Shown here piece by piece: positions 1 to 64,000 of a stretch of 64,000 bases of DNA (positions are counted from its first letter, which is position 1; each line of letters opens with the position of its first letter). The position numbers were made by a program, and so were the translations under genes. The stretch is from Rubrivivax sp. (lineage in GTDB: Bacteria; Pseudomonadota; Gammaproteobacteria; Burkholderiales; Burkholderiaceae_C). The notes under the pieces are model-generated. The model ran no database searches. It was not told the DNA's origin and was given only the letters and a program-made list of their open reading frames with translations. The stretch lies in assembly GCA_020852865.1 (NCBI GenBank), contig JADYZZ010000026.1, forward strand, positions 62,001 through 126,000. Direction: 5' to 3'.

Positions 1-1
1 C

Positions 2-337
2 TGGCTGGAGACCGAACGCGCCGAATACCGGCTGGCGCGCACCTGGCTGCAAGCGGGCGACACCGTGCAGGCACGCCGCCACGCCCAGGCCTGCCTCGAT
101 CTCGTGCGCGCGCACGACGGGCCGCCGCTCGAAGTCTTCTTCGGCTGGGAGGCACTCGGCCTGGCCGAGGCGGCCGCCGGCAGCGGCGGCGGGCACGCCG
201 AGGCCCTGGTGCAGGCGCGCGCCGCCTTCGCCCGGCTCGACGACGCCGACCGCGGCCGGTGCCGGGCGAGCCTGGACGCGCTCGCCGGACTCGTGGCGCC
301 GGCGGCAAGCCCCGGCGCGCCGCCTTCGACGGGCTGA
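2..337 (+). CDS. C-terminal end of an unidentified protein (partial)
   Basis: The reading frame is open from the window edge and stops at 335-337, giving about 111 residues. The fragment is rich in Ala, Arg and Leu with helical repeats such as [13 protein letters not shown] and [11 protein letters not shown], which resembles the helix-turn-helix pairs of TPR-type proteins. I do not recognise a family. It lies on the same strand as the HerA-like ATPase gene, 170 nt upstream of it, so the two could be cotranscribed. The start lies outside the window, so neither domain content nor length can be judged. Confidence 0.6.
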
Positions 338-350
338 CCCGGCCTCGTCG

Positions 351-429
351 CGCACGCGGCGCACGCGGCGCACGCGGCCGGTGCCGCGCTGGCGCGCACC
401 ACGCGATCGAAGCGCGCCACGCGATCGCA
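351..429 (+). repeat. GC-rich short tandem repeats in intergenic DNA
   Basis: Three copies of the 9-mer CGCACGCGG run from 351 to 377. They are followed by two near-identical 18-bp units at 394-411 and 412-429, both containing CCACGCGATCG. The stretch lies between the stop at 337 and the ATPase start at 508. No coding or RNA function is evident. Confidence 0.7.
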
Positions 430-507
430 GCTCGGCAAGCGCGGGCTGGGCGCAGGCGCTGGTCTAGACTGCAACACGCGCTTCGCCGTTCCTCCGAGGT
501 TCCGTCT

Positions 508-2052
508 ATGCCCGAGCCCCTCCTCGTCGCCCAGCATGGCGACATCCAGTGTCTGTTGCTGCCGGCGCTGGCCAACCGCCACGGCCTCGTCACCGGCGCC
601 ACCGGCACCGGCAAGACGATCACGCTGCAGAAGATGGCCGAGTGCTTCAGTGCGATCGGCGTGCCCTCGTTCATGGCCGACGTCAAGGGCGACCTGAGCG
701 GCATCACGCAACCGGGCCGCATCTCCGGCAAGCTGGCCGCGGTGCTCGAGGAGCGCGGCCTGCCCGCGCCCGCGAGCACGGCCTGTCCGGCCACGCTGTG
801 GGACGTGTTCGGCGAGCAGGGCCACCCGGTGCGCGCCACCGTGAGCGACATGGGGCCGCTGCTGCTGGCGCGCATGCTCGCGCTCAACGAGACGCAGGCC
901 GGCGTGCTCGCCATCGTCTTCAAGATCGCCGACGACAACGGCCTGGCGCTGCTCGATCTGAAGGATCTGCGCGCGATGCTGCAGCACGTGGGCGACAACG
1001 CCGGCCAGTTCACCACCGAGTACGGCAACATCAGCGCGGCCAGCATCGGCGCCATCCAGCGCGGCCTGCTGCAGGTGGGCGAGCAGGGCGGCGACCGGTT
1101 CTTCGGCGAGCCGATATTCGACGTCGGCGACTTCCTGCAGACGGTCGAGGGCCGCGGCGTCGTCAACATCCTCGCCGCCGACCGCCTGCTCACCGCGCCG
1201 CGCCTGTACGCGACCTTCCTGCTGTGGATGCTGTCGGACCTGTACGAGAAGCTGCCCGAAGTGGGCGACCTCGACAAGCCCAAGCTCGTCTTCTTCTTCG
1301 ACGAGGCGCATCTGCTGTTTGCCGACGCGCCCAAGGCGCTGATCGAGAAGATCGAGCTCGTCGTGCGCCTGGTGCGCAGCAAGGGCGTGGGCGTGTACTT
1401 CGTGACGCAGAACCCGCTCGACATCCCCGACACCGTGCTCGGCCAGCTCGGCAACCGCGTGCAGCATGCGCTGCGCGCCTTCACGCCGCGCGACCAGAAG
1501 GCGGTCAGGAGCGCCGCCGAGACGATGCGCGCCAACCCGAAGATCGCCGACATGTCCACCGCCATCACCGAGCTGGCCGTCGGCGAGGCGCTGGTGAGCT
1601 TCCTCGACGACAAGGGGCGCCCGAGCATCACCGAGCGCGTCTACGTGATCCCGCCGGGCAGCCAGATCGGCCCGATCGCGCCCGAGCAGCGCCAGGCGCT
1701 CCTGGCCGGCTCGCTGGTGGCGGGCGTGTACGAGAAGACGGTCGACCGCGAGTCGGCGTACGAGAAGCTCAGGGGCCGCGCCGCGGCGCCAACGGGCGCC
1801 ACCGCGGCGGGCGGAACGGCCGACGCTGCGGCGGCCGGCGCGGCGGTCGGGACGGCGGGTGCGGCTGGGGGCGCGGGCATGTTCGACGCGGTGAAGGACA
1901 TCGTGCTCGGCAGCACCGGGCCGCGCGGCGGCAAGCGCGAGGGCCTGGTCGAGAAGGCGGCCTCGTCGGCGGTGCGCAGCATCGGCTCGGCAGTCGGACG
2001 CGAGCTGATCCGCGGCGTGCTCGGCTCGCTGCTCGGCAGCAAGCGCCGCTGA
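508..2052 (+). CDS. HerA-like ATPase, DUF853 family
   Basis: A 514-residue P-loop ATPase of the HerA/FtsK-type DUF853 family. A Walker A motif, GATGTGKT, lies near residue 30, and a Walker B-like stretch, [10 protein letters not shown], near residue 263. The segment [13 protein letters not shown] is also typical of the family. The C-terminal ~90 residues are a low-complexity Ala/Gly linker followed by a basic tail. Members are often annotated as helicase HerA-like, but their cellular substrate is unknown. ATG 508 was chosen because it places the P-loop at the usual distance from the N-terminus. The frame is open further upstream, but that sequence is arginine-rich and repeat-derived. Confidence 0.9.
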
Positions 2053-2076
2053 CGGCACGCGCCCGGCGCCATCGGC

Positions 2077-2748
2077 GTGCTGCGCGACGCCGCCCTGCGC
2101 GAGGCTGTGCGCGCGCGCCTGGCCGGCTGGCCGCGCCGGGCGATCGAGCCCGCTGCCACGCCCGGCCACCGCCGCGCGGCCGTCGTGCTGGCGATCGCCG
2201 ACGCCGGCCACGGCGCGGCGCTGCCCGGCCTGCCGCGCCACCGGCACTGGAGCCACGAAGCGGCGCTGCTGCTGACGCGACGCGCCGCACGCCTGCACCG
2301 CCACGCCGGGCAATGGGCGCTGCCCGGCGGCCGGCTCGAAGAGGGCGAGCCGGCGGTGCAGGCGGCGCTGCGCGAGCTGCGCGAGGAGCTCGGCCTGGTG
2401 TTGCCCGCAGCCAGCGTGCTCGGCCTGCTCGACGACTACGCCACGCGCTCGGGCTTCGTCATCACGCCCTGCGTCGCCTGGACCGAAGGCGCCCCCGCGC
2501 TCGCGCCCGATGCGGCCGAGGTGGCGAGCGTGCACCGCGTCGCGCTCGACGAACTGCTGCGTGCCGACGCCCCGCTGCTCGACCCGCCGCATGCCGGCAG
2601 CGTGCATCCGGTGCTGCGCATGCCGCTCGGGCGGCACTGGGTGGCCGCGCCGACGGCGGCACTGCTGTACCAGTTCCGCGAGGTCTGCCTGCTCGACCGA
2701 CCGACACGCGTGGCGCATTTCGACCAACCGCGCTTCACCTGGCGTTGA
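2077..2748 (+). CDS. NUDIX hydrolase, CoA pyrophosphatase-like
   Basis: A 223-residue protein with a perfect Nudix box, G-x5-E-x7-REUxEExGU, near residues 88-110 (GRLEEGE followed by RELREELGL). Nudix enzymes hydrolyse nucleoside diphosphates linked to another moiety. The preceding HRRAAVVLAIAD and LLLTRRAARLHRHAGQWALP resemble the NudL/CoA pyrophosphatase group, although the exact substrate cannot be read from sequence. The start is GTG at 2077, 24 nt after the ATPase stop, and no upstream ATG fits. Probably cotranscribed with the ATPase gene. Confidence 0.85.
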   Translation: MLRDAALREAVRARLAGWPRRAIEPAATPGHRRAAVVLAIADAGHGAALPGLPRHRHWSHEAALLLTRRAARLHRHAGQWALPGGRLEEGEPAVQAALRELREELGLVLPAASVLGLLDDYATRSGFVITPCVAWTEGAPALAPDAAEVASVHRVALDELLRADAPLLDPPHAGSVHPVLRMPLGRHWVAAPTAALLYQFREVCLLDRPTRVAHFDQPRFTWR

Positions 2749-2756
2749 GAGCGCGC

Positions 2757-2792
2757 CGATCGGCGCGATCGGCGCGATCGGCTCGATAGGCG
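2757..2792 (+). repeat. 9-bp tandem repeat, four units
   Basis: CGATCGGCG is repeated at 2757, 2766, 2775 and 2784, with one or two substitutions in the last two units. The array begins just after the NUDIX stop. It contains several overlapping palindromic CGATCG cores. No gene is visible in the 239-nt gap that holds it. Confidence 0.75.
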
Positions 2793-2987
2793 CGACGCCG
2801 CGACGGAGGCAGCGAGCGCGGCGAGCGCAGCACTCCATCGGAGCACTCGGCGGCGCGCAGCGAGCGTTTCGCGCCGCCGCCGCGCCGGCGGTCGCATCGC
2901 GCTCGCGCCGCGGCCGGCAGCGGCGCACAGTGGCGCCGACGGCCGCGAACCTTGCATCCCGCTTCACGCGCGGCCCGGGAGTCCGAG

Positions 2988-3521
2988 ATGCTCGAAATCC
3001 TCAGCCATACCCCGCCCTGGGTCTGGGCGCTGCTCGCCGCGCTCGCTGCGCTCGGCCTGCGGCAGACACGCACGCAGCGCCTGGCGCGCGCACGGCTCGC
3101 GGTGTTGCCGGCCGTCATGCTGGCGCTCGGGCTCAACGCCTCCTGGTCATCGTTCAGCGCGCACCCGCCGCTGGCTGCCGCCTGGCTCGGCGCGTTCCTG
3201 CTCGCCGCGCAGGCCGGCCGCGGCTGGCGCGCGCCGGCGGGCACCGCCTGGGACGCGGACGCGGCGCGCCTGGTCGTGCCAGGCAGCTGGCTGCCGCTGG
3301 CGCTGATCCTCGTCGTGTTCTGCCTGCGCTACGGCATCAGCGTCGGCTTCGTGCTCAACCCGGGCTGGCGCGACGCGCTCGCGCTGCTCGCCGGCGTGTC
3401 GATGCTCTACGGCGCCATCGGCGGCGTCTTCGTCGGGCGCGCGCTCGGCCTGTGGGCATTGACGCAGCACGCCACAATGTCGGGCGATGTCCTCGGTGTC
3501 GACGCTCGCGCAGCCGGGTGA
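2988..3521 (+). CDS. Small multi-pass membrane protein, DUF6622-like
   Basis: A 177-residue hydrophobic protein with about four to five predicted membrane helices and an N-terminus of the type LSHTPPWVWALLAALAALG. From memory it resembles the DUF6622 family, whose function is unknown. A GGGAG stretch lies just upstream of ATG 2988. Its 3' end overlaps the histidine-kinase start at 3487 by 35 nt, so the two are probably coexpressed. The last ~12 residues are polar. Confidence 0.7.
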   Translation: MLEILSHTPPWVWALLAALAALGLRQTRTQRLARARLAVLPAVMLALGLNASWSSFSAHPPLAAAWLGAFLLAAQAGRGWRAPAGTAWDADAARLVVPGSWLPLALILVVFCLRYGISVGFVLNPGWRDALALLAGVSMLYGAIGGVFVGRALGLWALTQHATMSGDVLGVDARAAG

Positions 3522-4665
3522 GCCGGCGCGCGGAGCGCTGCCTGCCGCGCTGCGGCGCATGCGCCGGCGCGCCGCACGCACGGCGCTCTTTGTGGCCGTC
3601 CTGTGTCTGGCGGTGGCGGCACTGCTCGCCGCGATCGACGGCGGCGGGCTCGGCACCAAGCTCGTCTACGCGTTCGCCATCGGCATCGCCTGCACCGTGT
3701 ACACGTCGCTCGCGCGGCTGGCGGCGGCCGGCGCCTCCGACCTCTGGCGCCGCCGGCGCGGCCTGCCGGCCGCCGAAGCCGGCTTCGGCGCGGGCTGGAC
3801 GGGCGTGCTGCCGGCGCTGCTGGCGGCCATGCTGGCCGGGCCACCCACCGGCCTGGCGATTGCCGATCGCCTGACCGGCCATGCCAGCCCGAGCCTGCTC
3901 GAGATGCGCTGGGCCAGCACGCGCCTGACGATCGCGCTGGCCGTCATCGGCACCGTCGCCAGCATCGTCGTGCTGAGTCTGCAGGAGCGGCTGGCCGCCG
4001 CGCGGCTGGCGGCCGAGGCGGCCGAGCGCCAGGCCGCGCAGAGCCGGCTGCGGCTGCTGCAGTCGCAGCTCGAGCCGCACATGCTGTTCAACACGCTGGC
4101 CAACCTGCGCGTGCTGATCGGACTCGATGCGGCCGCCGCGCAATCGATGCTCGACCGCCTGATCGCCTTCCTGCGCGCGACGCTCGGCGCCTCGCAGGCG
4201 CCGCAGCATGCGCTGGCGCGCGAGTTCGCCTGGCTCGACGACTACCTGGCGCTGATGCGCGTGCGCATGGGCGAGCGCCTGCACTACGAGCTCGATCTGC
4301 CGCCCGAGCTGGCGGCGCTGCCGGTGCCGCCGCTGCTGCTGCAGCCGCTGGTGGAGAACGCCGTGCGCCATGGCCTCGAGCCGCAGCTCGCGCCCGGGCG
4401 CGTGAGCGTATGCGCGGCGCGCGCGGGCGACGCGCTCGTGCTCACGGTGCGCGACAGCGGCGTCGGCTTCGCGCCGGGCGTGCCGGGCGTGCCGCGCGCC
4501 TCGGCAGCGGGCGGCGGCGGCGGTTTCGGTCTGGCGCAGGTGCGCGAGCGGCTGAGCACGATCTACGGCCCCGACGCCGGCCTCTCGCTCGAGCCTGCCG
4601 CCGGCGGCGGCACGCTCGCGACGCTGCACCTGCCGCTGGCGCGCAGCGTGCGGGGCTCGGCGTGA
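3487..4665 (+). CDS. Sensor histidine kinase, LytS/AlgZ type
   Basis: A 392-residue membrane sensor kinase. About four hydrophobic helices occupy residues 30-170, followed by a linker helix. The His_kinase motif QLEPHMLFNTLANLR follows, with the phospho-acceptor His near residue 198. An N-box, LVENAVRHGLEPQ, and a G-box, DSGVGF, plus GFGLAQVRERL form the ATP-binding domain. The layout matches the PF06580 kinases that pair with LytTR regulators (LytS, AlgZ/FimS). No periplasmic sensor domain is obvious, so the signal is unknown. ATG 3487 overlaps the preceding gene; a second in-frame ATG at 3559 is possible. The stop overlaps the regulator's GTG by 4 nt. Confidence 0.9.
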   Translation: MSSVSTLAQPGEPARGALPAALRRMRRRAARTALFVAVLCLAVAALLAAIDGGGLGTKLVYAFAIGIACTVYTSLARLAAAGASDLWRRRRGLPAAEAGFGAGWTGVLPALLAAMLAGPPTGLAIADRLTGHASPSLLEMRWASTRLTIALAVIGTVASIVVLSLQERLAAARLAAEAAERQAAQSRLRLLQSQLEPHMLFNTLANLRVLIGLDAAAAQSMLDRLIAFLRATLGASQAPQHALAREFAWLDDYLALMRVRMGERLHYELDLPPELAALPVPPLLLQPLVENAVRHGLEPQLAPGRVSVCAARAGDALVLTVRDSGVGFAPGVPGVPRASAAGGGGGFGLAQVRERLSTIYGPDAGLSLEPAAGGGTLATLHLPLARSVRGSA

Positions 4666-5495
4666 ACACCGGCGCCGCGGCTGTGCCCGGGCCCGCGGCC
4701 CGCGCGCTCATCGCCGAGGACGAGCCGCTGCTGGCCGCCGGGCTGGCGGCCGAACTCGCGGCGCTGTGGCCCGAGCTCGCGATCGTCGCGCGCGTCGGCG
4801 ACGGTGCGTCGGCGCTGGCGCAGGCGCTGGCGCTGCGGCCGGATCTGTGCTTTCTCGACATCCGCATGCCCGCCATGAGCGGCCTCGATGCAGCCGCCGC
4901 GCTGGCCGAGGACTGGCCCGAGCAGGTGCCGTTCCCGCTGCTGGTCTTCGTCACCGCCTACGACGAGCATGCGCTGGCGGCTTTCGAGCATCAGGCCGTC
5001 GACTACCTCGTCAAGCCGCTGGCGCGGCAGCGGCTCGCCGCCTGTGTGGCACGCCTGCGAAGCAGACTGGCCGAGCGCGCGGCCGGCGCGGCGGCGGCGA
5101 GCGCGGCATTCGACGCCGCGCTGGCGCAGCTGCGCGCGCTCGCCGCCGCCGCGCCGGCGCCTGCCGCCGAGCGGCTGCAGCTCATCCAGGCCCAGGTCGG
5201 CGCGCTGGTGTACCTGGTGCCGATCGACGAGGTGATCTACTTCGAGGCCGCCGACAAGTACCTGCGCGTCGTCACCGCCGAGCGCGAGCACCTGATCCGC
5301 CTGTCGCTGCGCGAGCTGCTGCCCCGGCTGGACCCCCAGCGCTTCTGGCAGGTGCACCGCGGCACCGTGGTGCAGGCACGCTGCATCCGCCAGGCGCAGC
5401 GCGAGGAGTCCGGCAAGCTCACGCTCGCGCTGCACGCGCGCCCGGAAAGGCTCGGCGTCAGCCGGCTCTACGCGCACCTGTTCCGCGGCCTGTAG
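4662..5495 (+). CDS. LytTR-family response regulator, AlgR-like
   Basis: A 277-residue two-domain regulator. The receiver domain (residues ~13-135) has acidic residues EDE, the phospho-acceptor Asp in LCFLDIRMPAMSGLD, the conserved Thr in VFVTAYDEHA and the Lys in DYLVKPL. An Ala-rich linker leads to a C-terminal LytTR DNA-binding domain (residues ~175-277) with EVIYFEAADKYLRVVT and FWQVHRGTVVQ. The GTG start at 4662 overlaps the kinase stop (GTGA), showing translational coupling of a cognate pair. LytTR regulators bind direct repeats; a 12-bp tandem array begins at this gene's stop codon. AlgR relatives control pili, exopolysaccharide and other surface functions. Confidence 0.92.
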   Translation: MNTGAAAVPGPAARALIAEDEPLLAAGLAAELAALWPELAIVARVGDGASALAQALALRPDLCFLDIRMPAMSGLDAAAALAEDWPEQVPFPLLVFVTAYDEHALAAFEHQAVDYLVKPLARQRLAACVARLRSRLAERAAGAAAASAAFDAALAQLRALAAAAPAPAAERLQLIQAQVGALVYLVPIDEVIYFEAADKYLRVVTAEREHLIRLSLRELLPRLDPQRFWQVHRGTVVQARCIRQAQREESGKLTLALHARPERLGVSRLYAHLFRGL

Positions 5496-5566
5496 CGCTG
5501 CCTGTAGCGCTGCCTGTAGCGCTGCCTGCAGCGCGGCCTGCAGCGCTGCCTGCAGCGCGGCCTGCA
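5495..5566 (+). repeat. 12-bp direct tandem repeat after the LytTR gene
   Basis: Six consecutive 12-bp units of the form GCGC(T/G)GCCTG(T/C)A start at 5495, 5507, 5519, 5531, 5543 and 5555. The first overlaps the regulator's stop codon by one base, and the preceding CGGCCTGTA inside the gene is a partial unit. The array lies between the LytTR regulator gene and the acyl-carrier-protein gene. It could be a direct-repeat operator or only slippage-derived sequence. It does not match the published LytTR consensus by eye. Confidence 0.85.
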
Positions 5567-5770
5567 GCGCGCGCCTGCTGCGCAGCACGCACGCCGCGCG
5601 GCCTGCATGCGCCCTGGCGGGCACGCGCCGCTGCCCGACGCAGCACGGCAGGAGGCATCGCTGCCGGGCATCGCTGCCGTGGGCCGCCCGCCTACAATCG
5701 GGCCGCCTGCGCGCTCCCCGGTCGGACACCGGGTATTGCGGCGCCCGTCCATGTGCCCAGGGAGTCATTC
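5496..5770 (+). other. Intergenic region upstream of the APE-like operon
   Basis: This 275-nt stretch carries the 12-bp repeat at its left end and then GC-rich non-coding sequence. A GGGAG ribosome-binding stretch sits at about 5759-5763, ahead of the GTG at 5771. It is the most likely place for the promoter of the biosynthetic operon, but I see no convincing -35/-10 pair. Confidence 0.45.
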
Positions 5771-6082
5771 GTGTCCTCGCCGCAACCCGCATCCGCTGCC
5801 GACGTCGTGCCCGTGCCCGCCCACGGCGCGGCCGTAGAAGCCGAACTCGCGCAGCTCTTCGTCGATGCGCTGAACCTCGAGATCGCCGCCGCCGACGTCG
5901 ACCCTGCAGCGCCCTTGTTCGGCGAGGGGCTCGGTCTGGACTCGATCGACATCCTCGAAGTGGCGCTCGAGATCTCGCAGCGCTATGGCTTCCAGCTGCG
6001 CAGCGACGACGAGAACAACCAGACGATCTTCCGCAACCTGCGCAGTCTCGCCGCGCATGTCGCGGCGCAGCGCACGCGCTGA
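5771..6082 (+). CDS. Acyl carrier protein of the APE-like cluster
   Basis: A 103-residue acyl carrier protein. The phosphopantetheine attachment Ser lies in GLGLDSIDILEVALEI near residue 58, in the usual helix-II context. A second conserved part reads SLAAHVAAQ. The N-terminal ~20 residues are extra and unstructured-looking. It should carry the growing acyl chain for the ketosynthase, dehydratases and reductase encoded downstream. GTG 5771 was chosen because GGGAG lies 8-12 nt upstream and no ATG fits. It is the only carrier protein seen in the locus, whereas well-studied APE clusters usually encode two. Confidence 0.88.
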   Translation: MSSPQPASAADVVPVPAHGAAVEAELAQLFVDALNLEIAAADVDPAAPLFGEGLGLDSIDILEVALEISQRYGFQLRSDDENNQTIFRNLRSLAAHVAAQRTR

Positions 6083-6092
6083 CCCATCACCC

Positions 6093-6731
6093 ATGCGGAG
6101 TTGGCGCCCGCTCGCGGCCGCGGCAGCGCTGCTGGCCTATGCACTGGGGGCGTACCTGCTGATGGTGCACGCGCCCGCCCACCCCTGGTCGGTGGCCGTG
6201 CTCGTCGGACCGCTGCTGGGCGCAGCGGCGCTCGACGCGCTGCGCCGGCGCCACCGGCCCATGCTCGCAGGCTGCGCCGCGGCGACGCTGGCGCTCGCGC
6301 TGCTCGTCGCGCACGGCGGCGTGCCCGACCTGCAGCGCCTGTACGTGCTGCAGCACGCCGGCGTGCACCTGGCACTGGCCGGCACCTTCGCAGCCACGCT
6401 GCGGCCGGGCCGCACGCCGCTGGTGACGCGCCTGGCGCAGCGCGTGCACCTGCACTTCACGGCGGCCATGGCCGCCTACACGCGCCGGCTCACGGCGGCC
6501 TGGGTCGTTTACTTCGTCGCCATGGTCGGCGTGTCGGTCACGCTCTACGCGTGCGCGCCGTGGCGCTGGTGGTCGCTGTTCGGCAACCTGCTCACGCCGC
6601 TGGCAGCCGCGGCCTTCTTCGTCGTCGAGTACGGCTGGCGCTGCCGACGCCACCCAGAGTTCGAGCGCGCGTCGCTCGGCGCAGCCTGGCAGGCCTGGCG
6701 CGCGCGCCCGCCGTCGGGCGCCGTGCGATGA
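6093..6731 (+). CDS. Integral membrane protein, COG4648-like
   Basis: A 212-residue membrane protein with about six predicted helices, including LLAYALGAYLLM and WVVYFVAMVGVSVTLYACA. Proteins of this kind (COG4648) occur regularly in aryl-polyene and related clusters, but their biochemical role is not established. It starts 11 nt after the carrier-protein stop, and its stop overlaps the ATG of the adenylation gene by 4 nt. It may anchor the soluble synthase enzymes to the membrane or help transfer the product; that is inference. Confidence 0.8.
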   Translation: MRSWRPLAAAAALLAYALGAYLLMVHAPAHPWSVAVLVGPLLGAAALDALRRRHRPMLAGCAAATLALALLVAHGGVPDLQRLYVLQHAGVHLALAGTFAATLRPGRTPLVTRLAQRVHLHFTAAMAAYTRRLTAAWVVYFVAMVGVSVTLYACAPWRWWSLFGNLLTPLAAAAFFVVEYGWRCRRHPEFERASLGAAWQAWRARPPSGAVR

Positions 6732-8587
6732 ATCCGTTCGCGCCGGGCGCTGCGCAGGCGCCGCCGCCATCGGCCGCTGCCTACCCGCTGCTCGCGCCGC
6801 GCGTGCTCGCCGCACCGCTGGCCTGGCGCCACGGCCGGCCGCTCGACGCCGCGCGGTTCCTCGCCGCGGCCGAGAAGCTGGCCGCGCGCCTGCCCGCCCG
6901 CGGCCGTCCGGTCAACCTGTGCCGCGACCGGCTGCTGTTCGCGCTCGGCCTGGCGGCAGCGCTGCGGCGCGGGCAGACCAGCCTGCTGCCGCCGAACACG
7001 CTGCCGGCCACGCTGCGCCAGCTTCCCGCAGGTGCCGCGCCGACCTACCTGATCGTCGACGACGCGGCCGACCTCGGTGCCGAGATGGCCGCGGTGCGGC
7101 TCGGCGACGTCGATCTGGCGGTCGAACCAGCGGCGGGCGTCGCGGCCACGCAGGCGCCGCAGCTCGACGACCGGCTCGACGCGCTGTGTCTGCTCACCTC
7201 GGGATCGACCGGTGCACCGCAGCCGCACGTCAAGCGCTGGGGCGCGCTGGTGGCCAACATCGATGCCGCTGCGGCAAGGCTGGCCGCCCTGATCGGCCGT
7301 CCCGATCTCGGCGGCCTGACGCTGCTGGCCACCGTGCCCGCGCAGCACAGCTACGGGCTTGAATCGAGCGTGCTGCTCGCCCTGCTGGGCGGCGCCGCCT
7401 TCGACGCCGGGCGGCCGTTCTATCCGGCGGACATCACGGCCGCGCTGGCACGACTGCCGCGGCCGCGCGCGCTCGTGACGACGCCCTTCCACCTGAAGAC
7501 GCTGCTCGACGCCGGCCTGGCCCTGCCGCAGGCCGACCTCGTGCTGTCGGCCACGGCGCCGCTCACGCCGCAGCTCGCCGCGCGTGCCGAAGCCGCGCTC
7601 GGTGCGCCGCTCGTCGAGATCTACGGCTGCACCGAGGCCGGCCAGATCGCGACGCGGCGCACCACGCAGAGCCGGACCTGGCTGGCCTTCGACCGGCTGC
7701 GCCTGACGCGCACGCACGATGCGGCGCTGGGCGAGCGCTTTTGCGTCGTCGGCGGCCATGTCGGTGCGCCGACGCCGCTGGCCGACGTCCTCGAGCTCGT
7801 CGACGAGACGCATTTCCGTCTGCTCGGGCGCGCCAACGACCTGGTCCACGTCGCCGGCAAGCGCAGCTCGCTGGCGCACCTGGACTTCCAGCTCAACCGC
7901 ATCCCGGGCGTCGAGGACGGCGCCTTCTGGCTGCCCGACGAGGTGCCCGGCACGGTGACGCGGCCCGTCGCCTTCGTCGTCGCACCGCGGCTCGCCGCGC
8001 GCGACATCGTCGCCGCCCTGCGGCGCGAACTCGAAGCCGCCTTCGTGCCGCGGCGCGTCGTCCATGTCGACGCGCTGCCGCGCGCGACCACCGGCAAGCT
8101 CACGGCCGACGCGCTGCGCCGCTTCGCACTCGCCACGCTCGCGCGCAGGCGAGGCCCCGCAGCGCGTGACGCCACGCACCCTGCCGGTTTCATGCCTTGC
8201 CAGGCGGGCCGCGCCGAAGACGAGGCGGCAATCACGCTGCAGGTGCCTGCCGGGCACCCGGCCTTCGCCGGGCATTTCCCGGGCCGGCCGGTGCTGCCCG
8301 GTGCGACGCTGCTCGCTTTCGTGCTCGCGGCGCTCGAGGCACGCCCGGCGCTGCGCAGCCGGCTCGCGGACCGGCTGGTCGTCGAGCAGGTGAAGTTCTT
8401 CGCCGCGGTCGAGCCGGGCAGCACGCTGGCGCTGCGCTTCGCGCCCGCAGCACGCGGCCTGCGCTTCGAGGTGAGCGCGGGCGAGCGGGCGATCGCCCGC
8501 GGTACGGTCTGCGGCCTGGGCGCGTCGGATCACGCCGGCGAGCGGGCGCGCGATCGCGCCCCGGAGCAGGCACCGGATCACGCATGA
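6728..8587 (+). CDS. AMP-dependent acyl ligase fused to a FabZ-like dehydratase
   Basis: A 619-residue two-domain protein. Residues ~30-470 form an ANL-superfamily adenylation domain with the P-loop LLTSGSTGAP, the A5 motif IYGCTEAGQ and the catalytic-Lys motif TTGKLTA. Residues ~490-600 form a hotdog dehydratase domain with HPAFAGHFPGRPVLPG, the FabZ/FabA active-site signature. The first half should activate an aryl or fatty acid and load the carrier protein. The second should dehydrate 3-hydroxyacyl intermediates. In the E. coli APE cluster these activities are separate proteins (ApeH and ApeI). ATG 6728 overlaps the previous stop. The C-terminal ~20 residues are low-complexity Asp/Arg/Ala repeats. 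Confidence 0.9.
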   Translation: MNPFAPGAAQAPPPSAAAYPLLAPRVLAAPLAWRHGRPLDAARFLAAAEKLAARLPARGRPVNLCRDRLLFALGLAAALRRGQTSLLPPNTLPATLRQLPAGAAPTYLIVDDAADLGAEMAAVRLGDVDLAVEPAAGVAATQAPQLDDRLDALCLLTSGSTGAPQPHVKRWGALVANIDAAAARLAALIGRPDLGGLTLLATVPAQHSYGLESSVLLALLGGAAFDAGRPFYPADITAALARLPRPRALVTTPFHLKTLLDAGLALPQADLVLSATAPLTPQLAARAEAALGAPLVEIYGCTEAGQIATRRTTQSRTWLAFDRLRLTRTHDAALGERFCVVGGHVGAPTPLADVLELVDETHFRLLGRANDLVHVAGKRSSLAHLDFQLNRIPGVEDGAFWLPDEVPGTVTRPVAFVVAPRLAARDIVAALRRELEAAFVPRRVVHVDALPRATTGKLTADALRRFALATLARRRGPAARDATHPAGFMPCQAGRAEDEAAITLQVPAGHPAFAGHFPGRPVLPGATLLAFVLAALEARPALRSRLADRLVVEQVKFFAAVEPGSTLALRFAPAARGLRFEVSAGERAIARGTVCGLGASDHAGERARDRAPEQAPDHA

Positions 8588-8627
8588 AGCCACGCATGAG
8601 ACCAGGCATGGGCAACATGGGCCGGGC

Positions 8628-9629
8628 ATGGGCAGCACGCGCAGCGTGACGGGCGACGAGGCCAGCGGCGCCGCCGCGCCCAGGCGCGTCGCGAGCGCAG
8701 CCGCCCACTGGTCGCTTCAACGCGAGCGCAGCAACCTGCCCGCGCTGCGGGTGATGGCCTGGATCGCGCTGCACCTGGGCCGGCGCATCGCCCGCCTCGT
8801 GCTGCTGCCCATCACCGCATACTTCCTCGTCTTCGCGCCGGCGGCGCGGCGCCACTCCAGGAGCTATCTCGCACGCGCGCTGGGCCGCCGGCCGCGCCTC
8901 GCCGACGGCTGGCGCCACGTGCACGCGTTCGCCTCGGTGGTGCTCGATCGGCTGTACTTCGTGCGCGGCGCGCTGCACGAGTTCGAGCTCGAGGTGCACG
9001 GCGGCGAGCTCGTCGGCGCGACGCTGGCCGAAGGACATGGCGCCTTCCTGCTCGGCGCGCACCTGGGCAGTTTCGAGGCGCTGCAGGCCCTGGGCGCGAG
9101 CCGGCCGCATCTGCGCGTGGCCATGGTCATGTATCCCGACAACGCGCAGCGAATCCAGTCGCTGCTGCGCAGCGTGGCGCCGGCCGCGCCGCTCACGGTG
9201 ATCGCGATCGGCCGCGCCGGCTCGACGCTGGCGATCCGCGACTGGCTCGATTCCGGCGGCCTCGTCGGCCTGCTGGGCGACCGCCTCGCGCCCACCGATG
9301 CGGCGCGTGATGCCGGGGTCCGGCGCCCTTTCCTCGGCGTGCCGGCGCGCTGGCCCGATGGCCCGCTGCGGCTGGCGCAACTGCTGCGCCGGCGCGTCGT
9401 GTTCATGGTCGGCCTCTATCGCGGCGGGCGGCGCTACGAGCTGCGCTTCGAGGAACTGGCCGACTTCCGCCGCCGCCCCGAAGACCCCGCCCAGCGCGAG
9501 CGCGCGCTGCAGCAGGCCCTCGACGCCTATGTGGCGCGGCTCGAGGCCCTCGTGCGCGAGGCGCCGTACAACTGGTTCAACTTTCACGATTTCTGGGGCG
9601 AGGAGGCCCGGGAGCCGGTGCGGAGATGA
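8628..9629 (+). CDS. LpxL/HtrB-like lysophospholipid acyltransferase
   Basis: A 333-residue acyltransferase of the LpxL/LPLAT family. The catalytic H-x4-E is in GAHLGSFEAL (about residue 144), with further family features near GGLVGLLGDRL and the C-terminal NWFNFHDFW. A single N-terminal membrane helix lies near residues 45-65. In APE clusters this family is thought to transfer the polyene to a lipid or glycolipid acceptor. It starts 40 nt after the ligase gene; the gap contains several CATG-containing near-repeats. Its stop overlaps the next ATG by 4 nt. Confidence 0.88.
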   Translation: MGSTRSVTGDEASGAAAPRRVASAAAHWSLQRERSNLPALRVMAWIALHLGRRIARLVLLPITAYFLVFAPAARRHSRSYLARALGRRPRLADGWRHVHAFASVVLDRLYFVRGALHEFELEVHGGELVGATLAEGHGAFLLGAHLGSFEALQALGASRPHLRVAMVMYPDNAQRIQSLLRSVAPAAPLTVIAIGRAGSTLAIRDWLDSGGLVGLLGDRLAPTDAARDAGVRRPFLGVPARWPDGPLRLAQLLRRRVVFMVGLYRGGRRYELRFEELADFRRRPEDPAQRERALQQALDAYVARLEALVREAPYNWFNFHDFWGEEAREPVRR

Positions 9630-10303
9630 ACCGCGCCGGCACGATCCTGTGCACGGCCGGCGGCAGGGGCGCACGGCGCCGGCTGCTCGCCGCCGCGGCA
9701 CTGGCGCTGCTGGGCGCGGCGTGCGGCGGCGGCCGGGCCCAGGCTGCAGCGGCCGCCGGCTCGTTCGACCTGGGCGCCTTGATGGCCCTGCTCGCGCGGC
9801 GCAAGAGCGGCCGCGCCCGCTTCACCGAGGAGCGCTTCGTCTCGGGCTTCGATTCACCGCTGCACAGCTCGGGGCTGCTGTCGTTCACGGCGCCCGACCG
9901 CTTCACGCGCGAGACCCTCGAGCCGCGCGCCGAGTCGATGGAAGTCGCCGGCAACCTGCTGACGCTGCGCCGCGGCGCGCGCACGCGCCAGTTGACGCTC
10001 GACGCCGCGCCCGAGGCGACGGCGCTGGTCGAGGCCCTGCGCGGCACGCTCGCCGGTGATGCGGCGCTGCTGCGCCGCCATTTCGAGCTGAACCTGGCCG
10101 GCAGCGCGGCGCTGTGGACGCTCGCGCTCGTGCCACGCGACCCGGCGCTCGCCGCGCAGGTGCGCCGCGTGCAGCTCGCCGGCCAGGGCGGCGAGCTGCG
10201 CAGCGTCGAGCTCCTGCTGGCCGGCGGCGACCGCTCGCTGATGCTGATCGATCCGCTGCCGCCCGAGGGCGGTGCGACGCCGCGGCCGAGCAGCGGCCGA
10301 TGA
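9626..10303 (+). CDS. LolA-like outer-membrane lipoprotein carrier
   Basis: A 225-residue exported protein with an N-terminal signal (RRLLAAAALALLGAACGGG, cleavage near residue 40). The LolA-like fold is recognisable from GRARFTEERFVSGFDSPLHS, GLLSFTAPDRFTRETL and a late LIDPLP. LolA family members carry hydrophobic cargo across the periplasm. In APE loci the LolA paralogue and the MMPL pump occur together, presumably for export of the polyene lipid. A cysteine after LGAA could suggest a lipoprotein, but the lipobox is imperfect. Overlaps both neighbours by 4 nt. Confidence 0.85.
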   Translation: MNRAGTILCTAGGRGARRRLLAAAALALLGAACGGGRAQAAAAAGSFDLGALMALLARRKSGRARFTEERFVSGFDSPLHSSGLLSFTAPDRFTRETLEPRAESMEVAGNLLTLRRGARTRQLTLDAAPEATALVEALRGTLAGDAALLRRHFELNLAGSAALWTLALVPRDPALAAQVRRVQLAGQGGELRSVELLLAGGDRSLMLIDPLPPEGGATPRPSSGR

Positions 10304-12741
10304 GCGCGGCCCGCCGCGCCTGGATCGTCGCGCTGTGGCTGCTGGCGCTGGCCGCGGCCGCGCTGCAGATCGCGCGCAGCCCCTTGAGCACCGACCTCTC
10401 GGCCTTCCTGCCGCGCAGCGTCGAGCCGCAGCAGCGTGTCCTGGTCGAGCAGATCGAAGACGGCGCACCCGCGCGCACGCTGCTCGTGGCCATCGAAGGC
10501 GGCAGCGCGGCGCAGCGCGCCGCCGCCTCACGCGCGCTGGCTGCGGCGCTGCGCGCGAGCGGCCGCTTCGCCCAGGTGGGCAACGGCGAGCGCGCGGGCT
10601 ACGCCGAGATCGGCCAGTGGCTGTTCGCGCACCGCTACCTGCTGAGCCCGGCCGTGACGCCCGCGCACTTCACGCCGGCAGGGCTGCGCGAGGCCTTCGA
10701 CGAGACGCTGTCGCTGCTCGGCACGCCGGCCGGCGCACTGGTCAAACCCTTGCTCGAGCGCGACCCGAGCGGCGAGACGCAGCGCATCGCCGAAGGGCTG
10801 ATCCCGCAGGGCGCGCCGCGCAGCGACCATGGCGTCTGGGTTTCGCGCAGCGGCGACGCGGCGCTGCTGATGCTGCTCACGCGCGCCTCCGGCAAGGACC
10901 TCGACGCGCAGCAGGCGGCCATCGACAGCGTGCAACGGGCGTTCGGAGCCATCGCCGCGCGCGGCCTCGTGCTGCAGCTGAGCGGAGCGCCGCTTTTCGC
11001 GGTGCAAAGCCGCGCGCAGATCGAAGCCGGCGTGCGCTTCCTCGGCGTGGCCGGCGCGCTGCTCGTGGGCGCGCTGCTGCTGGCCGTCTTCGCCTCGCCG
11101 CGGGCGCTGCTCGTGGCCGCACTGCCGGTGGGCACCGCGGTGGCCGCCGGCGTCGCCGCGGTGGGCTTCGTGTTCGGCTCGGTGCACGGCATCACGCTCG
11201 GCTTCGGCACGACGCTGGTCGGCGAGTCGGTCGACTATGCGATCTACTACCTGATCCAGGCGCGCGGCGCGGCCGGCACGGCGGCGACGGCAGGCCGCGC
11301 AGGCGCAGCACGCGCGCCGGACGAGGCGGCAGCCGCGCCGGGGTGGCAAATCTGGCTCGCCGAGCGCTGGCCGACGGTGCGGCTCGGTCTCGCGACCTCG
11401 CTCGCCGGCTTCGCCGCCTTGCTGTTCTCGGGCTTTCCCGGCCTGGCCCAGCTCGGCCTGTTCTCGATCGTCGGGCTCGTCGCCGCGGCGCTCACCACGC
11501 GCTGGCTGCTGCCCGTGCTGCAACCCGAGGGCGCGGGCGGCCGCGGGCTGCGCGGGCGTTTCAGCGCCTTCGCGCTGGTCGCCGCGCGCCGTCTGCCGCG
11601 CTGGCGCCGCGCGCTGCTCGGATCGGGTTTGCTCGCCGCGTTGCTGCTCGTGCTGCGCGGCGGGCTGTGGCAGTCGGACCTGAGCGCGCTCAGCCCGCTG
11701 CCCAAGGCGGCGCTCGAACTCGACCAGCGCCTGCGCGCCGATCTGGTCGGCAGCGACCTGCGGCCGCTCGTCGTCGTGCAGGGTGCCGATGTCCAGACCG
11801 TGCTCGGGCAGGCCGAGGCCGCCGCCGCGCGGCTCGACGGCCTCGTCGCGCAGGGCGTGATCGGCGGCTACGACAGCGTCACGCGGCTGCTGCCGAGCCT
11901 GGCCACGCAGCGCGAGCGACTCGCGGCGCTGCCGCCGCCCGACGCCCTGCGCGCCGCGCTCGCCGAGGCCACGCGCGGCACGCCGCTCACCGCGACCCGC
12001 CTGGCGCCCTTCGTCGACGAGGTGGCGCGCGCGCGCCAGGCACCGCTGCTCACGCCGGCGGCGGTGCACGGCACGCCGGCGGCGCCGCTGGTCGACGCGC
12101 TGCTCGTGACGCGCCGCGACGGCAGCGCCGCGGCGCTGCTGCCGCTGGCAAGCCCGCCCGGGCGCGCCGAGCCGATCGACCGCGCGGCCGTGCGCCGCGC
12201 GCTGGCCGGCCTGCCCGGCGCACGCCTGCTCGACGTCGGCAGCGAACTGCAGGCGCTGTACCGGCATTACCTGCGCGAAGCGCAATGGCAGGCGCTGCTG
12301 GGCGCGGCCGGCGTGGTGCTGCTGATGGCGCTGGCGCTGCGCTCGCTGCGGCGGCTGCTCGCGGTGTGCCAGCCGCTGCTGCTGGCGGTCGTGCTGACGA
12401 TGGGCGCGTTCGCTGCGGCCGGCGTGCCGCTGGGCATCCTGCACCTGGTGGGGCTGCTGCTGGTGGTCGCCGTCGGCTCCAACTACGCGCTGTTCTTCGA
12501 CGCGCTGCAGCGCCAGACGCAGCGGCCCTCGGCCGACACGCTGGCCTCGCTGCTGCTGGCCAACCTGACGACGGTGGCCGGCTTCGGCCTGCTCGCGGCT
12601 TCGCCGATCGCTTCGCTGCGCGCGATCGGCCTCGTCGTCGCACCCGGCGCGCTGCTGGCGCTGGTGCTGGCCGCGGCCTTCGCGCCGGCGCCGGCACCGG
12701 CCACGCCCACCCCGGCCCCGGGCGGCGACCTCGCCCTGTGA
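10300..12741 (+). CDS. MMPL-family RND exporter
   Basis: An 813-residue membrane transporter with an N-terminal helix, a large periplasmic loop (about residues 30-240), five to six helices, a second large loop (about 455-650) and a final helical block. The duplicated halves carry matching segments, HGITLGFGTTLVGESVDYAI and ILHLVGLLLVVAVGSNYALF, as in the MMPL/RND superfamily. The pump probably extracts the finished aryl-polyene or its lipid conjugate and passes it to the LolA-like protein. The first half contains an Ala/Gly-rich insertion of ~25 residues after the YYLIQ segment. Start ATG 10300 overlaps the LolA stop; the stop overlaps the GTG of the deacetylase gene. Confidence 0.9.
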   Translation: MSAARRAWIVALWLLALAAAALQIARSPLSTDLSAFLPRSVEPQQRVLVEQIEDGAPARTLLVAIEGGSAAQRAAASRALAAALRASGRFAQVGNGERAGYAEIGQWLFAHRYLLSPAVTPAHFTPAGLREAFDETLSLLGTPAGALVKPLLERDPSGETQRIAEGLIPQGAPRSDHGVWVSRSGDAALLMLLTRASGKDLDAQQAAIDSVQRAFGAIAARGLVLQLSGAPLFAVQSRAQIEAGVRFLGVAGALLVGALLLAVFASPRALLVAALPVGTAVAAGVAAVGFVFGSVHGITLGFGTTLVGESVDYAIYYLIQARGAAGTAATAGRAGAARAPDEAAAAPGWQIWLAERWPTVRLGLATSLAGFAALLFSGFPGLAQLGLFSIVGLVAAALTTRWLLPVLQPEGAGGRGLRGRFSAFALVAARRLPRWRRALLGSGLLAALLLVLRGGLWQSDLSALSPLPKAALELDQRLRADLVGSDLRPLVVVQGADVQTVLGQAEAAAARLDGLVAQGVIGGYDSVTRLLPSLATQRERLAALPPPDALRAALAEATRGTPLTATRLAPFVDEVARARQAPLLTPAAVHGTPAAPLVDALLVTRRDGSAAALLPLASPPGRAEPIDRAAVRRALAGLPGARLLDVGSELQALYRHYLREAQWQALLGAAGVVLLMALALRSLRRLLAVCQPLLLAVVLTMGAFAAAGVPLGILHLVGLLLVVAVGSNYALFFDALQRQTQRPSADTLASLLLANLTTVAGFGLLAASPIASLRAIGLVVAPGALLALVLAAAFAPAPAPATPTPAPGGDLAL

Positions 12742-13601
12742 CCGAATTTTCGTCACCCATGCCCGATGTCCTGCTGCACCCGACGCCGCCGCGCTGGCCC
12801 TGGCCGCCGGCGCTCGCGGCCAGCGTCGGCGTGCACGCACTGGCCGCGGCCGGCGTGCTCGTCGACCCGGCGCAGGGCGCGACCGCGCTCGCCGCCGTGG
12901 CGCTGAACCAGCTCGTGCTCACCGCAGCCGGCCTGTGGCCGCGCAGCACGCTGCTCGGGCCCAACTGGCGGCGGCTGCCGGCCGCGGCCGCGCAACGCGC
13001 ACAGGTGGCGCTCACCTTCGACGACGGCCCCGACCCCGAAGTGACGCCGCGGGTGCTCGACATGCTCGACGCCGCCGGCGCGCGCGCCACCTTCTTCGTG
13101 ATCGGCCGGCGCGCGCAGGCCGCGCCCGCGCTCACGCGCGAGATCGTCGCGCGCGGACACGCGCTGGGCAACCACAGCGCCGTGCATCGGCACCATTTCG
13201 CGCTGCTCGGGCCGGGCGGCTTCGCGCGCGAGATCGGCCGCGCGCAGCAGATCCTGGCCGATGTCGCCGGCGTGCGCGCGCATTGCTTTCGTGCCCCTGC
13301 GGGGCTGCGCAACCCGCTGCTCGACCCGGTGCTGCATCGCCTCGGCCTGCAGCTCGTGAGCTGGACGCGGCGCGGCCTGGACACGCGCGACGGCGACGCC
13401 GCGCGCGTGCACGCGCGCCTCGTGCGCGGGCTCGCCGCCGGCGACATCTTGCTGCTGCACGACGGCCACGCTGCGCGCACGCCCTCGGGGCGCCCGGTCG
13501 TGCTCGCCGTGCTGCCGCCCCTGCTGAGCGCACTGCGCGCTGCGGGGCTTGCCACCGTCACCCTGGCCGAGGCGGTGCCGCTGCGGTACCCGCTGCCGTG
13601 A
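12738..13601 (+). CDS. Polysaccharide deacetylase (NodB homology, CE4)
   Basis: A 287-residue protein with hydrophobic helices in the first 65 residues and a NodB/CE4 domain after them. Motif 1 is LTFDDGPDP (catalytic and metal Asp), motif 2 is GNHSAVHRHH, and later motifs are CFRAPAGLRN and ILLLHDGH. CE4 enzymes remove N- or O-acetyl groups from sugars using a divalent metal. The gene is locked into the operon by 4-nt overlaps on both sides, so it probably acts on a sugar that becomes part of the product. GTG 12738 fits this coupling; an ATG at 12759 is the alternative. Confidence 0.88.
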   Translation: MTEFSSPMPDVLLHPTPPRWPWPPALAASVGVHALAAAGVLVDPAQGATALAAVALNQLVLTAAGLWPRSTLLGPNWRRLPAAAAQRAQVALTFDDGPDPEVTPRVLDMLDAAGARATFFVIGRRAQAAPALTREIVARGHALGNHSAVHRHHFALLGPGGFAREIGRAQQILADVAGVRAHCFRAPAGLRNPLLDPVLHRLGLQLVSWTRRGLDTRDGDAARVHARLVRGLAAGDILLLHDGHAARTPSGRPVVLAVLPPLLSALRAAGLATVTLAEAVPLRYPLP

Positions 13602-14440
13602 GTGCGATCCCGGACCTGGCCGCGAACGGGCGTGCGCAGCCGGCGCCGCAGGCCGAGGCCGCGTGGCAGGCGCTGCGCGAAGCGGCCGCCGCACCGTACC
13701 GCCGCGCCGGGCGCTTCGCCTGGCATTTCGCGCGCGGCAAGCTCGGCGGCGACCCGGTGTTCCGCGCTCTGCTCGAAAGCGGCGCGCTGGCCGGGATCGG
13801 GCCGCCCGGCGCGGCCCCGGGCGCGCCGGATGGCCCGCGACGCGGGGCGCGCGTGGTCGACATCGGCTGCGGTCAGGCGCTGCTGGCCAGCCTGCTGCAA
13901 GCCGCTGCCGACGCCGCCGAGCGCGGCCGCTGGCCCGCGGCCTGGCCGGCGGCACCGCGCACCGCGAGCTACCTGGGCATCGAGCTCATGCCGCGCGATG
14001 TCTCGCGCGCCACCAGCGCCCTCGCCGGCTGCGCCCTCGCCCCGCGCCTGGTCTGCGCCGACATGCGCCAGGCCGCGCTGCCGCCCTGCGACTTCGTGGT
14101 GATCCTCGACGTGCTGCACTACGTCGACCATGCCGCGCAGGCTGCCTTGCTCGCCCGCGTGCGCGACGCCCTGCAGGCCGGGCGACGCAGCGGCCGCCTG
14201 CTGCTGCGCGTGGGCGACGCCGCCGCAAGCTGGGGCTACCGCGCCAGCCAATGGGTCGACCGCCTCGTCACCTGGGGTCGCGGCCATCGTGCTGCACCCA
14301 CCTTCGGCCGCACGCTCGACGACTGGGTGGCGCTGCTGAAGGGGCTGGGCTTTGCCGTGCGCGCCGAGCCGATGAGCCGCGGCACGCCCTTCGCCAACAT
14401 GCTGCTCGTCGCCGACCTGTCGGCCGCGCCCGCACGCTGA
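13598..14440 (+). CDS. Class I SAM-dependent methyltransferase-like protein
   Basis: A 280-residue protein with a Rossmann methyltransferase core: motif I VVDIGCGQALLASLL, an acidic end of strand 2 at YLGIELM, then CADMRQAAL and the motif IV region FVVILDVLHYVD. The N-terminal ~85 residues are helical. It probably methylates the aromatic head group or a sugar, or may act as a non-catalytic assembly factor; the acceptor cannot be read from sequence. The GTG start overlaps the deacetylase stop (GTGA). The stop TGA shares one base with the ketosynthase ATG (TGATG). Confidence 0.78.
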   Translation: MSAIPDLAANGRAQPAPQAEAAWQALREAAAAPYRRAGRFAWHFARGKLGGDPVFRALLESGALAGIGPPGAAPGAPDGPRRGARVVDIGCGQALLASLLQAAADAAERGRWPAAWPAAPRTASYLGIELMPRDVSRATSALAGCALAPRLVCADMRQAALPPCDFVVILDVLHYVDHAAQAALLARVRDALQAGRRSGRLLLRVGDAAASWGYRASQWVDRLVTWGRGHRAAPTFGRTLDDWVALLKGLGFAVRAEPMSRGTPFANMLLVADLSAAPAR

Positions 14441-15633
14441 TGCAGCCGCTGGCCGTCACCGACTACACGCTCGTCAGCGCGCTGGGCGCCGGATGCGCGG
14501 CGAACTTCGAGGCGCTGGTGGCCGGGCGCAGCGGCCTGGCGCAGCACGACTTCGAGACCGCCCGGCTCGGCACCTGGGTCGGCATCGTCGACGGCCTGGA
14601 CGAACTGCGCCTGCCGCCGGCGCTGGCCGCCTGGGATTGCCGCAACAACCGCCTGGCGCACGCCGGCCTGCAGGCCGACGGCTTCGCCGCGCGCGTCGCG
14701 CGCGCGGCCGCGCGCTGGGGTGCGGCGCGCGTCGGTGTCTTCGTCGGCACCAGCACCTCGGGCATCCTGCACACCGAGGTCGCCTATCGCCAGCGCGACC
14801 CTGCCACCGGTGCGCTGCCGGCCTGGCTCGATTACGCGAAGACGCACAACACGGCTTCGGTGGCGCGCTTCGTGCGCGCCGCGCTCGGGCTGGCGGGGCC
14901 CGCCTTCGTCGTCTCGACCGCCTGCTCGTCCAGCGCCAAGGCATACGCCACCGCGGCGCGGATGATCGCGCTCGGCCTCGTCGACGCCGCGCTCGTGGGC
15001 GGCGTCGACAGCCTGTGCATGACGACGCTGTACGGCTTTCGTTCGCTGGAGCTCGTCGCCGACGACATCTGCCGGCCCTGGGACGCCGAGCGCTCGGGCC
15101 TGTCGATCGGCGAGGCCGCGGCCTTCGCGCTGCTCGAGCGCACGCCGCCGCCGGGCACGCCGCCGCGGGCCTGGCTGCTGGGCACCGGCGAGAGCAGCGA
15201 CGGCCACCACATGAGTGCGCCGCACCCCGAGGGCGCCGGCGCGGCGCTGGCGATGCGCGCGGCGCTGGCCGATGCCGCGCTCGCGCCCGCCGCGGTGGGC
15301 TACCTCAACCTGCACGGCACCGCGACGCCCGGCAACGACGCCGCCGAGGATCGCGCGGTGCGCAGCGTGTTCGGCACGGCCGCCGCGTGCAGCAGCACCA
15401 AGGGCTACACCGGCCATACGCTGGGTGCGGCCGGCGCGGTGGAAGCCGCGATCACGATGCTTGCGCTCGAGCAAGGCTGGCTGCCGCCGACGCTGAACCT
15501 GCGGCGGCCCGACCCGGCGCTGACGCTGCCGGTGCTGCGCACGCCGCTGGCGCGCCGCGTGCGGGTGGCGGCAAGCAACTCGTTCGGCTTCGGCGGCAGC
15601 AATGCCTGCCTCGTGCTGGGAGCGGCGGCGTGA
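14440..15633 (+). CDS. Beta-ketoacyl-ACP synthase (FabF/ApeO-like)
   Basis: A 397-residue condensing enzyme. The active-site Cys is in VVSTACSSSAKAY (about residue 166), with catalytic His residues in NLHGTATPGND and KGYTGHTLGAAG, and the C-terminal glycine motif NSFGFGGSNA. It catalyses decarboxylative Claisen condensation of malonyl-ACP with the growing chain. It is followed directly by a truncated ketosynthase-like protein, the pair expected for an APE-type KS/chain-length-factor heterodimer. It is the only complete ketosynthase in the window. The start overlaps the previous stop by one base and the stop overlaps the next GTG. Confidence 0.93.
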   Translation: MQPLAVTDYTLVSALGAGCAANFEALVAGRSGLAQHDFETARLGTWVGIVDGLDELRLPPALAAWDCRNNRLAHAGLQADGFAARVARAAARWGAARVGVFVGTSTSGILHTEVAYRQRDPATGALPAWLDYAKTHNTASVARFVRAALGLAGPAFVVSTACSSSAKAYATAARMIALGLVDAALVGGVDSLCMTTLYGFRSLELVADDICRPWDAERSGLSIGEAAAFALLERTPPPGTPPRAWLLGTGESSDGHHMSAPHPEGAGAALAMRAALADAALAPAAVGYLNLHGTATPGNDAAEDRAVRSVFGTAAACSSTKGYTGHTLGAAGAVEAAITMLALEQGWLPPTLNLRRPDPALTLPVLRTPLARRVRVAASNSFGFGGSNACLVLGAAA

Positions 15634-16442
15634 TCGAGCTCGTGCTCACCGGCGTGGGCGTCCTCGGCCCCGGGCTGCCCGACTGGACAAGCGCCGCGCC
15701 GCTTCTGGCCGCACTCGAGCCGTGGTCGCCCACGCCCACCGCGGTGCCGGCGCCGATCCGGCTGCCCGCGAACGAGCGCCGCCGCGCCGGCACGGTGGTC
15801 AAGGCCGCGCTGGCCGTGGCCGACGAGGCGGTGGCGATGGCCGCAACCGACCCGACGTCGCTCGCCACCGTGTTCTCCTCGTCGACCGGTGATCCGCTCA
15901 ACTGCCACCAGCTTTGCGAGGCGCTGGCCACGAGCGAGCGGCTGGTCTCACCGACGCGCTTCACGAACTCGGTGCACAACGCGGCTGCCGGCTGCTGGCA
16001 CATCGCCACCCACAGCATGATGCCGTCGACCAGCCTGGCCGCGTTCGACGCCAGTTTCGGCGCCGGACTGCTGGAAGCCGCCGTGCAGTGCGTGCACGCG
16101 GCGCGCCCCATGCTCCTCGTCGCCGTCGATGTGCCGTATCCCGAGCCGCTGCATGCGCTGCGGCCGCTGACCGACTGCTTCGCGCTCGCCTTCGTCGTGG
16201 CGCCGGCGCCGCCGCGCGGGCTGACGCCGGCGCCGCAACCTGGGCTGGCGCGGCTGCGCATCGGTCCGACGGACGAGCCGCAGACGCCCTGCGTCGCTGC
16301 GGCTTTCGAGCCGCTGCGGCGCTCGATTCCTGCCGCGCGCGCGCTGCCGCTGCTCGAGCGGCTGGCCGGCGGCAGCGCCGGGCGCGTCGTCGTCGAGGCC
16401 GCCGACGGCTGGCGCCTGGCCGTCGAGATCGAACCGGCATGA
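15630..16442 (+). CDS. Ketosynthase-like chain-length factor (ApeC-like)
   Basis: A 270-residue protein equivalent to only the N-terminal half of a ketosynthase (PF13723-type). It has VFSSSTGDPLNCHQLCEAL and RFTNSVHNAAAGCWHI but lacks the catalytic TACSS cysteine and the C-terminal HGT and GHT histidines. In aryl-polyene systems such a subunit pairs with the active ketosynthase and helps set chain length. The order KS then CLF, joined by a 4-nt GTGA overlap, supports heterodimer formation. It is probably not catalytic itself. Confidence 0.85.
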   Translation: MIELVLTGVGVLGPGLPDWTSAAPLLAALEPWSPTPTAVPAPIRLPANERRRAGTVVKAALAVADEAVAMAATDPTSLATVFSSSTGDPLNCHQLCEALATSERLVSPTRFTNSVHNAAAGCWHIATHSMMPSTSLAAFDASFGAGLLEAAVQCVHAARPMLLVAVDVPYPEPLHALRPLTDCFALAFVVAPAPPRGLTPAPQPGLARLRIGPTDEPQTPCVAAAFEPLRRSIPAARALPLLERLAGGSAGRVVVEAADGWRLAVEIEPA

Positions 16443-16897
16443 ACGCTGCCGGCGCCCGGCTCGATCGCGCCGGCATCGAGGCGCGTATCCCGCACCGCGG
16501 TGCGATGTGCCTGCTGCATGAGCTGCTCGACTGGGATGCCCGTGAGCTGCGCTGTCTTGTCGTCTCGCACGCCGACGCGGACCACCCGCTGCGCGAGGCG
16601 GGCCGGCTGCCCGCCGCGGCCGGGCTCGAGCTCGCCTCGCAGGCAATGGCGCTGCACGGCGCGCTGAACACGCCCGCCGAGGCGCCGCGCCGGGCCGGAT
16701 TCCTGGCCAGCGCGCGTGACCTGAGACTGCACGTGGCGCGGCTGGACGACGCCCCGGGACCGCTGGTCGTGCATGTCGTGCACCTGGCGGGCGACGGGCT
16801 GCAGGCGCTGTACGCGTTCGACATCGCCGACGCCGGCGCACGCGTGCTGCTCGAAGGCCGCGCCGCGGTGGTCTTGGACGCCGGCGCGATGCGATGA
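16439..16897 (+). CDS. Hotdog-fold 3-hydroxyacyl-ACP dehydratase (ApeP-like)
   Basis: A 152-residue hotdog protein beginning with the characteristic IPHRGAMCLLHELLDWD, the active-site segment seen in ApeP-type dehydratases. It is distinct from the FabZ-like domain fused to the ligase, so the locus encodes two dehydratases. It should convert 3-hydroxyacyl-ACP to the trans-2-enoyl product; absence of an enoyl reductase in the locus leaves the double bonds in place. It overlaps neighbours by 4 nt on both sides. Confidence 0.85.
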   Translation: MNAAGARLDRAGIEARIPHRGAMCLLHELLDWDARELRCLVVSHADADHPLREAGRLPAAAGLELASQAMALHGALNTPAEAPRRAGFLASARDLRLHVARLDDAPGPLVVHVVHLAGDGLQALYAFDIADAGARVLLEGRAAVVLDAGAMR

Positions 16898-17628
16898 AGC
16901 CGCTGCACGACAAGCGCGCGCTCGTCACCGGCGCCGGCGGGGCGCTGGGCAGCGCGATCGCGCGCCGCCTGGCGGCCGCCGGCGCGCATGTCGTGCTGCA
17001 CGGGCATGCGCATCCCGCGCGCGTGCAGCAGCTCGGCGCCGAGATCGCCGCGGCCGGCGGCAGCGCCGAGCCCTGTGTGTTCGACATCGCCGACGACGCC
17101 GCCAGCGCCGCCGCCGTGGCCGCGCTGCTGCAGCACGGGCCGGTGCAGATCGTGGTCAACAACGCCGGCGTGCACGACGACGCCGTGTTCCCCGGCATGC
17201 GGCCGGCGCAATGGCAGCGCGTCGTCGACGTCTCGCTCAACGGTTTCTTTCGCGTCACGCAGCCGCTCGTGCTGCCGATGCTGCGCACGCGCTGGGGCCG
17301 CATCGTCAACATCTCGTCGGTGGCGGCGCTGGCGGGCAACCGCGGCCAGGTGAACTACGCCGCCGCCAAGGCGGCGCTGCACGGCGCGACGAAGGCGCTG
17401 GCGCTCGAGCTGGCCAGCCGCGGCGTCACCGTCAATGCGGTGGCGCCGGGCATCGTCGATTCGCCGATGGCCGCAGCCGCGTTCGACGCCGAGGCCGTCA
17501 AGCGCCTGGTGCCGATGCAGCGCGCCGGCACGCCCGACGAGGTGGCGGCGCTCGTCGCCTTCCTCGCCGGGCCCGAGGCCGGCTACATCACCGGGCAGGT
17601 GATCTCGATCAACGGCGGCATGTACTGA
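16894..17628 (+). CDS. 3-oxoacyl-ACP reductase, FabG-like (ApeQ-like)
   Basis: A 244-residue short-chain dehydrogenase. The nucleotide-binding motif is GAGGALGSAIARRLA, with NNAG, the catalytic Ser in NISSVAAL and the Tyr/Lys pair in NYAAAKAALHG. The C-terminus, GYITGQVISINGGMY, is typical of FabG. It reduces the 3-oxo group after each condensation, probably with NADPH. It is the last forward gene of the block and converges on the glycosyltransferase gene 25 nt away. Confidence 0.92.
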   Translation: MKPLHDKRALVTGAGGALGSAIARRLAAAGAHVVLHGHAHPARVQQLGAEIAAAGGSAEPCVFDIADDAASAAAVAALLQHGPVQIVVNNAGVHDDAVFPGMRPAQWQRVVDVSLNGFFRVTQPLVLPMLRTRWGRIVNISSVAALAGNRGQVNYAAAKAALHGATKALALELASRGVTVNAVAPGIVDSPMAAAAFDAEAVKRLVPMQRAGTPDEVAALVAFLAGPEAGYITGQVISINGGMY

Positions 17629-17653
17629 ACCTGCGGGGCGTGCACCCGGCGCA

Positions 17654-18502
17654 TCACGGCTGGAACGGCGGCGCGCGGCGCGCGCGGCGCCACAGCAGCA
17701 GCGGCAGCCGCACGCAGAACTCGAGCATCAGCCGCAGATGCATCCAGGTGAGCAGCGCGTTGTCGCGCAGATAGCGGAAATGCGAGACGCCGCCCTCGGC
17801 CGCGCTCAGGTAGCGCACCGGCGCATCGACGTTGATCGGCTTGACGCCGCGCCAGGCCAGCCGCACGACGGCCTCGGTATCGAAGTCGAAGCGCCGCATC
17901 CAGCGCTGCGCACGCATCACGGCCACGAGCGGCGCGAGCGGGTAGACGCGAAAGCCGTAGAGCGAATCGGCCACGCCTGCGCCCAGCGTCTCGAGGTTGG
18001 TCCACCAGTTCGAGACCCGCCGCCCGCGCACGCGCAGCAGCGGCGCGCTGGCGTCGAACACCGGCCGGCCGAGGATCATCGCCTCGGGGCGCGCGGCCGA
18101 GCGCTGCATGAAGGCGGCGATCAGCCGCGCCGGGTGCTGGCCGTCGCTGTCCATCGCCAGGGCATGCGTGAAGCCGCAGCGCGCGGCCTCCTCCAGGCCG
18201 TGCAGCAGCGCCGCGCCCTTGCCGTGGTTGACCGGCAGCACGAACACGCGCAGGCCGCTGTCGCGCGCGGCCAGCGCCTGCAGTTGCGCGGGCGTGCCGT
18301 CGCGGCTGCCGTCGCACACCACCCACACCGGCGTCCAGGCCGCGCGCGCCTCGGCCACGGTCTCGAGCACCTTCGCTCCGGTGTCGTAGCTCGGGATCAG
18401 CACGAGGTGTGTGCGCGAAGCAGGCACCACGCCGGCCCCTGCCCCGCTGCCTGGCGCCGGCTCGGCCGCGCAGGGCCCGCCCGGCTGCGGCGCGGCGCTC
18501 AT
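17654..18502 (-). CDS. Family 2 glycosyltransferase
   Basis: A 282-residue GT-A glycosyltransferase. LVLIPSYDTGAKV and WVVCDGSRDGT form the nucleotide-sugar site, ALAMDSDGQHPARL carries the D-x-D metal motif, and a C-terminal amphipathic helix follows (LRLMLEFCVRLPLLLWRR). Relatives occur in APE and flexirubin-type loci beside acyltransferases and are expected to glycosylate the lipid carrier. The ATG at 18502 overlaps the stop of the upstream acyltransferase by 4 nt, so the reverse block is a coupled operon. Confidence 0.87.
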   Translation of the reverse strand: MSAAPQPGGPCAAEPAPGSGAGAGVVPASRTHLVLIPSYDTGAKVLETVAEARAAWTPVWVVCDGSRDGTPAQLQALAARDSGLRVFVLPVNHGKGAALLHGLEEAARCGFTHALAMDSDGQHPARLIAAFMQRSAARPEAMILGRPVFDASAPLLRVRGRRVSNWWTNLETLGAGVADSLYGFRVYPLAPLVAVMRAQRWMRRFDFDTEAVVRLAWRGVKPINVDAPVRYLSAAEGGVSHFRYLRDNALLTWMHLRLMLEFCVRLPLLLWRRARRAPPFQP

Positions 18503-19245
18503 GCGCGACTCGAGCGCGCAGCGGCATCGGCGCGGAAGTAGGCCTCGATCTCGCGCGTGAGCGCTTCGTGATCGGCGCGCGGCTCGAAGCGCCGCCCCAG
18601 GCGCACGCCGAAGCGGATCGGCAGCGGCGGCAAACGCCACAGCGGCCAGCCCTTGCCGAGGTAGGGCGAGTCGGTGTCGATGAACAGGGTCTGGATCGGC
18701 GCGTGCGCGTGCTTGGCAATCAGCGCGAAACTCGGATGGAAGGCGTTGAGCGGAGGCGACGTCGTGCGCGTGCCCTCGGGAAACATCACGAGCTGGCCGC
18801 CGGCGCGCAACTCGGCGACCGCGCCGCGCACCATCGCGTGCGCCGAGTCGTTCGGGATGTAGCGCGCCAGCTTGGCGCCGGCCCCGAGGAAGGGGTTGTG
18901 CAGCAGGCTCGACTTCATGATGCAGAAGGCGCGCGGCAGCCGTGCGACGAGCAGCATCGCGTCGAGCAGGCTCGGGTGGTTCGCCACCAGCACGAGCCTG
19001 GGTTCGTCGGCCAGCGGCGCCAGCGCATCTTGCTCCAGGCGCAGAAGGCCGAAGGGCCGCGTGAACGCCCAGTAGCCGCGGTAACCCCAGGCGATGCCGG
19101 CGCGGCCCGCACGCCGCCCGCGCTCGCGCCCGAGCAAGGGGTACAGCAGCAGCGCGCCGAGATTGAAGCCGAGCGACACCAGTGCCAGCGCCAGCAGCTG
19201 CAGCTGCAGCGCCAGCCAGGCCGCCGCGGCCGGCGCTGCGCTCAC
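18499..19245 (-). CDS. PlsC-like 1-acyl-glycerol-3-phosphate acyltransferase
   Basis: A 248-residue LPLAT protein. A hydrophobic N-terminal helix (WLALQLQLLALALVSLG) is followed by motif I, VANHPSLLDAM (H-x4-D), and motif III, VMFPEGTRT. It should acylate a lysolipid or glycolipid, possibly with the polyene. The start is taken as GTG 19245, whose GTGA overlaps the end of a 21-codon reading frame that itself overlaps the MipA-like gene. A longer open frame to 19410 exists but lacks family-like sequence. Confidence 0.82.
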   Translation of the reverse strand: MSAAPAAAAWLALQLQLLALALVSLGFNLGALLLYPLLGRERGRRAGRAGIAWGYRGYWAFTRPFGLLRLEQDALAPLADEPRLVLVANHPSLLDAMLLVARLPRAFCIMKSSLLHNPFLGAGAKLARYIPNDSAHAMVRGAVAELRAGGQLVMFPEGTRTTSPPLNAFHPSFALIAKHAHAPIQTLFIDTDSPYLGKGWPLWRLPPLPIRFGVRLGRRFEPRADHEALTREIEAYFRADAAARSSRA

Positions 19246-19307
19246 GCACCGGCCCTCCGCGCCGCACGCGACGCGGTGCGCGCTCGCGCAGGCGCCGGCG
19301 CGCTCAT
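19242..19307 (-). CDS. Possible 21-residue coupling micro-ORF
   Basis: A 21-codon frame with an ATG at 19307 overlapping the MipA-like stop (ATGA) and a TGA overlapping the GTG of the acyltransferase gene (GTGA). The peptide, [13 protein letters not shown] then RAARRAGA, is basic and has no known family. Its only notable property is exact 4-nt overlap at both ends, which would carry translating ribosomes between the two larger genes. It may be chance in a GC-rich stretch. Confidence 0.3.
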   Translation of the reverse strand: MSAPAPARARTASRAARRAGA

Positions 19308-20140
19308 GGCGCCGCGCGCTGCGCCGAGGCAGCGAAGATCCAGGCCAGGCCGACGCCGAAGGAGACGTCGTCGCGCCGACGCACGAGCGGGCTTGCCTCG
19401 AACGCGGCACCGGCCAGCGTGTCGACGCGAACGAACGCTCCGAACCAGAGCGAGGCGTCGCGCCGCGTCGCGCTCAGCGTGCCCTGCCAGCCTGCGCGTC
19501 CGGCGGCGGCACGCCAGGCGGGCCGCGCCGCCGTGGCGTAGGCAGACGCGACGTCGTAGTAGTAGGCGTGCAGCCGCCGGTCGCCGGCCAGCGCCGCGAG
19601 CTGGGCGCCGAAGTTCCATTGCCGCGAACGCAGGTCGAGATTGAGGTTCGGCGCGACGCTCCAGCCGATGTGCTGCGGCGTACCGCGCAGCGTGAACACG
19701 GCGCGCACCGGCAGGCGCAGCTCGAGCTTCCAGTCGGCCGCGCGCGCGAGCACCAGGCTCGCGTTGGGTCCGAGTTCCACCGTGGGGGCGAGGTCGGGCA
19801 TGCCGGCGCGCGCGTCGCTCGAGCGGCTCGCCGTCGGCGGGCTGGCGGTGGCGCTGAGATCGATCTCGAGGCGCTCGCCGTCGACGAGCATCGCGCGCGC
19901 GCCATCGCGGTCGGCGCGCAGCACGCGGCCGCGCAAGGCCAGATAGGGCATCGGCAGCAGCCAGTTGCGCGACTGATCGGCGCCTCGGTAGTAGGGCAGC
20001 CGCAGTGCGGCGGCGCCCAGGCCCAGCTCCCACAGCGGGGCATCGGCCAGCGCCGGCGCGGCCGCGCCGACGGCAAGGGCGGCCAGCGTCTGGCGCGCCC
20101 GCTGCGCCAGAGGGCGACGGAGCCGGCGCCTCACCGTCAT
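19304..20140 (-). CDS. MipA/OmpV-family outer-membrane protein
   Basis: A 278-residue exported beta-barrel protein. The signal peptide runs to about residue 32 (LAALAVGAAAPALA, then DAPLWELGLGAAA). The mature start WELGLGAAALRLPYYRGADQ and LLPMPYLALRGR are hallmark MipA/OmpV sequences, and the chain ends with an amphipathic strand, VSFGVGLAWIFA. Alternating hydrophobic strands are visible throughout. MipA-type proteins occur as murein-synthesis scaffolds or outer-membrane porin-like proteins; here the context suggests a role in surface display or export. ATG 20140 gives the best signal peptide; an in-frame GTG at 20173 is less likely. Confidence 0.82.
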   Translation of the reverse strand: MTVRRRLRRPLAQRARQTLAALAVGAAAPALADAPLWELGLGAAALRLPYYRGADQSRNWLLPMPYLALRGRVLRADRDGARAMLVDGERLEIDLSATASPPTASRSSDARAGMPDLAPTVELGPNASLVLARAADWKLELRLPVRAVFTLRGTPQHIGWSVAPNLNLDLRSRQWNFGAQLAALAGDRRLHAYYYDVASAYATAARPAWRAAAGRAGWQGTLSATRRDASLWFGAFVRVDTLAGAAFEASPLVRRRDDVSFGVGLAWIFAASAQRAAP

Positions 20141-20397
20141 CGGCGCGCGAACGCGAGCCGCCTGCCCACGCACGCTCGGCTCGGGGCAGCGCCCACGCCG
20201 CCGCGCAGGCGCCGCCGGGCAGCGGCGCCGGCGGCATGGCAGGATCGGACAGCGTTCATGCGGGGAAACGAATCGCCAGCATCGCGATCCGGGATGTTAG
20301 CTTGCGTGCCGCCCGCGCCCTGCCCCGGCGCCGTGCGCGCAAGGCCCTGGCCGCCCGCGCTGCCCGCAAGGGCCGGCGCCGCGGCGCCGCCAGACGA

Positions 20398-21171
20398 TCA
20401 GGCGGCCGGGCGACGCGCCACGTACTCGGAGAAGATGCCCAGCGAGACCTCGCGCCGCGCTTCGGCCAGGCCGGCACGCGCGAGCGCCGCCAGCACCTCG
20501 GCCGGCGAGATGCAGGCTTCGATCGTGTCCCAGTAATAGCGCCACAGCAGTGCCGTATCGCGGCGGCGCGCGACCAGCCGCGCCAGCGCCGGCACGACGC
20601 CGCGCATGTAGGCCTTGAGCAGCACCTGGCCGAGGGCGCCCGCCGGGCGGGTGATTTCCAGCACCAGCAAGCGCCCGCCCGGTCGCAGTACGCGGCGGAA
20701 TTCGGCAAACGTGGTGTCGACGTCGTCGATGTGGCGCAGCGCGTAGCCCATGCAGAGGAAGTCCACGCTCGCATCGGGCAGCGGAATCGCCTCGGCGCGG
20801 CCGACCAGCAGCCGCGCGCCCTGCAAGCGGGCCTTGCCCATCATGCCCGGACTGGGGTCGACACCGACCACTTCGCCCGCGGGCCCGACGAGGGCCAGCG
20901 CCTCGCGCGTGAGCAGGCCGGTGCCGCAGCCGACGTCCAGCACCTGCATGCCGCTGCCCAGCCCGGCGCGCGCGAGTGCCTGCCGCCGGTACCAGCGCCC
21001 GCTGCCCAGCGCGAGCACGCCCTCGACGCGGTCGTAGTCGACCGCGGTGTCGTCGAAGATGCGCTGCAGGAAGCGCCGATGCTCGACCTCGTCGCCGTAA
21101 TACGCCGGCAAGGGGCGGTGCGGACGCAGCCCGCCGCTCACGGCAGCAGGCGAAGGCGCGATCGGATCCAT
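20398..21171 (-). CDS. UbiE-like SAM methyltransferase
   Basis: A 257-residue class I methyltransferase. VLDVGCGTGLLTREAL is motif I, VVGVDPSPGMM marks the acidic strand-2 end, and YALRHIDDVDTTFAEFRRVLRPGGRLLVLE resembles UbiE/COQ5. The N-terminus FDDTAVDYDRVEGVLALGSGRWYRRQAL is also UbiE-like, but the C-terminus differs from true UbiE. The gene opens the reverse block, 257 nt upstream of the MipA-like gene, so it may be transcribed alone or with it. A role in methylating an aromatic head group fits the context, but a ubiquinone role cannot be excluded. Confidence 0.8.
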   Translation of the reverse strand: MDPIAPSPAAVSGGLRPHRPLPAYYGDEVEHRRFLQRIFDDTAVDYDRVEGVLALGSGRWYRRQALARAGLGSGMQVLDVGCGTGLLTREALALVGPAGEVVGVDPSPGMMGKARLQGARLLVGRAEAIPLPDASVDFLCMGYALRHIDDVDTTFAEFRRVLRPGGRLLVLEITRPAGALGQVLLKAYMRGVVPALARLVARRRDTALLWRYYWDTIEACISPAEVLAALARAGLAEARREVSLGIFSEYVARRPAA

Positions 21172-21567
21172 GGTGGATTATGGCTTGCGCACCGTCGCCG
21201 GAAGGGCGCCTGCCCGGCCTCGCACGCCGGGCGTGGCACGCCTGGATCCGCCGCGGCACTGCCATGATCCGCGACGCCGCGTGCCCGCGGCGACCGCGAT
21301 CGCCGCCATGTGGTTTCTGCGCTTGCCCGCTGCGAGCTCGGCGCCCCCGGCCAGGCGGCTGCGCGCGCGCGCTCGCGCGAACGAGGCTGCTCTTCGAGGC
21401 CCGCTCGCTAGAATGCCGCGCCTTCGCGCGCAGGGGCGGCTTGGCTTCGGGCGCCGTTCGGGCCGCACGACGACCATCGCGTCCTCGTGCGCAACGCGAT
21501 GTCGCCGCTCGGGCCGCCGCACCGGCGCGCAGCCCTGCGGCACGCCGCAGGGGCCAGGGGACCAGAG
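21172..21567 (+). other. Divergent intergenic region upstream of glnS
   Basis: This 396-nt gap separates the reverse UbiE-like gene from glnS and contains no gene I can support. A good -10-like hexamer, TAGAAT, lies at 21409-21414 on the forward strand, but the sequence 17 nt upstream is a poor -35. A purine-rich AGGGGACCAGAG precedes the glnS ATG. The rest is GC-rich and featureless. Confidence 0.5.
21409..21414 (+). promoter_or_regulatory. Possible -10 element of glnS
   Basis: TAGAAT stands out in GC-rich DNA about 154 nt upstream of glnS. It matches a sigma-70 -10 hexamer in five of six positions. No good -35 hexamer is visible at 16-18 nt spacing, so this is a weak call. Confidence 0.35.
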
Positions 21568-23340
21568 ATGAGCGAGACCGATCACCGACCGAGCAATTTC
21601 CTGCGCGCCATCATCGAGCGCGATCTGGAAGCCGGCACCTACGCCGACCGCCCCTTCGGCGGCTCGCCCGGCGACGCCGCGCACCACGCCGCCGGCGCGC
21701 CCGACCCGGCGCGCATCCGCACGCGCTTTCCACCCGAGCCCAACGGCTACCTGCACATCGGACATGCCAAGAGCATCTGCCTGAACTTCGGCCTGGCGCG
21801 CGACTACGGCGGCGTGTGCCATCTGCGCTTCGACGACACCAACCCGGAAAAGGAGGAGCAGGAGTACGTCGACGCGATCATCGAGGCCGTGCACTGGCTC
21901 GGCTTCGACTGGCAGGCCCATGGCACCAGCCATCTGTACTTCGCGAGCGACTACTTCGACTTCATGTACCGCGCCGCAGAGGCGCTGGTCGAAGCCGGGC
22001 TGGCCTACGTCGACGAGCAGAGCGCCGAGGAGATGCGCGCGCGCCGCGGCGACTTCGCCACGCCCGGCAGCGCCAGCCCGTACCGCGAGCGCGCACCGGC
22101 CGAGAACCTCGCGCGCCTGCGCGAGATGCGCGACGGCCGGCACGCCGACGGCGCGATGGTGCTGCGCGCGAAGATCGACATGGCCTCGCCGAACATCAAC
22201 CTGCGCGACCCGACGATCTACCGCATCCGCCGCGCCACCCACCACCGCAGCGGCGAGCGCTGGTGCATCTACCCGATGTACACCTACGCCCATCCGATCG
22301 AGGACGCGCTCGAACGCATCACGCACAGCATCTGCACGCTCGAGTTCGAGGACCAGCGCCCGTTCTACGACTGGCTGCTCGAGAACCTGGCCGATCTGGG
22401 CCTGCTGGCGCGGCCGCTGCCGCGGCAGTACGAGTTCGGCCGCCTCAACCTCGAGTACGTGATGACGAGCAAGCGCCGGCTGCGCGCCCTCGTCGAAGAG
22501 GGCATCGTCGAGGGCTGGGACGACCCGCGCATGCCGACGATCTTCGGGCTGCGCCGGCGCGGCTACACGCCGGCCGCCATCCGCGCGCTGGCCGACGGCA
22601 CCGGCGCCAGCAAGACCAACATCTGGATCGACGACCGCGTGCTCGACGGCTGCCTGCGCACCGACCTCGAGGGCCAGGCGCCGCGGGCGATGGCGGTGCT
22701 GGCGCCGCTCGCGCTCGATCTGACGAACTGGGCCGAGGTGTTCGGCTCGGCCGACCATGTCGAACCCTGCCGCGCACCGGCGCATCCGCAACGCCCCGAA
22801 CTCGGGCAACGCAGCTTCGGCCTGTCGCGCGCGGTCTGGATCGATCAGGACGACTTCGCTCAAGCGCCGCCCAAGGGCTTTCATCGCCTCTACCCCGGCA
22901 ACAAGGTGCGTCTGAAGTACGGCCTGGTGGTCGAGTGCACCGGCTGCGAGAAGGACGCGGCGGGACGGGTGACGAGGGTGCTCGCCAAGGTGGTTCCCGG
23001 CACCAAGAGCGGCAGCGCGGGCGCGGACGCCGTCAAGGTCAAGGGCACGATCACCTGGGTCGACCGGCACGAGGCCCGGCCCGCCACGGTGCGCCTGTAC
23101 GAACGCCTGTTCACCGCGGCCCAGCCCGAGGCCGGCGGACGCGACTTCCGCAGCGTGCTCAACCCGGCCAGCCTGAGCGTGGTGCAAGCCTGGCTCGAGC
23201 CGGGCCTGGCACGCCTGCCGCGCGAGCAGCGCGTGCAGTTCGAGCGCCACGGCTACTTCGTCGCCGACCGCGTGCTGCACGCCGAAGACGCCCCCGTGTT
23301 CAACCGCATCGCGACGCTGCGCGATACCTGGGGCGCCTGA
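21568..23340 (+). CDS. glnS: Glutaminyl-tRNA synthetase
   Basis: A 590-residue class I synthetase that charges tRNA-Gln. TRFPPEPNGYLHIGHAKS contains the HIGH motif, and EYVMTSKRRL carries the KMSKS equivalent (MTSKR). The following WDDPRMPTIFGLRRRGYTPAAI is diagnostic for GlnRS. Between the N-terminal helix (NFLRAIIERDLEAGTYADR) and the HIGH strand there is a linker of ~20 residues (GGSPGDAAHHAAGAPDPARI) absent from the E. coli enzyme. The C-terminal anticodon-binding beta-barrels are complete. ATG 21568 is preceded by a purine-rich stretch. Confidence 0.97.
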   Translation: MSETDHRPSNFLRAIIERDLEAGTYADRPFGGSPGDAAHHAAGAPDPARIRTRFPPEPNGYLHIGHAKSICLNFGLARDYGGVCHLRFDDTNPEKEEQEYVDAIIEAVHWLGFDWQAHGTSHLYFASDYFDFMYRAAEALVEAGLAYVDEQSAEEMRARRGDFATPGSASPYRERAPAENLARLREMRDGRHADGAMVLRAKIDMASPNINLRDPTIYRIRRATHHRSGERWCIYPMYTYAHPIEDALERITHSICTLEFEDQRPFYDWLLENLADLGLLARPLPRQYEFGRLNLEYVMTSKRRLRALVEEGIVEGWDDPRMPTIFGLRRRGYTPAAIRALADGTGASKTNIWIDDRVLDGCLRTDLEGQAPRAMAVLAPLALDLTNWAEVFGSADHVEPCRAPAHPQRPELGQRSFGLSRAVWIDQDDFAQAPPKGFHRLYPGNKVRLKYGLVVECTGCEKDAAGRVTRVLAKVVPGTKSGSAGADAVKVKGTITWVDRHEARPATVRLYERLFTAAQPEAGGRDFRSVLNPASLSVVQAWLEPGLARLPREQRVQFERHGYFVADRVLHAEDAPVFNRIATLRDTWGA

Positions 23341-23524
23341 GGCAAGCGCGCCTTGCGGGCGGGTGCGCAGGGCAACGCGCGACACGCTCCCGAGCGGCGC
23401 GCGACGCGCGACGACGCGCCGGCGTAAAGTTCTGAAAACAGGCTGGGCGGCGCCGGTGTCGTGATCGACACTGCAGGCGCGGCAGGCGCGCGCCGCCGCG
23501 CATGTTCTCGAGCAGGAGGCGAAG

Positions 23525-24103
23525 ATGTCGCCGATCCCGAGACCCCAGGTCGGCCACGGCCGCGCCGCGACGCGCGGCTCACGCCCGCCACGCCCGCGCG
23601 TCTGGGCCGCGCTCGTCGCCGTACTGGCCGCGCTGGCCGCCGCGCTGGCGCTGGTGTTCGTCACGCCGCCGGCACGCGCCGCGGGCACGGCCGTCGTGAA
23701 CTTCGTCCACGCCGAGCGCTACACCGACATCGGCCGCACATCGGCCGAGCGCGAACGCACGCTCGAGGTGCTTGCCGACCACGTGCAGGCCCTCGCCGCC
23801 CGGCTGCCCGCGGGGCAAACGCTCGGCGTCGACGTCCTCGACGTCAAGCTCGCCGGCGAGCAGGATCCGCTCGTCTTCGACGACGCACGCGTGCTGCGCA
23901 ACCGGGCCGACTGGCCGCGCATGACGCTGCGCTGGCATCTCGACGGCGCGGGCGGCACGCTGGCGCGCGGCGAGGACCGGCTCGCCGCCCCCGACTACTT
24001 CTTCGGCACGCTCGGGCGCGACGCCGGCCGCGAACTGCCCTACGAGAAGCGCATGCTCGACGCGTGGTTCGCCGAAAAGGTGCTCCCCGCTTCGCGGCGC
24101 TGA
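23525..24103 (+). CDS. DUF3016 periplasmic protein
   Basis: A 192-residue exported protein. A hydrophobic signal or anchor helix lies at about residues 27-50 ([20 protein letters not shown]). The mature part is of the DUF3016 type: VVNFVHAERYTDIGRTSAER, GVDVLDVKLAGEQDPL and the C-terminal LPYEKRMLDAWFAEK. Function unknown. It stands 184 nt downstream of glnS and converges with the DUF808 gene. ATG 23525 follows a GGAGG-like stretch (CAGGAGGCGAAG) at good spacing. Confidence 0.85.
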   Translation: MSPIPRPQVGHGRAATRGSRPPRPRVWAALVAVLAALAAALALVFVTPPARAAGTAVVNFVHAERYTDIGRTSAERERTLEVLADHVQALAARLPAGQTLGVDVLDVKLAGEQDPLVFDDARVLRNRADWPRMTLRWHLDGAGGTLARGEDRLAAPDYFFGTLGRDAGRELPYEKRMLDAWFAEKVLPASRR

Positions 24104-24142
24104 GCGCGCGGCACGCTGCACCGGGGCGCCTGGACGCGGCGT

Positions 24143-25144
24143 TCAGTTGCGCGCGGCACCGCCGCGGCGCTGCCACAGGGTGAGCAGCGCAAGCAAGGCG
24201 GCACCGACGGCCATGCCGAGCAATGCGCCGGCCAGCGCAGGCGCGAGCGCCGAGGTCAGGCCGCCTCGCCCGCTCGCCCAGTCCTGCACCGCCTGCTGCC
24301 AGGCCGGCACGCCGTGCAGCACGATGCCGCCGCCGACGAGGAACATCGCCGCCGTGCCGGCGATCCCGAGCGCCTTCATCAGCGCCGGGGCGGCGGCCAG
24401 CACGCAGCGGCCGAGCGCCTGCGACAGCAAAGCCGGGCGCCGTCCCAGCCACAGCCCGAGGTCGTCGAGCTTGACGATGCCGCCGACCAGGCCGTAGACG
24501 CCCACCGTCATCGCCAGCGCGATGCCCGACAGCACCAGCACCTGGGTCGGCAACGGCGCGCGGGCTACGGAGTCGAGCGTGATCGCGACGATCTCGGCCG
24601 ACAGGATGAAGTCGGTGCGTACCGCACCACGGATCTTCCGCCGCTCGAGTGCCGCGGCGTCGAATGGCCCGGAGTCGATCGGCCCGGCCTCGGTGGGCCT
24701 GGCCCCGATCTGGGCGGCTTCGACGTCGGCGACCCCCGCCGGTGCGGCGCCGCACACGACGGCCGCAGGCACCGCTGCGGCCGGCTGCTTCGCGGCTTGC
24801 CCGCCCACGTGCAGCAGCTTGTGCGCCAGCTTCTCGCTGCCTTCGTAGCAGAGGAAGGCGCCGCCGGCCATCAGCAGCGGCGTCACCGCCCAGGGCGCGA
24901 AGGCGCTGATCGCCAGCGCCGCCGGCACCAGGATCGCCTTGTTGACGAGCGAGCCGCGTGCCACCGCCCACACCACGGGCAGTTCGCGCTCGGCGACGAC
25001 GCCGCTCACCTGCTGCGCGTTGAGCGCGAGGTCGTCGCCGAGCACGCCCGCGGTCTTCTTGGCCGCCAGCTTGCTCAGCAGCGCGACGTCGTCGAGGACG
25101 CCGGCGATGTCGTCGATGAGTGCGAGCAGGCTGGCAGCGGCCAT
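24143..25144 (-). CDS. DUF808 family inner-membrane protein (YedI-like)
   Basis: A 333-residue membrane protein of the DUF808 family: [38 protein letters not shown] at the N-terminus, later [18 protein letters not shown], and several membrane helices. The E. coli relative is YedI; function is not known. An Ala/Gly-rich insertion occupies about residues 120-160, longer than in typical members. ATG 25144 is chosen over an upstream in-frame start at 25159, which adds five residues. It is divergent from the aminotransferase gene, with starts only 47 nt apart. Confidence 0.87.
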
Positions 25145-25191
25145 GCGGCCATTGTCCACGCCCGGCCGCGCGCGATGCGAAGATCACGCCG

Positions 25192-26370
25192 ATGCGCGAA
25201 CTGTTCCTGCTCGACCCGGACATCGTCTTCCTGAACCACGGCTCGTTCGGCGCCTGTCCGCGTGCCGTGCTCGAGGCGCAGCAGCGCGGGCAGCTCGAGA
25301 TGGAGCGCAACCCGGTGCAGTTCCTCGGCCGGCGCTCGGCCGCGCTGCTGGCCCAGGCGCGCACGGCACTGGCCGCCCACCTCGGCGCGGGCGCCGACGA
25401 CCTCGTCTTCGTGCCCAACGCCACGACGGGCGTCAACATCGTCGCGCGCTCGCTCGCGCTGCGCGCGGGCGACGAGGTGCTGGCCACGGACCACGAATAC
25501 GGGGCCTGCGACGCCGCCTGGCAGCAAGTCTGTGCGCGCACCGCGGCCGTCTACCGGCGCGTCGAGCTGCCGCTGCCGTTCGAGCCGGAGCGCTTCGCCG
25601 CACGCCTCCTCGGCGCCGTCACGGCGCGCACGCGTGTCGTCTTCTGCAGCCACGTGACGTCGACCACCGCGCTCGTGTTGCCGCTCGCCGAGCTGTGCGC
25701 CGGCGCACGTGCGCGCGGCGTGCTGACGCTGATCGACGGCGCGCACGCACCGGGGCAGATCGAACTCGGGCTCGATCGGCTCGGCGCCGACTTCTACGTC
25801 GGCAACTGCCACAAGTGGTTGTGCGCGCCCAAGGGCACCGGCTTCCTGCACGTGCGCGCCGAGCACCACGAGACGCTGCACGCGCCGGTGGTGAGCTGGG
25901 GCTATGTCGCCGAAGCCGCACCGGCCGGCGCCGCGGCCGCGGGCGGCCACACCGGATTCGACGCCTACACCGGCCGCAGCACGCTCGAGCGCAGGCTGCA
26001 GTGGCAGGGCACGCGCGACCTCTCCGGCTTTCTTGCCGTGCCCGCCGCGCTCGAATTCCAGCGCACGCACGACTGGCCGCGCAGGCGCGCCGCCTGCCAC
26101 GAAGCAGCCGTGGCGCTGATGCACCGCGTGCTCGCCGCCAACGGCCTGTCGGCGATCGCACCGGACACCGCCTTCGCGCAGATGGTGTCGATCCCGGTAC
26201 GCCGGCACGATGCCGAGGTGCTGCGTGCGCAGCTCTTCGAGCGCCACCGCATCGAGGTGCCGGTGACGCAGCACGGCGGCCGGACCTTCGTGCGCGTGTC
26301 GGTGCAGGCGTACAACACCCGGGCCGAACTCGACGCGCTGGCCGCAGCGCTGGCTGCCGAAGCGGCCTGA
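25192..26370 (+). CDS. Class V aminotransferase, isopenicillin-N-epimerase-like
   Basis: A 392-residue PLP enzyme of the class V aminotransferase/cysteine-desulfurase fold. It has FLNHGSFGACPRAVLEAQ near the N-terminus, VFVPNATTGVNIVARSL, and the PLP-binding Lys in FYVGNCHKWLCAPKGTGFL. The C-terminal QHGGRTFVRVSVQAYNT is also family-like. Members include isopenicillin N epimerases and Egt-like desulfurases; substrate cannot be assigned here. ATG 25192 begins MRELFLLDPDIVFLNHG, the normal N-terminus of the family. Confidence 0.88.
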   Translation: MRELFLLDPDIVFLNHGSFGACPRAVLEAQQRGQLEMERNPVQFLGRRSAALLAQARTALAAHLGAGADDLVFVPNATTGVNIVARSLALRAGDEVLATDHEYGACDAAWQQVCARTAAVYRRVELPLPFEPERFAARLLGAVTARTRVVFCSHVTSTTALVLPLAELCAGARARGVLTLIDGAHAPGQIELGLDRLGADFYVGNCHKWLCAPKGTGFLHVRAEHHETLHAPVVSWGYVAEAAPAGAAAAGGHTGFDAYTGRSTLERRLQWQGTRDLSGFLAVPAALEFQRTHDWPRRRAACHEAAVALMHRVLAANGLSAIAPDTAFAQMVSIPVRRHDAEVLRAQLFERHRIEVPVTQHGGRTFVRVSVQAYNTRAELDALAAALAAEAA

Positions 26371-26425
26371 GCGGGTGCGAGTGCGTCCCGAGCGCGGCGC
26401 ACGGGTGCGCCCCTCGCAGATGCGC

Positions 26426-26449
26426 CGCGGCGGCCTCGAGGCCGCCGCG
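26426..26449. terminator. Perfect 24-bp palindrome between convergent genes
   Basis: CGCGGCGGCCTC is followed directly by its reverse complement, giving 12 bp of perfect dyad symmetry. It lies 55 nt after the aminotransferase stop and 40 nt from the facing ComEA-like stop. There is no T-run on either strand, so it is best seen as a hairpin that could assist termination both ways. Confidence 0.5.
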
Positions 26450-26489
26450 CGCTCGCGCTGACGTCGTCGCGCGCGACGGCGCAGCCCGG

Positions 26490-27050
26490 CTACTTCTTCG
26501 CGGCCGAGGCGGCCTTGGCCGCAGCCTTGGCTTCCTGTTCCTTCTTCTTCGCTTCGGCCTTCTCGGCCTTTTCCTTCTTCGCGGCCTCGGCCTTCTCGGC
26601 CTTCTCCTTCCTGGCCGCTTCCTTGGCCGCCTTCGCATCGGCCTTCGCATCCGCCTTCGCTTCGACCTTGGCGGGCTCGGTCCTGGCCGCCGGCGCGGCT
26701 GCCGTCGCCGCCGTTGCCGCCGTTGCCGGCTTGGCCGCAGGCGCCGGCGTCGCGGCCGGCTTGGCCGCGGCCTTGGCCGGCAGGCCCTTGAACGCGGCCC
26801 CGTTGACCGTCAGGCCGGCCTCGGAGAACTTGGCGGCGTTGTGCTCGCCGACGCCCTTGACGCGCTCGATGAAATCGGACCAGTCCTTGAAGGCGCCGGC
26901 CTTGCGTGCCTCGACGATATGCCCCGCGATGGCCGGGCCGATGCCCTTGATGCCGTCCAGATCGGTCTGCGAGGCGGTGTTGGCGTCGACGGCGGCGAAC
27001 ACCGACATCGCGACGAAGGCCAGCAAGGCCGCAAGGATCCGCTTGAACAT
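26490..27050 (-). CDS. ComEA-like helix-hairpin-helix protein with a Lys/Ala-rich tail
   Basis: A 186-residue exported protein. The signal peptide is [20 protein letters not shown] ComEA-type (HhH)2 DNA-binding domain spans about residues 20-85: [22 protein letters not shown] and [16 protein letters not shown]. The next ~95 residues are a low-complexity tail: first Pro/Ala/Thr/Lys-rich, then a charged Lys/Glu/Ala coiled coil ([20 protein letters not shown]). ComEA binds incoming DNA in the periplasm during natural transformation. Typical betaproteobacterial ComEA proteins end soon after the HhH domain, so the histone H1-like tail is unusual. Confidence 0.88.
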
Positions 27051-27163
27051 GTCTGCTCCTGGGTTGCACGGGCACCCGCCCGCGAGGCTTGGGCGCCCGG
27101 CGGGCGCGTGCCGACAACGCCCCGGCCCACGCCGGCGTTGACCGCGCGGGCAGCCGCGGCGCG

Positions 27164-29485
<2,322 letters not shown>

Positions 29486-29577
29486 GCGGCGCCCATTGTC
29501 GTGCGGCGCGCTTGCCCCTGCCGCCGCCTCCGGGCGGCCGCCCGTGCGACGATCGCGCAACCAGCGGGAGACGAGCG

Positions 29578-29982
29578 ATGAGCGACAAGCCCGGACGCAG
29601 CGAAGGCGAATGGCAGACCTGCCTCAGCCCCGAGCAATACGCGGTGCTGCGCCGCGCAGGCACCGAGCGTGCGTGGACCAGTCCGTTGTACGAGGAGCAG
29701 CGCAAGGGCACCTACCTGTGCGCGGCCTGCGGCGCGCCGCTGTTCACGAGCGCCATGAAGTTCGACAGCGGCACGGGCTGGCCGAGCTTCTTCGCGACGC
29801 TGCCCGGCGCCTTCGCGACGCAGACCGACCGGCGCCACGCGATGATGCGCACCGAGTACCACTGCGCGCGCTGCGGCAGCCATCACGGTCATGTGTTCGA
29901 CGACGGTCCGCAGCCCAGCGGCCAGCGCTGGTGCAACAACGGCGTGGCGCTGCGGTTCGTCCCCGAAGGCGAGGTCGGCTGA
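29578..29982 (+). CDS. msrB: Peptide-methionine (R)-S-oxide reductase
   Basis: A 134-residue MsrB that reduces methionine-R-sulfoxide in proteins. Structural zinc cysteines are CAAC and [16 protein letters not shown] and the catalytic Cys in [15 protein letters not shown] are all present. ATG 29578 follows a GGGAGACGAG ribosome-binding stretch. It is divergent from the YgiQ gene, with 92 nt between starts. Length is normal for a single-domain MsrB. Confidence 0.95.
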
Positions 29983-30131
29983 ACCGCGCGGCTCGCGCGC
30001 GCAGCGCCGACACGGCCGGGGCCTTGGGCACCCCGCCACGCAGCGACACGGCGTCACGCCGCGGCCGACGACCGGTGGCGCGCCGGCACCGCCGGGCTCA
30101 AGCCCCGGACCGAGGTGCCGATAGCGGTCGG

Positions 30132-30590
30132 ATGGACGAAAGCCTGCTCCCGATCGGCATCGCCCTCGCCGGCCTCGCCGTCGTCGCAGCCGCTGCCGCG
30201 CTCGCCTGGGGGCAGCGCCAGCGTGCGCTCGAGACCCTGCGCCACCTGGCCCGGTCCGAGCAGTCGCGCTTCGAGGCCGAACGGCATGTCGAAGCGATGG
30301 AGACGCGCATCGCCGGGATGTACGCAGCGCTGCGCGCGCGCCGCATGGCCGCTGCCGTGCCGCACGCCGATGCGCCGCAGCGCGCAGGCGGCGACGGCGC
30401 CGAGCGACGCGCCGCACTCGGCCAGGCGCTCGGCCGCATGAGCCGCGGCCCCGGCGCGGCCGAGGACTCGTCGTGGATCGACACCGAGCCGATCGTCACC
30501 AAGACGATCGTGCCGGCGTTCGCCGAGACGATGCCGTTCGATCTCGAGCTCGAGCTGGCTTCGGCGCCCGGCCCCGGCCGCACCGTCTGA
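30132..30590 (+). CDS. Hypothetical single-pass membrane protein
   Basis: A 152-residue protein with one N-terminal membrane helix (PIGIALAGLAVVAAAAALAW), a charged helical middle (LARSEQSRFEAERHVEAMETRIAGMYAAL) and a hydrophilic C-terminus (WIDTEPIVTKTIVPAFAETM). I do not recognise a family. The anchored coiled-coil-like layout suggests a scaffold or sensor-adaptor, but that is only a guess. It stands alone, 149 nt after msrB, and converges with the ABC transporter gene. Confidence 0.6.
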   Translation: MDESLLPIGIALAGLAVVAAAAALAWGQRQRALETLRHLARSEQSRFEAERHVEAMETRIAGMYAALRARRMAAAVPHADAPQRAGGDGAERRAALGQALGRMSRGPGAAEDSSWIDTEPIVTKTIVPAFAETMPFDLELELASAPGPGRTV

Positions 30591-30602
30591 AGGCGAGCTG
30601 GC

Positions 30603-30621
30603 GCTTGCGCCGGACGCAAGC
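30603..30621. terminator. Hairpin between convergent genes
   Basis: GCTTGCG, a 5-nt loop CCGGA, then CGCAAGC form a 7-bp perfect stem. It lies 12 nt after the hypothetical gene's stop and 12 nt from the ABC transporter's stop. There is no T-run; a bidirectional terminator role is plausible. Confidence 0.45.
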
Positions 30622-30633
30622 CGGCGCCTCGGG

Positions 30634-32526
<1,893 letters not shown>

Positions 32527-32768
32527 GGGCGTTGTCTCCCGTGCGATCCATTATCGATGCGCCCGCGCCGCCCGTGCTCTTCGGGCGCGCCGAAGCGGCC
32601 GGGTCGAGCCCGCGCGCACGGCACGGCGCTGGACCGTTCGGCTTCGGTGACGGCGCTGTAGCGCCTGCGCGGCCGGCGCGTGGAAGAAGGCAGCCGGCCG
32701 GTTGCGCCGGACCTTGTACCAGGCGTGTCGAGCGCGCCGGGCGCCCTGAGCACCCCCCAAAACGGCAA

Positions 32769-32797
32769 CCCCTCCGCGCCGTTGCCGGCGGGAGGGG
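32769..32797 (-). terminator. Strong GC hairpin downstream of ubiD
   Basis: CCCCTCC-G-CGCC, loop GTTGCC, then GGCG-GGAGGGG form an 11-bp stem with one bulged base. It is about 200 nt past the ubiD stop. No T-run follows on the minus strand, so intrinsic termination is uncertain. Confidence 0.4.
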
Positions 32798-32878
32798 CGG
32801 GCGGCTCACGCCGCCTTCGGGGCTCCGGAGGTAGGAAGTCCGGGGCTCCTGACGCGCTTGGTTTGCGCCGTCGGTAAA

Positions 32879-32894
32879 TGCCTGCGAGCAGGCA
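32879..32894. promoter_or_regulatory. Perfect inverted repeat upstream of the ABC transporter gene
   Basis: TGCCTGC-GA-GCAGGCA, seven bases each side of a 2-nt centre. It is about 350 nt upstream of the ABC transporter start and about 100 nt past the ubiD stop. It could be an operator or a small hairpin; I do not recognise a matching regulator. Confidence 0.3.
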
Positions 32895-32996
32895 AGCCGA
32901 GAGTACGGCACGCACCGTGCGCGTGCAAGGGCAGGCCGCGCGACCGACTCGGCTATCGCGCCGCACGCGGGCAGCGCGGACTAAACTGCAGGGTTG

Positions 32997-34544
32997 CTAC
33001 TGCAGCGCGTCCAGCAGGCCCTCGACACGCGCCTGCACGGTCGGATCCATGACGATCGGCCGGCCCCATTCGCGCGTCGTCTCGCCCGGCCACTTGTTGG
33101 TGGCGTCCAGCCCCATCTTGCCGCCCAGGCCGCTCACCGGTGAGGCGAAGTCCAGATAGTCGATCGGCGTGTCGGGCACAAGCAGCGTATCGCGCACCGG
33201 GTCCATGCGGGTGGTGATCGCCCAGATCACCTCCTTCCAGTCGCGGATCGTCACGTCGTCGTCGGTGACGACGATGAACTTCGTGTACATGAACTGGCGC
33301 AGGAAGCTCCACACGCCGAACATCACGCGCTTGGCGTGGCCTGGGTAGCTCTTGCGCATGCTGAGCACGGCGAGCCGGTAGCTGCAGCCCTCCGGCGGCA
33401 GATAGAAGTCGACGATCTCCGGAAACTGCTTGCGCAGGATCGGCACGAAGACCTCGTTGAGCGCCACCCCCAGCACCGCCGGTTCGTCCGGCGGCTTGCC
33501 GGTGTAGGTACTGTGGTAGATCGGGTCGCGGCGGTGGCTGAGGCGGTCGATGCGCAGAACAGGGAACCAGTCCTGCTCGTTGTAGTAGCCCGTGTGGTCG
33601 CCGAACGGGCCCTCGAGCGCATGCAGGTAGCCGCCTTGCTCGCGCAGGCGCACGCCAGACTCGCTCGCGCCGGCGAAACCGGGCGGCGCCGCGGGAACAT
33701 GCCCCTCGAGCACGATCTCGGCGCTGGCGGGCACCTGCAGGCGGCGTTCGCCTTCGCCGACCCGCGTGTCCACGAGTTCGGTGCGGCTGCCGCGCAGCAG
33801 GCCGGCGAACTGGTACTCCGACAGCGAGTCGGGCACCGGCGTCACCGCTCCCAGCATGGTCGCCGGGTCGGCGCCGAGCGCTACGGCAACCGGGAACGGT
33901 CGGCCCGGGTTGGCCCGGGCGAACTCGCGGAAGTCGAGCGCCCCGCCGCGCTGCGCCAGCCAACGCACGATGACCTCGCGCCGGCCGATCACCTGCTGGC
34001 GATAGATGCCCAGGTTCTGGCGCAGCCGGGGCGCTGTCACGCCCTGCGGTCCCCGGGTGACCACCAACCCCCAGGTGATCAGCGGGCCGGCATCGCCCGG
34101 CCAGCAGGTCTGGATCGGCAACTGCCCGAGATCGACTGCGTCGCCCTCATGCACGACCTCGCCGCAGGGCGCTTCGCGCAGCACCGCCGGCCTCATGTCC
34201 CACAGCGCCCTGGCCATCTGCCACAGACGTCCTGCGTCCTTGCGTCCGCGCAGCGGATCGGGTTCCTTCAGCGCCGCCAGCAGCTCACCGATCTCGCGCA
34301 ACTCGTCGGCCGAGCCGGCACCCATGCCCAAGGCCACTCGTTTAGGGGTGCCGAACAAATTGATCAGGCAAGGAATCCGGTGCCCGACCGGTTCGGTGCA
34401 CAGCAGCGCCGGCCCGCCGGAACGCAGCAACTTGTCGCCGATAGCCGTCAGTTCGAGGCGCGGCGAGATTGGTTTGGCGAGTTTTCGAAGCTCGCCGACA
34501 CCCTCGAGCTGACCCAGGAAGCCCCTGAGGTCTGTGTACTTCAT
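32997..34544 (-). CDS. ubiD: UbiD family 3-polyprenyl-4-hydroxybenzoate decarboxylase
   Basis: A 515-residue UbiD enzyme of ubiquinone synthesis, which uses prenylated FMN made by UbiX. The N-terminus [22 protein letters not shown] is standard. Further family segments are [40 protein letters not shown] (including the catalytic-region Glu-Gly-Pro-Phe-Gly-Asp) and VDPE-equivalent [11 protein letters not shown]. The C-terminus ends [14 protein letters not shown]. Length is normal. It is divergent from the lytic transglycosylase gene across an AT-rich island at 34545-34620. Confidence 0.94.
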
Positions 34545-34577
34545 TCCAATTTTGAATTAAGAGCGAGTTTCAAATTC

Positions 34578-34606
34578 TTGACCGCGTATTTGACGGTTCC
34601 TAGAAT
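34578..34606 (+). promoter_or_regulatory. Sigma-70-like promoter of the lytic transglycosylase gene
   Basis: TTGACC at 34578-34583 and TAGAAT at 34601-34606, separated by 17 nt, match the consensus closely. They lie inside a conspicuously AT-rich stretch. The expected transcription start is near 34613, giving a leader of about 160 nt before ATG 34776. Confidence 0.7.
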
Positions 34607-34775
34607 CGCCCGAAACCTGAGACATCAGGGTAAACCCGCCCTACCTGGGTTCGCAGGCGTTCAGCGCCAGCGGCGAGAGCAGCGGCCGAGACGGCCGGCG
34701 CAGCGCGAGGGCGATTATGGTCGCGCGGTCATCCGGCCCCTTGGCTTCGATCCGCGCGACAAGGAGTGAGCCAGG

Positions 34776-35654
34776 ATGCGAGCCAATGAATGGCTGTGCC
34801 GTGCGTGGCAGGGCACAGCCCGGTCGCTGGGGGTTTTCGTCCGCGACGTCGGGCACGGGATGCTGGAAGTCAGCCACAACACCCTGGCCCTGGTGGGGCT
34901 GGCGGCCGTGGTGACGCTGGCATTCGGCTTCGGCCGTGCCGACTTGCGCCAGCAGTTCGAGAGCGTCACCCTCGAATACCTGCAGCAGCGCCACGAGCAG
35001 CGCGAACTGGCCGCCGGCAACCTGCTGCCGTCCCTGTCGGAGCCGGAGGCGGTGACGCGCGCGACCGCGGCCGACCCGCGCTCGCTGCCGCGCGAACAGG
35101 CCGCCGTGGCCAACTGGATCGCACGCCGCTACAAGGTGGCGCCCGAGCCGATCGGCGCCTTGGTGCAGGAGGCGTGGATGATCGGCCGGCGCGCCGGCAT
35201 CGACCCGACCCTGATCCTCGCGATCATGGCCATCGAGTCGAGCTTCAACCCGTTCGCGCAAAGCCCGGTCGGCGCGCAGGGCCTGATGCAGGTGATGACG
35301 CGCGTGCACGACGACAAGTACGTGGCCTTCGGCGGCACCCACGCGGCCTTCGATCCGATCAGCAACCTGCGCGTGGGCGTGCAGGTCCTCAAGGAGTGCA
35401 TCGCGCGCGCCGGCAGCCTGCAAGAGGGTCTGCGCCAGTACGTCGGCGCGGCGCTGATGGAAAGCGACGGCGGCTATGTCGGGCGCGTGCTGGCCGAACA
35501 GTCGTTGCTGCGCCATGTGGCCGACGGCAAGAAGGTGCCCGCCGGCACGACCCGGCCCGCTGCACCGAGCGCGCCGCAGCGATCCGCCGACGGACCCGCC
35601 GGCGCGCCCGCGCCGGCCGACGAGGCGCCCGGCGCCGTGGCGATGCTGCGCTGA
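34776..35654 (+). CDS. Lytic transglycosylase, SLT domain, membrane-anchored
   Basis: A 292-residue murein hydrolase. An N-terminal cytoplasmic stretch leads to a membrane helix (NTLALVGLAAVVTLAFGFG, residues ~35-53). The SLT domain follows, with the catalytic Glu in ILAIMAIESSFNPFAQ, then GAQGLMQVM and NLRVGVQVLKECI. The C-terminal ~40 residues are Pro/Ala-rich. It cleaves the MurNAc-GlcNAc bond to form 1,6-anhydro ends, on the periplasmic side of the inner membrane. It has its own promoter. Confidence 0.9.
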   Translation: MRANEWLCRAWQGTARSLGVFVRDVGHGMLEVSHNTLALVGLAAVVTLAFGFGRADLRQQFESVTLEYLQQRHEQRELAAGNLLPSLSEPEAVTRATAADPRSLPREQAAVANWIARRYKVAPEPIGALVQEAWMIGRRAGIDPTLILAIMAIESSFNPFAQSPVGAQGLMQVMTRVHDDKYVAFGGTHAAFDPISNLRVGVQVLKECIARAGSLQEGLRQYVGAALMESDGGYVGRVLAEQSLLRHVADGKKVPAGTTRPAAPSAPQRSADGPAGAPAPADEAPGAVAMLR

Positions 35655-35696
35655 TGCCCTGGCACGGCGGCCGAAGTGCCGCCGGTGGGGCCGTGA

Positions 35697-35724
35697 TTGG
35701 GCCGTGAACTCCGCACGCTACACT
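35697..35724 (+). promoter_or_regulatory. Putative promoter of glyA
   Basis: TTGGGC at 35697-35702 and TACACT at 35719-35724 with 16-nt spacing. If used, transcription would begin near 35731, leaving a leader of about 220 nt before the glyA ATG. Confidence 0.5.
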
Positions 35725-35730
35725 GAGAGC

Positions 35731-35953
35731 CGGCACAAGCGGCGATAGAAGAGCGGAGATGGGGCAGGCAGCGCCGCGGCCCTGCGCCGCCGGCCGACCC
35801 CGAGTCGGGGCGGCCACCGGAAAGCACGCATCGCAGCAGCCTCCCGGTCGCGCGCGCTTCGGGCCGTTCACCCGGCGCAGGCTTCGCGCCGGCCGCTGCG
35901 CCCAGCGTCGGGGCCCTCCACCGCGAAGCGCCGAAGAGCCAGAGAGGACCGCC
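35731..35953 (+). other. Structured leader upstream of glyA
   Basis: This GC-rich leader contains at least two strong hairpins. One, at 35792-35815, is GGCCG(A)CCCC-GAGT-GGGGCGGCC with one bulged A. The other, at 35872-35892, is CCGGCGC with a 7-nt loop and GCGCCGG. I could not match it by eye to the glycine, THF or ZTP riboswitch consensus. It may be a cis-acting RNA or only GC-rich leader; AGAGAGGACC near the ATG is the likely ribosome-binding site. Confidence 0.4.
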
Positions 35954-37204
35954 ATGTTCGACCGCACCCAATCCACGATCGCCCGCGTCGACCCCGAAGT
36001 CTGGGCCGCGATCGAGGCCGAGAACCGCCGCCAGGAAGAGCACATCGAGCTGATCGCCAGCGAGAACTACACCTCGCCGGCGGTGATGGCCGCGCAAGGC
36101 TGCCAGATGACGAACAAGTACGCCGAGGGCTACCCGGGCCGGCGCTATTACGGCGGCTGCGAATACGTCGACGTCGTCGAGACCTTGGCCATCGAGCGGC
36201 TGAAGAAGCTCTACGGCGCGGCCTTCGCCAACGTGCAGGCCAATTCGGGCAGCCAGGCCAACCAGTCGGTGCTGTTCGCGCTGCTGCAGCCCGGCGACAC
36301 CATCATGGGCATGAGCCTGGCCGAGGGCGGACACCTCACGCACGGCATGGCGCTCAACATGAGCGGCAAGTGGTTCAAGGTCGTCAGCTACGGCCTCGAC
36401 GCGGCCGAGGCCATCGACTACGAGGCGATGGAGCGGCTGGCGCACGAGCATCGCCCCAGGCTCATCATCGCCGGCGCCAGCGCCTACAGCCTGCGCATCG
36501 ACTTCGAGCGCTTCGCCCGGGTGGCCAAGGCGGTCGGCGCCTACCTCATGGTCGACATGGCGCATTACGCCGGGCTCATTGCCGCCGGCGTCTACCCCAA
36601 CCCGGTGCCGCATGCCGACGTCGTGACGAGCACGACGCACAAGAGCCTGCGCGGGCCGCGCGGCGGCATCGTCGTCACCAACCACGAGGAGATCGCCAAG
36701 AAGATCAACAGCGCGATCTTCCCCGGCATCCAGGGCGGGCCGCTGATGCACGTCATCGCCGCCAAGGCGGTGGCCTTCCAGGAGGCGCTGCAGCCCGCGT
36801 TCAAGCTCTACCAGCAGCAGGTGGCCGACAACGCGCGCGTGCTGGCCGAGACGCTGGCCGCGCGCGGCCTGCGCATCGTCAGCGGCCGCACCGAGAGCCA
36901 CCTCATGCTGGTCGACCTGCGCCCCAAGGGCCTCACCGGCAAGGAAGCCGAGGCCATCCTCGGCCAGGCGCACATGACCTGCAACAAGAACGGCATCCCG
37001 AACGATCCGCAAAAGCCCATGGTCACGAGCGGCATCCGCCTGGGCACGCCGGCGATGACGACGCGCGGCTTCGGCATCGAGCAGGCACGCCGGACGGCGC
37101 ACCTGATCGCCGACGTGCTGGACGAGCCGCACAGCGCCGGGCGCATCGCCGCCGTGCGCGCCGAGGTCGCCGCGCTGACGAGCGCGTTCCCCGTCTACCG
37201 CTGA
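35954..37204 (+). CDS. glyA: Serine hydroxymethyltransferase
   Basis: A 416-residue PLP enzyme that interconverts serine and glycine with tetrahydrofolate. [40 protein letters not shown] and the PLP Lys in [14 protein letters not shown] are all canonical, as is [15 protein letters not shown] near the C-terminus. ATG 35954 follows AGAGGACCGCC; the open frame extends upstream to 35759 but that sequence is not family-like. nrdR follows after 19 nt, a conserved betaproteobacterial pairing. Confidence 0.97.
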
Positions 37205-37223
37205 ACCCCCGGCCCCCCGCAGC

Positions 37224-37667
37224 ATGCGCTGCCCCTACTGCGGCCACGACGAGACCCAGGTCGTCGAGACGCGCGAGTCCGACGAGGGCGATGTCGTGCG
37301 CCGGCGCCGGCGCTGCACGCATTGCGAGAAGCGCTTCACCACCTACGAACGCGGCGAGATCGCGCTGCCGGCGGTGGTCAAGAAGGACGGCTCGCGCGTC
37401 GAGTTCGACCCGGCGAAGCTGCGCGCTTCGATGATGCTCGCGCTGCGCAAGCGGCCGGTGAGCACCGAGCAGGTGGACGCCGCGCTCGAGCGCATTCAGG
37501 ACAAGCTGCTCGCCGGCGCGGCGCGCGAGGTGGCCAGTGCCCGCCTCGGTGAGCTCGTGATGCGCGAGCTCAAACGCATCGACAAGGTGGCGTACGTGCG
37601 CTTCGCTTCGGTGTATCGCGAATTCGAGGACGTCGACGCCTTCCGGCAGCTGATCCGCGACATCTGA
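37224..37667 (+). CDS. nrdR: Transcriptional repressor NrdR
   Basis: A 147-residue repressor of ribonucleotide reductase genes. A zinc ribbon ([17 protein letters not shown] and [13 protein letters not shown]) is followed by an ATP-cone domain ([29 protein letters not shown]). It senses dATP/ATP and binds NrdR boxes. Normal length. Probably cotranscribed with glyA. Confidence 0.97.
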
Positions 37668-37703
37668 GCCGTCGCGCCGTGCGCGGCGCCGCCCCTCCTG
37701 CTG

Positions 37704-37717
37704 CCCCCGAGCGGGGG
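37704..37717 (+). terminator. Short GC hairpin after nrdR
   Basis: CCCCCG-AG-CGGGGG, a 6-bp perfect stem, 37 nt past the nrdR stop and upstream of the pilin operon. The sequence continues GATACCTACACC without a T-run, so termination is only suggested by position. Confidence 0.4.
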
Positions 37718-37827
37718 ATACCTACACCCCACCCCTCGGAGCCCCCGACTGCACCCACCTGCCGGGGTCGCGCCGGGCGGCGCGTCTTCCTACATTGGGC
37801 GCCATGCCACACCGCATGGAGCCCGAA

Positions 37828-38370
37828 ATGAAGCGCATCCCCGTGCCCCGCCGCCGCGCCGCCGGCTTCAGCCTCACCGAATCGATGGTCGCCCTGGCGG
37901 TGAGCCTGGTCGCGCTCGGAAGCGCCGTCCCCGGCTTCGAGACCGCGCGTGAGCGGCGCCATCTCGAAGGCGTGGCGGCGCAGCTCGAGACCGATCTCCA
38001 ACTCGCGCGCAGCGAGGCCGTCGCGCTGAACCGCACGGTGCGCATCGCCTTCGACGCCGATGCCGCCGGTGCCTGCTACGTCGTGCATGCCGGCGGCGCG
38101 CAGCCATGCCGCTGCGGCGCCGCCGGCCCCGCGTGTGCTGCCGACGCGGCGGTGCTGCGCCACGTGCGCGTCGCCGCCGCGGGCGGCGTCACGCTGAGCG
38201 CCAACGTGCGTTCGCTGGTCTTCGCGCCGCTCGAGGGCACGGTGACGCCGACCGCGACGATGCGCATCGCCGGCCGTGACGGCCGCGAGATCCGGCAGAT
38301 CATCAACATCATGGGACGGGTGCGCAGTTGCTCGCCCGGTGCACGCGTCGGCGGCCTGCCTGCGTGCTGA
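37828..38370 (+). CDS. Type IV pilus minor pilin, GspH/FimT family
   Basis: A 180-residue prepilin. The leader MKRIPVPRRRAAG is cut before FSLTESMVALAVSLVALG, with Gly at -1, Phe at +1 and Glu at +5. LETDLQLARSEAVALNRTV is typical of the GspH/FimT domain. The mature part has four Cys near residues 90-110. ATG 37828 was chosen because GGAG lies 6 nt upstream and the leader length is normal; ATGs at 37804 and 37816 are in frame. First gene of a six-gene minor-pilin operon. Confidence 0.87.
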   Translation: MKRIPVPRRRAAGFSLTESMVALAVSLVALGSAVPGFETARERRHLEGVAAQLETDLQLARSEAVALNRTVRIAFDADAAGACYVVHAGGAQPCRCGAAGPACAADAAVLRHVRVAAAGGVTLSANVRSLVFAPLEGTVTPTATMRIAGRDGREIRQIINIMGRVRSCSPGARVGGLPAC

Positions 38371-38450
38371 AAGCGGCGCGCCGACGACCGGCAGACGAAA
38401 GCCGACAAGCGGCATGGCGGCGGCCGCGCCCGGCCGGAACAATCGGCGGC

Positions 38451-38951
38451 ATGGGGCTTGGTCATGATCGGCTGCCGCAGCGTGGTTTCACGCTGATCGA
38501 GATGATGATCGCGGTGGTCATCGTGGCCATCCTGGTCGCCATCGCGCTGCCGGTCTACCAGAATTCGATCCGCAAGAGCCGGCGCAGCGAGGCCTTCGCG
38601 GCCTTGTCCAACGTGCAGCAGATGCAGGAGCGGCACCGCAGTACGCAGCCGGTGTACGCCGCCTCGCTCACCGACGCGCGCAACGCCGTGCCGCCGGGGT
38701 TGGGCATGGCCGGCGTGCGCACCGCCAACGGTTACTACGATCTCGCTGTGGCGCTCGTCGGCGCCGGCGACCGCGGCTATGTGCTGAGCGCGACGGCCGT
38801 CGCCGGCACCTCGCAGGCCCAGGACGGCAGCTGCAAGGTGCTGGCCGTGCGCATGCAGGACGGCAACCTGCGCCAGGCAGGCGCGGCCGCTGCGGCCGGC
38901 GTCGACTGGGCGCTCGCCGACCCGGATCCGGCGCGTTGCTGGGCACGCTGA
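38451..38951 (+). CDS. pilE: PilE-like type IV minor pilin
   Basis: A 166-residue prepilin. The leader MGLGHDRLPQRG is followed by FTLIEMMIAVVIVAILVAIALP, a perfect class III signal. The C-terminal domain, starting SIRKSRRSEAFAALSNVQQMQERHR, matches the PilE minor pilins of Burkholderiales (COG4968). Two Cys (SCKVL and ARCWAR) can form the D-loop disulphide. It is 80 nt after the first pilin. Minor pilin rather than major subunit, judged from operon context. Confidence 0.87.
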   Translation: MGLGHDRLPQRGFTLIEMMIAVVIVAILVAIALPVYQNSIRKSRRSEAFAALSNVQQMQERHRSTQPVYAASLTDARNAVPPGLGMAGVRTANGYYDLAVALVGAGDRGYVLSATAVAGTSQAQDGSCKVLAVRMQDGNLRQAGAAAAAGVDWALADPDPARCWAR

Positions 38952-38969
38952 GACCGAGGGCCCGCGCCG

Positions 38970-39647
38970 ATGGAACCGCTGCTGCCGCCCCGCCGCCCGC
39001 TGCGCCGCGCCACCCAGGCGCTGACGCTGCTCGAGGTGATGATCGTCATCGCCGTCATCGGCGTGCTGATCGCGCTGGTGGCGCCCTCGATGCGCGAGAT
39101 GATCGGCATGCAGCGGCTGCGCGGCATCGCGGCGCAGGCCGTCACCGACGTGCAGTTCGCGCGCAGCGAGGCGCTGTCGCGCAATCAGTTCGTCGGGTTC
39201 TTGGTGCGCAACAACGCGGCCGAATCGATGAGCTGCTACACGCTGTTCGCGAGCAGCATCGACCCGCTCAACGCAAGCTCGCTCGACCCGTCCAAGTGCA
39301 ACTGCACGGCCAACCCGGGCAACGCCTGCATCGGCACGCAACGCGAGGTGCGCATCGTGCAGGTGCCGCGCAGTCAGGACATCCAGTTGCGCCTGCCGCG
39401 GTTCCAGGAGAAGTGGTTCGCCTACAACCCGGTGATCGGGGGCATCAGCATCGTCAGCTCCGGCGCGCCCATCGACCGCGACTTCTGCTTCGAGGTCACG
39501 CGACGGCCGCGCGGCCGCCTGCGTATCGACATCAGCCTCGCCGGTCGACCAACCGTGTGCTCACCGGATCAATCGGTGCCGGGGTTCGACCTGTGCCCGG
39601 CGCCGGACCCGGGCGTAAAGAACTGCCTCGGCATCCCGGCACCTTGA
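38970..39647 (+). CDS. FimT/GspH-type minor pilin with Ala at the cleavage site
   Basis: A 225-residue prepilin-like protein. A 17-residue leader ends RRATQA, followed by LTLLEVMIVIAVIGVLIALV. The residue before the cleavage site is Ala rather than the near-invariant Gly. The GspH domain is clear from AVTDVQFARSEALSRNQFVGF. Seven Cys lie in the mature part, including CNC and two near the C-terminus. Begins 18 nt after pilE and ends 13 nt before the PilW-like gene. Confidence 0.83.
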   Translation: MEPLLPPRRPLRRATQALTLLEVMIVIAVIGVLIALVAPSMREMIGMQRLRGIAAQAVTDVQFARSEALSRNQFVGFLVRNNAAESMSCYTLFASSIDPLNASSLDPSKCNCTANPGNACIGTQREVRIVQVPRSQDIQLRLPRFQEKWFAYNPVIGGISIVSSGAPIDRDFCFEVTRRPRGRLRIDISLAGRPTVCSPDQSVPGFDLCPAPDPGVKNCLGIPAP

Positions 39648-39660
39648 GCGGCAGCGTGAC

Positions 39661-40386
39661 ATGACCCCATCGAGCGCTGACCATCGACGCCTGGCTTCCC
39701 GTCACCGGCGTCGCGCGCCAGCGCGCGGCCTGTCGCTCGTCGAGTTGATGGTCGGGGTCGTGGTCGGGCTGTTCGTCGTCGCCGCCGCGTCGCTCATCGT
39801 CTCCGGCCAACTCGGCGAGAACCGTCGCCTGCTGCTCGACACGCAACTGCAGCAGGATCTGCGCGCCACCGCCGACATCGTGGCGCGCGAGTTGCGCCGC
39901 ATCGGAGCGTGGAACGAATCGTGGAGGGGCATCGTCAGCGACGACACTCCGGCGGCGGCCAATGCGCTGAACACCACGTCGGCGCCGGCCAACGTCGCCA
40001 CCAATGACGTCAACTTCAGCTACCAGCGCACAACGGAGACGGGCGGCTGGCGCTTCCGGCTGGTCAACGGCGTCGTCCGCACCACGCTCGGCCCGAACAT
40101 GCCCGAGCAGGACCTCACCGACGGCAACGTGATGGTGGTCGATTCGTTCCAGGTGACGCGGGAGCCGCTGACCACGGTGCGCATCCCCTGTCCCAAGTTG
40201 TGCCAACCGGGCAATACGGTCGATTGCTGGCCCGAGCAGACGGTGAACGAATTCGTCGTCGAGATCACCGCCCATGCGCGCGCCGACGACACCGTGCGCC
40301 GCTCGATCCGCAGCCGCGTGCGCCAGCGCAACGACAAGGTCCAGTTCAACGTCGCGGGCGCGCCGCCGCAGGCCTGCCCGAGCTGA
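39661..40386 (+). CDS. pilW: PilW-like minor pilin
   Basis: A 241-residue prepilin. The long leader (HRRRAPARG) is followed by LSLVELMVGVVVGLFVVAAA with Glu at +5. LQQDLRATADIVARELRRIGAW is the diagnostic PilW segment. Three Cys near residues 175-190 and one at the C-terminus may form disulphides. It helps prime pilus assembly with the other minor pilins. Confidence 0.87.
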   Translation: MTPSSADHRRLASRHRRRAPARGLSLVELMVGVVVGLFVVAAASLIVSGQLGENRRLLLDTQLQQDLRATADIVARELRRIGAWNESWRGIVSDDTPAAANALNTTSAPANVATNDVNFSYQRTTETGGWRFRLVNGVVRTTLGPNMPEQDLTDGNVMVVDSFQVTREPLTTVRIPCPKLCQPGNTVDCWPEQTVNEFVVEITAHARADDTVRRSIRSRVRQRNDKVQFNVAGAPPQACPS

Positions 40387-40395
40387 AGCGTCGCC

Positions 40396-41781
40396 ATGCC
40401 CTCCCTCCGGCCAGTCCACCACACGCCCCCGCGGCTCGCCGCACGGCAGCGGCTGCCTTCGCGCCGGGCCGCGCGCGGCGCGGCCTCGCTCGTCGTCGTG
40501 ATGGTGCTGTTCTTCATCGTCTCGCTGGTTGCCGCCTATACCAGCCGCAACCTGATCTTCGAGCAGCGCACCTCGGGCAACCAGTACCGCTCGACGCTCG
40601 CCTTCGAAGCCGCCGACGCCGGCATCGAGTGGGCGATCGCGCGGCTGAACGACGCCCGCATGAGCGACGACTGCCAGCCATTGGCCAATGCGGCGGCCGT
40701 CAACGCCGCCGCGCCGCAGCCGTCGTTTCGTGAGCGCTACCTCGCCATCGACGCGGCCACCGGCAACATCACGCCGGTGCCGGACCGGCTCGCCGGCTGC
40801 GTGTTCGACGGCACCGGCTGGTCCTGCGACTGCCCGGCCGCCGGCGAGCCCAACCCGGCGTTCGTCCAGAACGGCGCCGGACCCTACACCGCGTTCTGGC
40901 TGCGCTTCACGGCGATCGCGGCGCGCCCCGGCATCGTGCGTGTCGACGTCAACTCCTGCACGCGGCCCGATCCGGCCTGCCTGCGCTTCACGCGCAGCGC
41001 ACAGTCGGGCGACGGACTGGCCGCGCTGTCGACGGTGCTGGCGCTGCGCAGCGGCCTGGGCACGCCGCCCAACGCGCCGCTGCTGGTGCGCGGCACGACG
41101 ACGGTCGCGCCCGGCGCCACGCTCACGGTGACCAACACCGACGCCGCCTCGAGCGGCACCACGGTGCTTTCCGGCACCGCGTTCAACCCCGCGATCGCCA
41201 CGCTGCGCACGCTGCCCGGCACGCCGGTCGCACGTTCGGTGATCGACAACGATCCGGCCATGCAACTGCCCGATCTCGTGCCGCCGCTGGTACCCGCCAC
41301 GCCGGCCAACAACGGGGCCGAGCGCATGTTCGACAGCGTGTTCGGCATGTGGACCGCAACCTACTTCGAGCAGCCGGCCGCCGCTGCCGTGGCCTGCGCC
41401 GGCGGCTGCAACGCGAGCGACGCCGACGGCGTCGTCGACAGCGCGCTGCTCCGGCCCGGTCACGTGATCCACGTGCAGGGCGCCGGTCCGCTGCGCATCG
41501 ACGTCGATGTCGGCAGCGCGGCCGCGCCGGTGGTCATCGTCGCCGACGGCAGCGTCGAGTTCGCCGGCGCGCCGACGGTGCACGGCGTGATCTACAGCCG
41601 TGCCGCCGCCTGGGCCACGGCCAACGCGGGCACCGTGCGAGGCGGCATCGTCGCCGAGCACGACCTGCAGGTCGCGGGCAACCCGACGCTCGTCTACGAC
41701 AGCGCGGTGATGAACCGTCTGCGCCGCACGGCCGGATCGTTCGTCAAGGTTCCCGGCGGCTGGAGGGACTTCGCGCCATGA
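40396..41781 (+). CDS. pilX: PilX-like protein with a large C-terminal extension
   Basis: A 461-residue protein, over twice the usual PilX length of about 200. The N-terminus has a basic leader and helix (SLVVVMVLFFIVSLVAAYTS) without Glu at +5, then QRTSGNQYRSTLAFEAADAGIEWAIARLN, a PilX hallmark. Residues ~210-460 form a beta-rich extension with VRGTTTVAPGATLTVTNTD and VIVADGSVEFAGAPTVHGVIYS, resembling repeats in surface-exposed or polymer-forming domains. About ten Cys are present. The stop overlaps the PilV ATG by 4 nt. Confidence 0.82.
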   Translation: MPSLRPVHHTPPRLAARQRLPSRRAARGAASLVVVMVLFFIVSLVAAYTSRNLIFEQRTSGNQYRSTLAFEAADAGIEWAIARLNDARMSDDCQPLANAAAVNAAAPQPSFRERYLAIDAATGNITPVPDRLAGCVFDGTGWSCDCPAAGEPNPAFVQNGAGPYTAFWLRFTAIAARPGIVRVDVNSCTRPDPACLRFTRSAQSGDGLAALSTVLALRSGLGTPPNAPLLVRGTTTVAPGATLTVTNTDAASSGTTVLSGTAFNPAIATLRTLPGTPVARSVIDNDPAMQLPDLVPPLVPATPANNGAERMFDSVFGMWTATYFEQPAAAAVACAGGCNASDADGVVDSALLRPGHVIHVQGAGPLRIDVDVGSAAAPVVIVADGSVEFAGAPTVHGVIYSRAAAWATANAGTVRGGIVAEHDLQVAGNPTLVYDSAVMNRLRRTAGSFVKVPGGWRDFAP

Positions 41782-42956
41782 CCTCCCGCATGGCTCCGGC
41801 GGCCTGCGCCACACGAGTCCGGCGCGCCGCGCGCGGCGTCTCGCTGATCGAAGCGCTGGTGGCCTTCGCCGTGCTCGCCTTCGGCATGCTCGGCGTCGTC
41901 GGCATGCAGGCCACGCTGCGCTACAACGGCGACATCGCCAAGCAGCGCTCGGAGGCGGTGCGCATCGCCCAGGAGTCGCTCGAGGACCTGCGCGCTTTCT
42001 CGGTGCTCGCTCCCACGCCCGGCCATGCCCAGTCCTATGCCGCCATCGCCAGCGCGCCGCAGGCGGTGGTGCCCGGCTACACCACCAACACCGAGTACCG
42101 CCGCAGCGGCACGGTGCGGGACTCCGCGCCGCTCAACACGCAGCCCGCGACGAAGACGCTCGTCGCCGACGTGGAATGGACCGACCGCAGCGGCGCCGTG
42201 CAGAGCGTGCGCCTCGCGTCGATGGTGGCCGGCGTCGCACCCGAACTCGCCGCCACGCTCGTCGCGCCCGGCGCCGGCGTCCCGTCGCGCAACCCGCTGG
42301 GCCGCCATCGCGGCATCCCGCCGCAGGCGCGTGACTTCGGCAACGGCCAGAGCGGCTTCCTGCCGCCGCAGCCCGGCGGCGTGACGGTCGGCTGGCTGTT
42401 CGACAACGTCAGCGGCCTGTTCAAGCTGTGCTCGACGGTCGTGCAGGACAACGCCTTGCTGCAGCTGGCCGATCTGGTCTGCAACCCCGCGCAGAACTAC
42501 ATGCTGGTGAGCGGCTATGTGCGCTACGCGACGCAGGCAGCGCAGCCGCAGGCGGCCGATGTCGACGACGCTGCCGCGCTGGGGCCGGACTTCGCGCTGC
42601 CCGGGATCGCCGTCGTGCAGACGGCGCCGGCGGCGCTCGCCGGCACGCACGGCTGCTACGTTTCCCTGGTCAACGCGGCGACCTTCCGCGACTACTACTG
42701 CGGCGTGCCGATCGACATCGTGCAGCCCAAGTGGAGCGGCTCGATCCAGTTCGGCGCCCCGCTCGCACTCGCGGCGAACGCCGCCGACGCCGCGGCGAAC
42801 CGCTACCGCGTCTGCCGTTACTTCGCCGCCGCGAACTACGCCGACGTGAAGACGGCGTTGCAGAACCAGAACTTCGTGATCATCAAGGCCGGCAACGGCG
42901 CCGTCGCCTTCGCCTGCCCGGCCGGCGTCACCTGGACGCACCAGCCGCCGCCCTAA
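41778..42956 (+). CDS. pilV: PilV-like minor pilin with a long Cys-containing C-terminal domain
   Basis: A 392-residue prepilin, about twice the usual PilV size. The leader ends RRAARG, then VSLIEALVAFAVLAFGMLGVVGMQ, with Glu at +5, and RSEAVRIAQESLEDLRAF is typical of PilV. Residues ~190-390 form an extra domain with paired Cys (LCSTVV, LVCNPAQ, HGCYVS, YYCGVP, RVCRYF, FACPAG). The domain could be adhesive, but I do not recognise it. The gene ends 11 nt before ribD and is the last of the pilin set. Confidence 0.82.
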   Translation: MTSRMAPAACATRVRRAARGVSLIEALVAFAVLAFGMLGVVGMQATLRYNGDIAKQRSEAVRIAQESLEDLRAFSVLAPTPGHAQSYAAIASAPQAVVPGYTTNTEYRRSGTVRDSAPLNTQPATKTLVADVEWTDRSGAVQSVRLASMVAGVAPELAATLVAPGAGVPSRNPLGRHRGIPPQARDFGNGQSGFLPPQPGGVTVGWLFDNVSGLFKLCSTVVQDNALLQLADLVCNPAQNYMLVSGYVRYATQAAQPQAADVDDAAALGPDFALPGIAVVQTAPAALAGTHGCYVSLVNAATFRDYYCGVPIDIVQPKWSGSIQFGAPLALAANAADAAANRYRVCRYFAAANYADVKTALQNQNFVIIKAGNGAVAFACPAGVTWTHQPPP

Positions 42957-42967
42957 ACTCGGCGGCG

Positions 42968-44092
42968 ATGCCGCTCGCCGCCCTCGATCACCTGCGTCTC
43001 GCCGAGGCGCTCGAGCTCGCCGCCGAGGCCATCGGCGTCAGCGACCCCAACCCGCGCGTCGGCTGCATCGTCGGCCGCGCCGACGGCCGCGTGCTCGGCC
43101 GCGGCGCCACGCAGCGCGCCGGCGGGCCGCACGCCGAGGTGGTGGCGCTGGCGGCGGCACGCGCGGCGGGCCACGCGACACAGGGCGCCACCGCCTGGGT
43201 CACGCTCGAGCCCTGCGCCCACTTCGGCCGCACCCCACCTTGCTCGGACGCGCTCGTCGCGGCCGGCATCGCGCGCGTCGTCGTCGGCTCGGCTGACCCC
43301 TTCGCCGCCGTCAACGGCAGCGGATTGGCGCGGCTGCGCGCCGCCGGCGTCGAGGTCGATCTGGCCGACGCCGCCTTCGCCGCCGCCGCGCGCGAGCTCA
43401 ACATCGGCTTCTTCTCGCGCGTGCTGCGCGCCCGTCCCTGGGTGCGCATGAAGATCGCCGCCTCGCTCGACGGCCGCACCGCGCTGGCCGACGGGCGCAG
43501 CCGATGGATCACCGGCGCGGCCGCCCGCGCCGACGGCCACGCCTGGCGCCGGCGCGCGTCGGCCTTGCTCACCGGAGTCGGCACGGTGCGCGCGGACGAC
43601 CCGCGGCTCGACGTGCGCGAGCTGACGACCACGCTGCAGCCGACGCTGGTGGTGGTCGACACGCATCTCGGGACGCCGCCCGCGGCGCGGCTGTTCGAGG
43701 TAGCCGAGCGCGCGGTGTGGATCTACGGCGCACGAGTCGACGGCGCGCGCGCGGCCGCGCTCGCGGCGCGCGGCGCCGAGCTGCGCCGGCTGCCCGCCGC
43801 ACAAGGCGGGGTCGACCTCGCCGCCCTGATCGGCGAGCTTGCCGCGCGCGGCGTCAACGAACTGCACGTCGAGGCCGGCGCCCGACTCAACGGCGCGCTG
43901 CTCGCGGCCGACCTCGTCGACGAGCTGCTCGTCTACGTCGCGCCCAAGCTCATCGGTCCCGGCCGCGCGATGGCCGCGCTGCCGCCGCTGCCGGCGCTCG
44001 AGGCGGCCGGCGCGTGGCACTTCGTCGACGTGCAGGGCATCGGCGAGGACCTGCGCATCGTCGCGCGGCCGCCTGGGCGAGCGCAGTTCTGA
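42968..44092 (+). CDS. ribD: Riboflavin biosynthesis deaminase/reductase
   Basis: A 374-residue bifunctional enzyme. The deaminase domain has SDPNPRVGCIVG, the zinc ligands GGPHAEVVAL and LEPCAHFGRTPPC. The reductase domain has WVRMKIAASLDGRTALADG, LTGVGTVRADDPRLDVR and LHVEAGARLNGALL. It deaminates and reduces the pyrimidine intermediate after GTP ring opening. The adjacent genes are ribBA and ribH; no riboflavin synthase (ribE) lies between them. No FMN riboswitch is visible upstream. Confidence 0.95.
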   Translation: MPLAALDHLRLAEALELAAEAIGVSDPNPRVGCIVGRADGRVLGRGATQRAGGPHAEVVALAAARAAGHATQGATAWVTLEPCAHFGRTPPCSDALVAAGIARVVVGSADPFAAVNGSGLARLRAAGVEVDLADAAFAAAARELNIGFFSRVLRARPWVRMKIAASLDGRTALADGRSRWITGAAARADGHAWRRRASALLTGVGTVRADDPRLDVRELTTTLQPTLVVVDTHLGTPPAARLFEVAERAVWIYGARVDGARAAALAARGAELRRLPAAQGGVDLAALIGELAARGVNELHVEAGARLNGALLAADLVDELLVYVAPKLIGPGRAMAALPPLPALEAAGAWHFVDVQGIGEDLRIVARPPGRAQF

Positions 44093-44102
44093 TCGCCCGC
44101 GG

Positions 44103-44132
44103 AGCCGGGGGCTCGCCAGCCGGGGGCTCGCC
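44103..44132 (+). repeat. 15-bp direct repeat, two copies
   Basis: AGCCGGGGGCTCGCC occurs at 44103-44117 and again at 44118-44132, between ribD and ribBA. It contains GGGGCTC and could fold, but no function is apparent. Confidence 0.7.
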
Positions 44133-44156
44133 AGGCCGGCCACCTACAATCCGCCC

Positions 44157-45257
44157 ATGCCGATTGCCCCGATTCCCGAGCTGGTGGCGGAGCTGGCCGC
44201 CGGCCGCATGGTCATCCTCGTCGACGAGGAGGATCGCGAGAACGAGGGCGACCTCGTGCTCGCCGCCGAGCATGTCAGCGCCGAAGCCGTCAACTTCATG
44301 GCCCGCCACGCACGCGGGCTGATCTGCCTGACGCTCACGCGCGAGCGCTGCGAGCGCCTGCGCTTGCCGCTGATGTCGGCGCGCAACGGCACCCGGCACG
44401 GCACCGCCTTCACCGTCAGCATCGAAGCGGCCAGCGGCGTGAGCACCGGCATCTCGGCGGCCGACCGCGCCCGCACCGTCGCCGCCGCCGTGGCGCGCGA
44501 GGCCAGGGCCGAGGACCTGGTGCAGCCCGGCCACGTGTTCCCGTTGATGGCGCAGGACGGCGGCGTGCTGATGCGCGCCGGCCACACCGAGGCCGGCTGC
44601 GACCTCGCGGCGCTCGCCGGCCTGATGCCCGCCGCCGTGATCTGCGAGGTCATGAAGGACGATGGCACGATGGCGCGGCTGCCCGATCTCGAGGTCTTCG
44701 CGCAGACGCACGGCCTGAAGATCGGCACCATCGCCGACCTCATCAGCCACCGCGTGCGCCACGAATCACTGATCGAACGCCTGGGCCGCCGGCCGCTGGA
44801 GACGCCGTTCGGCGGCTTCGAGGCGAGCGTGTACCGCGACCGCACCGGCGGCCTGCATCTGGCCTTGACGCACGGCCGCTGGAGCGAGCAGGACGTGGTG
44901 CCGGTGCGCGTGCACGAGCCGTTCACCGCGCTCGACCTGCTCGACAGCGCCGCGGCGGGCCACTCGTGGCCGCTGCCGCGCGCGCTGGCGGCGCTGCGCG
45001 ACGGGCCCTGCGGCGTGGCCGTGCTGCTCAACTGCTCGCACGACGTCGAGCGGCTCGCCGCGCAACTGCTGCCCGAGTCGGCGGCCCGGGCCGCGGCGCC
45101 GGCGCGCAGCCAGTTCGACCTGCGCCTGTACGGCGTCGGTGCGCAGATCCTGCGCGATCTGGGCGTGCGGCGCATGCAACTGCTGGCCAACCCGCGCCGC
45201 ATGCCGAGCATGACCGGCTACGGCCTCGAGATCAGCGGCTTTCGTGCCGCCGCCTGA
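44157..45257 (+). CDS. ribBA: 3,4-dihydroxy-2-butanone-4-phosphate synthase with a degenerate RibA domain
   Basis: A 366-residue fusion. The N-terminal RibB domain is complete: [18 protein letters not shown] (acidic metal loop), [14 protein letters not shown] and [17 protein letters not shown]. It makes the four-carbon riboflavin precursor from ribulose 5-phosphate. The C-terminal ~150 residues align with GTP cyclohydrolase II but lack the zinc cysteine motif, so RibA activity is unlikely. Another ribA gene is expected elsewhere. ATG 44157. Confidence 0.92.
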
Positions 45258-45270
45258 GGAAGCCCACGCG

Positions 45271-45735
45271 ATGCAGGAAGCCGACAAGGGCCGGGCCGGC
45301 GAGCTCGAAGGCGAAGGACTGCGCATCGGCATCGTGCGCGCACGCTTCAACGACGCACTGACGACGGCGATCGCACGCGCCTGCGTCGCCGAGCTCGAGC
45401 GGCTCGAAGTCGACGCCGCCGACGTCCGCCACGTCAGCGTGCCCGGCGCGCTCGAGGTCCCGGTGGCGCTCGAGGCGATGGCGCGCTCGGGCGAGTACGA
45501 CGCGCTGGTGGCGATCGGCTGCGTGCTGCGCGGCGAGACCTACCACTTCGAGCTCGTCGCCAACGAAAGCGGCGCCGGCGTCACGCGCGTCGCGCTCGAT
45601 CACCTGCTGCCGGTGGCCAACGCCATCCTCACCTGCGACAGCGAGGCCCAGGCCTGGGCGCGCGCCGAGGACAAGGGGCGCGACGCCGCGCGCGTCGCCG
45701 TCGAGATGGCCAATCTGCTGGACGAGCTCGCGTGA
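45271..45735 (+). CDS. ribH: 6,7-dimethyl-8-ribityllumazine synthase
   Basis: A 154-residue enzyme joining the RibB and RibD products. Active-site segments are [23 protein letters not shown] and [19 protein letters not shown], the last holding the catalytic His. Standard length. ATG 45271 is chosen over the upstream in-frame start at 45244, which would overlap the ribBA stop. The stop overlaps the nusB GTG by 4 nt. Confidence 0.96.
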
Positions 45736-46238
45736 CGCTGGCCGCCGCACGCAGCGACGCGCCGGGCGCACCGGCGCCCGGCGCGTCGCGGCGCGCGGCG
45801 CGCACGGCCAAGCCGCCGCGGCGGCGCGCGCGCGAGCTGGCGCTGCAAGGCCTGTACGAGTGGCTGCTCGCGCGCAGCGATGCCGGTGCCATCGACGCGC
45901 ACATGCGCGAGATGGACGGCTTCGGCAAGTGCGACCGCGCGCACTTCGACGCCCTGCTGCACGGCACGATCGCCCAGGCGGCGACGCTCGACACGCTGCT
46001 GGCGCGCCACCTCGACCGCCCGACGGCGCAGCTCTCGCCGATCGAGCACGCGCTGCTGCTGATCGGGGCCTACGAGCTCGTCCACTGCGTCGACGTGCCC
46101 TATCGCGTCGTCATCAACGAGGCGGTCGAACTGGCCAAGGCCTTCGGCGGCACCGACGGCCACAGGTACGTCAACGGCGTGCTCGACAAGGCCGCGGCCG
46201 AGCTGCGGCCGGCCGAAGCCGGCACGCGCGCGCCGTGA
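45732..46238 (+). CDS. nusB: Transcription antitermination factor NusB
   Basis: A 168-residue NusB. An N-terminal extension of ~30 basic/Ala-rich residues precedes [20 protein letters not shown]. The C-terminal [53 protein letters not shown] is diagnostic. It binds boxA RNA with NusE for rRNA antitermination. GTG 45732 overlaps the ribH stop. Confidence 0.95.
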
Positions 46239-47449
46239 ACCGGGCGGGCGCGCCGCTGCGCCTGGCGCAGCGCCTGCAGCGCATCGAGCCCTTCTACGTG
46301 ATGGAATGCGCCAAGGAGGCGGCGCGCATCGCCGCCGGACGCGAGTGCGATCCGGCACAGGGCGGCGAGCCGATGATCTTCCTCAACATCGGCGAGCCCG
46401 ACTTCGCTGCCGCGGCGCGCGTCGTCGAGGCCGCCGAGAGCTGCCTGCGCGCGGGCCGCACGCAGTACACGCAGGCCACCGGGCTGCCCGAACTGCGCGC
46501 GCGCATCGCGCGCTGGTACGGCGAGCGCTTCGGCCTCGATGTCGACCCGGCCCGCGTGGTCGTCACCGCAGGCGCCTCGGCGGCGCTGCAGCTGGCCTGC
46601 CTGGCCCTGTTCGAGCCGGGCGACGAGGTCTTGCTGGCGGATCCTTCCTACCCGTGCAATCGCCATTTCGTCGCCGCGGCCGGCGCGCAGGCGCGGCTGC
46701 TGCCGGCCGGGCCCGCGGCGCGCTTCCAGCTCGATGCCGGCAGGGTGCGCCGCGCCTGGGGTGCGTCGACGCGCGGCGTGCTGCTCGCCAGCCCGGGCAA
46801 CCCGACCGGCACCTCGATCGCGCCGGAGGTACTGAGCGAGATTGCAGGCGCAGTGGCCGAACGCGGCGGCGTCACGCTGGTCGACGAGATCTACCTCGGC
46901 CTCGGCTACGACGAGCGCTTCGGCACGAGCGCGCTCGGCCTGGCCGGCGTGCCCGACGAGCATCTCGTCTCGATCAACAGCTTCAGCAAGTACTTCGGCA
47001 TGACGGGCTGGCGCCTCGGCTGGATGGTGCTGCCGAGCGCGCTCGTCGCGCCGGTGGAGCGGCTGGCACAGAACCTCTACATCTGCCCGAGCACGGTCGC
47101 GCAGTACGCGGCGCTCGCGTGCTTCGAGCCCGAATCGATCGCGGAGTACGAGCGCAGACGCGCCGAGTTCAAGCGCCGGCGCGACTTCGTGGTGCCGGCG
47201 CTCGGGGCGATCGGACTGCAGGTGCCGGTGCTGCCCGACGGCGCCTTCTATGCCTGGGCCGACTGCTCGGCGCACAGCGCGTCGAGCTGGGACTTCTGCT
47301 TGGAGATGATGAGCCGCGCGCATGTCGCGCTGACGCCCGGGCGCGACTTCGGTCCGGCCGCGGCCGAGCGCTACCTGCGGCTGTCGTTCGCCCGTTCGAT
47401 GACCGAGCTCGAGCAGGCGCTGGCGCGGCTGGCGCGCGTGCTGGCCTGA
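46235..47449 (+). CDS. Class I/II pyridoxal-phosphate aminotransferase
   Basis: A 404-residue fold-type I aminotransferase. [45 protein letters not shown] and the PLP Lys in [19 protein letters not shown] are present, with a conserved Arg near YLRLSFARS. It is close to the aspartate/alanine aminotransferases, but the substrate is not fixed by sequence. GTG 46235 overlaps the nusB stop (GTGA). A shared hairpin element follows its stop. Confidence 0.9.
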
Positions 47450-47455
47450 GCGCCT

Positions 47456-47497
47456 GTGAAGACATGAATCGCACGCGCGCGTGGTGCATGTTTTCAC
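47456..47497 (+). repeat. Hairpin element, copy 1 of a dispersed repeat
   Basis: GTGAAGACATG pairs imperfectly with CATGTTTTCAC across a GC-rich centre, starting 7 nt after the aminotransferase stop. The core GACATGAATCGC and the trailing TCACGGGC are shared with the element at 60422-60458. It may act as a terminator or belong to a REP-like family. Confidence 0.6.
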
Positions 47498-47622
47498 GGG
47501 CCCTGCGCGTCGCACCCGCACCGAACCCACTCGCAAGAACCGTGACAACGCGTTAGAGACGCCGCGGCGCGGCCGTTTGGCGCAGCGGCGCCGTACGGCC
47601 GTCCCGTAAGCTGCGCTGCATC

Positions 47623-49098
47623 GTGGGTTTTCTCCCCTTGCAGCGGCGCCGCGCGGCCGACGCCGCCGAGTCGGACTTCGCCGTCACCGAGGCGCTGTGG
47701 TCGATCGGCTCCGGCCCGGGCAATGCACGCCGGCCCTCGGCGTGGCCGGGGCGCTCGGCGTCGGTCGAGGAATCGAGCCTGCCGCAATCCATTGCGCCGG
47801 ACACGGCGCCACCGGATTCGTTGCCGCCCGATTCGTTGCCGCCCGATTCGTTGCCGCCGGACTCGATCCCGCCCGACTCGCTTGCTGCGGCATTCGACGC
47901 CACCGTGGTCTTGCCGCGCGTCGAGTCGACGCTGCGGGAACGGCCGCCCGCCTCGTCCCTGGCCGGCGCCGCCGCGCCGAGCGCGGGCGCACTCGCCGCT
48001 GGGCGGCCGACGCTGACGCACATCGGCCGCTATGCCCTCGAGCACAGCCTGGGCATCGGCGGCCTGGGCCAGGTGCACGAGGCCTGGGATCCGCTGCTCT
48101 CGCGCGCGGTGGCCGTCAAGACGCTGCACTTGGACGCGGATGCGGCGACCCGCACCGCGCTCGAACGGCTGTTCCTCGCCGAGGCGCGCGCGATCGCGTC
48201 GCTGTCGCATCGGCATATCGTCACCGTGCACGACGCCGGGCTGACGCCGCAGGGTGTGTACATCGCGATGGAGCGCCTCGAGGGCAGCGATCTGCGGCAC
48301 CGGCTCGCGCGCGGCTGGCGGCCCGGCCAGGGCAGCGCCGCACAGCTCGTGCGGCGCGTGGCCGATGCACTGGCCTGCGCGCACGCGCGCGGCATCGTGC
48401 ACTGCGACATCAAGCCGGCCAACATCTTCGTCACGCAGCGCGACCGGCCCAAGGTGCTCGACTTCGGCATCGCGCGCGTGGCGCGCGGGCGCAGCCCGCC
48501 CGGCCTCGAAAGCTGGGTGGCGGGCTCGCCGCACTACCTGGCGCCCGAGCAGCTGCGCGGCGAGCCGGTCGACGCGCGCACCGACGTCTATGCGCTCGGC
48601 GTCGTGTTCTACGAGCTGCTCGCCGGCCGCAAGGCCTTCCGCGGCGAATCGGTCGAGCAGATCACCGCGGCCGTGCTCGGGCAGAGTCCGACGCCGCTGC
48701 ACGAGCTGCGCCGCGACGTCTCGCCGACGCTCGCGCGCATCGCTGCCAAGGCCATGGCGCGCGCGCCCGCCGCACGCTACGCATCGGCCGCGCAGATGGC
48801 GGGCGAACTGCGGCGCTGGGCCGAGCGGCACGCACACGCCCAGGCCAGGACGCATGCCCGTCCCACGGCGGCCGTCGCGCGCACCGCGCGGCCGGGCCGG
48901 GCCGGCGGCGCGCGGCGCCTGCGGCTGGCCTGGCTGGGCATCACGGCTGCCGTGCTCGCTGCCGGCCTCTTCGCCGGCTGGACGATGCAGGCGCGCCGCA
49001 CCGCGCCGCTGGCGCCGATGCCCTGGCGTGGCCCGCTTGCCGCCGATGCGCAGGCCGGACGGACGGGCCTCACGGCGCAGCCGCTCGGCGCGCGCTGA
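47623..49098 (+). CDS. Serine/threonine protein kinase, membrane-anchored
   Basis: A 491-residue Hanks-type kinase. The N-terminal ~135 residues are disordered-looking and include five PPDSL-type repeats. The kinase domain (~137-400) has the P-loop LGIGGLGQVHEAWD, VAVKTL, the catalytic loop HCDIKPANI (Cys replaces Arg of HRD), DFG, GSPHYLAPEQ and DVYALGVVFYELLAG. A single membrane helix (LRLAWLGITAAVLAAGLFAGW, ~445-465) leaves a short periplasmic tail without PASTA repeats. The start is GTG 47623. It lies just upstream of the tol genes; no PP2C phosphatase is nearby. Confidence 0.9.
   Translation: MGFLPLQRRRAADAAESDFAVTEALWSIGSGPGNARRPSAWPGRSASVEESSLPQSIAPDTAPPDSLPPDSLPPDSLPPDSIPPDSLAAAFDATVVLPRVESTLRERPPASSLAGAAAPSAGALAAGRPTLTHIGRYALEHSLGIGGLGQVHEAWDPLLSRAVAVKTLHLDADAATRTALERLFLAEARAIASLSHRHIVTVHDAGLTPQGVYIAMERLEGSDLRHRLARGWRPGQGSAAQLVRRVADALACAHARGIVHCDIKPANIFVTQRDRPKVLDFGIARVARGRSPPGLESWVAGSPHYLAPEQLRGEPVDARTDVYALGVVFYELLAGRKAFRGESVEQITAAVLGQSPTPLHELRRDVSPTLARIAAKAMARAPAARYASAAQMAGELRRWAERHAHAQARTHARPTAAVARTARPGRAGGARRLRLAWLGITAAVLAAGLFAGWTMQARRTAPLAPMPWRGPLAADAQAGRTGLTAQPLGAR
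47809..47883 (+). repeat. 15-bp in-frame tandem repeat in the kinase gene
   Basis: Five 15-bp units of the form CCGCC(C/G)GA(T/C)TCG(T/A)T(G/C) start at 47809, 47824, 47839, 47854 and 47869 and encode the pentapeptide PPDS(L/I). Copies 2 and 3 are identical. In-frame length change by slippage would alter the linker without breaking the gene. Confidence 0.85.
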
Positions 49099-49166
49099 GC
49101 GCGCCGCGACATGCGTCGCGGCGGGCCCGGCGGCGCCGGTGCGCACCGCTATCATCGACGCCGCCG

Positions 49167-49595
49167 ATGTCCGACAGTCCACTCGCCGCGCACGCCGCGC
49201 AGCGGCCCTTCCGTCACCCGGTGCGTGTCTACTGGGAAGACACCGACGCCGGCGGCATCGTCTACTACGCCAACTACCTGCGCTTCTTCGAGCGCGCGCG
49301 CACCGAGTGGCTGCGCACGCTCGGCGTCGAGCAGGCCGCGCTGCGCGCGAGCAGCGGCGCGCTCTTCGTCGTCATCGACACGCACATCGCCTACCGCGCG
49401 CCGGCCCGGCTGGACGACCGCCTCGACGTCACGGTGGAACTGCGCCGCGCCGGGCGCGCCGCGCTGACGCTCGGGCAGCAGGCCTGGCGCGCGCGCACGC
49501 TGCTGGCCGAGGGCGAGGTGCGCGTCGGCTGCGTCGACGCCGCAAGCTGGCGGCCGCGCCGCATTCCGACCCCCGTCCTCGACAGGCTGGCATGA
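49167..49595 (+). CDS. ybgC: Tol-Pal system acyl-CoA thioesterase
   Basis: A 142-residue hotdog thioesterase. The 4HBT motif VYWEDTDAGGIVYYANYLRFFERARTEWLR includes the catalytic Asp. It hydrolyses acyl-CoA or acyl-ACP thioesters and is encoded with tolQR in most proteobacteria. ATG 49167. The stop overlaps the tolQ ATG by 4 nt. Confidence 0.93.
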   Translation: MSDSPLAAHAAQRPFRHPVRVYWEDTDAGGIVYYANYLRFFERARTEWLRTLGVEQAALRASSGALFVVIDTHIAYRAPARLDDRLDVTVELRRAGRAALTLGQQAWRARTLLAEGEVRVGCVDAASWRPRRIPTPVLDRLA

Positions 49596-50317
49596 ACAAC
49601 GAACTGTCCTTCCTCGTCCTCGTCCAGCAGGCGAGCATCGTCGTGCAGGTGGTGCTCGCGGGCCTGGCGCTCACCTCGATCGCGAGCTGGGCGGTGATCT
49701 TCGGCAAGCTCTTCGGTCTGCGCCGCGTGCGCAACGGCAACGAGGAGTTCGAGCGTGAGTTCTGGAGCGGCCGCAACCTGGCCGAGATGAACCAGGCGAT
49801 CGGCAGCAAACCCGACACGGCGCCGCTCGAGCGCATCTTCGCCAGCGGCATGCGCGAGTTCCTCAAGCTGCGCGAGAAGCGCCTGGATGCGCCAGCGCAA
49901 CTCGACGGCGCGCGCCGCGCGATGCGCGCCAGCTTGCAGCGCGAACTCGACGCGGTCGAGAGCAAGCTCAGCTTCCTGGCCAGCGTCGGCTCGGTCAGCC
50001 CGTACGTCGGACTGTTCGGCACCGTGTGGGGGATCATGCACGCCTTCGTCAACCTGGGCGCGCTGCAGCAAGTGACGCTGGCCACGGTCGCGCCGTCGAT
50101 CGCCGAGGCGCTCGTGGCCACCGCGCTGGGCCTGTTCGCCGCCATCCCGGCCGTGGTGGCCTACAACCGCTTCGCGCGCGACATCGACCGCATCGCGATC
50201 CAGCTCGAGACCTTCATCGAGGAGTTCACCAACATCCTGCAGCGCAACGTCGGCGCTGCGCCGGCGGCGGCGGCGATGGCGACGACGCAGGGCCCGGCGG
50301 CCGCCGGCGCACGCTGA
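49592..50317 (+). CDS. tolQ: Tol-Pal system proton channel subunit TolQ
   Basis: A 241-residue inner-membrane protein with three helices: VVQVVLAGLALTSIASWAVIF, LSFLASVGSVSPYVGLFGTVWGI and SIAEALVATALGLFAAIPAVVAYN. The last two are the signature TolQ/ExbB proton-channel helices. With TolR it harvests the proton motive force to energise TolA. Ends in an Ala-rich tail. Overlaps both neighbours. Confidence 0.95.
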   Translation: MNNELSFLVLVQQASIVVQVVLAGLALTSIASWAVIFGKLFGLRRVRNGNEEFEREFWSGRNLAEMNQAIGSKPDTAPLERIFASGMREFLKLREKRLDAPAQLDGARRAMRASLQRELDAVESKLSFLASVGSVSPYVGLFGTVWGIMHAFVNLGALQQVTLATVAPSIAEALVATALGLFAAIPAVVAYNRFARDIDRIAIQLETFIEEFTNILQRNVGAAPAAAAMATTQGPAAAGAR

Positions 50318-50742
50318 TGCCTGCCGTGGCCGGGCGCGGGACGCGACGCCGCTCGATGAGCGAGATCAACATGGTCCCGTTCATCGACGTGATGCTGGTG
50401 CTGCTCATCATCTTCATGGTGACGGCGCCGCTCATCACCACCGGCGTTGTCGACCTGCCGACGGTGGGCAAGAGCACGCAGCGCCCGGCCAAGGTGGTCG
50501 AGGTCGTGGTCGGCGCCGACGAGCGCCTGCGCATCCGCGTCGACGCCTCGGAACCGGTCCCCCTGCCGCTGCGCGAGCTGGCCGCCCGCGTACGCGCCGA
50601 GCAAGGCGGCAACGCCGACGTGCCGGTGGTGATCAGTGCCGATCGGAACGTGCGCTACGACAGCGTCGTCAAGGTGATGGACAGCCTGCAGCGCGCCGGC
50701 GTGCGCCGTGTCGGGCTTGCCGTGCGGCAGGCGGCGCGCTGA
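50317..50742 (+). CDS. tolR: Tol-Pal system protein TolR
   Basis: A 141-residue ExbD/TolR protein. SEINMVPFIDVMLVLLIIFMVTAP holds the channel Asp. The periplasmic part ends VPVVISADRNVRYDSVVKVMDSLQRAGVRRVGLAV. The ATG at 50317 shares one base with the tolQ stop. Length is typical. Confidence 0.95.
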   Translation: MPAVAGRGTRRRSMSEINMVPFIDVMLVLLIIFMVTAPLITTGVVDLPTVGKSTQRPAKVVEVVVGADERLRIRVDASEPVPLPLRELAARVRAEQGGNADVPVVISADRNVRYDSVVKVMDSLQRAGVRRVGLAVRQAAR

Positions 50743-50762
50743 CCGGACGGCAGGCGCGTGCC

Positions 50763-51608
50763 ATGACGAGCACCACGCTGCCGCACGACGCGCTGCTGCC
50801 GCGGCCGCCGGGCGGGCAGGCGCTGGGCACCGCGGTCTCGCTGGCGGCGCATGCGCTGCTGCTGTGGGGACTCGTCAGCGCCGTGCAGTGGCACACGCGC
50901 AGCCCCGACACAGTGAGCGCCGAGCTCTGGGCCAGCGTACCCGAGGCGCCGGCCCCACCGCCGCCCGCGCCCGCGCCAGCTCCCACGCCAGTGCCGCCGA
51001 CGCCGACGCCGGCGCCGGCCACGCCGGCCACCGAGCCGCCGCCCCCCAAGGTCGACATCGCCACCGAGCGCGCCGCACGCAAGGAACGCGAACGCCAGGC
51101 CGCCGAGGCCGAGGCGGCGCGAAGGAAGAAGGAACAGCAGCGCCAGCAGGCCGAGCGCAGCGCGCGTGAAGAACGCGAGCAGGCCGAGCGCGCAGCGCGC
51201 GAAGAGCGCAGCCGGCGCGAAGCCGCCGCCGCCGAGGCGCGCCTCGAGAAGCAGCGGCAGGACAACCTGCGGCGCATGATGGGCGCTGCCGGCGCCGCGT
51301 CGGCCGCGCCGGCAGGTGCCGCGGCGCCCGGCGCGGGGCCCTCGGCGGGCTATCGCGCCAAGCTGGTGGCGATCATCCGCAGCAATCTGGTCTTCGCCGA
51401 CAACCTGCCCGGCAATCCGGTCGCCGAGGTGCGCGTCACCGCCGCCGCCAGCGGCACGATCATCGCCAGCCGGCTCGTCAAGTCCAGCGGCAACGCCGCC
51501 TGGGACGACGCCGTGCTGCGCGCCATCGACAAGACGGGTCGGCTGCCGCGCGATGTCGACGGCAGCGTGCCGCAGGATCTGATCGTGCGCTTCCGCCCGA
51601 AGGAGTAG
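50763..51608 (+). CDS. tolA: Tol-Pal system protein TolA / TonB-like
   Basis: A 281-residue protein with an N-terminal helix (ALGTAVSLAAHALLLWGLVSAV), a Pro-rich segment (PAPPPPAPAPAPTPVPPTPT), a long charged helical domain rich in Glu, Arg and Ala, and a TonB-C-like C-terminal domain (YRAKLVAIIRSNLVFADNL and AVLRAIDKTGRLPRDV). It spans the periplasm to link TolQR with TolB/Pal. tolB and pal do not follow; a DUF302 gene converges 13 nt away. Confidence 0.9.
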   Translation: MTSTTLPHDALLPRPPGGQALGTAVSLAAHALLLWGLVSAVQWHTRSPDTVSAELWASVPEAPAPPPPAPAPAPTPVPPTPTPAPATPATEPPPPKVDIATERAARKERERQAAEAEAARRKKEQQRQQAERSAREEREQAERAAREERSRREAAAAEARLEKQRQDNLRRMMGAAGAASAAPAGAAAPGAGPSAGYRAKLVAIIRSNLVFADNLPGNPVAEVRVTAAASGTIIASRLVKSSGNAAWDDAVLRAIDKTGRLPRDVDGSVPQDLIVRFRPKE

Positions 51609-51621
51609 CGCTCAGCGCGCC

Positions 51622-52011
51622 TTACACCGCGGCCAGGGCCTGCTGCAGCCGCTGCCGCACCTCGGCCGCGAGCGCCGCCACTTCGGGTCGGTCGACCAGG
51701 CTCAGCACGGCGTGCGGGTCCATCAGTTCGACGTGCACCGCGCCTGCGGCGTCCTGGCGCACGACCGCGTTGCACGGCAGCAGTGCGCCGATCGCGGGTT
51801 CGGCCGCGATCGCATGGCTCGCGAACTGCGGGTTGCACGCGCCGAGGATGCGGTACGGCGGCATCTCGAGCCCGAGCTTCTTCTTCATCGTCGCGGCGAC
51901 GTCGATCTCGGTGAGGATGCCGAAGCCGACCTTGGCGAGTTCCTCGGTGATGCGGCGCTCGGCGTCGGCGAAACCGAGTGAGACCTTCTTGCCGATGACG
52001 TACTGGCTCAT
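51622..52011 (-). CDS. DUF302 domain protein
   Basis: A 129-residue single-domain DUF302 protein: VSLGFADAERRITEELAKVGFGILTEIDVAATMKKKLG, YRILGACNPQFASHAIAAEPAIG, LLPCNAVVRQDAAGAVHVELMDP. Function unknown; some members bind hydrophobic ligands or are induced by stress. ATG 52011. The frame upstream to 52392 is not family-like. The region ahead of it may also drive the divergent GT39 gene. Confidence 0.9.
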   Translation of the reverse strand: MSQYVIGKKVSLGFADAERRITEELAKVGFGILTEIDVAATMKKKLGLEMPPYRILGACNPQFASHAIAAEPAIGALLPCNAVVRQDAAGAVHVELMDPHAVLSLVDRPEVAALAAEVRQRLQQALAAV

Positions 52012-52249
52012 GGCGGATGCGGGAGTGGAGAAGCTGGCGGTCAGTATGGCGCATCGCCACAGCCTCGGCACGATGCGGCTCTTTGCGCGTCGGCCGGCCG
52101 CGCCGTGCCGGCCTGCCGCACCCCCATCGGGCGCCGGCGCGGCGTCTACGTGATTGCCATGAACCTGCATCGTTTGCAATTCTTTACAGTTCGCCCCTTG
52201 CGCATTCACCGTCGGACAGCCGCAGCCTCGCGCGGCCGAACGGCCCGCC

Positions 52250-53788
52250 ATGGCTGCTGCCTCCTCCGCCGCAATCGGCCGGCGCGCGATCGCGCGCGAG
52301 CTGTCGATCCCCGCCCAGCTGGCGCTGCTGCTCGCCGTGCATGTCCTGCTCTGGACCTGGGCGGGCGTGGCCTCGCGCTCGAACTTCGACACGCCGGGCG
52401 ATATGGTCGAGGCCTACGCCTGGGCGCAGGGCTGGCAGTGGGGCTACTACAAGCACCCGCCGCTGTCGGCCTGGGTGGCGGGCCTTTGGTTCGCCCTCGT
52501 CCCCGAGTCGCATTGGGGCTACGCGCTGCTGGCGGCGCTCAACAGTGCCGTCGGCCTGATCGGCCTGGCATTGCTTGCGCGCGAGTTCCTGCCCCGGCCC
52601 TGGGTGCTGCTGGTGGTAGCGGCAGCCTCGCTCAACCCGGGCCTGACGACGCTGGCGATGCGCTTCAACGCCAACGCCATCCTGATCTCGACCTGGCCCT
52701 GGGCGATGTGCCTGTTCGTGCGGCTGATGCGCCACGGCCGCGCGCGCGACGCCGTCGGCTGCGGCCTGGCCTGTGCGCTGGCGATGCTGGGCAAGTACTA
52801 CTCGGCCGTGCTGCTGCTGACCCTGCTCGCAGCGGCGCTGTGGGTACCCGCCTGGCGGCAACGGCTGGCCACACGCTCGGCCGCCCTGGCGCTGCTCGCC
52901 TTCGTACTCGCCTTCGGGCCGCACGCGGCCTGGCTGCTGTCGCAGGCCGAGGGTCCGCTGCAGTATGCGCAGCATGCGGCAGGGGTCGAGCCGCCCGCAG
53001 CGAGCCTGATCCGGGCGTTCACCTTCGCGCTCGCGCAATGCATCTTCCCGGCCATTGCGCTGGTCGTCTTCGGCTGCGCCCTCGTCGGACCTCGGCGCCG
53101 GCATGGCTTCGCACAGGCCGTCCTGGCACCGCTTTGGCCGCGCAACGAGCTGCCCTGGCTGCTGGCCGTGCTGCCGATCGTGGCCACCATGCTCGCCACC
53201 GTGTTTACCGGCGCGCGCACCGCCGCGGTGTGGGGATTGCCGATCGCTTGCGGGCTGGCGCTGCTGGCGGCCGTGCGCGCCCGGGCCGCCGGTGCCGACC
53301 TGGATCTGCGCCGGCTTTGGCGCGCGCTGGGCGTCATCTGGCTCGTCGTCGCACTGGCGGCGCCGCTGTGGTGGGTGCTGCGTGCGCGCGCCGCGCATGC
53401 CTCGGTCACCGAGCCGCGCCAGGAGCTCGCCCAGGCGCTGGCCCGCGTCTGGCACCGCGAGCACGGCGCGCCGCTGCCCTGGGTCGCCGGCACGCGCGCG
53501 CTGGCGGCGTCGACGGCGTTCTACGCCGAGGGTCATCCACGCTACTTCAGCCTCTGGAATGCCGGCGTCGAGACGCCCTGGGTCCGGCTCGACGCGATCG
53601 TGCGTCAAGGCGGCATCATCGTCTGCGACGGCTCCGACGAAGCCTGTGTCGATCGGGCGCGGACCTGGAGCGACGGCGAGCGCGAGCTGTCGGTGGCGAA
53701 GAGCGATCTGGGCTGGCATTTCGCGCCGCGCAGCTATCACGTGTTCGTCATCGCGCCCAGCCGCGCGCCCCGGGCCGACGGGCCGTGA
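52250..53788 (+). CDS. Family 39-type membrane glycosyltransferase
   Basis: A 512-residue membrane protein with about ten to eleven helices. The N-terminal periplasmic loop has FDTPGDMVEAYAWAQGWQWG followed by YYKHPPLSAWVAGLWF, the acidic motif and YKHPP seen in PMT_2/ArnT-like GT39 enzymes. These use polyprenyl-phosphate sugars as donors on the periplasmic face. A soluble C-terminal domain of ~120 residues follows. Probably modifies a lipid or glycan at the surface. A PAP2 phosphatase gene lies downstream beyond a decayed amidase. Confidence 0.85.
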   Translation: MAAASSAAIGRRAIARELSIPAQLALLLAVHVLLWTWAGVASRSNFDTPGDMVEAYAWAQGWQWGYYKHPPLSAWVAGLWFALVPESHWGYALLAALNSAVGLIGLALLAREFLPRPWVLLVVAAASLNPGLTTLAMRFNANAILISTWPWAMCLFVRLMRHGRARDAVGCGLACALAMLGKYYSAVLLLTLLAAALWVPAWRQRLATRSAALALLAFVLAFGPHAAWLLSQAEGPLQYAQHAAGVEPPAASLIRAFTFALAQCIFPAIALVVFGCALVGPRRRHGFAQAVLAPLWPRNELPWLLAVLPIVATMLATVFTGARTAAVWGLPIACGLALLAAVRARAAGADLDLRRLWRALGVIWLVVALAAPLWWVLRARAAHASVTEPRQELAQALARVWHREHGAPLPWVAGTRALAASTAFYAEGHPRYFSLWNAGVETPWVRLDAIVRQGGIIVCDGSDEACVDRARTWSDGERELSVAKSDLGWHFAPRSYHVFVIAPSRAPRADGP

Positions 53789-53870
53789 GCGCCTGCGCGG
53801 CCCCAGGTGCCGGACGGCACCAGGCCGGGTCCGCACGCTGAACGGCGGCGCAGGACCCATAGCCCCCGAC

Positions 53871-53894
53871 GCGATCACGCGATCACGCGATCAC
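53871..53894 (+). repeat. 8-bp tandem repeat, three units
   Basis: GCGATCAC is repeated three times in a row immediately upstream of the amidase remnant. It may reflect slippage that accompanied decay of the gene. Confidence 0.8.
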
Positions 53895-53901
53895 ACGGTC
53901 G

Positions 53902-54260
53902 CACGCCATCCACGCGCGCCGCATCCCGCGCCGCGAGGTGATGCAGGCGCACCTCGCGTGCACCGGGCGGCTGACGCGGCGCTTCGATGCCATCGTGAGC
54001 AGACGGTCCAACGATCTTGCGCTGCGCGCCGTCGCCGCCGACACAGCGTGCATGTCGCGCGCATGCAGGCGGCCGGCGCCATCGTCATCGGCAAGACCCA
54101 GCGGTCCGAGCCGGGCCCGGGCTCGCATACCTGCAGCCGGCTCCTCGGCGCCACCGGCAATACCCGGGATCCGGGCCGCAGTGCCGTCGGCTCGAGCGGC
54201 GACGCCGGACTGCTGGCCGCTGCCGCCGACTGCGCGGCGCTGAGCGCCGATCTGCGCCAA
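53902..54260 (+). pseudogene. Amidase-signature gene remnant (frameshifted, internally deleted, truncated)
   Basis: Two pieces in different frames match the amidase signature family. The first, from 53902, reads HAIHARRIPRREVMQAHLA then RRFDAIVSRRSNDLALRA, the normal N-terminal region. The second, from about 54050 in another frame, reads VARMQAAGAIVIGKTQ, EPGPGSHT, LLGATGNTRDPGRSAVGSSG, containing the catalytic Lys and the Ser-rich loop. About 40-50 residues expected between them are missing. The downstream two-thirds of an amidase is absent. There is no start codon in a useful position. Confident as a relic; exact ends are approximate. Confidence 0.75.
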
Positions 54261-54518
54261 GGCGCGCGCCGGCACCCTGACGAGCGCGTCGCGCGTCGGC
54301 GGCGACGCGCGATGCGTTGCGACATTCGGGACGAGGCGCGCGCGGCCCCGACAGCGCACGCTGGCCCGCCGCGGCGGGCGGCCGCTGCGGCAGGCGACCG
54401 CTCGACGGCACGGCGCAAGCCGGCAGCGCGAGCCGGCACAATGGTGGCGCACCTGCATGCTGGCGCGCGCTGCACGCCGAACGAACAGGGCGCGGCTCGA
54501 CGCAACGATTCGCCGCAA

Positions 54519-54554
54519 CCCGCTTCGCATCCCGCTTCGCATCCCGCTTCGCAT
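54519..54554 (+). repeat. 12-bp tandem repeat, three units
   Basis: CCCGCTTCGCAT repeats at 54519, 54531 and 54543, followed by a diverged partial unit. It lies between the amidase remnant and the PAP2 gene. Confidence 0.85.
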
Positions 54555-54655
54555 CCCGCTCGAGATGAACCCGGCCCGGCCAAGCTCCATGTCCCAGCGA
54601 CCGCCGGGCGGCGCGCGCGCAGCCCGAGGCCGCGGCCGCCGCGCCGGGTGATCCT

Positions 54656-55336
54656 GTGAGCGCCGCGCCCTTGCCCGCTGCGGGCTGGTATCTGCTGAGC
54701 CGCCTGGGCGAAGCGCAGATCCTGCTGCCGGTCATGCTGGCCACCGCCGCCTGGCTGGGCTGGCGCGAGAAGGCCTGGGCTCTGCTGCGCCGATGGCTGG
54801 GCACGACCGCCGCGGCCGCCTTGCTCACCACCGCGACCAAGGTCGCCTTCATCGGCTGGGGACTGGGCTCGGCGGCGCTCGACTTCACCGGCATCTCGGG
54901 TCATGCGATGTTCGCTGCGGCCATCCTGCCGGTGCTGCTGCGGCTGTGCGAGGGTCCGCTGCCGCCGCGCCTGCGTGGCCTGGGTTTCGCGCTCGGCTGC
55001 GCGCTGGCGCTGGCGGTCGCCGTCTCGCGCTGGGTGCTGGACGCGCATTCGCCCTCGGAAATCGTCGCCGGCAGCCTGCTCGGGCTGGCGGCCAGCGCCG
55101 CCACGCTGCAGCGCACCGGTCTGCCGCCGCCGCGCCTGCCTTTCGCGCTGCCGCTCGCTCTGGGCGTGGCGCTCGCGCTGGGCGTCGCCGCGGCGCCGCC
55201 GTCGCGCACGCACGACTGGGTGACGCGCCTGGCGCTGGCCGTCTCGGGCCACGCGACACCCTACACGAGGCACCAGATGCTGCGCGCGACGCGTGGGCGG
55301 GTGCGGCCCGCGGCGGTGCCGCGCCCCGCGCGCTGA
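54656..55336 (+). CDS. PAP2-family membrane phosphatase
   Basis: A 226-residue membrane protein with about six helices and the PAP2 acid-phosphatase motifs: TKVAFIGW (motif 1 Lys), SGHAMFAAAI (motif 2 His) and SRWVLDAHSPSEIVAG (motif 3 Arg and His). Such enzymes dephosphorylate undecaprenyl pyrophosphate or phosphatidic acid. Beside a GT39-type transferase it could recycle the polyprenyl carrier. GTG 54656 is the only plausible start. It converges with gdhA. Confidence 0.83.
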   Translation: MSAAPLPAAGWYLLSRLGEAQILLPVMLATAAWLGWREKAWALLRRWLGTTAAAALLTTATKVAFIGWGLGSAALDFTGISGHAMFAAAILPVLLRLCEGPLPPRLRGLGFALGCALALAVAVSRWVLDAHSPSEIVAGSLLGLAASAATLQRTGLPPPRLPFALPLALGVALALGVAAAPPSRTHDWVTRLALAVSGHATPYTRHQMLRATRGRVRPAAVPRPAR

Positions 55337-55435
55337 AAGCCCCCGATCATGCCGCCGCGCAGGGCGCGCCGCGCAACCGCGCGCTCCGGCCACGCCGGCG
55401 CGAGACCGGCCGCGCGACCAGGGCCCGGGACGATT

Positions 55436-56782
55436 TCAGTACACGCCCTGGGCCCGCATCGCGTCGGCCAGCTTGACGAAGGCGCTGATGTTGGCGCCGT
55501 CGACGTAGTTGATGCGGCCGTCCTTGCGCTTGCCGTGGCGCACGCAGTTGCCGTGGATGTCCTTCATGATCAGGTGCAGGCGCTCGTCGACCTCGGCATG
55601 CGTCCAGGCCAGGCGCATCGCGTTCTGCGTCATCTCGAGCCCGGACACCGCCACGCCGCCGGCGTTGGACGCCTTGCCCGGCGCATACAGCACATCGGCG
55701 GAGTGGAACACCTCCACCGCCTCCAGCGTCGAAGGCATGTTGGCGCCTTCGGCGACGCAGACCACGCCGTTGCGCACCAGCGTGCGCGCGTCGCGCTCGT
55801 CGAGTTCGTTCTGCGTCGCGCAGGGCAGCGCGATCTCGGCCGGGATGTGCCAGGGGCGGCGCCCGCTCAGGTACTCGAAGCGCGGATCGTCGCCGAGCGC
55901 GGCGAGACGGCCGCGCCGCACGTTCTTCAACTCCATCACCAGGTTGATCGCCTCGCTGTCGAAGCCCTTGGGCGCGTAGAGCGTGCCGTCGGAATCGCTG
56001 AACGTGAGCACGCGGCCGCCCAGATCGGTGGCCTTGACGGCCGCGTACTGCGCCACGTTGCCCGCGCCCGAGATCAGCACGCGCGCCCCGTGCGTCATGC
56101 GGTGCGCGTGCTGCAGCATCTCCTCGACGAAGTAGACAGTGCCGTAGCCGGTGGCTTCCGGCCGCATCTGGCTGCCGCCATAGGCGATGCCCTTGCCGGT
56201 GAAGACGCTGCCGGCGTGGTTCGAGAGCTTCTTCATCATGCCGGCCATGAAGCCGACCTCACGTGCGCCGACGCCGATGTCGCCTGCGGGCACATCGGTG
56301 TCAGGGCCCAGGTGGCGGTGCAGCTCGAGCATCAGCGCCTGGCAGAAGCGCATCACCTCGGCATCGCTCTTGCCCTTGGGGTCGAAGTCGGAGCCGCCCT
56401 TGCCGCCGCCCATCGGCAGCGTCGTGAGCGCGTTCTTGAAGGTCTGCTCGAAGGCGAGGAACTTCAGGATCGACAGGTTCACCGAGGGGTGCAGCCGCAT
56501 GCCGCCCTTGAACGGGCCGATCGCCGAGTTGTGCTGCACGCGCCAGGCGCGGTTGACCTGCACCTGGGCACGGTCGTCGAGCCAGGCGACGCGGAACTGG
56601 ACCACGCGCTCGGGCTCGATCAGCCGCTCGACCAGACCGTCGCGCGCGTATTCGGGGTGGCGCTCCAGGAACGGCCACAGACTGGCGACGACCTCGCGCA
56701 CGGCCTGCAGGAACTCGGGCTGGTGCGGGTCGCGCTGCTGCACGTAGGCGAGGAACTCCTCGGTCGAGCGGATGGCGGTCAT
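55436..56782 (-). CDS. gdhA: NADP-specific glutamate dehydrogenase
   Basis: A 448-residue hexameric-type glutamate dehydrogenase that aminates 2-oxoglutarate with ammonia and NADPH. GPFKGGMRLHPSVNLSILKFLAFEQ and LPMGGGKGGSDFDPKGKS hold the substrate-binding Lys residues. GDIGVGAREVGFM and the Rossmann motif ISGAGNVAQYAA follow. Two in-frame ATGs exist at 56788 and 56782. AGGGGA lies about 7 nt from the second and only 1 nt from the first, so 56782 is preferred. Length is typical. Confidence 0.95.
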   Translation of the reverse strand: MTAIRSTEEFLAYVQQRDPHQPEFLQAVREVVASLWPFLERHPEYARDGLVERLIEPERVVQFRVAWLDDRAQVQVNRAWRVQHNSAIGPFKGGMRLHPSVNLSILKFLAFEQTFKNALTTLPMGGGKGGSDFDPKGKSDAEVMRFCQALMLELHRHLGPDTDVPAGDIGVGAREVGFMAGMMKKLSNHAGSVFTGKGIAYGGSQMRPEATGYGTVYFVEEMLQHAHRMTHGARVLISGAGNVAQYAAVKATDLGGRVLTFSDSDGTLYAPKGFDSEAINLVMELKNVRRGRLAALGDDPRFEYLSGRRPWHIPAEIALPCATQNELDERDARTLVRNGVVCVAEGANMPSTLEAVEVFHSADVLYAPGKASNAGGVAVSGLEMTQNAMRLAWTHAEVDERLHLIMKDIHGNCVRHGKRKDGRINYVDGANISAFVKLADAMRAQGVY

Positions 56783-56833
56783 GGGCATTCCCCTGGGCGG
56801 CGGGCGGGAGCGGCGCTCGCTTCGCGGGGCCGC

Positions 56834-56865
56834 AAAAAGCCCCGCACGCGACGGGCTGCGGGGCT
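56834..56865 (-). terminator. Rho-independent terminator of the HiPIP gene
   Basis: On the minus strand AGCCCCGC, a 12-nt loop and GCGGGGCT are followed by TTTT (the AAAAA at 56834-56838 on the plus strand). It lies 124 nt past the HiPIP stop and just upstream of gdhA. This is the clearest intrinsic terminator in the window. Confidence 0.85.
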
Positions 56866-56988
56866 GACCGGATTATGCCGCCGGGAAGGTGGCCCTCAGC
56901 GCGCGGCGGCCGACGCGTCCCGGGCCGGGCCGGTCCGGGCGGGGTCGGGCCGTACGGCAGCGCGCCGCAGCGCGCACGAGCGCGGGGT

Positions 56989-57300
56989 TTAGGCCTTCTT
57001 GACCCAGGCGCTGCACCAGCCCTTGGCGGCGACCTGCCGGCCGCTGAATATCGTGCACGGGCCGAACGCGGCGCCGGCCTTGCCCTGGAACTGCAGGCAG
57101 TTGCCGCAGTCGTGGCCGGCGGCATAGCTGGCGAACTTCGCCTTGTCGGCACGCGCCGCGTCGAGCACATAGCCCAGCGCCACGGCCTGAGCATCCTTCG
57201 GGTCGAGCCGGGCCGCCTCGGCACCCAGGCTGGTGCGGCCGCCCAGCAGCGCGGCCCCGGCGAGCGGGACCGTGCGGATGAAATCGCGACGTGAGGTCAT
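56989..57300 (-). CDS. High-potential iron-sulfur protein (HiPIP)
   Basis: A 103-residue electron carrier. A Tat signal peptide, SRRDFIRTVPLAGAALLGG, precedes the mature protein of ~70 residues. Four Cys ligands for a 4Fe-4S cluster are visible in HDCGNCLQF, FGPCTIF and GWCSAWV. HiPIPs act in the periplasm, donating electrons to photosynthetic reaction centres or terminal oxidases. ATG 57300 is supported by GGAG at 9 nt; a TTG at 57309 is the alternative. It ends before a clear terminator. Confidence 0.94.
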   Translation of the reverse strand: MTSRRDFIRTVPLAGAALLGGRTSLGAEAARLDPKDAQAVALGYVLDAARADKAKFASYAAGHDCGNCLQFQGKAGAAFGPCTIFSGRQVAAKGWCSAWVKKA

Positions 57301-57395
57301 TGCGGGCAACTCCGGTTGCGTCCGGTGGACGGGGCAGGGATCTTAGGCATCCCGCCAAGCCCGACACGCGCACGCGCCTTCTGGCGTCGGCTCGC

Positions 57396-58031
57396 TCAGC
57401 GGCATTGGTCGGCCAGGATCTCGTAGCCGATCGCGAATATCGACAGCAGCGAGCCTCCCGGGCGCAGGCAAGCGGGCTTGGCCGATCGCGCCACGCCCTG
57501 CGCGAGCGGCGACTCGGCGGCCGAGGGCGCGGCGCCGCTGGCCGCGCTGCCGGGCTGCGCCAGGCGCCCCCACGCGCTGCGGCTGGCGCGCGCGGCCTCG
57601 CGCAGCACCCGAGTGTCGAGGCGAAGCGGCGCGCTGCCGGCCGAGCCGGGTGAGCCGGCGGCGGCTGTGTCATGCAATGCGGACGCAGCGGCAGCCTGCG
57701 GCGCCTGCGTCTCCTGAAGCATCTGCGGCGTCTGCGGCGGCGCGAATTCCACGGGCGGCGGCACCGGTCGCCGCCGACGTTGCGAAGCCACCGTGCCGGT
57801 CGCGGGCCCGATCCATGGCAAGGCAGCGGGCTGCGCAGGCGCGATCAACAGCACCTGCAGCGCAGGGGCCTGCCGCACACCGGGAACGCTGCTGCGGCCG
57901 AGCAGAAACGGCGCGAGCAGCGCGAGCGTCATCGCCGTCGCGGCCGCCGCGGCAACGCCGCGTCCGACGCGCCCGGCTCGGCCGCCTTCCAGGCCGCCCC
58001 GCGCGCGGGCCGAGGCCCGTGCGGCCGGCAT
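57396..58031 (-). CDS. Hypothetical inner-membrane-anchored protein
   Basis: A 211-residue protein with an N-terminal helix (AAAAATAMTLALLAPFLLG), a Pro/Gln/Ala-rich middle and a C-terminal block PACLRPGGSLLSIFAIGYEI ending ADQCR with two Cys. From memory such C-termini recur in uncharacterised betaproteobacterial proteins. It could be a periplasmic protein with a C-terminal disulphide. No function is assigned. It is divergent from nothing and lies 25 nt after the SRPBCC gene's stop on the same strand. Confidence 0.6.
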   Translation of the reverse strand: MPAARASARARGGLEGGRAGRVGRGVAAAAATAMTLALLAPFLLGRSSVPGVRQAPALQVLLIAPAQPAALPWIGPATGTVASQRRRRPVPPPVEFAPPQTPQMLQETQAPQAAAASALHDTAAAGSPGSAGSAPLRLDTRVLREAARASRSAWGRLAQPGSAASGAAPSAAESPLAQGVARSAKPACLRPGGSLLSIFAIGYEILADQCR

Positions 58032-58056
58032 CGTCCCTCGTACAGGGCGCGCGCTC

Positions 58057-58527
58057 CTAGGCCTCGCCGCCGAACGTCTTGATCAGGTTGTCGATGTACT
58101 TCTCGACCAGCTTCTCGAACTCGCCGTGGACGACCGGCACGACGATCATCTTCATCAGCGCCGGCAGCGCCACCTCGACCTGGCCGGCGGTCTTGAACAC
58201 GATGTTCGTCGCGCCCTTCTTCTCGCTCGCCTTCCAGCTGCCGTGGATCTGCGCGTTGCCCACGCCCTTGACCGGCGTCCAGGTCACGGTTCCCTTCTTG
58301 CGGTCACTCGCGTACTTGCAGGCGTGGACGGTCTGGATGCCGACCTGGGCCGTGCCCACGCGCTGCATCTCCCAGCGGTAGACGCCCTCGCCCATGTCGA
58401 CGAGCTTGTCCACCTTGGGAAAGTGGCTGACCGAGAGCGGCACGTCGGCCAGCACCCCGAACACCTTGTCCAGGGGCGCCTTGACGGCGAATTCGTAGCC
58501 GAGGTCGATGTCGACGGTGACGGTCAC
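58057..58527 (-). CDS. SRPBCC-family lipid-binding protein
   Basis: A 156-residue START/SRPBCC-like protein: DIDLGYEFAVKAPLDKVFGVLADVPLSVSHFPKVDKL, VYRWEMQRVGTAQVGIQTVHACKY and a long C-terminal helix MIVVPVVHGEFEKLVEKYIDNLI. The fold binds hydrophobic ligands in a cavity; the ligand is unknown. It follows the wax-ester synthase gene by 21 nt on the same strand, suggesting a lipid-related role. Confidence 0.8.
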   Translation of the reverse strand: MTVTVDIDLGYEFAVKAPLDKVFGVLADVPLSVSHFPKVDKLVDMGEGVYRWEMQRVGTAQVGIQTVHACKYASDRKKGTVTWTPVKGVGNAQIHGSWKASEKKGATNIVFKTAGQVEVALPALMKMIVVPVVHGEFEKLVEKYIDNLIKTFGGEA

Positions 58528-58548
58528 GGGTCGGTCCCTCCTTGCGTG

Positions 58549-59970
58549 TCAGATCTCCTGGCCGGGCCAGGGCAGCATCATCGCGACCAGCAGCAGTTGC
58601 TCGAACTCGCTGCGGAAGCGGTCGATGATGGCCTGCGGCTCGCGGCACAGCTTCTCGTCGGTCATGAGCGCGAACTGCACGCCGCCGCCGTAACTCAGGA
58701 TGCTCACGTGCACGCCGATGTCGCCCGAGGCCGGCACCCAGAACACCGTCTGGCGCAGCGTGCTGCCGCAGAACTTCAGCGGCTCGCGCGGCCCCGGCAC
58801 GTTGGTCATCACCGCGGTGGCCTTCTTGGCGAACATGCCGAGCACGGCGTCCTGCACCGGCTTGGCGAACAGGCCCGTCATCGAGAGGATGGCGAAGGCC
58901 AGCAGCGGCTGGTAGCTGCCCTTGAGCTCCTCCATGCGGCGGTGCACCGCGTACACGCGCGCGACCGGGTTGGCGATGCCGATCGGCAGCACCAGCGGCG
59001 CCAGGCCGAAGCGGTTGCCCAGCTGCCAGGCCCGCTCGAGCGGACGCAGGTTCACCGGCACCATGGCGCGGATCTCCTTGCCTGCCGGATCGTCGCCGCG
59101 CTCGCGCAACCAGCTGCCGATGGCGCCGGTCACGCACGACAGCAGCACGTCGTTGATGGTGCAGCCGAGCGCCTTGCCGACGGCCTTGACCACGTCCAGC
59201 GGCATCGGGTCGTTCCAGGCCACGACCTTGCGGCCGCTGCCCTTGCCCTTGAGCAGCGTGCGCGAGTCGTCGGGCAGCAGCGCCAGCGCCGCCACGTCCT
59301 GCAGCACCTGCACGCCCGAGCGCACCATGTCGACGGAGCCGAGCAGCGGCTGCGCCGGATGGGCCAGCGCTTCGAGCGAGCGCACGACGCCGCTGCCGGT
59401 CATGTCGATCGCCTTGAGCGCAATGCCGGTGATCGGCCTGAGCACGGACTCCGACAACCAGTCCTCGTGCGCCTCCTCCGCGGGCGCGCTGCGCACGGGC
59501 GGATCGCTGCCGCCGTCCGTGAGGCTCAGCATCACCGAGATCAGCGCGATGCCGTCGGCGATGCAATGGTGGATGCGCACGACGATGGCGCTGCCGCCCT
59601 CGTAGTCCTCGATCAGGTCGAACTGCCACAGCGGGCGGTTCGGGTCGAGCGGCGTCGCGGCGAGCCTGCCGCACAGCGCCTGCAGTGCGGCGCGCTCGCT
59701 CTGGCCGCGGCGGCGCTCGAGCTTCACCGTCCCGACGTGGCGCGCGATGTCGAAATCGTCGTCGTCGACCCAGCTCGCGCCCATCGCGTCGAGCACCACC
59801 TTCTGGCGGAAGCGCTCGTACTTGAGCAGCTTGTCGGCATAGCGTCGCCGCACTTCCTCGAGCTTGACCTTGGGCGCGACCATCCAGACGCCGACGATCA
59901 TCATCAGATTGACGTCGCTGTCCATGCGCAGCCACGAGGTGTCGACGCGCGACATGCGCTCGCTGGCCAT
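58549..59970 (-). CDS. Wax ester synthase/diacylglycerol acyltransferase
   Basis: A 473-residue WS/DGAT. The catalytic motif H-H-x3-D-G is in VRIHHCIADGIAL near residue 135. N-terminal SRVDTSWLRMDSDVNLMMI, the NDVLLSCVTGA segment near residue 260 and the late VMTNVPGPREPLKFCG are family hallmarks. It esterifies fatty acyl-CoA with alcohols or diacylglycerol to make storage lipid. ATG 59970. It is divergent from the acyl-CoA-binding-protein gene. Confidence 0.92.
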   Translation of the reverse strand: MASERMSRVDTSWLRMDSDVNLMMIVGVWMVAPKVKLEEVRRRYADKLLKYERFRQKVVLDAMGASWVDDDDFDIARHVGTVKLERRRGQSERAALQALCGRLAATPLDPNRPLWQFDLIEDYEGGSAIVVRIHHCIADGIALISVMLSLTDGGSDPPVRSAPAEEAHEDWLSESVLRPITGIALKAIDMTGSGVVRSLEALAHPAQPLLGSVDMVRSGVQVLQDVAALALLPDDSRTLLKGKGSGRKVVAWNDPMPLDVVKAVGKALGCTINDVLLSCVTGAIGSWLRERGDDPAGKEIRAMVPVNLRPLERAWQLGNRFGLAPLVLPIGIANPVARVYAVHRRMEELKGSYQPLLAFAILSMTGLFAKPVQDAVLGMFAKKATAVMTNVPGPREPLKFCGSTLRQTVFWVPASGDIGVHVSILSYGGGVQFALMTDEKLCREPQAIIDRFRSEFEQLLLVAMMLPWPGQEI

Positions 59971-60087
59971 CGGGGTTCTCCTCGGTTCGGACGGGTTGTG
60001 AGGCGGCGACCGGATGCTGGTTAACATGGTCGCCGCCGTCAAGCGTCCATTCTCACCCAAGCCCCAACCCCGCCCGAGGAACCTGCC

Positions 60088-60342
60088 ATGGCCAAGCTGA
60101 AAGCCGCCTTCGACAAGGCCGTCGCCGAGAGCAAGCAACTGCCCGAAAAGCCCGACAACGCCACGCTGCTGAAGATCTACGCGCTGTACAAGCAGGCCAC
60201 CGAGGGCGACGTCGAAGGCAAGCGCCCCGGCTTCACCGACCTCGTGGGCCGCGCCAAGCACGACGCCTGGGCCGGCGTGAAGGGCAAGAGCGCCGACGCG
60301 GCGATGCAGGAGTACATCGATCTCGTCGAGAGCCTGAAGTAG
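60088..60342 (+). CDS. Acyl-CoA-binding protein
   Basis: An 84-residue ACBP. The four-helix fold is evident: LKAAFDKAVAESKQLPEK, LLKIYALYKQATEGDV, AKHDAWAGVKGKSADAAMQ and EYIDLVESLK. The conserved Tyr, Lys and aromatic ligand residues are present (IYALYK, AKHDAW, EYI). It buffers and delivers long-chain acyl-CoA in the cytoplasm. Its start is 117 nt from the start of the wax-ester synthase gene on the other strand, a natural partner. Confidence 0.95.
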   Translation: MAKLKAAFDKAVAESKQLPEKPDNATLLKIYALYKQATEGDVEGKRPGFTDLVGRAKHDAWAGVKGKSADAAMQEYIDLVESLK

Positions 60343-60421
60343 CCGCCGCCGGCGAGGCGCGCGGCCGCCACGGGGGCCGGCGCCGCCGCCTTGCCGCGCG
60401 CCCGGCCCAGCGTCTCTGCAG

Positions 60422-60458
60422 ACATGAATCGCGCCCGCGATTCATGGCGTCACGGGCT
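60422..60458. repeat. Hairpin element, copy 2 of a dispersed repeat
   Basis: ATGAATCGCG-CC-CGCGATTCAT at 60424-60445 is a perfect 10-bp inverted repeat. GACATGAATCGC and TCACGGGC are shared with the element at 47456-47497. It sits between the convergent ACBP and DUF3422 genes and overlaps the latter's end. It may serve as a bidirectional terminator. Confidence 0.65.
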
Positions 60459-61787
60459 CTTGCCGCCGGCGTGCAGTCGGGCGTGGATGCGCCGCACCGT
60501 GCGCCATACGCCCCACAGCACGAGCGGGATCGAGGCACCGGCGGCGAGTTCGGGCTCGATCGACAGCCCGGCCGCCTTGGCCGCCTTGGCGCCGTACAGC
60601 ACGAGGCTGACCACGTAGTACGAGATGGCGGCGATCGACAGGCCCTCGACGGTGCTCTGCAGCCGCAGCTGCAGCTGCTGGCCGCGCGTGAGCCTGGCCA
60701 GCAGCTGCTGGTTCTGCGCCTCGGTGGCGATGTCCACGCGCGTGCGCAGCAATGCGCCGGCGCGCTCGATGCGCTGCGACAGCGCGCTCAGGCGCTCGGC
60801 CGTCGAGGCCACGGTGGCCATCGCCGGCGCCAGCCGCCGCTGCATGAACACGCCCAGCGCCTGCGCGCCCGGCAGCGCACGCTCGCGCAGCTCGCCGATG
60901 CGCTGGCGCACGATCGCGTGGTAGGCCGCGGTGGCCGAGAAGCGGTAGCCGTTGGCCGCCGTCGCCTGCTCGGTGCGCGCGGCCAGCGCCGTCAGGCGCG
61001 CCAGCAGATCGGCGTCGGCGCTGTGGCGGTCGACCGTCTGCGCGGTGATCGCAGCCAGCTCGGCCTCGGCCTCGGCCAGCATGGCCGCCAGCGCTTTGGC
61101 CGCCGGCAGGCCGCGCAGCGCCATCAGGCGATAGATCTCGAGCTCGAGCAAGCGCTGCGCGATGCGTCCGGCGCGCGTCGCACTGGTGCCCTCGGCGCAG
61201 CGCACGGCGATGCGTTCCCAGCCGTCGGGCTGCACGCGGAAGTCGGTCGCCGCCAGCGCATCGCCGTCGCCCAGCAGCGAAGCGGCGACCTCGTCGCCGC
61301 CAACGCGCCGGCGCAGCGCCGCGCACGCGGCGGACGCATCGGCCAGATCGCCCGGCTCCAAGTCGAGTTCGATCGCCGCCACCAGGCGCCCCGGAATGCC
61401 GGCCCACCAAGACGGCGGCAAGGCCGGCGTGCCGCCCGGCGGCGCGACCAGCGTGTAGCGCGTGAATTCGCTGTGCCGCTCGCGCCGCAGCGCCGCACCG
61501 CCCAGGTCCAGCTCCAGGTACGGCTGCGCCAGTGATGCCGCCGCCGCGCCCGGCAGCTGGGCGACATGGTGTGCCTCGGACGCGTGCGACATGCCGGCGT
61601 TGAGTACGGCCACGCAGCGCACGCGCGCGGGCAGCGCGATGCGCGCCGCCGGTCGTGCATGGATCTCGTCGTGCAGCTCGCGCCGCAGCGCGTCATCGCG
61701 CGGCAGCGCGCCGCCGGCGGCGGCAGGATCGGCGCTGCCGGGCTTCGGTGCCGGCCGGGCCATCGAATGCGTCCGCGCCGCGGCCAT
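60450..61787 (-). CDS. DUF3422 membrane-anchored protein
   Basis: A 445-residue DUF3422 protein. The N-terminal RRELHDEIHARPAARIALPARV and LVAAIELDLEPGDL are typical. A long helical middle (ELRERALPGAQALGVFMQRRLAPAMATVAS) leads to two C-terminal membrane helices (IAAISYYVVSLVLYGAKA and IPLVLWGVWRTV). The topology resembles coiled-coil scaffold proteins; function unknown. ATG 61787 shares its first base with the stop of the PHA-system gene; ATG 61763 is the alternative. Confidence 0.85.
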   Translation of the reverse strand: MAAARTHSMARPAPKPGSADPAAAGGALPRDDALRRELHDEIHARPAARIALPARVRCVAVLNAGMSHASEAHHVAQLPGAAAASLAQPYLELDLGGAALRRERHSEFTRYTLVAPPGGTPALPPSWWAGIPGRLVAAIELDLEPGDLADASAACAALRRRVGGDEVAASLLGDGDALAATDFRVQPDGWERIAVRCAEGTSATRAGRIAQRLLELEIYRLMALRGLPAAKALAAMLAEAEAELAAITAQTVDRHSADADLLARLTALAARTEQATAANGYRFSATAAYHAIVRQRIGELRERALPGAQALGVFMQRRLAPAMATVASTAERLSALSQRIERAGALLRTRVDIATEAQNQQLLARLTRGQQLQLRLQSTVEGLSIAAISYYVVSLVLYGAKAAKAAGLSIEPELAAGASIPLVLWGVWRTVRRIHARLHAGGKSP

Positions 61788-62140
61788 CACGGGCGCGCAC
61801 GCCCGCGCCGGCCGCGCGTCCTCGCCGCCGACTTGCGCGCCGCGCCGTTGCCCTGCGCGAGCAGCGTGTCGAGCTCCTTCTCGATCTCGCGCTCGATCGT
61901 GCCGGCGAAGGCGCCGACCAGGAAGCCGAGCCTGGCCTCGAGCTCGAAGTGATCGGGCGCGACGATGAGACGGCCCGCAACGCCGCTGCGCCGGAACTCG
62001 ACGGTATCGCTGGTACGGCCTTCGATGACGGTGCACTCCATGCCGTACCGGCTCTCGACCTGCTCGGCCCAGGCCCAGGCGACCTTGCGCGCCTTCGCCA
62101 GGCCCAGCTTGTGTTCGCGATGGATGTTGATGTCGGCCAT
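61787..62140 (-). CDS. Polyhydroxyalkanoic acid system family protein
   Basis: A 117-residue protein: MADINIHREHKLGLAKARKVA, ESRYGMECTVIEGRTSDTVEF, APDHFELEARLGFLVGAFAGTIEREIEKELDTLL. This matches the PHA_gran_rgn (PF09650) family found in PHA gene regions; its role in granule control is not established. It has a basic C-terminal tail. Cotranscribed with the DUF3422 and peptidase genes. Confidence 0.87.
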   Translation of the reverse strand: MADINIHREHKLGLAKARKVAWAWAEQVESRYGMECTVIEGRTSDTVEFRRSGVAGRLIVAPDHFELEARLGFLVGAFAGTIEREIEKELDTLLAQGNGAARKSAARTRGRRGRARP

Positions 62141-62163
62141 GGTGTCGGCTGGCGAGCTGCCCG

Positions 62164-63255
62164 CTACTCGATCGCCGCGAGTTTGGCGCGCCGCTCGGCC
62201 CTGGGCAAGGCCGCCAGAACCCGCACCGCAGCGTACCAGTGCGCGAAGTCGCGGCCCTCGCGTTCGAACAGCCGCTCGAACGGCGGCACCAGTTCGTCGT
62301 AGGCCGCCTGCACGCCCAGCGCCGCGTTGTCGGCGCGCGCGAACCAGCCGTCGTAGCCGGCGAAGCCGCCCCAGCGCTCGGCCTTCAGGCGCGCGTATTC
62401 GGCGCGCATCGACGCGTACAGCGCCGCCTTGCGCAGGCGCTTGTCGTCGTCGGCGAGCGCGCTCGCGTAGAGTGCACCCAGGGCCTCGCGCCAGCGCAGC
62501 GTGAGCGCGCGGAAATCGCGCCGCCGCGCCTCGCGCTCGGCGTCGGCCGCGCGCGCCTGGGCACTGCCGTGCCGCGCCAGCCAGCGCGCCGCACCCAGCC
62601 GGCCCACGGCGTCGGCGAAGGACTCGTTGAAGGTGGTGTCGTCGTCGACATACACGACCTGATGCGCCAGCTCGTGGAAGACAAGCCGCGCCAGATCGCC
62701 GTCGGGCCAGTCGATGAAGGTGTCGAGCAGCGGGTCGCCGCCGAGCCAGTCGAACTTGCCGAGCGTCGAATAGGCCGGCACGCCATAGACGCTGGTCTCC
62801 CAGCCCTGGGCGCGCAACTGCGCGGCCAGCGCCTCGGCGCGCGCGCGCGCGAAGTAGCCGCGATAGCCCACACAGCCCACGAGCGGGAAGCACCAGGTCC
62901 TGAGCTCGAGCGAGAGCTCGGGCGCGGCCACGACGTTGTAGACGGCGGCGTCGCGGCCGAGCGCGGCATAGCTGCGGTAGCTGCGGTTGTCGGGCAGCGC
63001 CAGTTCGGCGACGGCGAAGTCGCGCAGGCGCTGGCTCGCCTCGAGGCGCGCGCGCAGCGCGGCCGGCGTCGCCGCGTCGTGCAGCCACTCGGCGACCGGC
63101 CGTGCGCGCTGCACGATGTCCAGGTGCCCGGCCACCGCCTGGGCGTAGTAGCCGAGCGTGCTGCAGCCGCCGGTGAGCGCGGCAGCGGCCAGCGCCAGCG
63201 CGCCGAGCGCGCGCCGGCCGGCCGTACGCCGCCATCCGCGTGCCAACCGGCTCAC
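62164..63255 (-). CDS. Lipoprotein zinc aminopeptidase-like protein
   Basis: A 363-residue exported lipoprotein. The lipobox is LTGGC near residue 31. A zinc-peptidase motif occurs in LVFHELAHQVVYV with a downstream Glu in NESFADAVG. Family segments VPAYSTLGKFDWLGGDPLLDT and PDNRSYRSYAALGRDAAVYNV match the putative aminopeptidase group COG4324. GTG 63255 overlaps the stop of the molybdopterin gene (GTGA). Its substrate is unknown. Confidence 0.82.
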   Translation of the reverse strand: MSRLARGWRRTAGRRALGALALAAAALTGGCSTLGYYAQAVAGHLDIVQRARPVAEWLHDAATPAALRARLEASQRLRDFAVAELALPDNRSYRSYAALGRDAAVYNVVAAPELSLELRTWCFPLVGCVGYRGYFARARAEALAAQLRAQGWETSVYGVPAYSTLGKFDWLGGDPLLDTFIDWPDGDLARLVFHELAHQVVYVDDDTTFNESFADAVGRLGAARWLARHGSAQARAADAEREARRRDFRALTLRWREALGALYASALADDDKRLRKAALYASMRAEYARLKAERWGGFAGYDGWFARADNAALGVQAAYDELVPPFERLFEREGRDFAHWYAAVRVLAALPRAERRAKLAAIE

Positions 63256-64000
63256 CGCGCCGCCATGTCCTCGCGCACGCACTCCACCTCGACCAGGCAG
63301 TCGTAGAAGGTCGGCCCACGGCCGATGTCGGTGAGCCGCTGGTGCGTGAGCTGGTTGACGTTGACGCCGTCGCAGGCGAACTTGCGCCACCACAGGCCGA
63401 GCGCGTTGACGACGCCGGGCCGCGCGCGCTCGCCCACCGCGGCGATGCACCGATAGCTCCCGCGCCCGTTGTACACCCGCACCGCAGCGCCATCGACGAT
63501 GCCGCGCGCGGCGGCGTCGTGCGGGTTGATCTCGAGGCGCGGCGCCCCCTCGGTGGCGCGCAGGCTCGGCACGTTGACGAAGCTCGAGTTGAGGAAGTTG
63601 CGCGGCGGCGGCGAGATCAGCGCCAGCGGCCAGCGCGCGGCCAGCTCGGGCGCGCTCTGCGCGCATTCGTGGTTGGGCACATGGTCGGGCACGCCAAGGC
63701 CGGGCGCGTCGACCACCACCTTGCCGCTCGGCGTCGGGAAGCCGCCGGCCGCGAACGGCGCCTCGGCCACGTCGAGCCGCGTCCAGCCGCGCGCGGCCAA
63801 CGCATCGAGGTCGACCCGGGCAGCGTCGAAGGCGCCCAGCGCCATCGCCTCGTCGCTGTCGCGAAAGCATTGCTCCGTGCAGCCCATGCGTGCGGCCAGG
63901 CCGCGGAAGATTTCCGCGTTGCTGCGCGCCTGGCCGAGCGGCGCGATCGCCGGCCGGTTGAGCAGCGCATAGACATGGCCGTAGGCGCTGTGCGCGTCCC
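63252..64000 (-). CDS. Molybdopterin oxidoreductase, C-terminal part (runs off window)
   Basis: The open frame runs from its stop at 63252 to the window edge, about 248 residues. FPTPSGKVVVDAPG, LISPPPRNFLNSSFVNVP, LEINPHDAAARGIVDGAAVRVYNGRG and the C-terminal KFACDGVNVNQLTHQRLTDIG are typical of the molydopterin dinucleotide-binding domain of the DMSO-reductase superfamily. The N-terminal catalytic domain lies outside, so substrate cannot be assigned. Its C-terminus is coupled to the peptidase gene by a 4-nt overlap. Confidence 0.88.
   Translation of the reverse strand, partial: DAHSAYGHVYALLNRPAIAPLGQARSNAEIFRGLAARMGCTEQCFRDSDEAMALGAFDAARVDLDALAARGWTRLDVAEAPFAAGGFPTPSGKVVVDAPGLGVPDHVPNHECAQSAPELAARWPLALISPPPRNFLNSSFVNVPSLRATEGAPRLEINPHDAAARGIVDGAAVRVYNGRGSYRCIAAVGERARPGVVNALGLWWRKFACDGVNVNQLTHQRLTDIGRGPTFYDCLVEVECVREDMAAR

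What the first reader, a model, noticed from the sequence alone, without database searches (positions are those of the whole stretch)
5771..21171. Compact aryl-polyene-like locus with one ketosynthase, one carrier protein and no starter gene
The sequence shows a KS followed by a truncated KS-like chain-length factor, a ketoreductase, two dehydratases, an adenylation domain, a LolA/MMPL pair, two LPLATs, a GT2 and two methyltransferases, in two facing operons. Established APE clusters such as E. coli ape normally have two carrier proteins and additional ketosynthases. Here I find only one of each and no ammonia-lyase or chorismate-lyase gene for the aromatic starter. The product could be a shortened or differently primed polyene.
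Basis: partly seen in the sequence, partly recalled or inferred. Interest (0 to 1): 0.7.

Follow-up and report, generated by a model that had tools for sequence, protein, structure and literature searches.

The report
Ordinary xanthomonadin-type pigment gene cluster
This is a normal-looking set of genes for a yellow xanthomonadin-like membrane pigment, of a known type that can work with one chain-building enzyme pair and one carrier protein; the only loose end is where this bacterium gets the aromatic building block.

Summary
The gene list is right; the baseline was wrong. Window 5771-21171 is an intact aryl-polyene locus of the xanthomonadin/arcuflavin type, not a cut-down E. coli-type ape cluster. 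Gene content matches the arc loci of Azoarcus BH72 nearly one for one. One KS, one half-length chain-length factor and one carrier protein also make up the Lysobacter set and an Azospirillum plasmid locus with the same facing operons. KS and CLF match the solved ApeO:ApeC pair; the KS falls on the ApeO side of the tree; the genes compared are under purifying selection. It is compact next to its kin: 20 of 30 related loci carry a second KS, 16 with its CLF. The starter gap is real: XanB2 occurs in 19 of 31 selected KS-carrying genomes and 0 of 10 without, but not in this genome or its two nearest relatives, which also lack UbiC though UbiA is present. E. coli ape has no starter gene either, but E. 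coli has UbiC. The aromatic acid comes from an unidentified source. Product length cannot be judged from sequence.

The parts
3487..4665 (+). histidine kinase (arcW-like position)
   Evidence: PF06580/PF02518; a kinase and regulator also precede the ACP in several relatives and adjoin the ACP gene in Azoarcus arcW/arcX
4662..5495 (+). LytTR response regulator (arcX-like position)
   Evidence: PF00072 + PF04397
5771..6082 (+). acyl carrier protein, ApeE/XanC/ArcV type, Ser58 in LDSID
   Evidence: NF006617 128.5 bits over cut-off 70; 43% to E. coli ApeE; serine position
6093..6731 (+). membrane protein, ApeG/ArcU-like
   Evidence: weak match to E. coli ApeG, E 2e-5; ArcU by position only
6728..8587 (+). 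fused adenylating enzyme (ApeH/ArcT) and thioester dehydratase (ApeI/ArcS)
   Evidence: PF00501, PF13193 and a sub-threshold FabA domain; ApeH E 3e-19 and ApeI E 4e-5
8628..9629 (+). acyltransferase, equals the C-terminal half of E. coli ApeJ (ArcR position)
   Evidence: PF03279; ApeJ E 2e-42
9626..10303 (+). LolA-like carrier (ApeL/ArcQ position)
   Evidence: PF19574
10300..12741 (+). MMPL exporter (ApeM/ArcP)
   Evidence: PF03176; ApeM E 7e-26
12759..13601 (+). polysaccharide deacetylase (ArcN position)
   Evidence: PF01522
13598..14440 (+). SAM methyltransferase (ArcM position)
   Evidence: PF13489
14440..15633 (+). ketosynthase, ApeO/ArcK type, Cys162-His292-His326 in place
   Evidence: NF006618 516 bits over cut-off 407, a model that E. 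coli ApeO also passes; best solved matches 7f28_B and 6qsp_A; tree; residues
15630..16442 (+). half-length chain-length factor, ApeC/ArcJ/ORF16 type
   Evidence: PF13723; solved matches up to E 1 are only 7f28_A and 6qsp_B; model matches 6qsp_B first
16439..16897 (+). hotdog dehydratase, ApeP/ArcI type
   Evidence: profile match 6qsr_B E 1e-8; model pLDDT 92, first Foldseek match 6qsr_B
16894..17628 (+). ketoreductase (ApeQ/ArcH)
   Evidence: PF13561; 44% to ApeQ
17654..18502 (-). GT2 glycosyltransferase, equals the N-terminal half of E. coli ApeJ (ArcE position)
   Evidence: PF00535; ApeJ E 1e-50
18499..19302 (-). PlsC-type acyltransferase (ApeD/ArcD); start codon uncertain
   Evidence: PF01553; ApeD E 3e-24
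19304..20173 (-). MipA outer-membrane protein (ArcC position)
   Evidence: PF06629
20398..21171 (-). UbiE-family methyltransferase
   Evidence: PF01209; NCBIfam UbiE models matched below cut-off; same family next to MipA in Azospirillum L102; not found beside the locus in G094

Best explanation
A complete aryl-polyene pigment locus of the xanthomonadin/arcuflavin type. Inferred working: the adenylating domain activates a hydroxybenzoic acid and loads it on the single ACP; the KS, paired with the half-length CLF, extends it with malonyl units; KR and the two-part dehydratase (ApeI-like domain plus ApeP-like protein) turn each step into a double bond; the aryl-polyene acid is methylated, joined to a lipid/sugar anchor by the two acyltransferases and the GT2, and moved to the outer membrane by LolA/MMPL, with MipA there. 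The kinase/LytTR pair upstream probably controls it. One KS-CLF pair and one ACP can be the whole set; the pair, or FabF/FabB, must also start the chain, and malonyl can ride on the same ACP or on AcpP. Shown here: gene identities, catalytic residues in place, KS lineage, conserved architecture, purifying selection on the genes compared. Inferred: substrate, chain length, anchor, regulation. The aromatic acid is not made by a recognisable XanB2 or UbiC in this assembly; its source is unknown.
For: Nearly gene-for-gene match with arc. Same KS/CLF-like/ACP set, with KS, ORF16, ACP and KR each needed for pigment, in Lysobacter. Xanthomonas uses a single pigment ACP. Same architecture, no starter gene within the 29 kb fetched, in Azospirillum ramasamyi; one KS, CLF and ACP in Caballeronia insecticola. 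KS and CLF match solved 6qsp, titled ApeO with ApeC, and the dehydratase matches ApeP of 6qsr. KS lies with the ApeO proteins, split from ApeR, FabF and FabB at 100/100. dN/dS 0.22-0.62 for the cluster genes compared, glnS 0.25.
Against: No product is known. XanB2, a usual part of this type, was not found, nor the halogenase-like flavoprotein kept by L041/G150. Most near relatives have a second KS, 20 of 30 loci, and 10 of 30 related genomes have a FabF-like KS within 10 kb of the cluster KS, so a single KS is not the rule in this neighbourhood. In vitro Xenorhabdus needs ApeR for initiation. The Gln essential in Lysobacter ORF16 may correspond to Q153, but that column is not invariant here (L057 and L102 differ). 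ACP, ApeG-like gene and ligase were not in the dN/dS test.
Confidence: 0.92

Rival explanations
1. One reading: a minimal locus whose missing KS, ACP and starter genes give a shortened or differently primed polyene.
For: XanB2 and UbiC not found in the genome. No ApeR-type KS or second pathway ACP. 20 of 30 related loci have a second KS, 16 of them with its CLF seen; the four others end before it could be seen. 10 of 30 related genomes have a FabF-like KS within 10 kb of the cluster KS.
Against: Single KS-CLF and ACP occur in characterised clusters and in Azospirillum. E. coli tolerates loss of ApeR and partly of ApeF. None of the 30 related loci shows two ACPs of this kind. The second KS forms its own branch with an orphan Variovorax KS, which reads as an addition in relatives.
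Confidence: 0.15
2. An E. coli-type ape cluster that lost ApeF, ApeR, ApeK and ApeN.
For: Ten of the eighteen E. coli proteins have a counterpart by blastp (ApeR, hit only by the KS, not counted).
Against: Gene content, split ApeJ, KS-CLF adjacency, deacetylase and MipA follow the arc type. In the tree the KS lies in a 53-row group (99/96) that leaves out the ApeO of five two-ACP, two-KS loci.
Confidence: 0.04
3. A decaying locus that no longer makes a product.
For: The flavoprotein present in L041 is gone; in G094 the UbiE-type gene is not beside the locus.
Against: Core genes open, catalytic residues in place, dN/dS well below 1 against both near relatives.
Confidence: 0.03
4. Priming by a cinnamate-type acid from one of three aromatic amino-acid lyases in the genome.
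For: Three PF00221 genes in G000. Ammonia-lyases sit inside the Pseudoalteromonas and Acinetobacter junii ape loci.
Against: One lyase is in a hut operon. The C60 one is closest to histidine lyases among solved chains; the C35 one was not studied further. G094 has only one. None is on the locus contig. The 4-coumarate ligase model match of the adenylating domain is shared by E. coli ApeH, whose cluster uses 4-HBA, so it is no pointer.
Confidence: 0.08

Closest known systems
arc (arcuflavin) loci of Azoarcus sp. BH72, PMC3949708
   Same: ACP, ArcU, AMP-ligase, DH, acyltransferase, LolA, exporter, deacetylase, MT, KS, half KS, DH, KR, GT, acyltransferase, MipA, and an adjoining kinase/regulator pair (Table 1; matched by annotation, no Azoarcus sequence was aligned)
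   Different: Azoarcus has two unlinked loci, XanB2 (arcB), a halogenase (arcA) and some further genes; here one locus, ligase and DH fused, no XanB2, no halogenase, plus a UbiE-type MT
Lysobacter enzymogenes yellow-pigment cluster, PMC3691225
   Same: single KS with CSSS motif next to half-length CLF-like ORF16, one ACP, two dehydratases, one KR
   Different: Lysobacter has the XanB2 homologue ORF5; sequences not aligned here
Azospirillum ramasamyi plasmid locus (L102, NZ_CP029832.1)
   Same: same core order and facing operons, one KS, one CLF, one ACP, UbiE-family MT, no starter gene in the 29 kb fetched
   Different: ligase and DH are separate genes; halogenase-like flavoprotein kept; MipA and MT on the other strand; rest of that genome not searched
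E. coli CFT073 ape cluster
   Same: homologous ACP, ligase, dehydratase, KS, CLF, KR, exporter, acyltransferases; no lyase gene
   Different: two ACPs, extra KS ApeR, thioesterase ApeK, DUF3261 ApeN, fused ApeJ, CLF apart from KS; E. coli has UbiC
Ralstonia solanacearum pig-like cluster with acpP2, PMC9542644
   Same: xanthomonadin-like cluster reported to lack xanB2; its ACP replaces Xanthomonas XanC (passages)
   Different: its genes were not compared here; that genome also has a second, ape-like cluster

Membership tests
xanthomonadin/arcuflavin-type aryl-polyene cluster | KS of ApeO lineage directly followed by a half-length CLF | tested here: met
xanthomonadin/arcuflavin-type aryl-polyene cluster | single dedicated ACP of the ApeE/XanC kind | tested here: met
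   NF006617 over cut-off; two ACPs in the assembly, one beside FabF
xanthomonadin/arcuflavin-type aryl-polyene cluster | adenylating enzyme, two dehydratases, KR | tested here: met
xanthomonadin/arcuflavin-type aryl-polyene cluster | LolA, MMPL exporter, acyltransferases, GT, MipA, deacetylase | tested here: met
   compared with the table
xanthomonadin/arcuflavin-type aryl-polyene cluster | XanB2 chorismatase in or near the cluster (usual, not universal) | tested here: not met
   none in G000; also not found in 12 of the 31 KS-carrying genomes searched, and reported missing for the Ralstonia cluster
xanthomonadin/arcuflavin-type aryl-polyene cluster | yellow aryl-polyene product | not testable with these tools
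   needs culture and mass spectrometry
E. coli-type ape cluster | second ACP (ApeF) | tested here: not met
E. coli-type ape cluster | second ketosynthase ApeR | tested here: not met
   0 of 40 genomes over the PRK09116 cut-off; its 14 control genomes gave none over it either; E. coli ApeR passes it
flexirubin cluster | dialkylresorcinol genes darA/darB with the polyene genes | not tested
   no dar model was searched in the genome

The most novel reading that the evidence does not exclude
In this lineage (and other Burkholderiales with the locus) the polyene is primed by a hydroxybenzoate from a third, undescribed source that also feeds UbiA, since UbiA is present while UbiC, XanB2 and the Rv2949c-like lyase are all undetected; the pigment would then be a non-halogenated variant.
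Probability: 0.25. Interest if true: 0.5.

Novelty: new member of a known kind. Interest (0 to 1): 0.2.

Why it matters
It corrects the expectation that an aryl-polyene locus needs two carrier proteins and ApeR-type ketosynthases, and narrows the real question to one: which enzyme supplies the aromatic acid, for pigment and for ubiquinone, in Burkholderiales in which neither UbiC nor XanB2 can be found.

Tried and rejected
Second KS in the genome. On the ApeR model G000 has 4 matches, of which three were listed: C13 (304.8 bits), C83 (303.5) and the cluster KS (168.6), all under the 470-bit cut-off. C83 is FabB. In the tree C13, C83 and the G094 C26 synthase fall with ApeR, away from the ApeO side (treekit warned of long branches there). 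The G094 C26 KS stands beside an ACP and an alpha/beta hydrolase, is not an ApeR by the model, and is 53% identical to a FabF-like KS near the locus in L064; G000 has no such extra ACP. What this KS does is unknown.

Divergent UbiC. A relaxed PF04345 search (E up to 10) gave nothing in G000, G094 or G150 and only scraps in 3 of 12 genomes. The Rv2949c-like model gave 0 of 17. Neighbours of ubiA in eight genomes showed no obvious chorismate-lyase candidate by eye; that is a weak test.

Literature. Six searches. Rubrivivax + arylpolyene gave one unrelated paper. For 4-HBA supply in these bacteria only listings were seen, and no paper was opened. PMC8776678 (Acetobacteraceae survey, passages) reports aryl-polyene clusters with a probable halogenase but was not needed. 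Names arcA-X come; 'AcpP', and that 7f28 is an Ape pair, are recalled.

Rows and labels. The 41 genomes are 30 of the 40 KS-positive genomes (the ten weakest hits, E 2e-82 or worse, were left out), 10 of its 110 KS-negative ones, and G150. G150's kinship to the window is not told by the tool; it is nearest in the KS tree. In one search my KS2 set wrongly held one FabF-like row (L064 17840), which explains its 2 changes; 67 of 70 rows were used (duplicate L042 and two partial copies dropped).

Structure. The CLF model is weak at 87-125 (pLDDT below 50), and its TM-score to 6qsp_B is only 0.60-0.67.

Full report
What is there. The window is C26:62001-126000 of a 4.19 Mb, 102-contig assembly, 95.7% complete. 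The named loci with the most similar KS genes are Burkholderiales or unplaced proteobacterial genomes, many labelled Rubrivivax, with Piscinibacter, Leptothrix, Inhella and Aquabacterium. All genes of the finding are present and open.

What it is. By blastp, ACP, ApeG-like protein, ligase-dehydratase, two acyltransferases, GT2, exporter, KS, CLF and KR match E. coli ApeE, G, H+I, J, D, M, O, C and Q; GT2 and the first acyltransferase are the two halves of ApeJ in separate genes. LolA and the small dehydratase found no E. coli partner by blastp at E 0.01, but carry LolA_3 and match ApeP of the solved ApeI:ApeP complex by profile and by fold. Among solved chains the KS finds 7f28_B and 6qsp_A first, and the CLF finds their partner chains 7f28_A and 6qsp_B and nothing else up to E 1; 6qsp is titled ApeO in complex with its chain-length factor ApeC. 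Cys162, His292 and His326 of the KS are in place.

Which subtype. The gene set is that of the xanthomonadin/arcuflavin type. Table 1 of PMC3949708 (abstract and sections 18, 21 and 22 read) lists for Azoarcus BH72 the same components, including deacetylase, MipA, half-length KS and a kinase/regulator pair. The Lysobacter cluster (PMC3691225, passages and sections 6 and 8) has one KS followed by an essential half-length CLF-like protein, one ACP and two dehydratases. PMC8253772 (passages) states that xanthomonadin clusters lack a second ACP. In the same paper the E. coli apeF deletion kept partial pigment and the apeR deletion kept the full lipid, while it also cites in vitro work in which Xenorhabdus ApeR is required for initiation (passages). 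Among named plasmid records, Azospirillum ramasamyi carries the same core locus in facing operons with one KS, one CLF, one ACP and no starter gene in the 29 kb fetched; Caballeronia insecticola has one of each as well. Two ACPs with two KS are seen in E. coli, Cedecea, Acinetobacter junii, Pseudoalteromonas and Cupriavidus. A tree of 67 ketosynthases puts the window KS in a 53-row group (99/96) next to five ApeO proteins and split from ApeR, FabF and FabB at 100/100. No Xanthomonas, Lysobacter or Azoarcus sequence was in the tree.

Is it decaying? Against G094 (same genus) dN/dS is 0.24-0.62 for twelve cluster genes, and against G150 (L041) 0.22-0.47 for eleven, with glnS at 0.25 in both; the ACP, the ApeG-like gene and the ligase were not compared. 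Parts have been lost, though. The halogenase-like flavoprotein that stands between MipA and the UbiE-type gene in L041 (61% identical to the L066 protein studied) has no close counterpart in G000 or G094, where the best matches reach 41 bits; and G094 has no UbiE-type gene beside the locus.

The starter. Searches covered 41 genomes: 30 of the 40 KS-positive genomes (weakest ten left out), 10 of its 110 KS-negative ones, and G150. XanB2 (PF21168) was found in 19 of 41: 19 of 31 with the KS and 0 of 10 without. In 10 of the 19 it lies within 10 kb of the KS, by comparing. G000, G094 and G150 have none. UbiC (PF04345) was found in 5 of 41, none of these three; three of the five also have XanB2. 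Twelve of the 31 KS-carrying genomes have neither. UbiA is over its cut-off in 20 of 20 genomes searched, 15 of which have neither enzyme, so 4-HBA should be needed there. The Rv2949c-like lyase was found in 0 of 17. E. coli ape lacks a starter gene too, but E. coli has UbiC, so that parallel does not settle the matter. Three aromatic amino-acid lyases exist in G000 and one in G094; one is beside urocanase, one is closest to histidine lyases among solved chains, and the third was not studied further. The starter source is unresolved; with 95.7% completeness a missed gene in G000 alone is possible, but G094 (listed 100% complete) agrees. The Ralstonia pig-like cluster is also reported to lack xanB2 (passages of PMC9542644).

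Of 30 named loci, 20 have a second KS, 16 of them with a second CLF in view and the other four ending before it; 3 are cut off near the KS (L044, L045, L051) and 7 show none within the stored flank. None of the 30 shows two ACPs of this kind. The 18 full-length second KS copies form one branch with an orphan Variovorax KS. Many of these loci also carry a halogenase-like, an esterase-like and an unknown gene between KR and GT2. In 10 of the 30 selected KS-positive genomes a FabF-like KS (238-281 bits on the ApeR model, under its cut-off) lies within 10 kb of the cluster KS. So the window locus is compact next to its kin, yet not next to the characterised xanthomonadin-type clusters.

Verdict. 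Observation confirmed, novelty not: an ordinary member of a known pigment-cluster type, with one open point, the origin of its aromatic starter.

Noticed in passing
L043, L047-L050, L052-L056, L058-L064, L067, L068, L070 (downstream of KR): A second KS, 44-51% identical to the first, with its own CLF in 16 of these 20 loci; many also have halogenase-like, esterase-like and unknown genes. Role unknown.
   Followed up: partly
G000:C42:4303-5151 and 14 other genomes: UbiA is present but UbiC, XanB2 and the Rv2949c-like lyase are not detected; the source of 4-hydroxybenzoate for ubiquinone is unexplained.
   Followed up: partly
G145, G125, G026, G032, G027, G064, G042, G098, G053, G069 (places); L064:17840-19396; L074:8246-9760: A FabF-like KS lies within 10 kb of the cluster KS in these ten genomes; the L064 (P. 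sakaiensis) one is 53% identical to a KS-ACP pair on another contig of G094.
   Followed up: partly
L101 (Variovorax paradoxus VAI-C plasmid) 13989-15194: An orphan ketosynthase with no other pigment gene in the 29 kb fetched, sister to the second-KS branch.
   Followed up: no
window 5484-5583: An imperfect 12-base tandem repeat, about 8 copies, at the end of the response-regulator gene, upstream of the ACP.
   Followed up: no
L041:7374-8789 and L042:9711-11177: In the two nearest loci a protein with phosphonate-binding and rhodanese domains sits between KR and GT2, where the window has only 25 bases.
   Followed up: no
G000:C60:54088-55548 and C35:5336-6820: Two aromatic amino-acid lyases besides the one in the hut operon; G094 has only one lyase in all.
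   Followed up: partly
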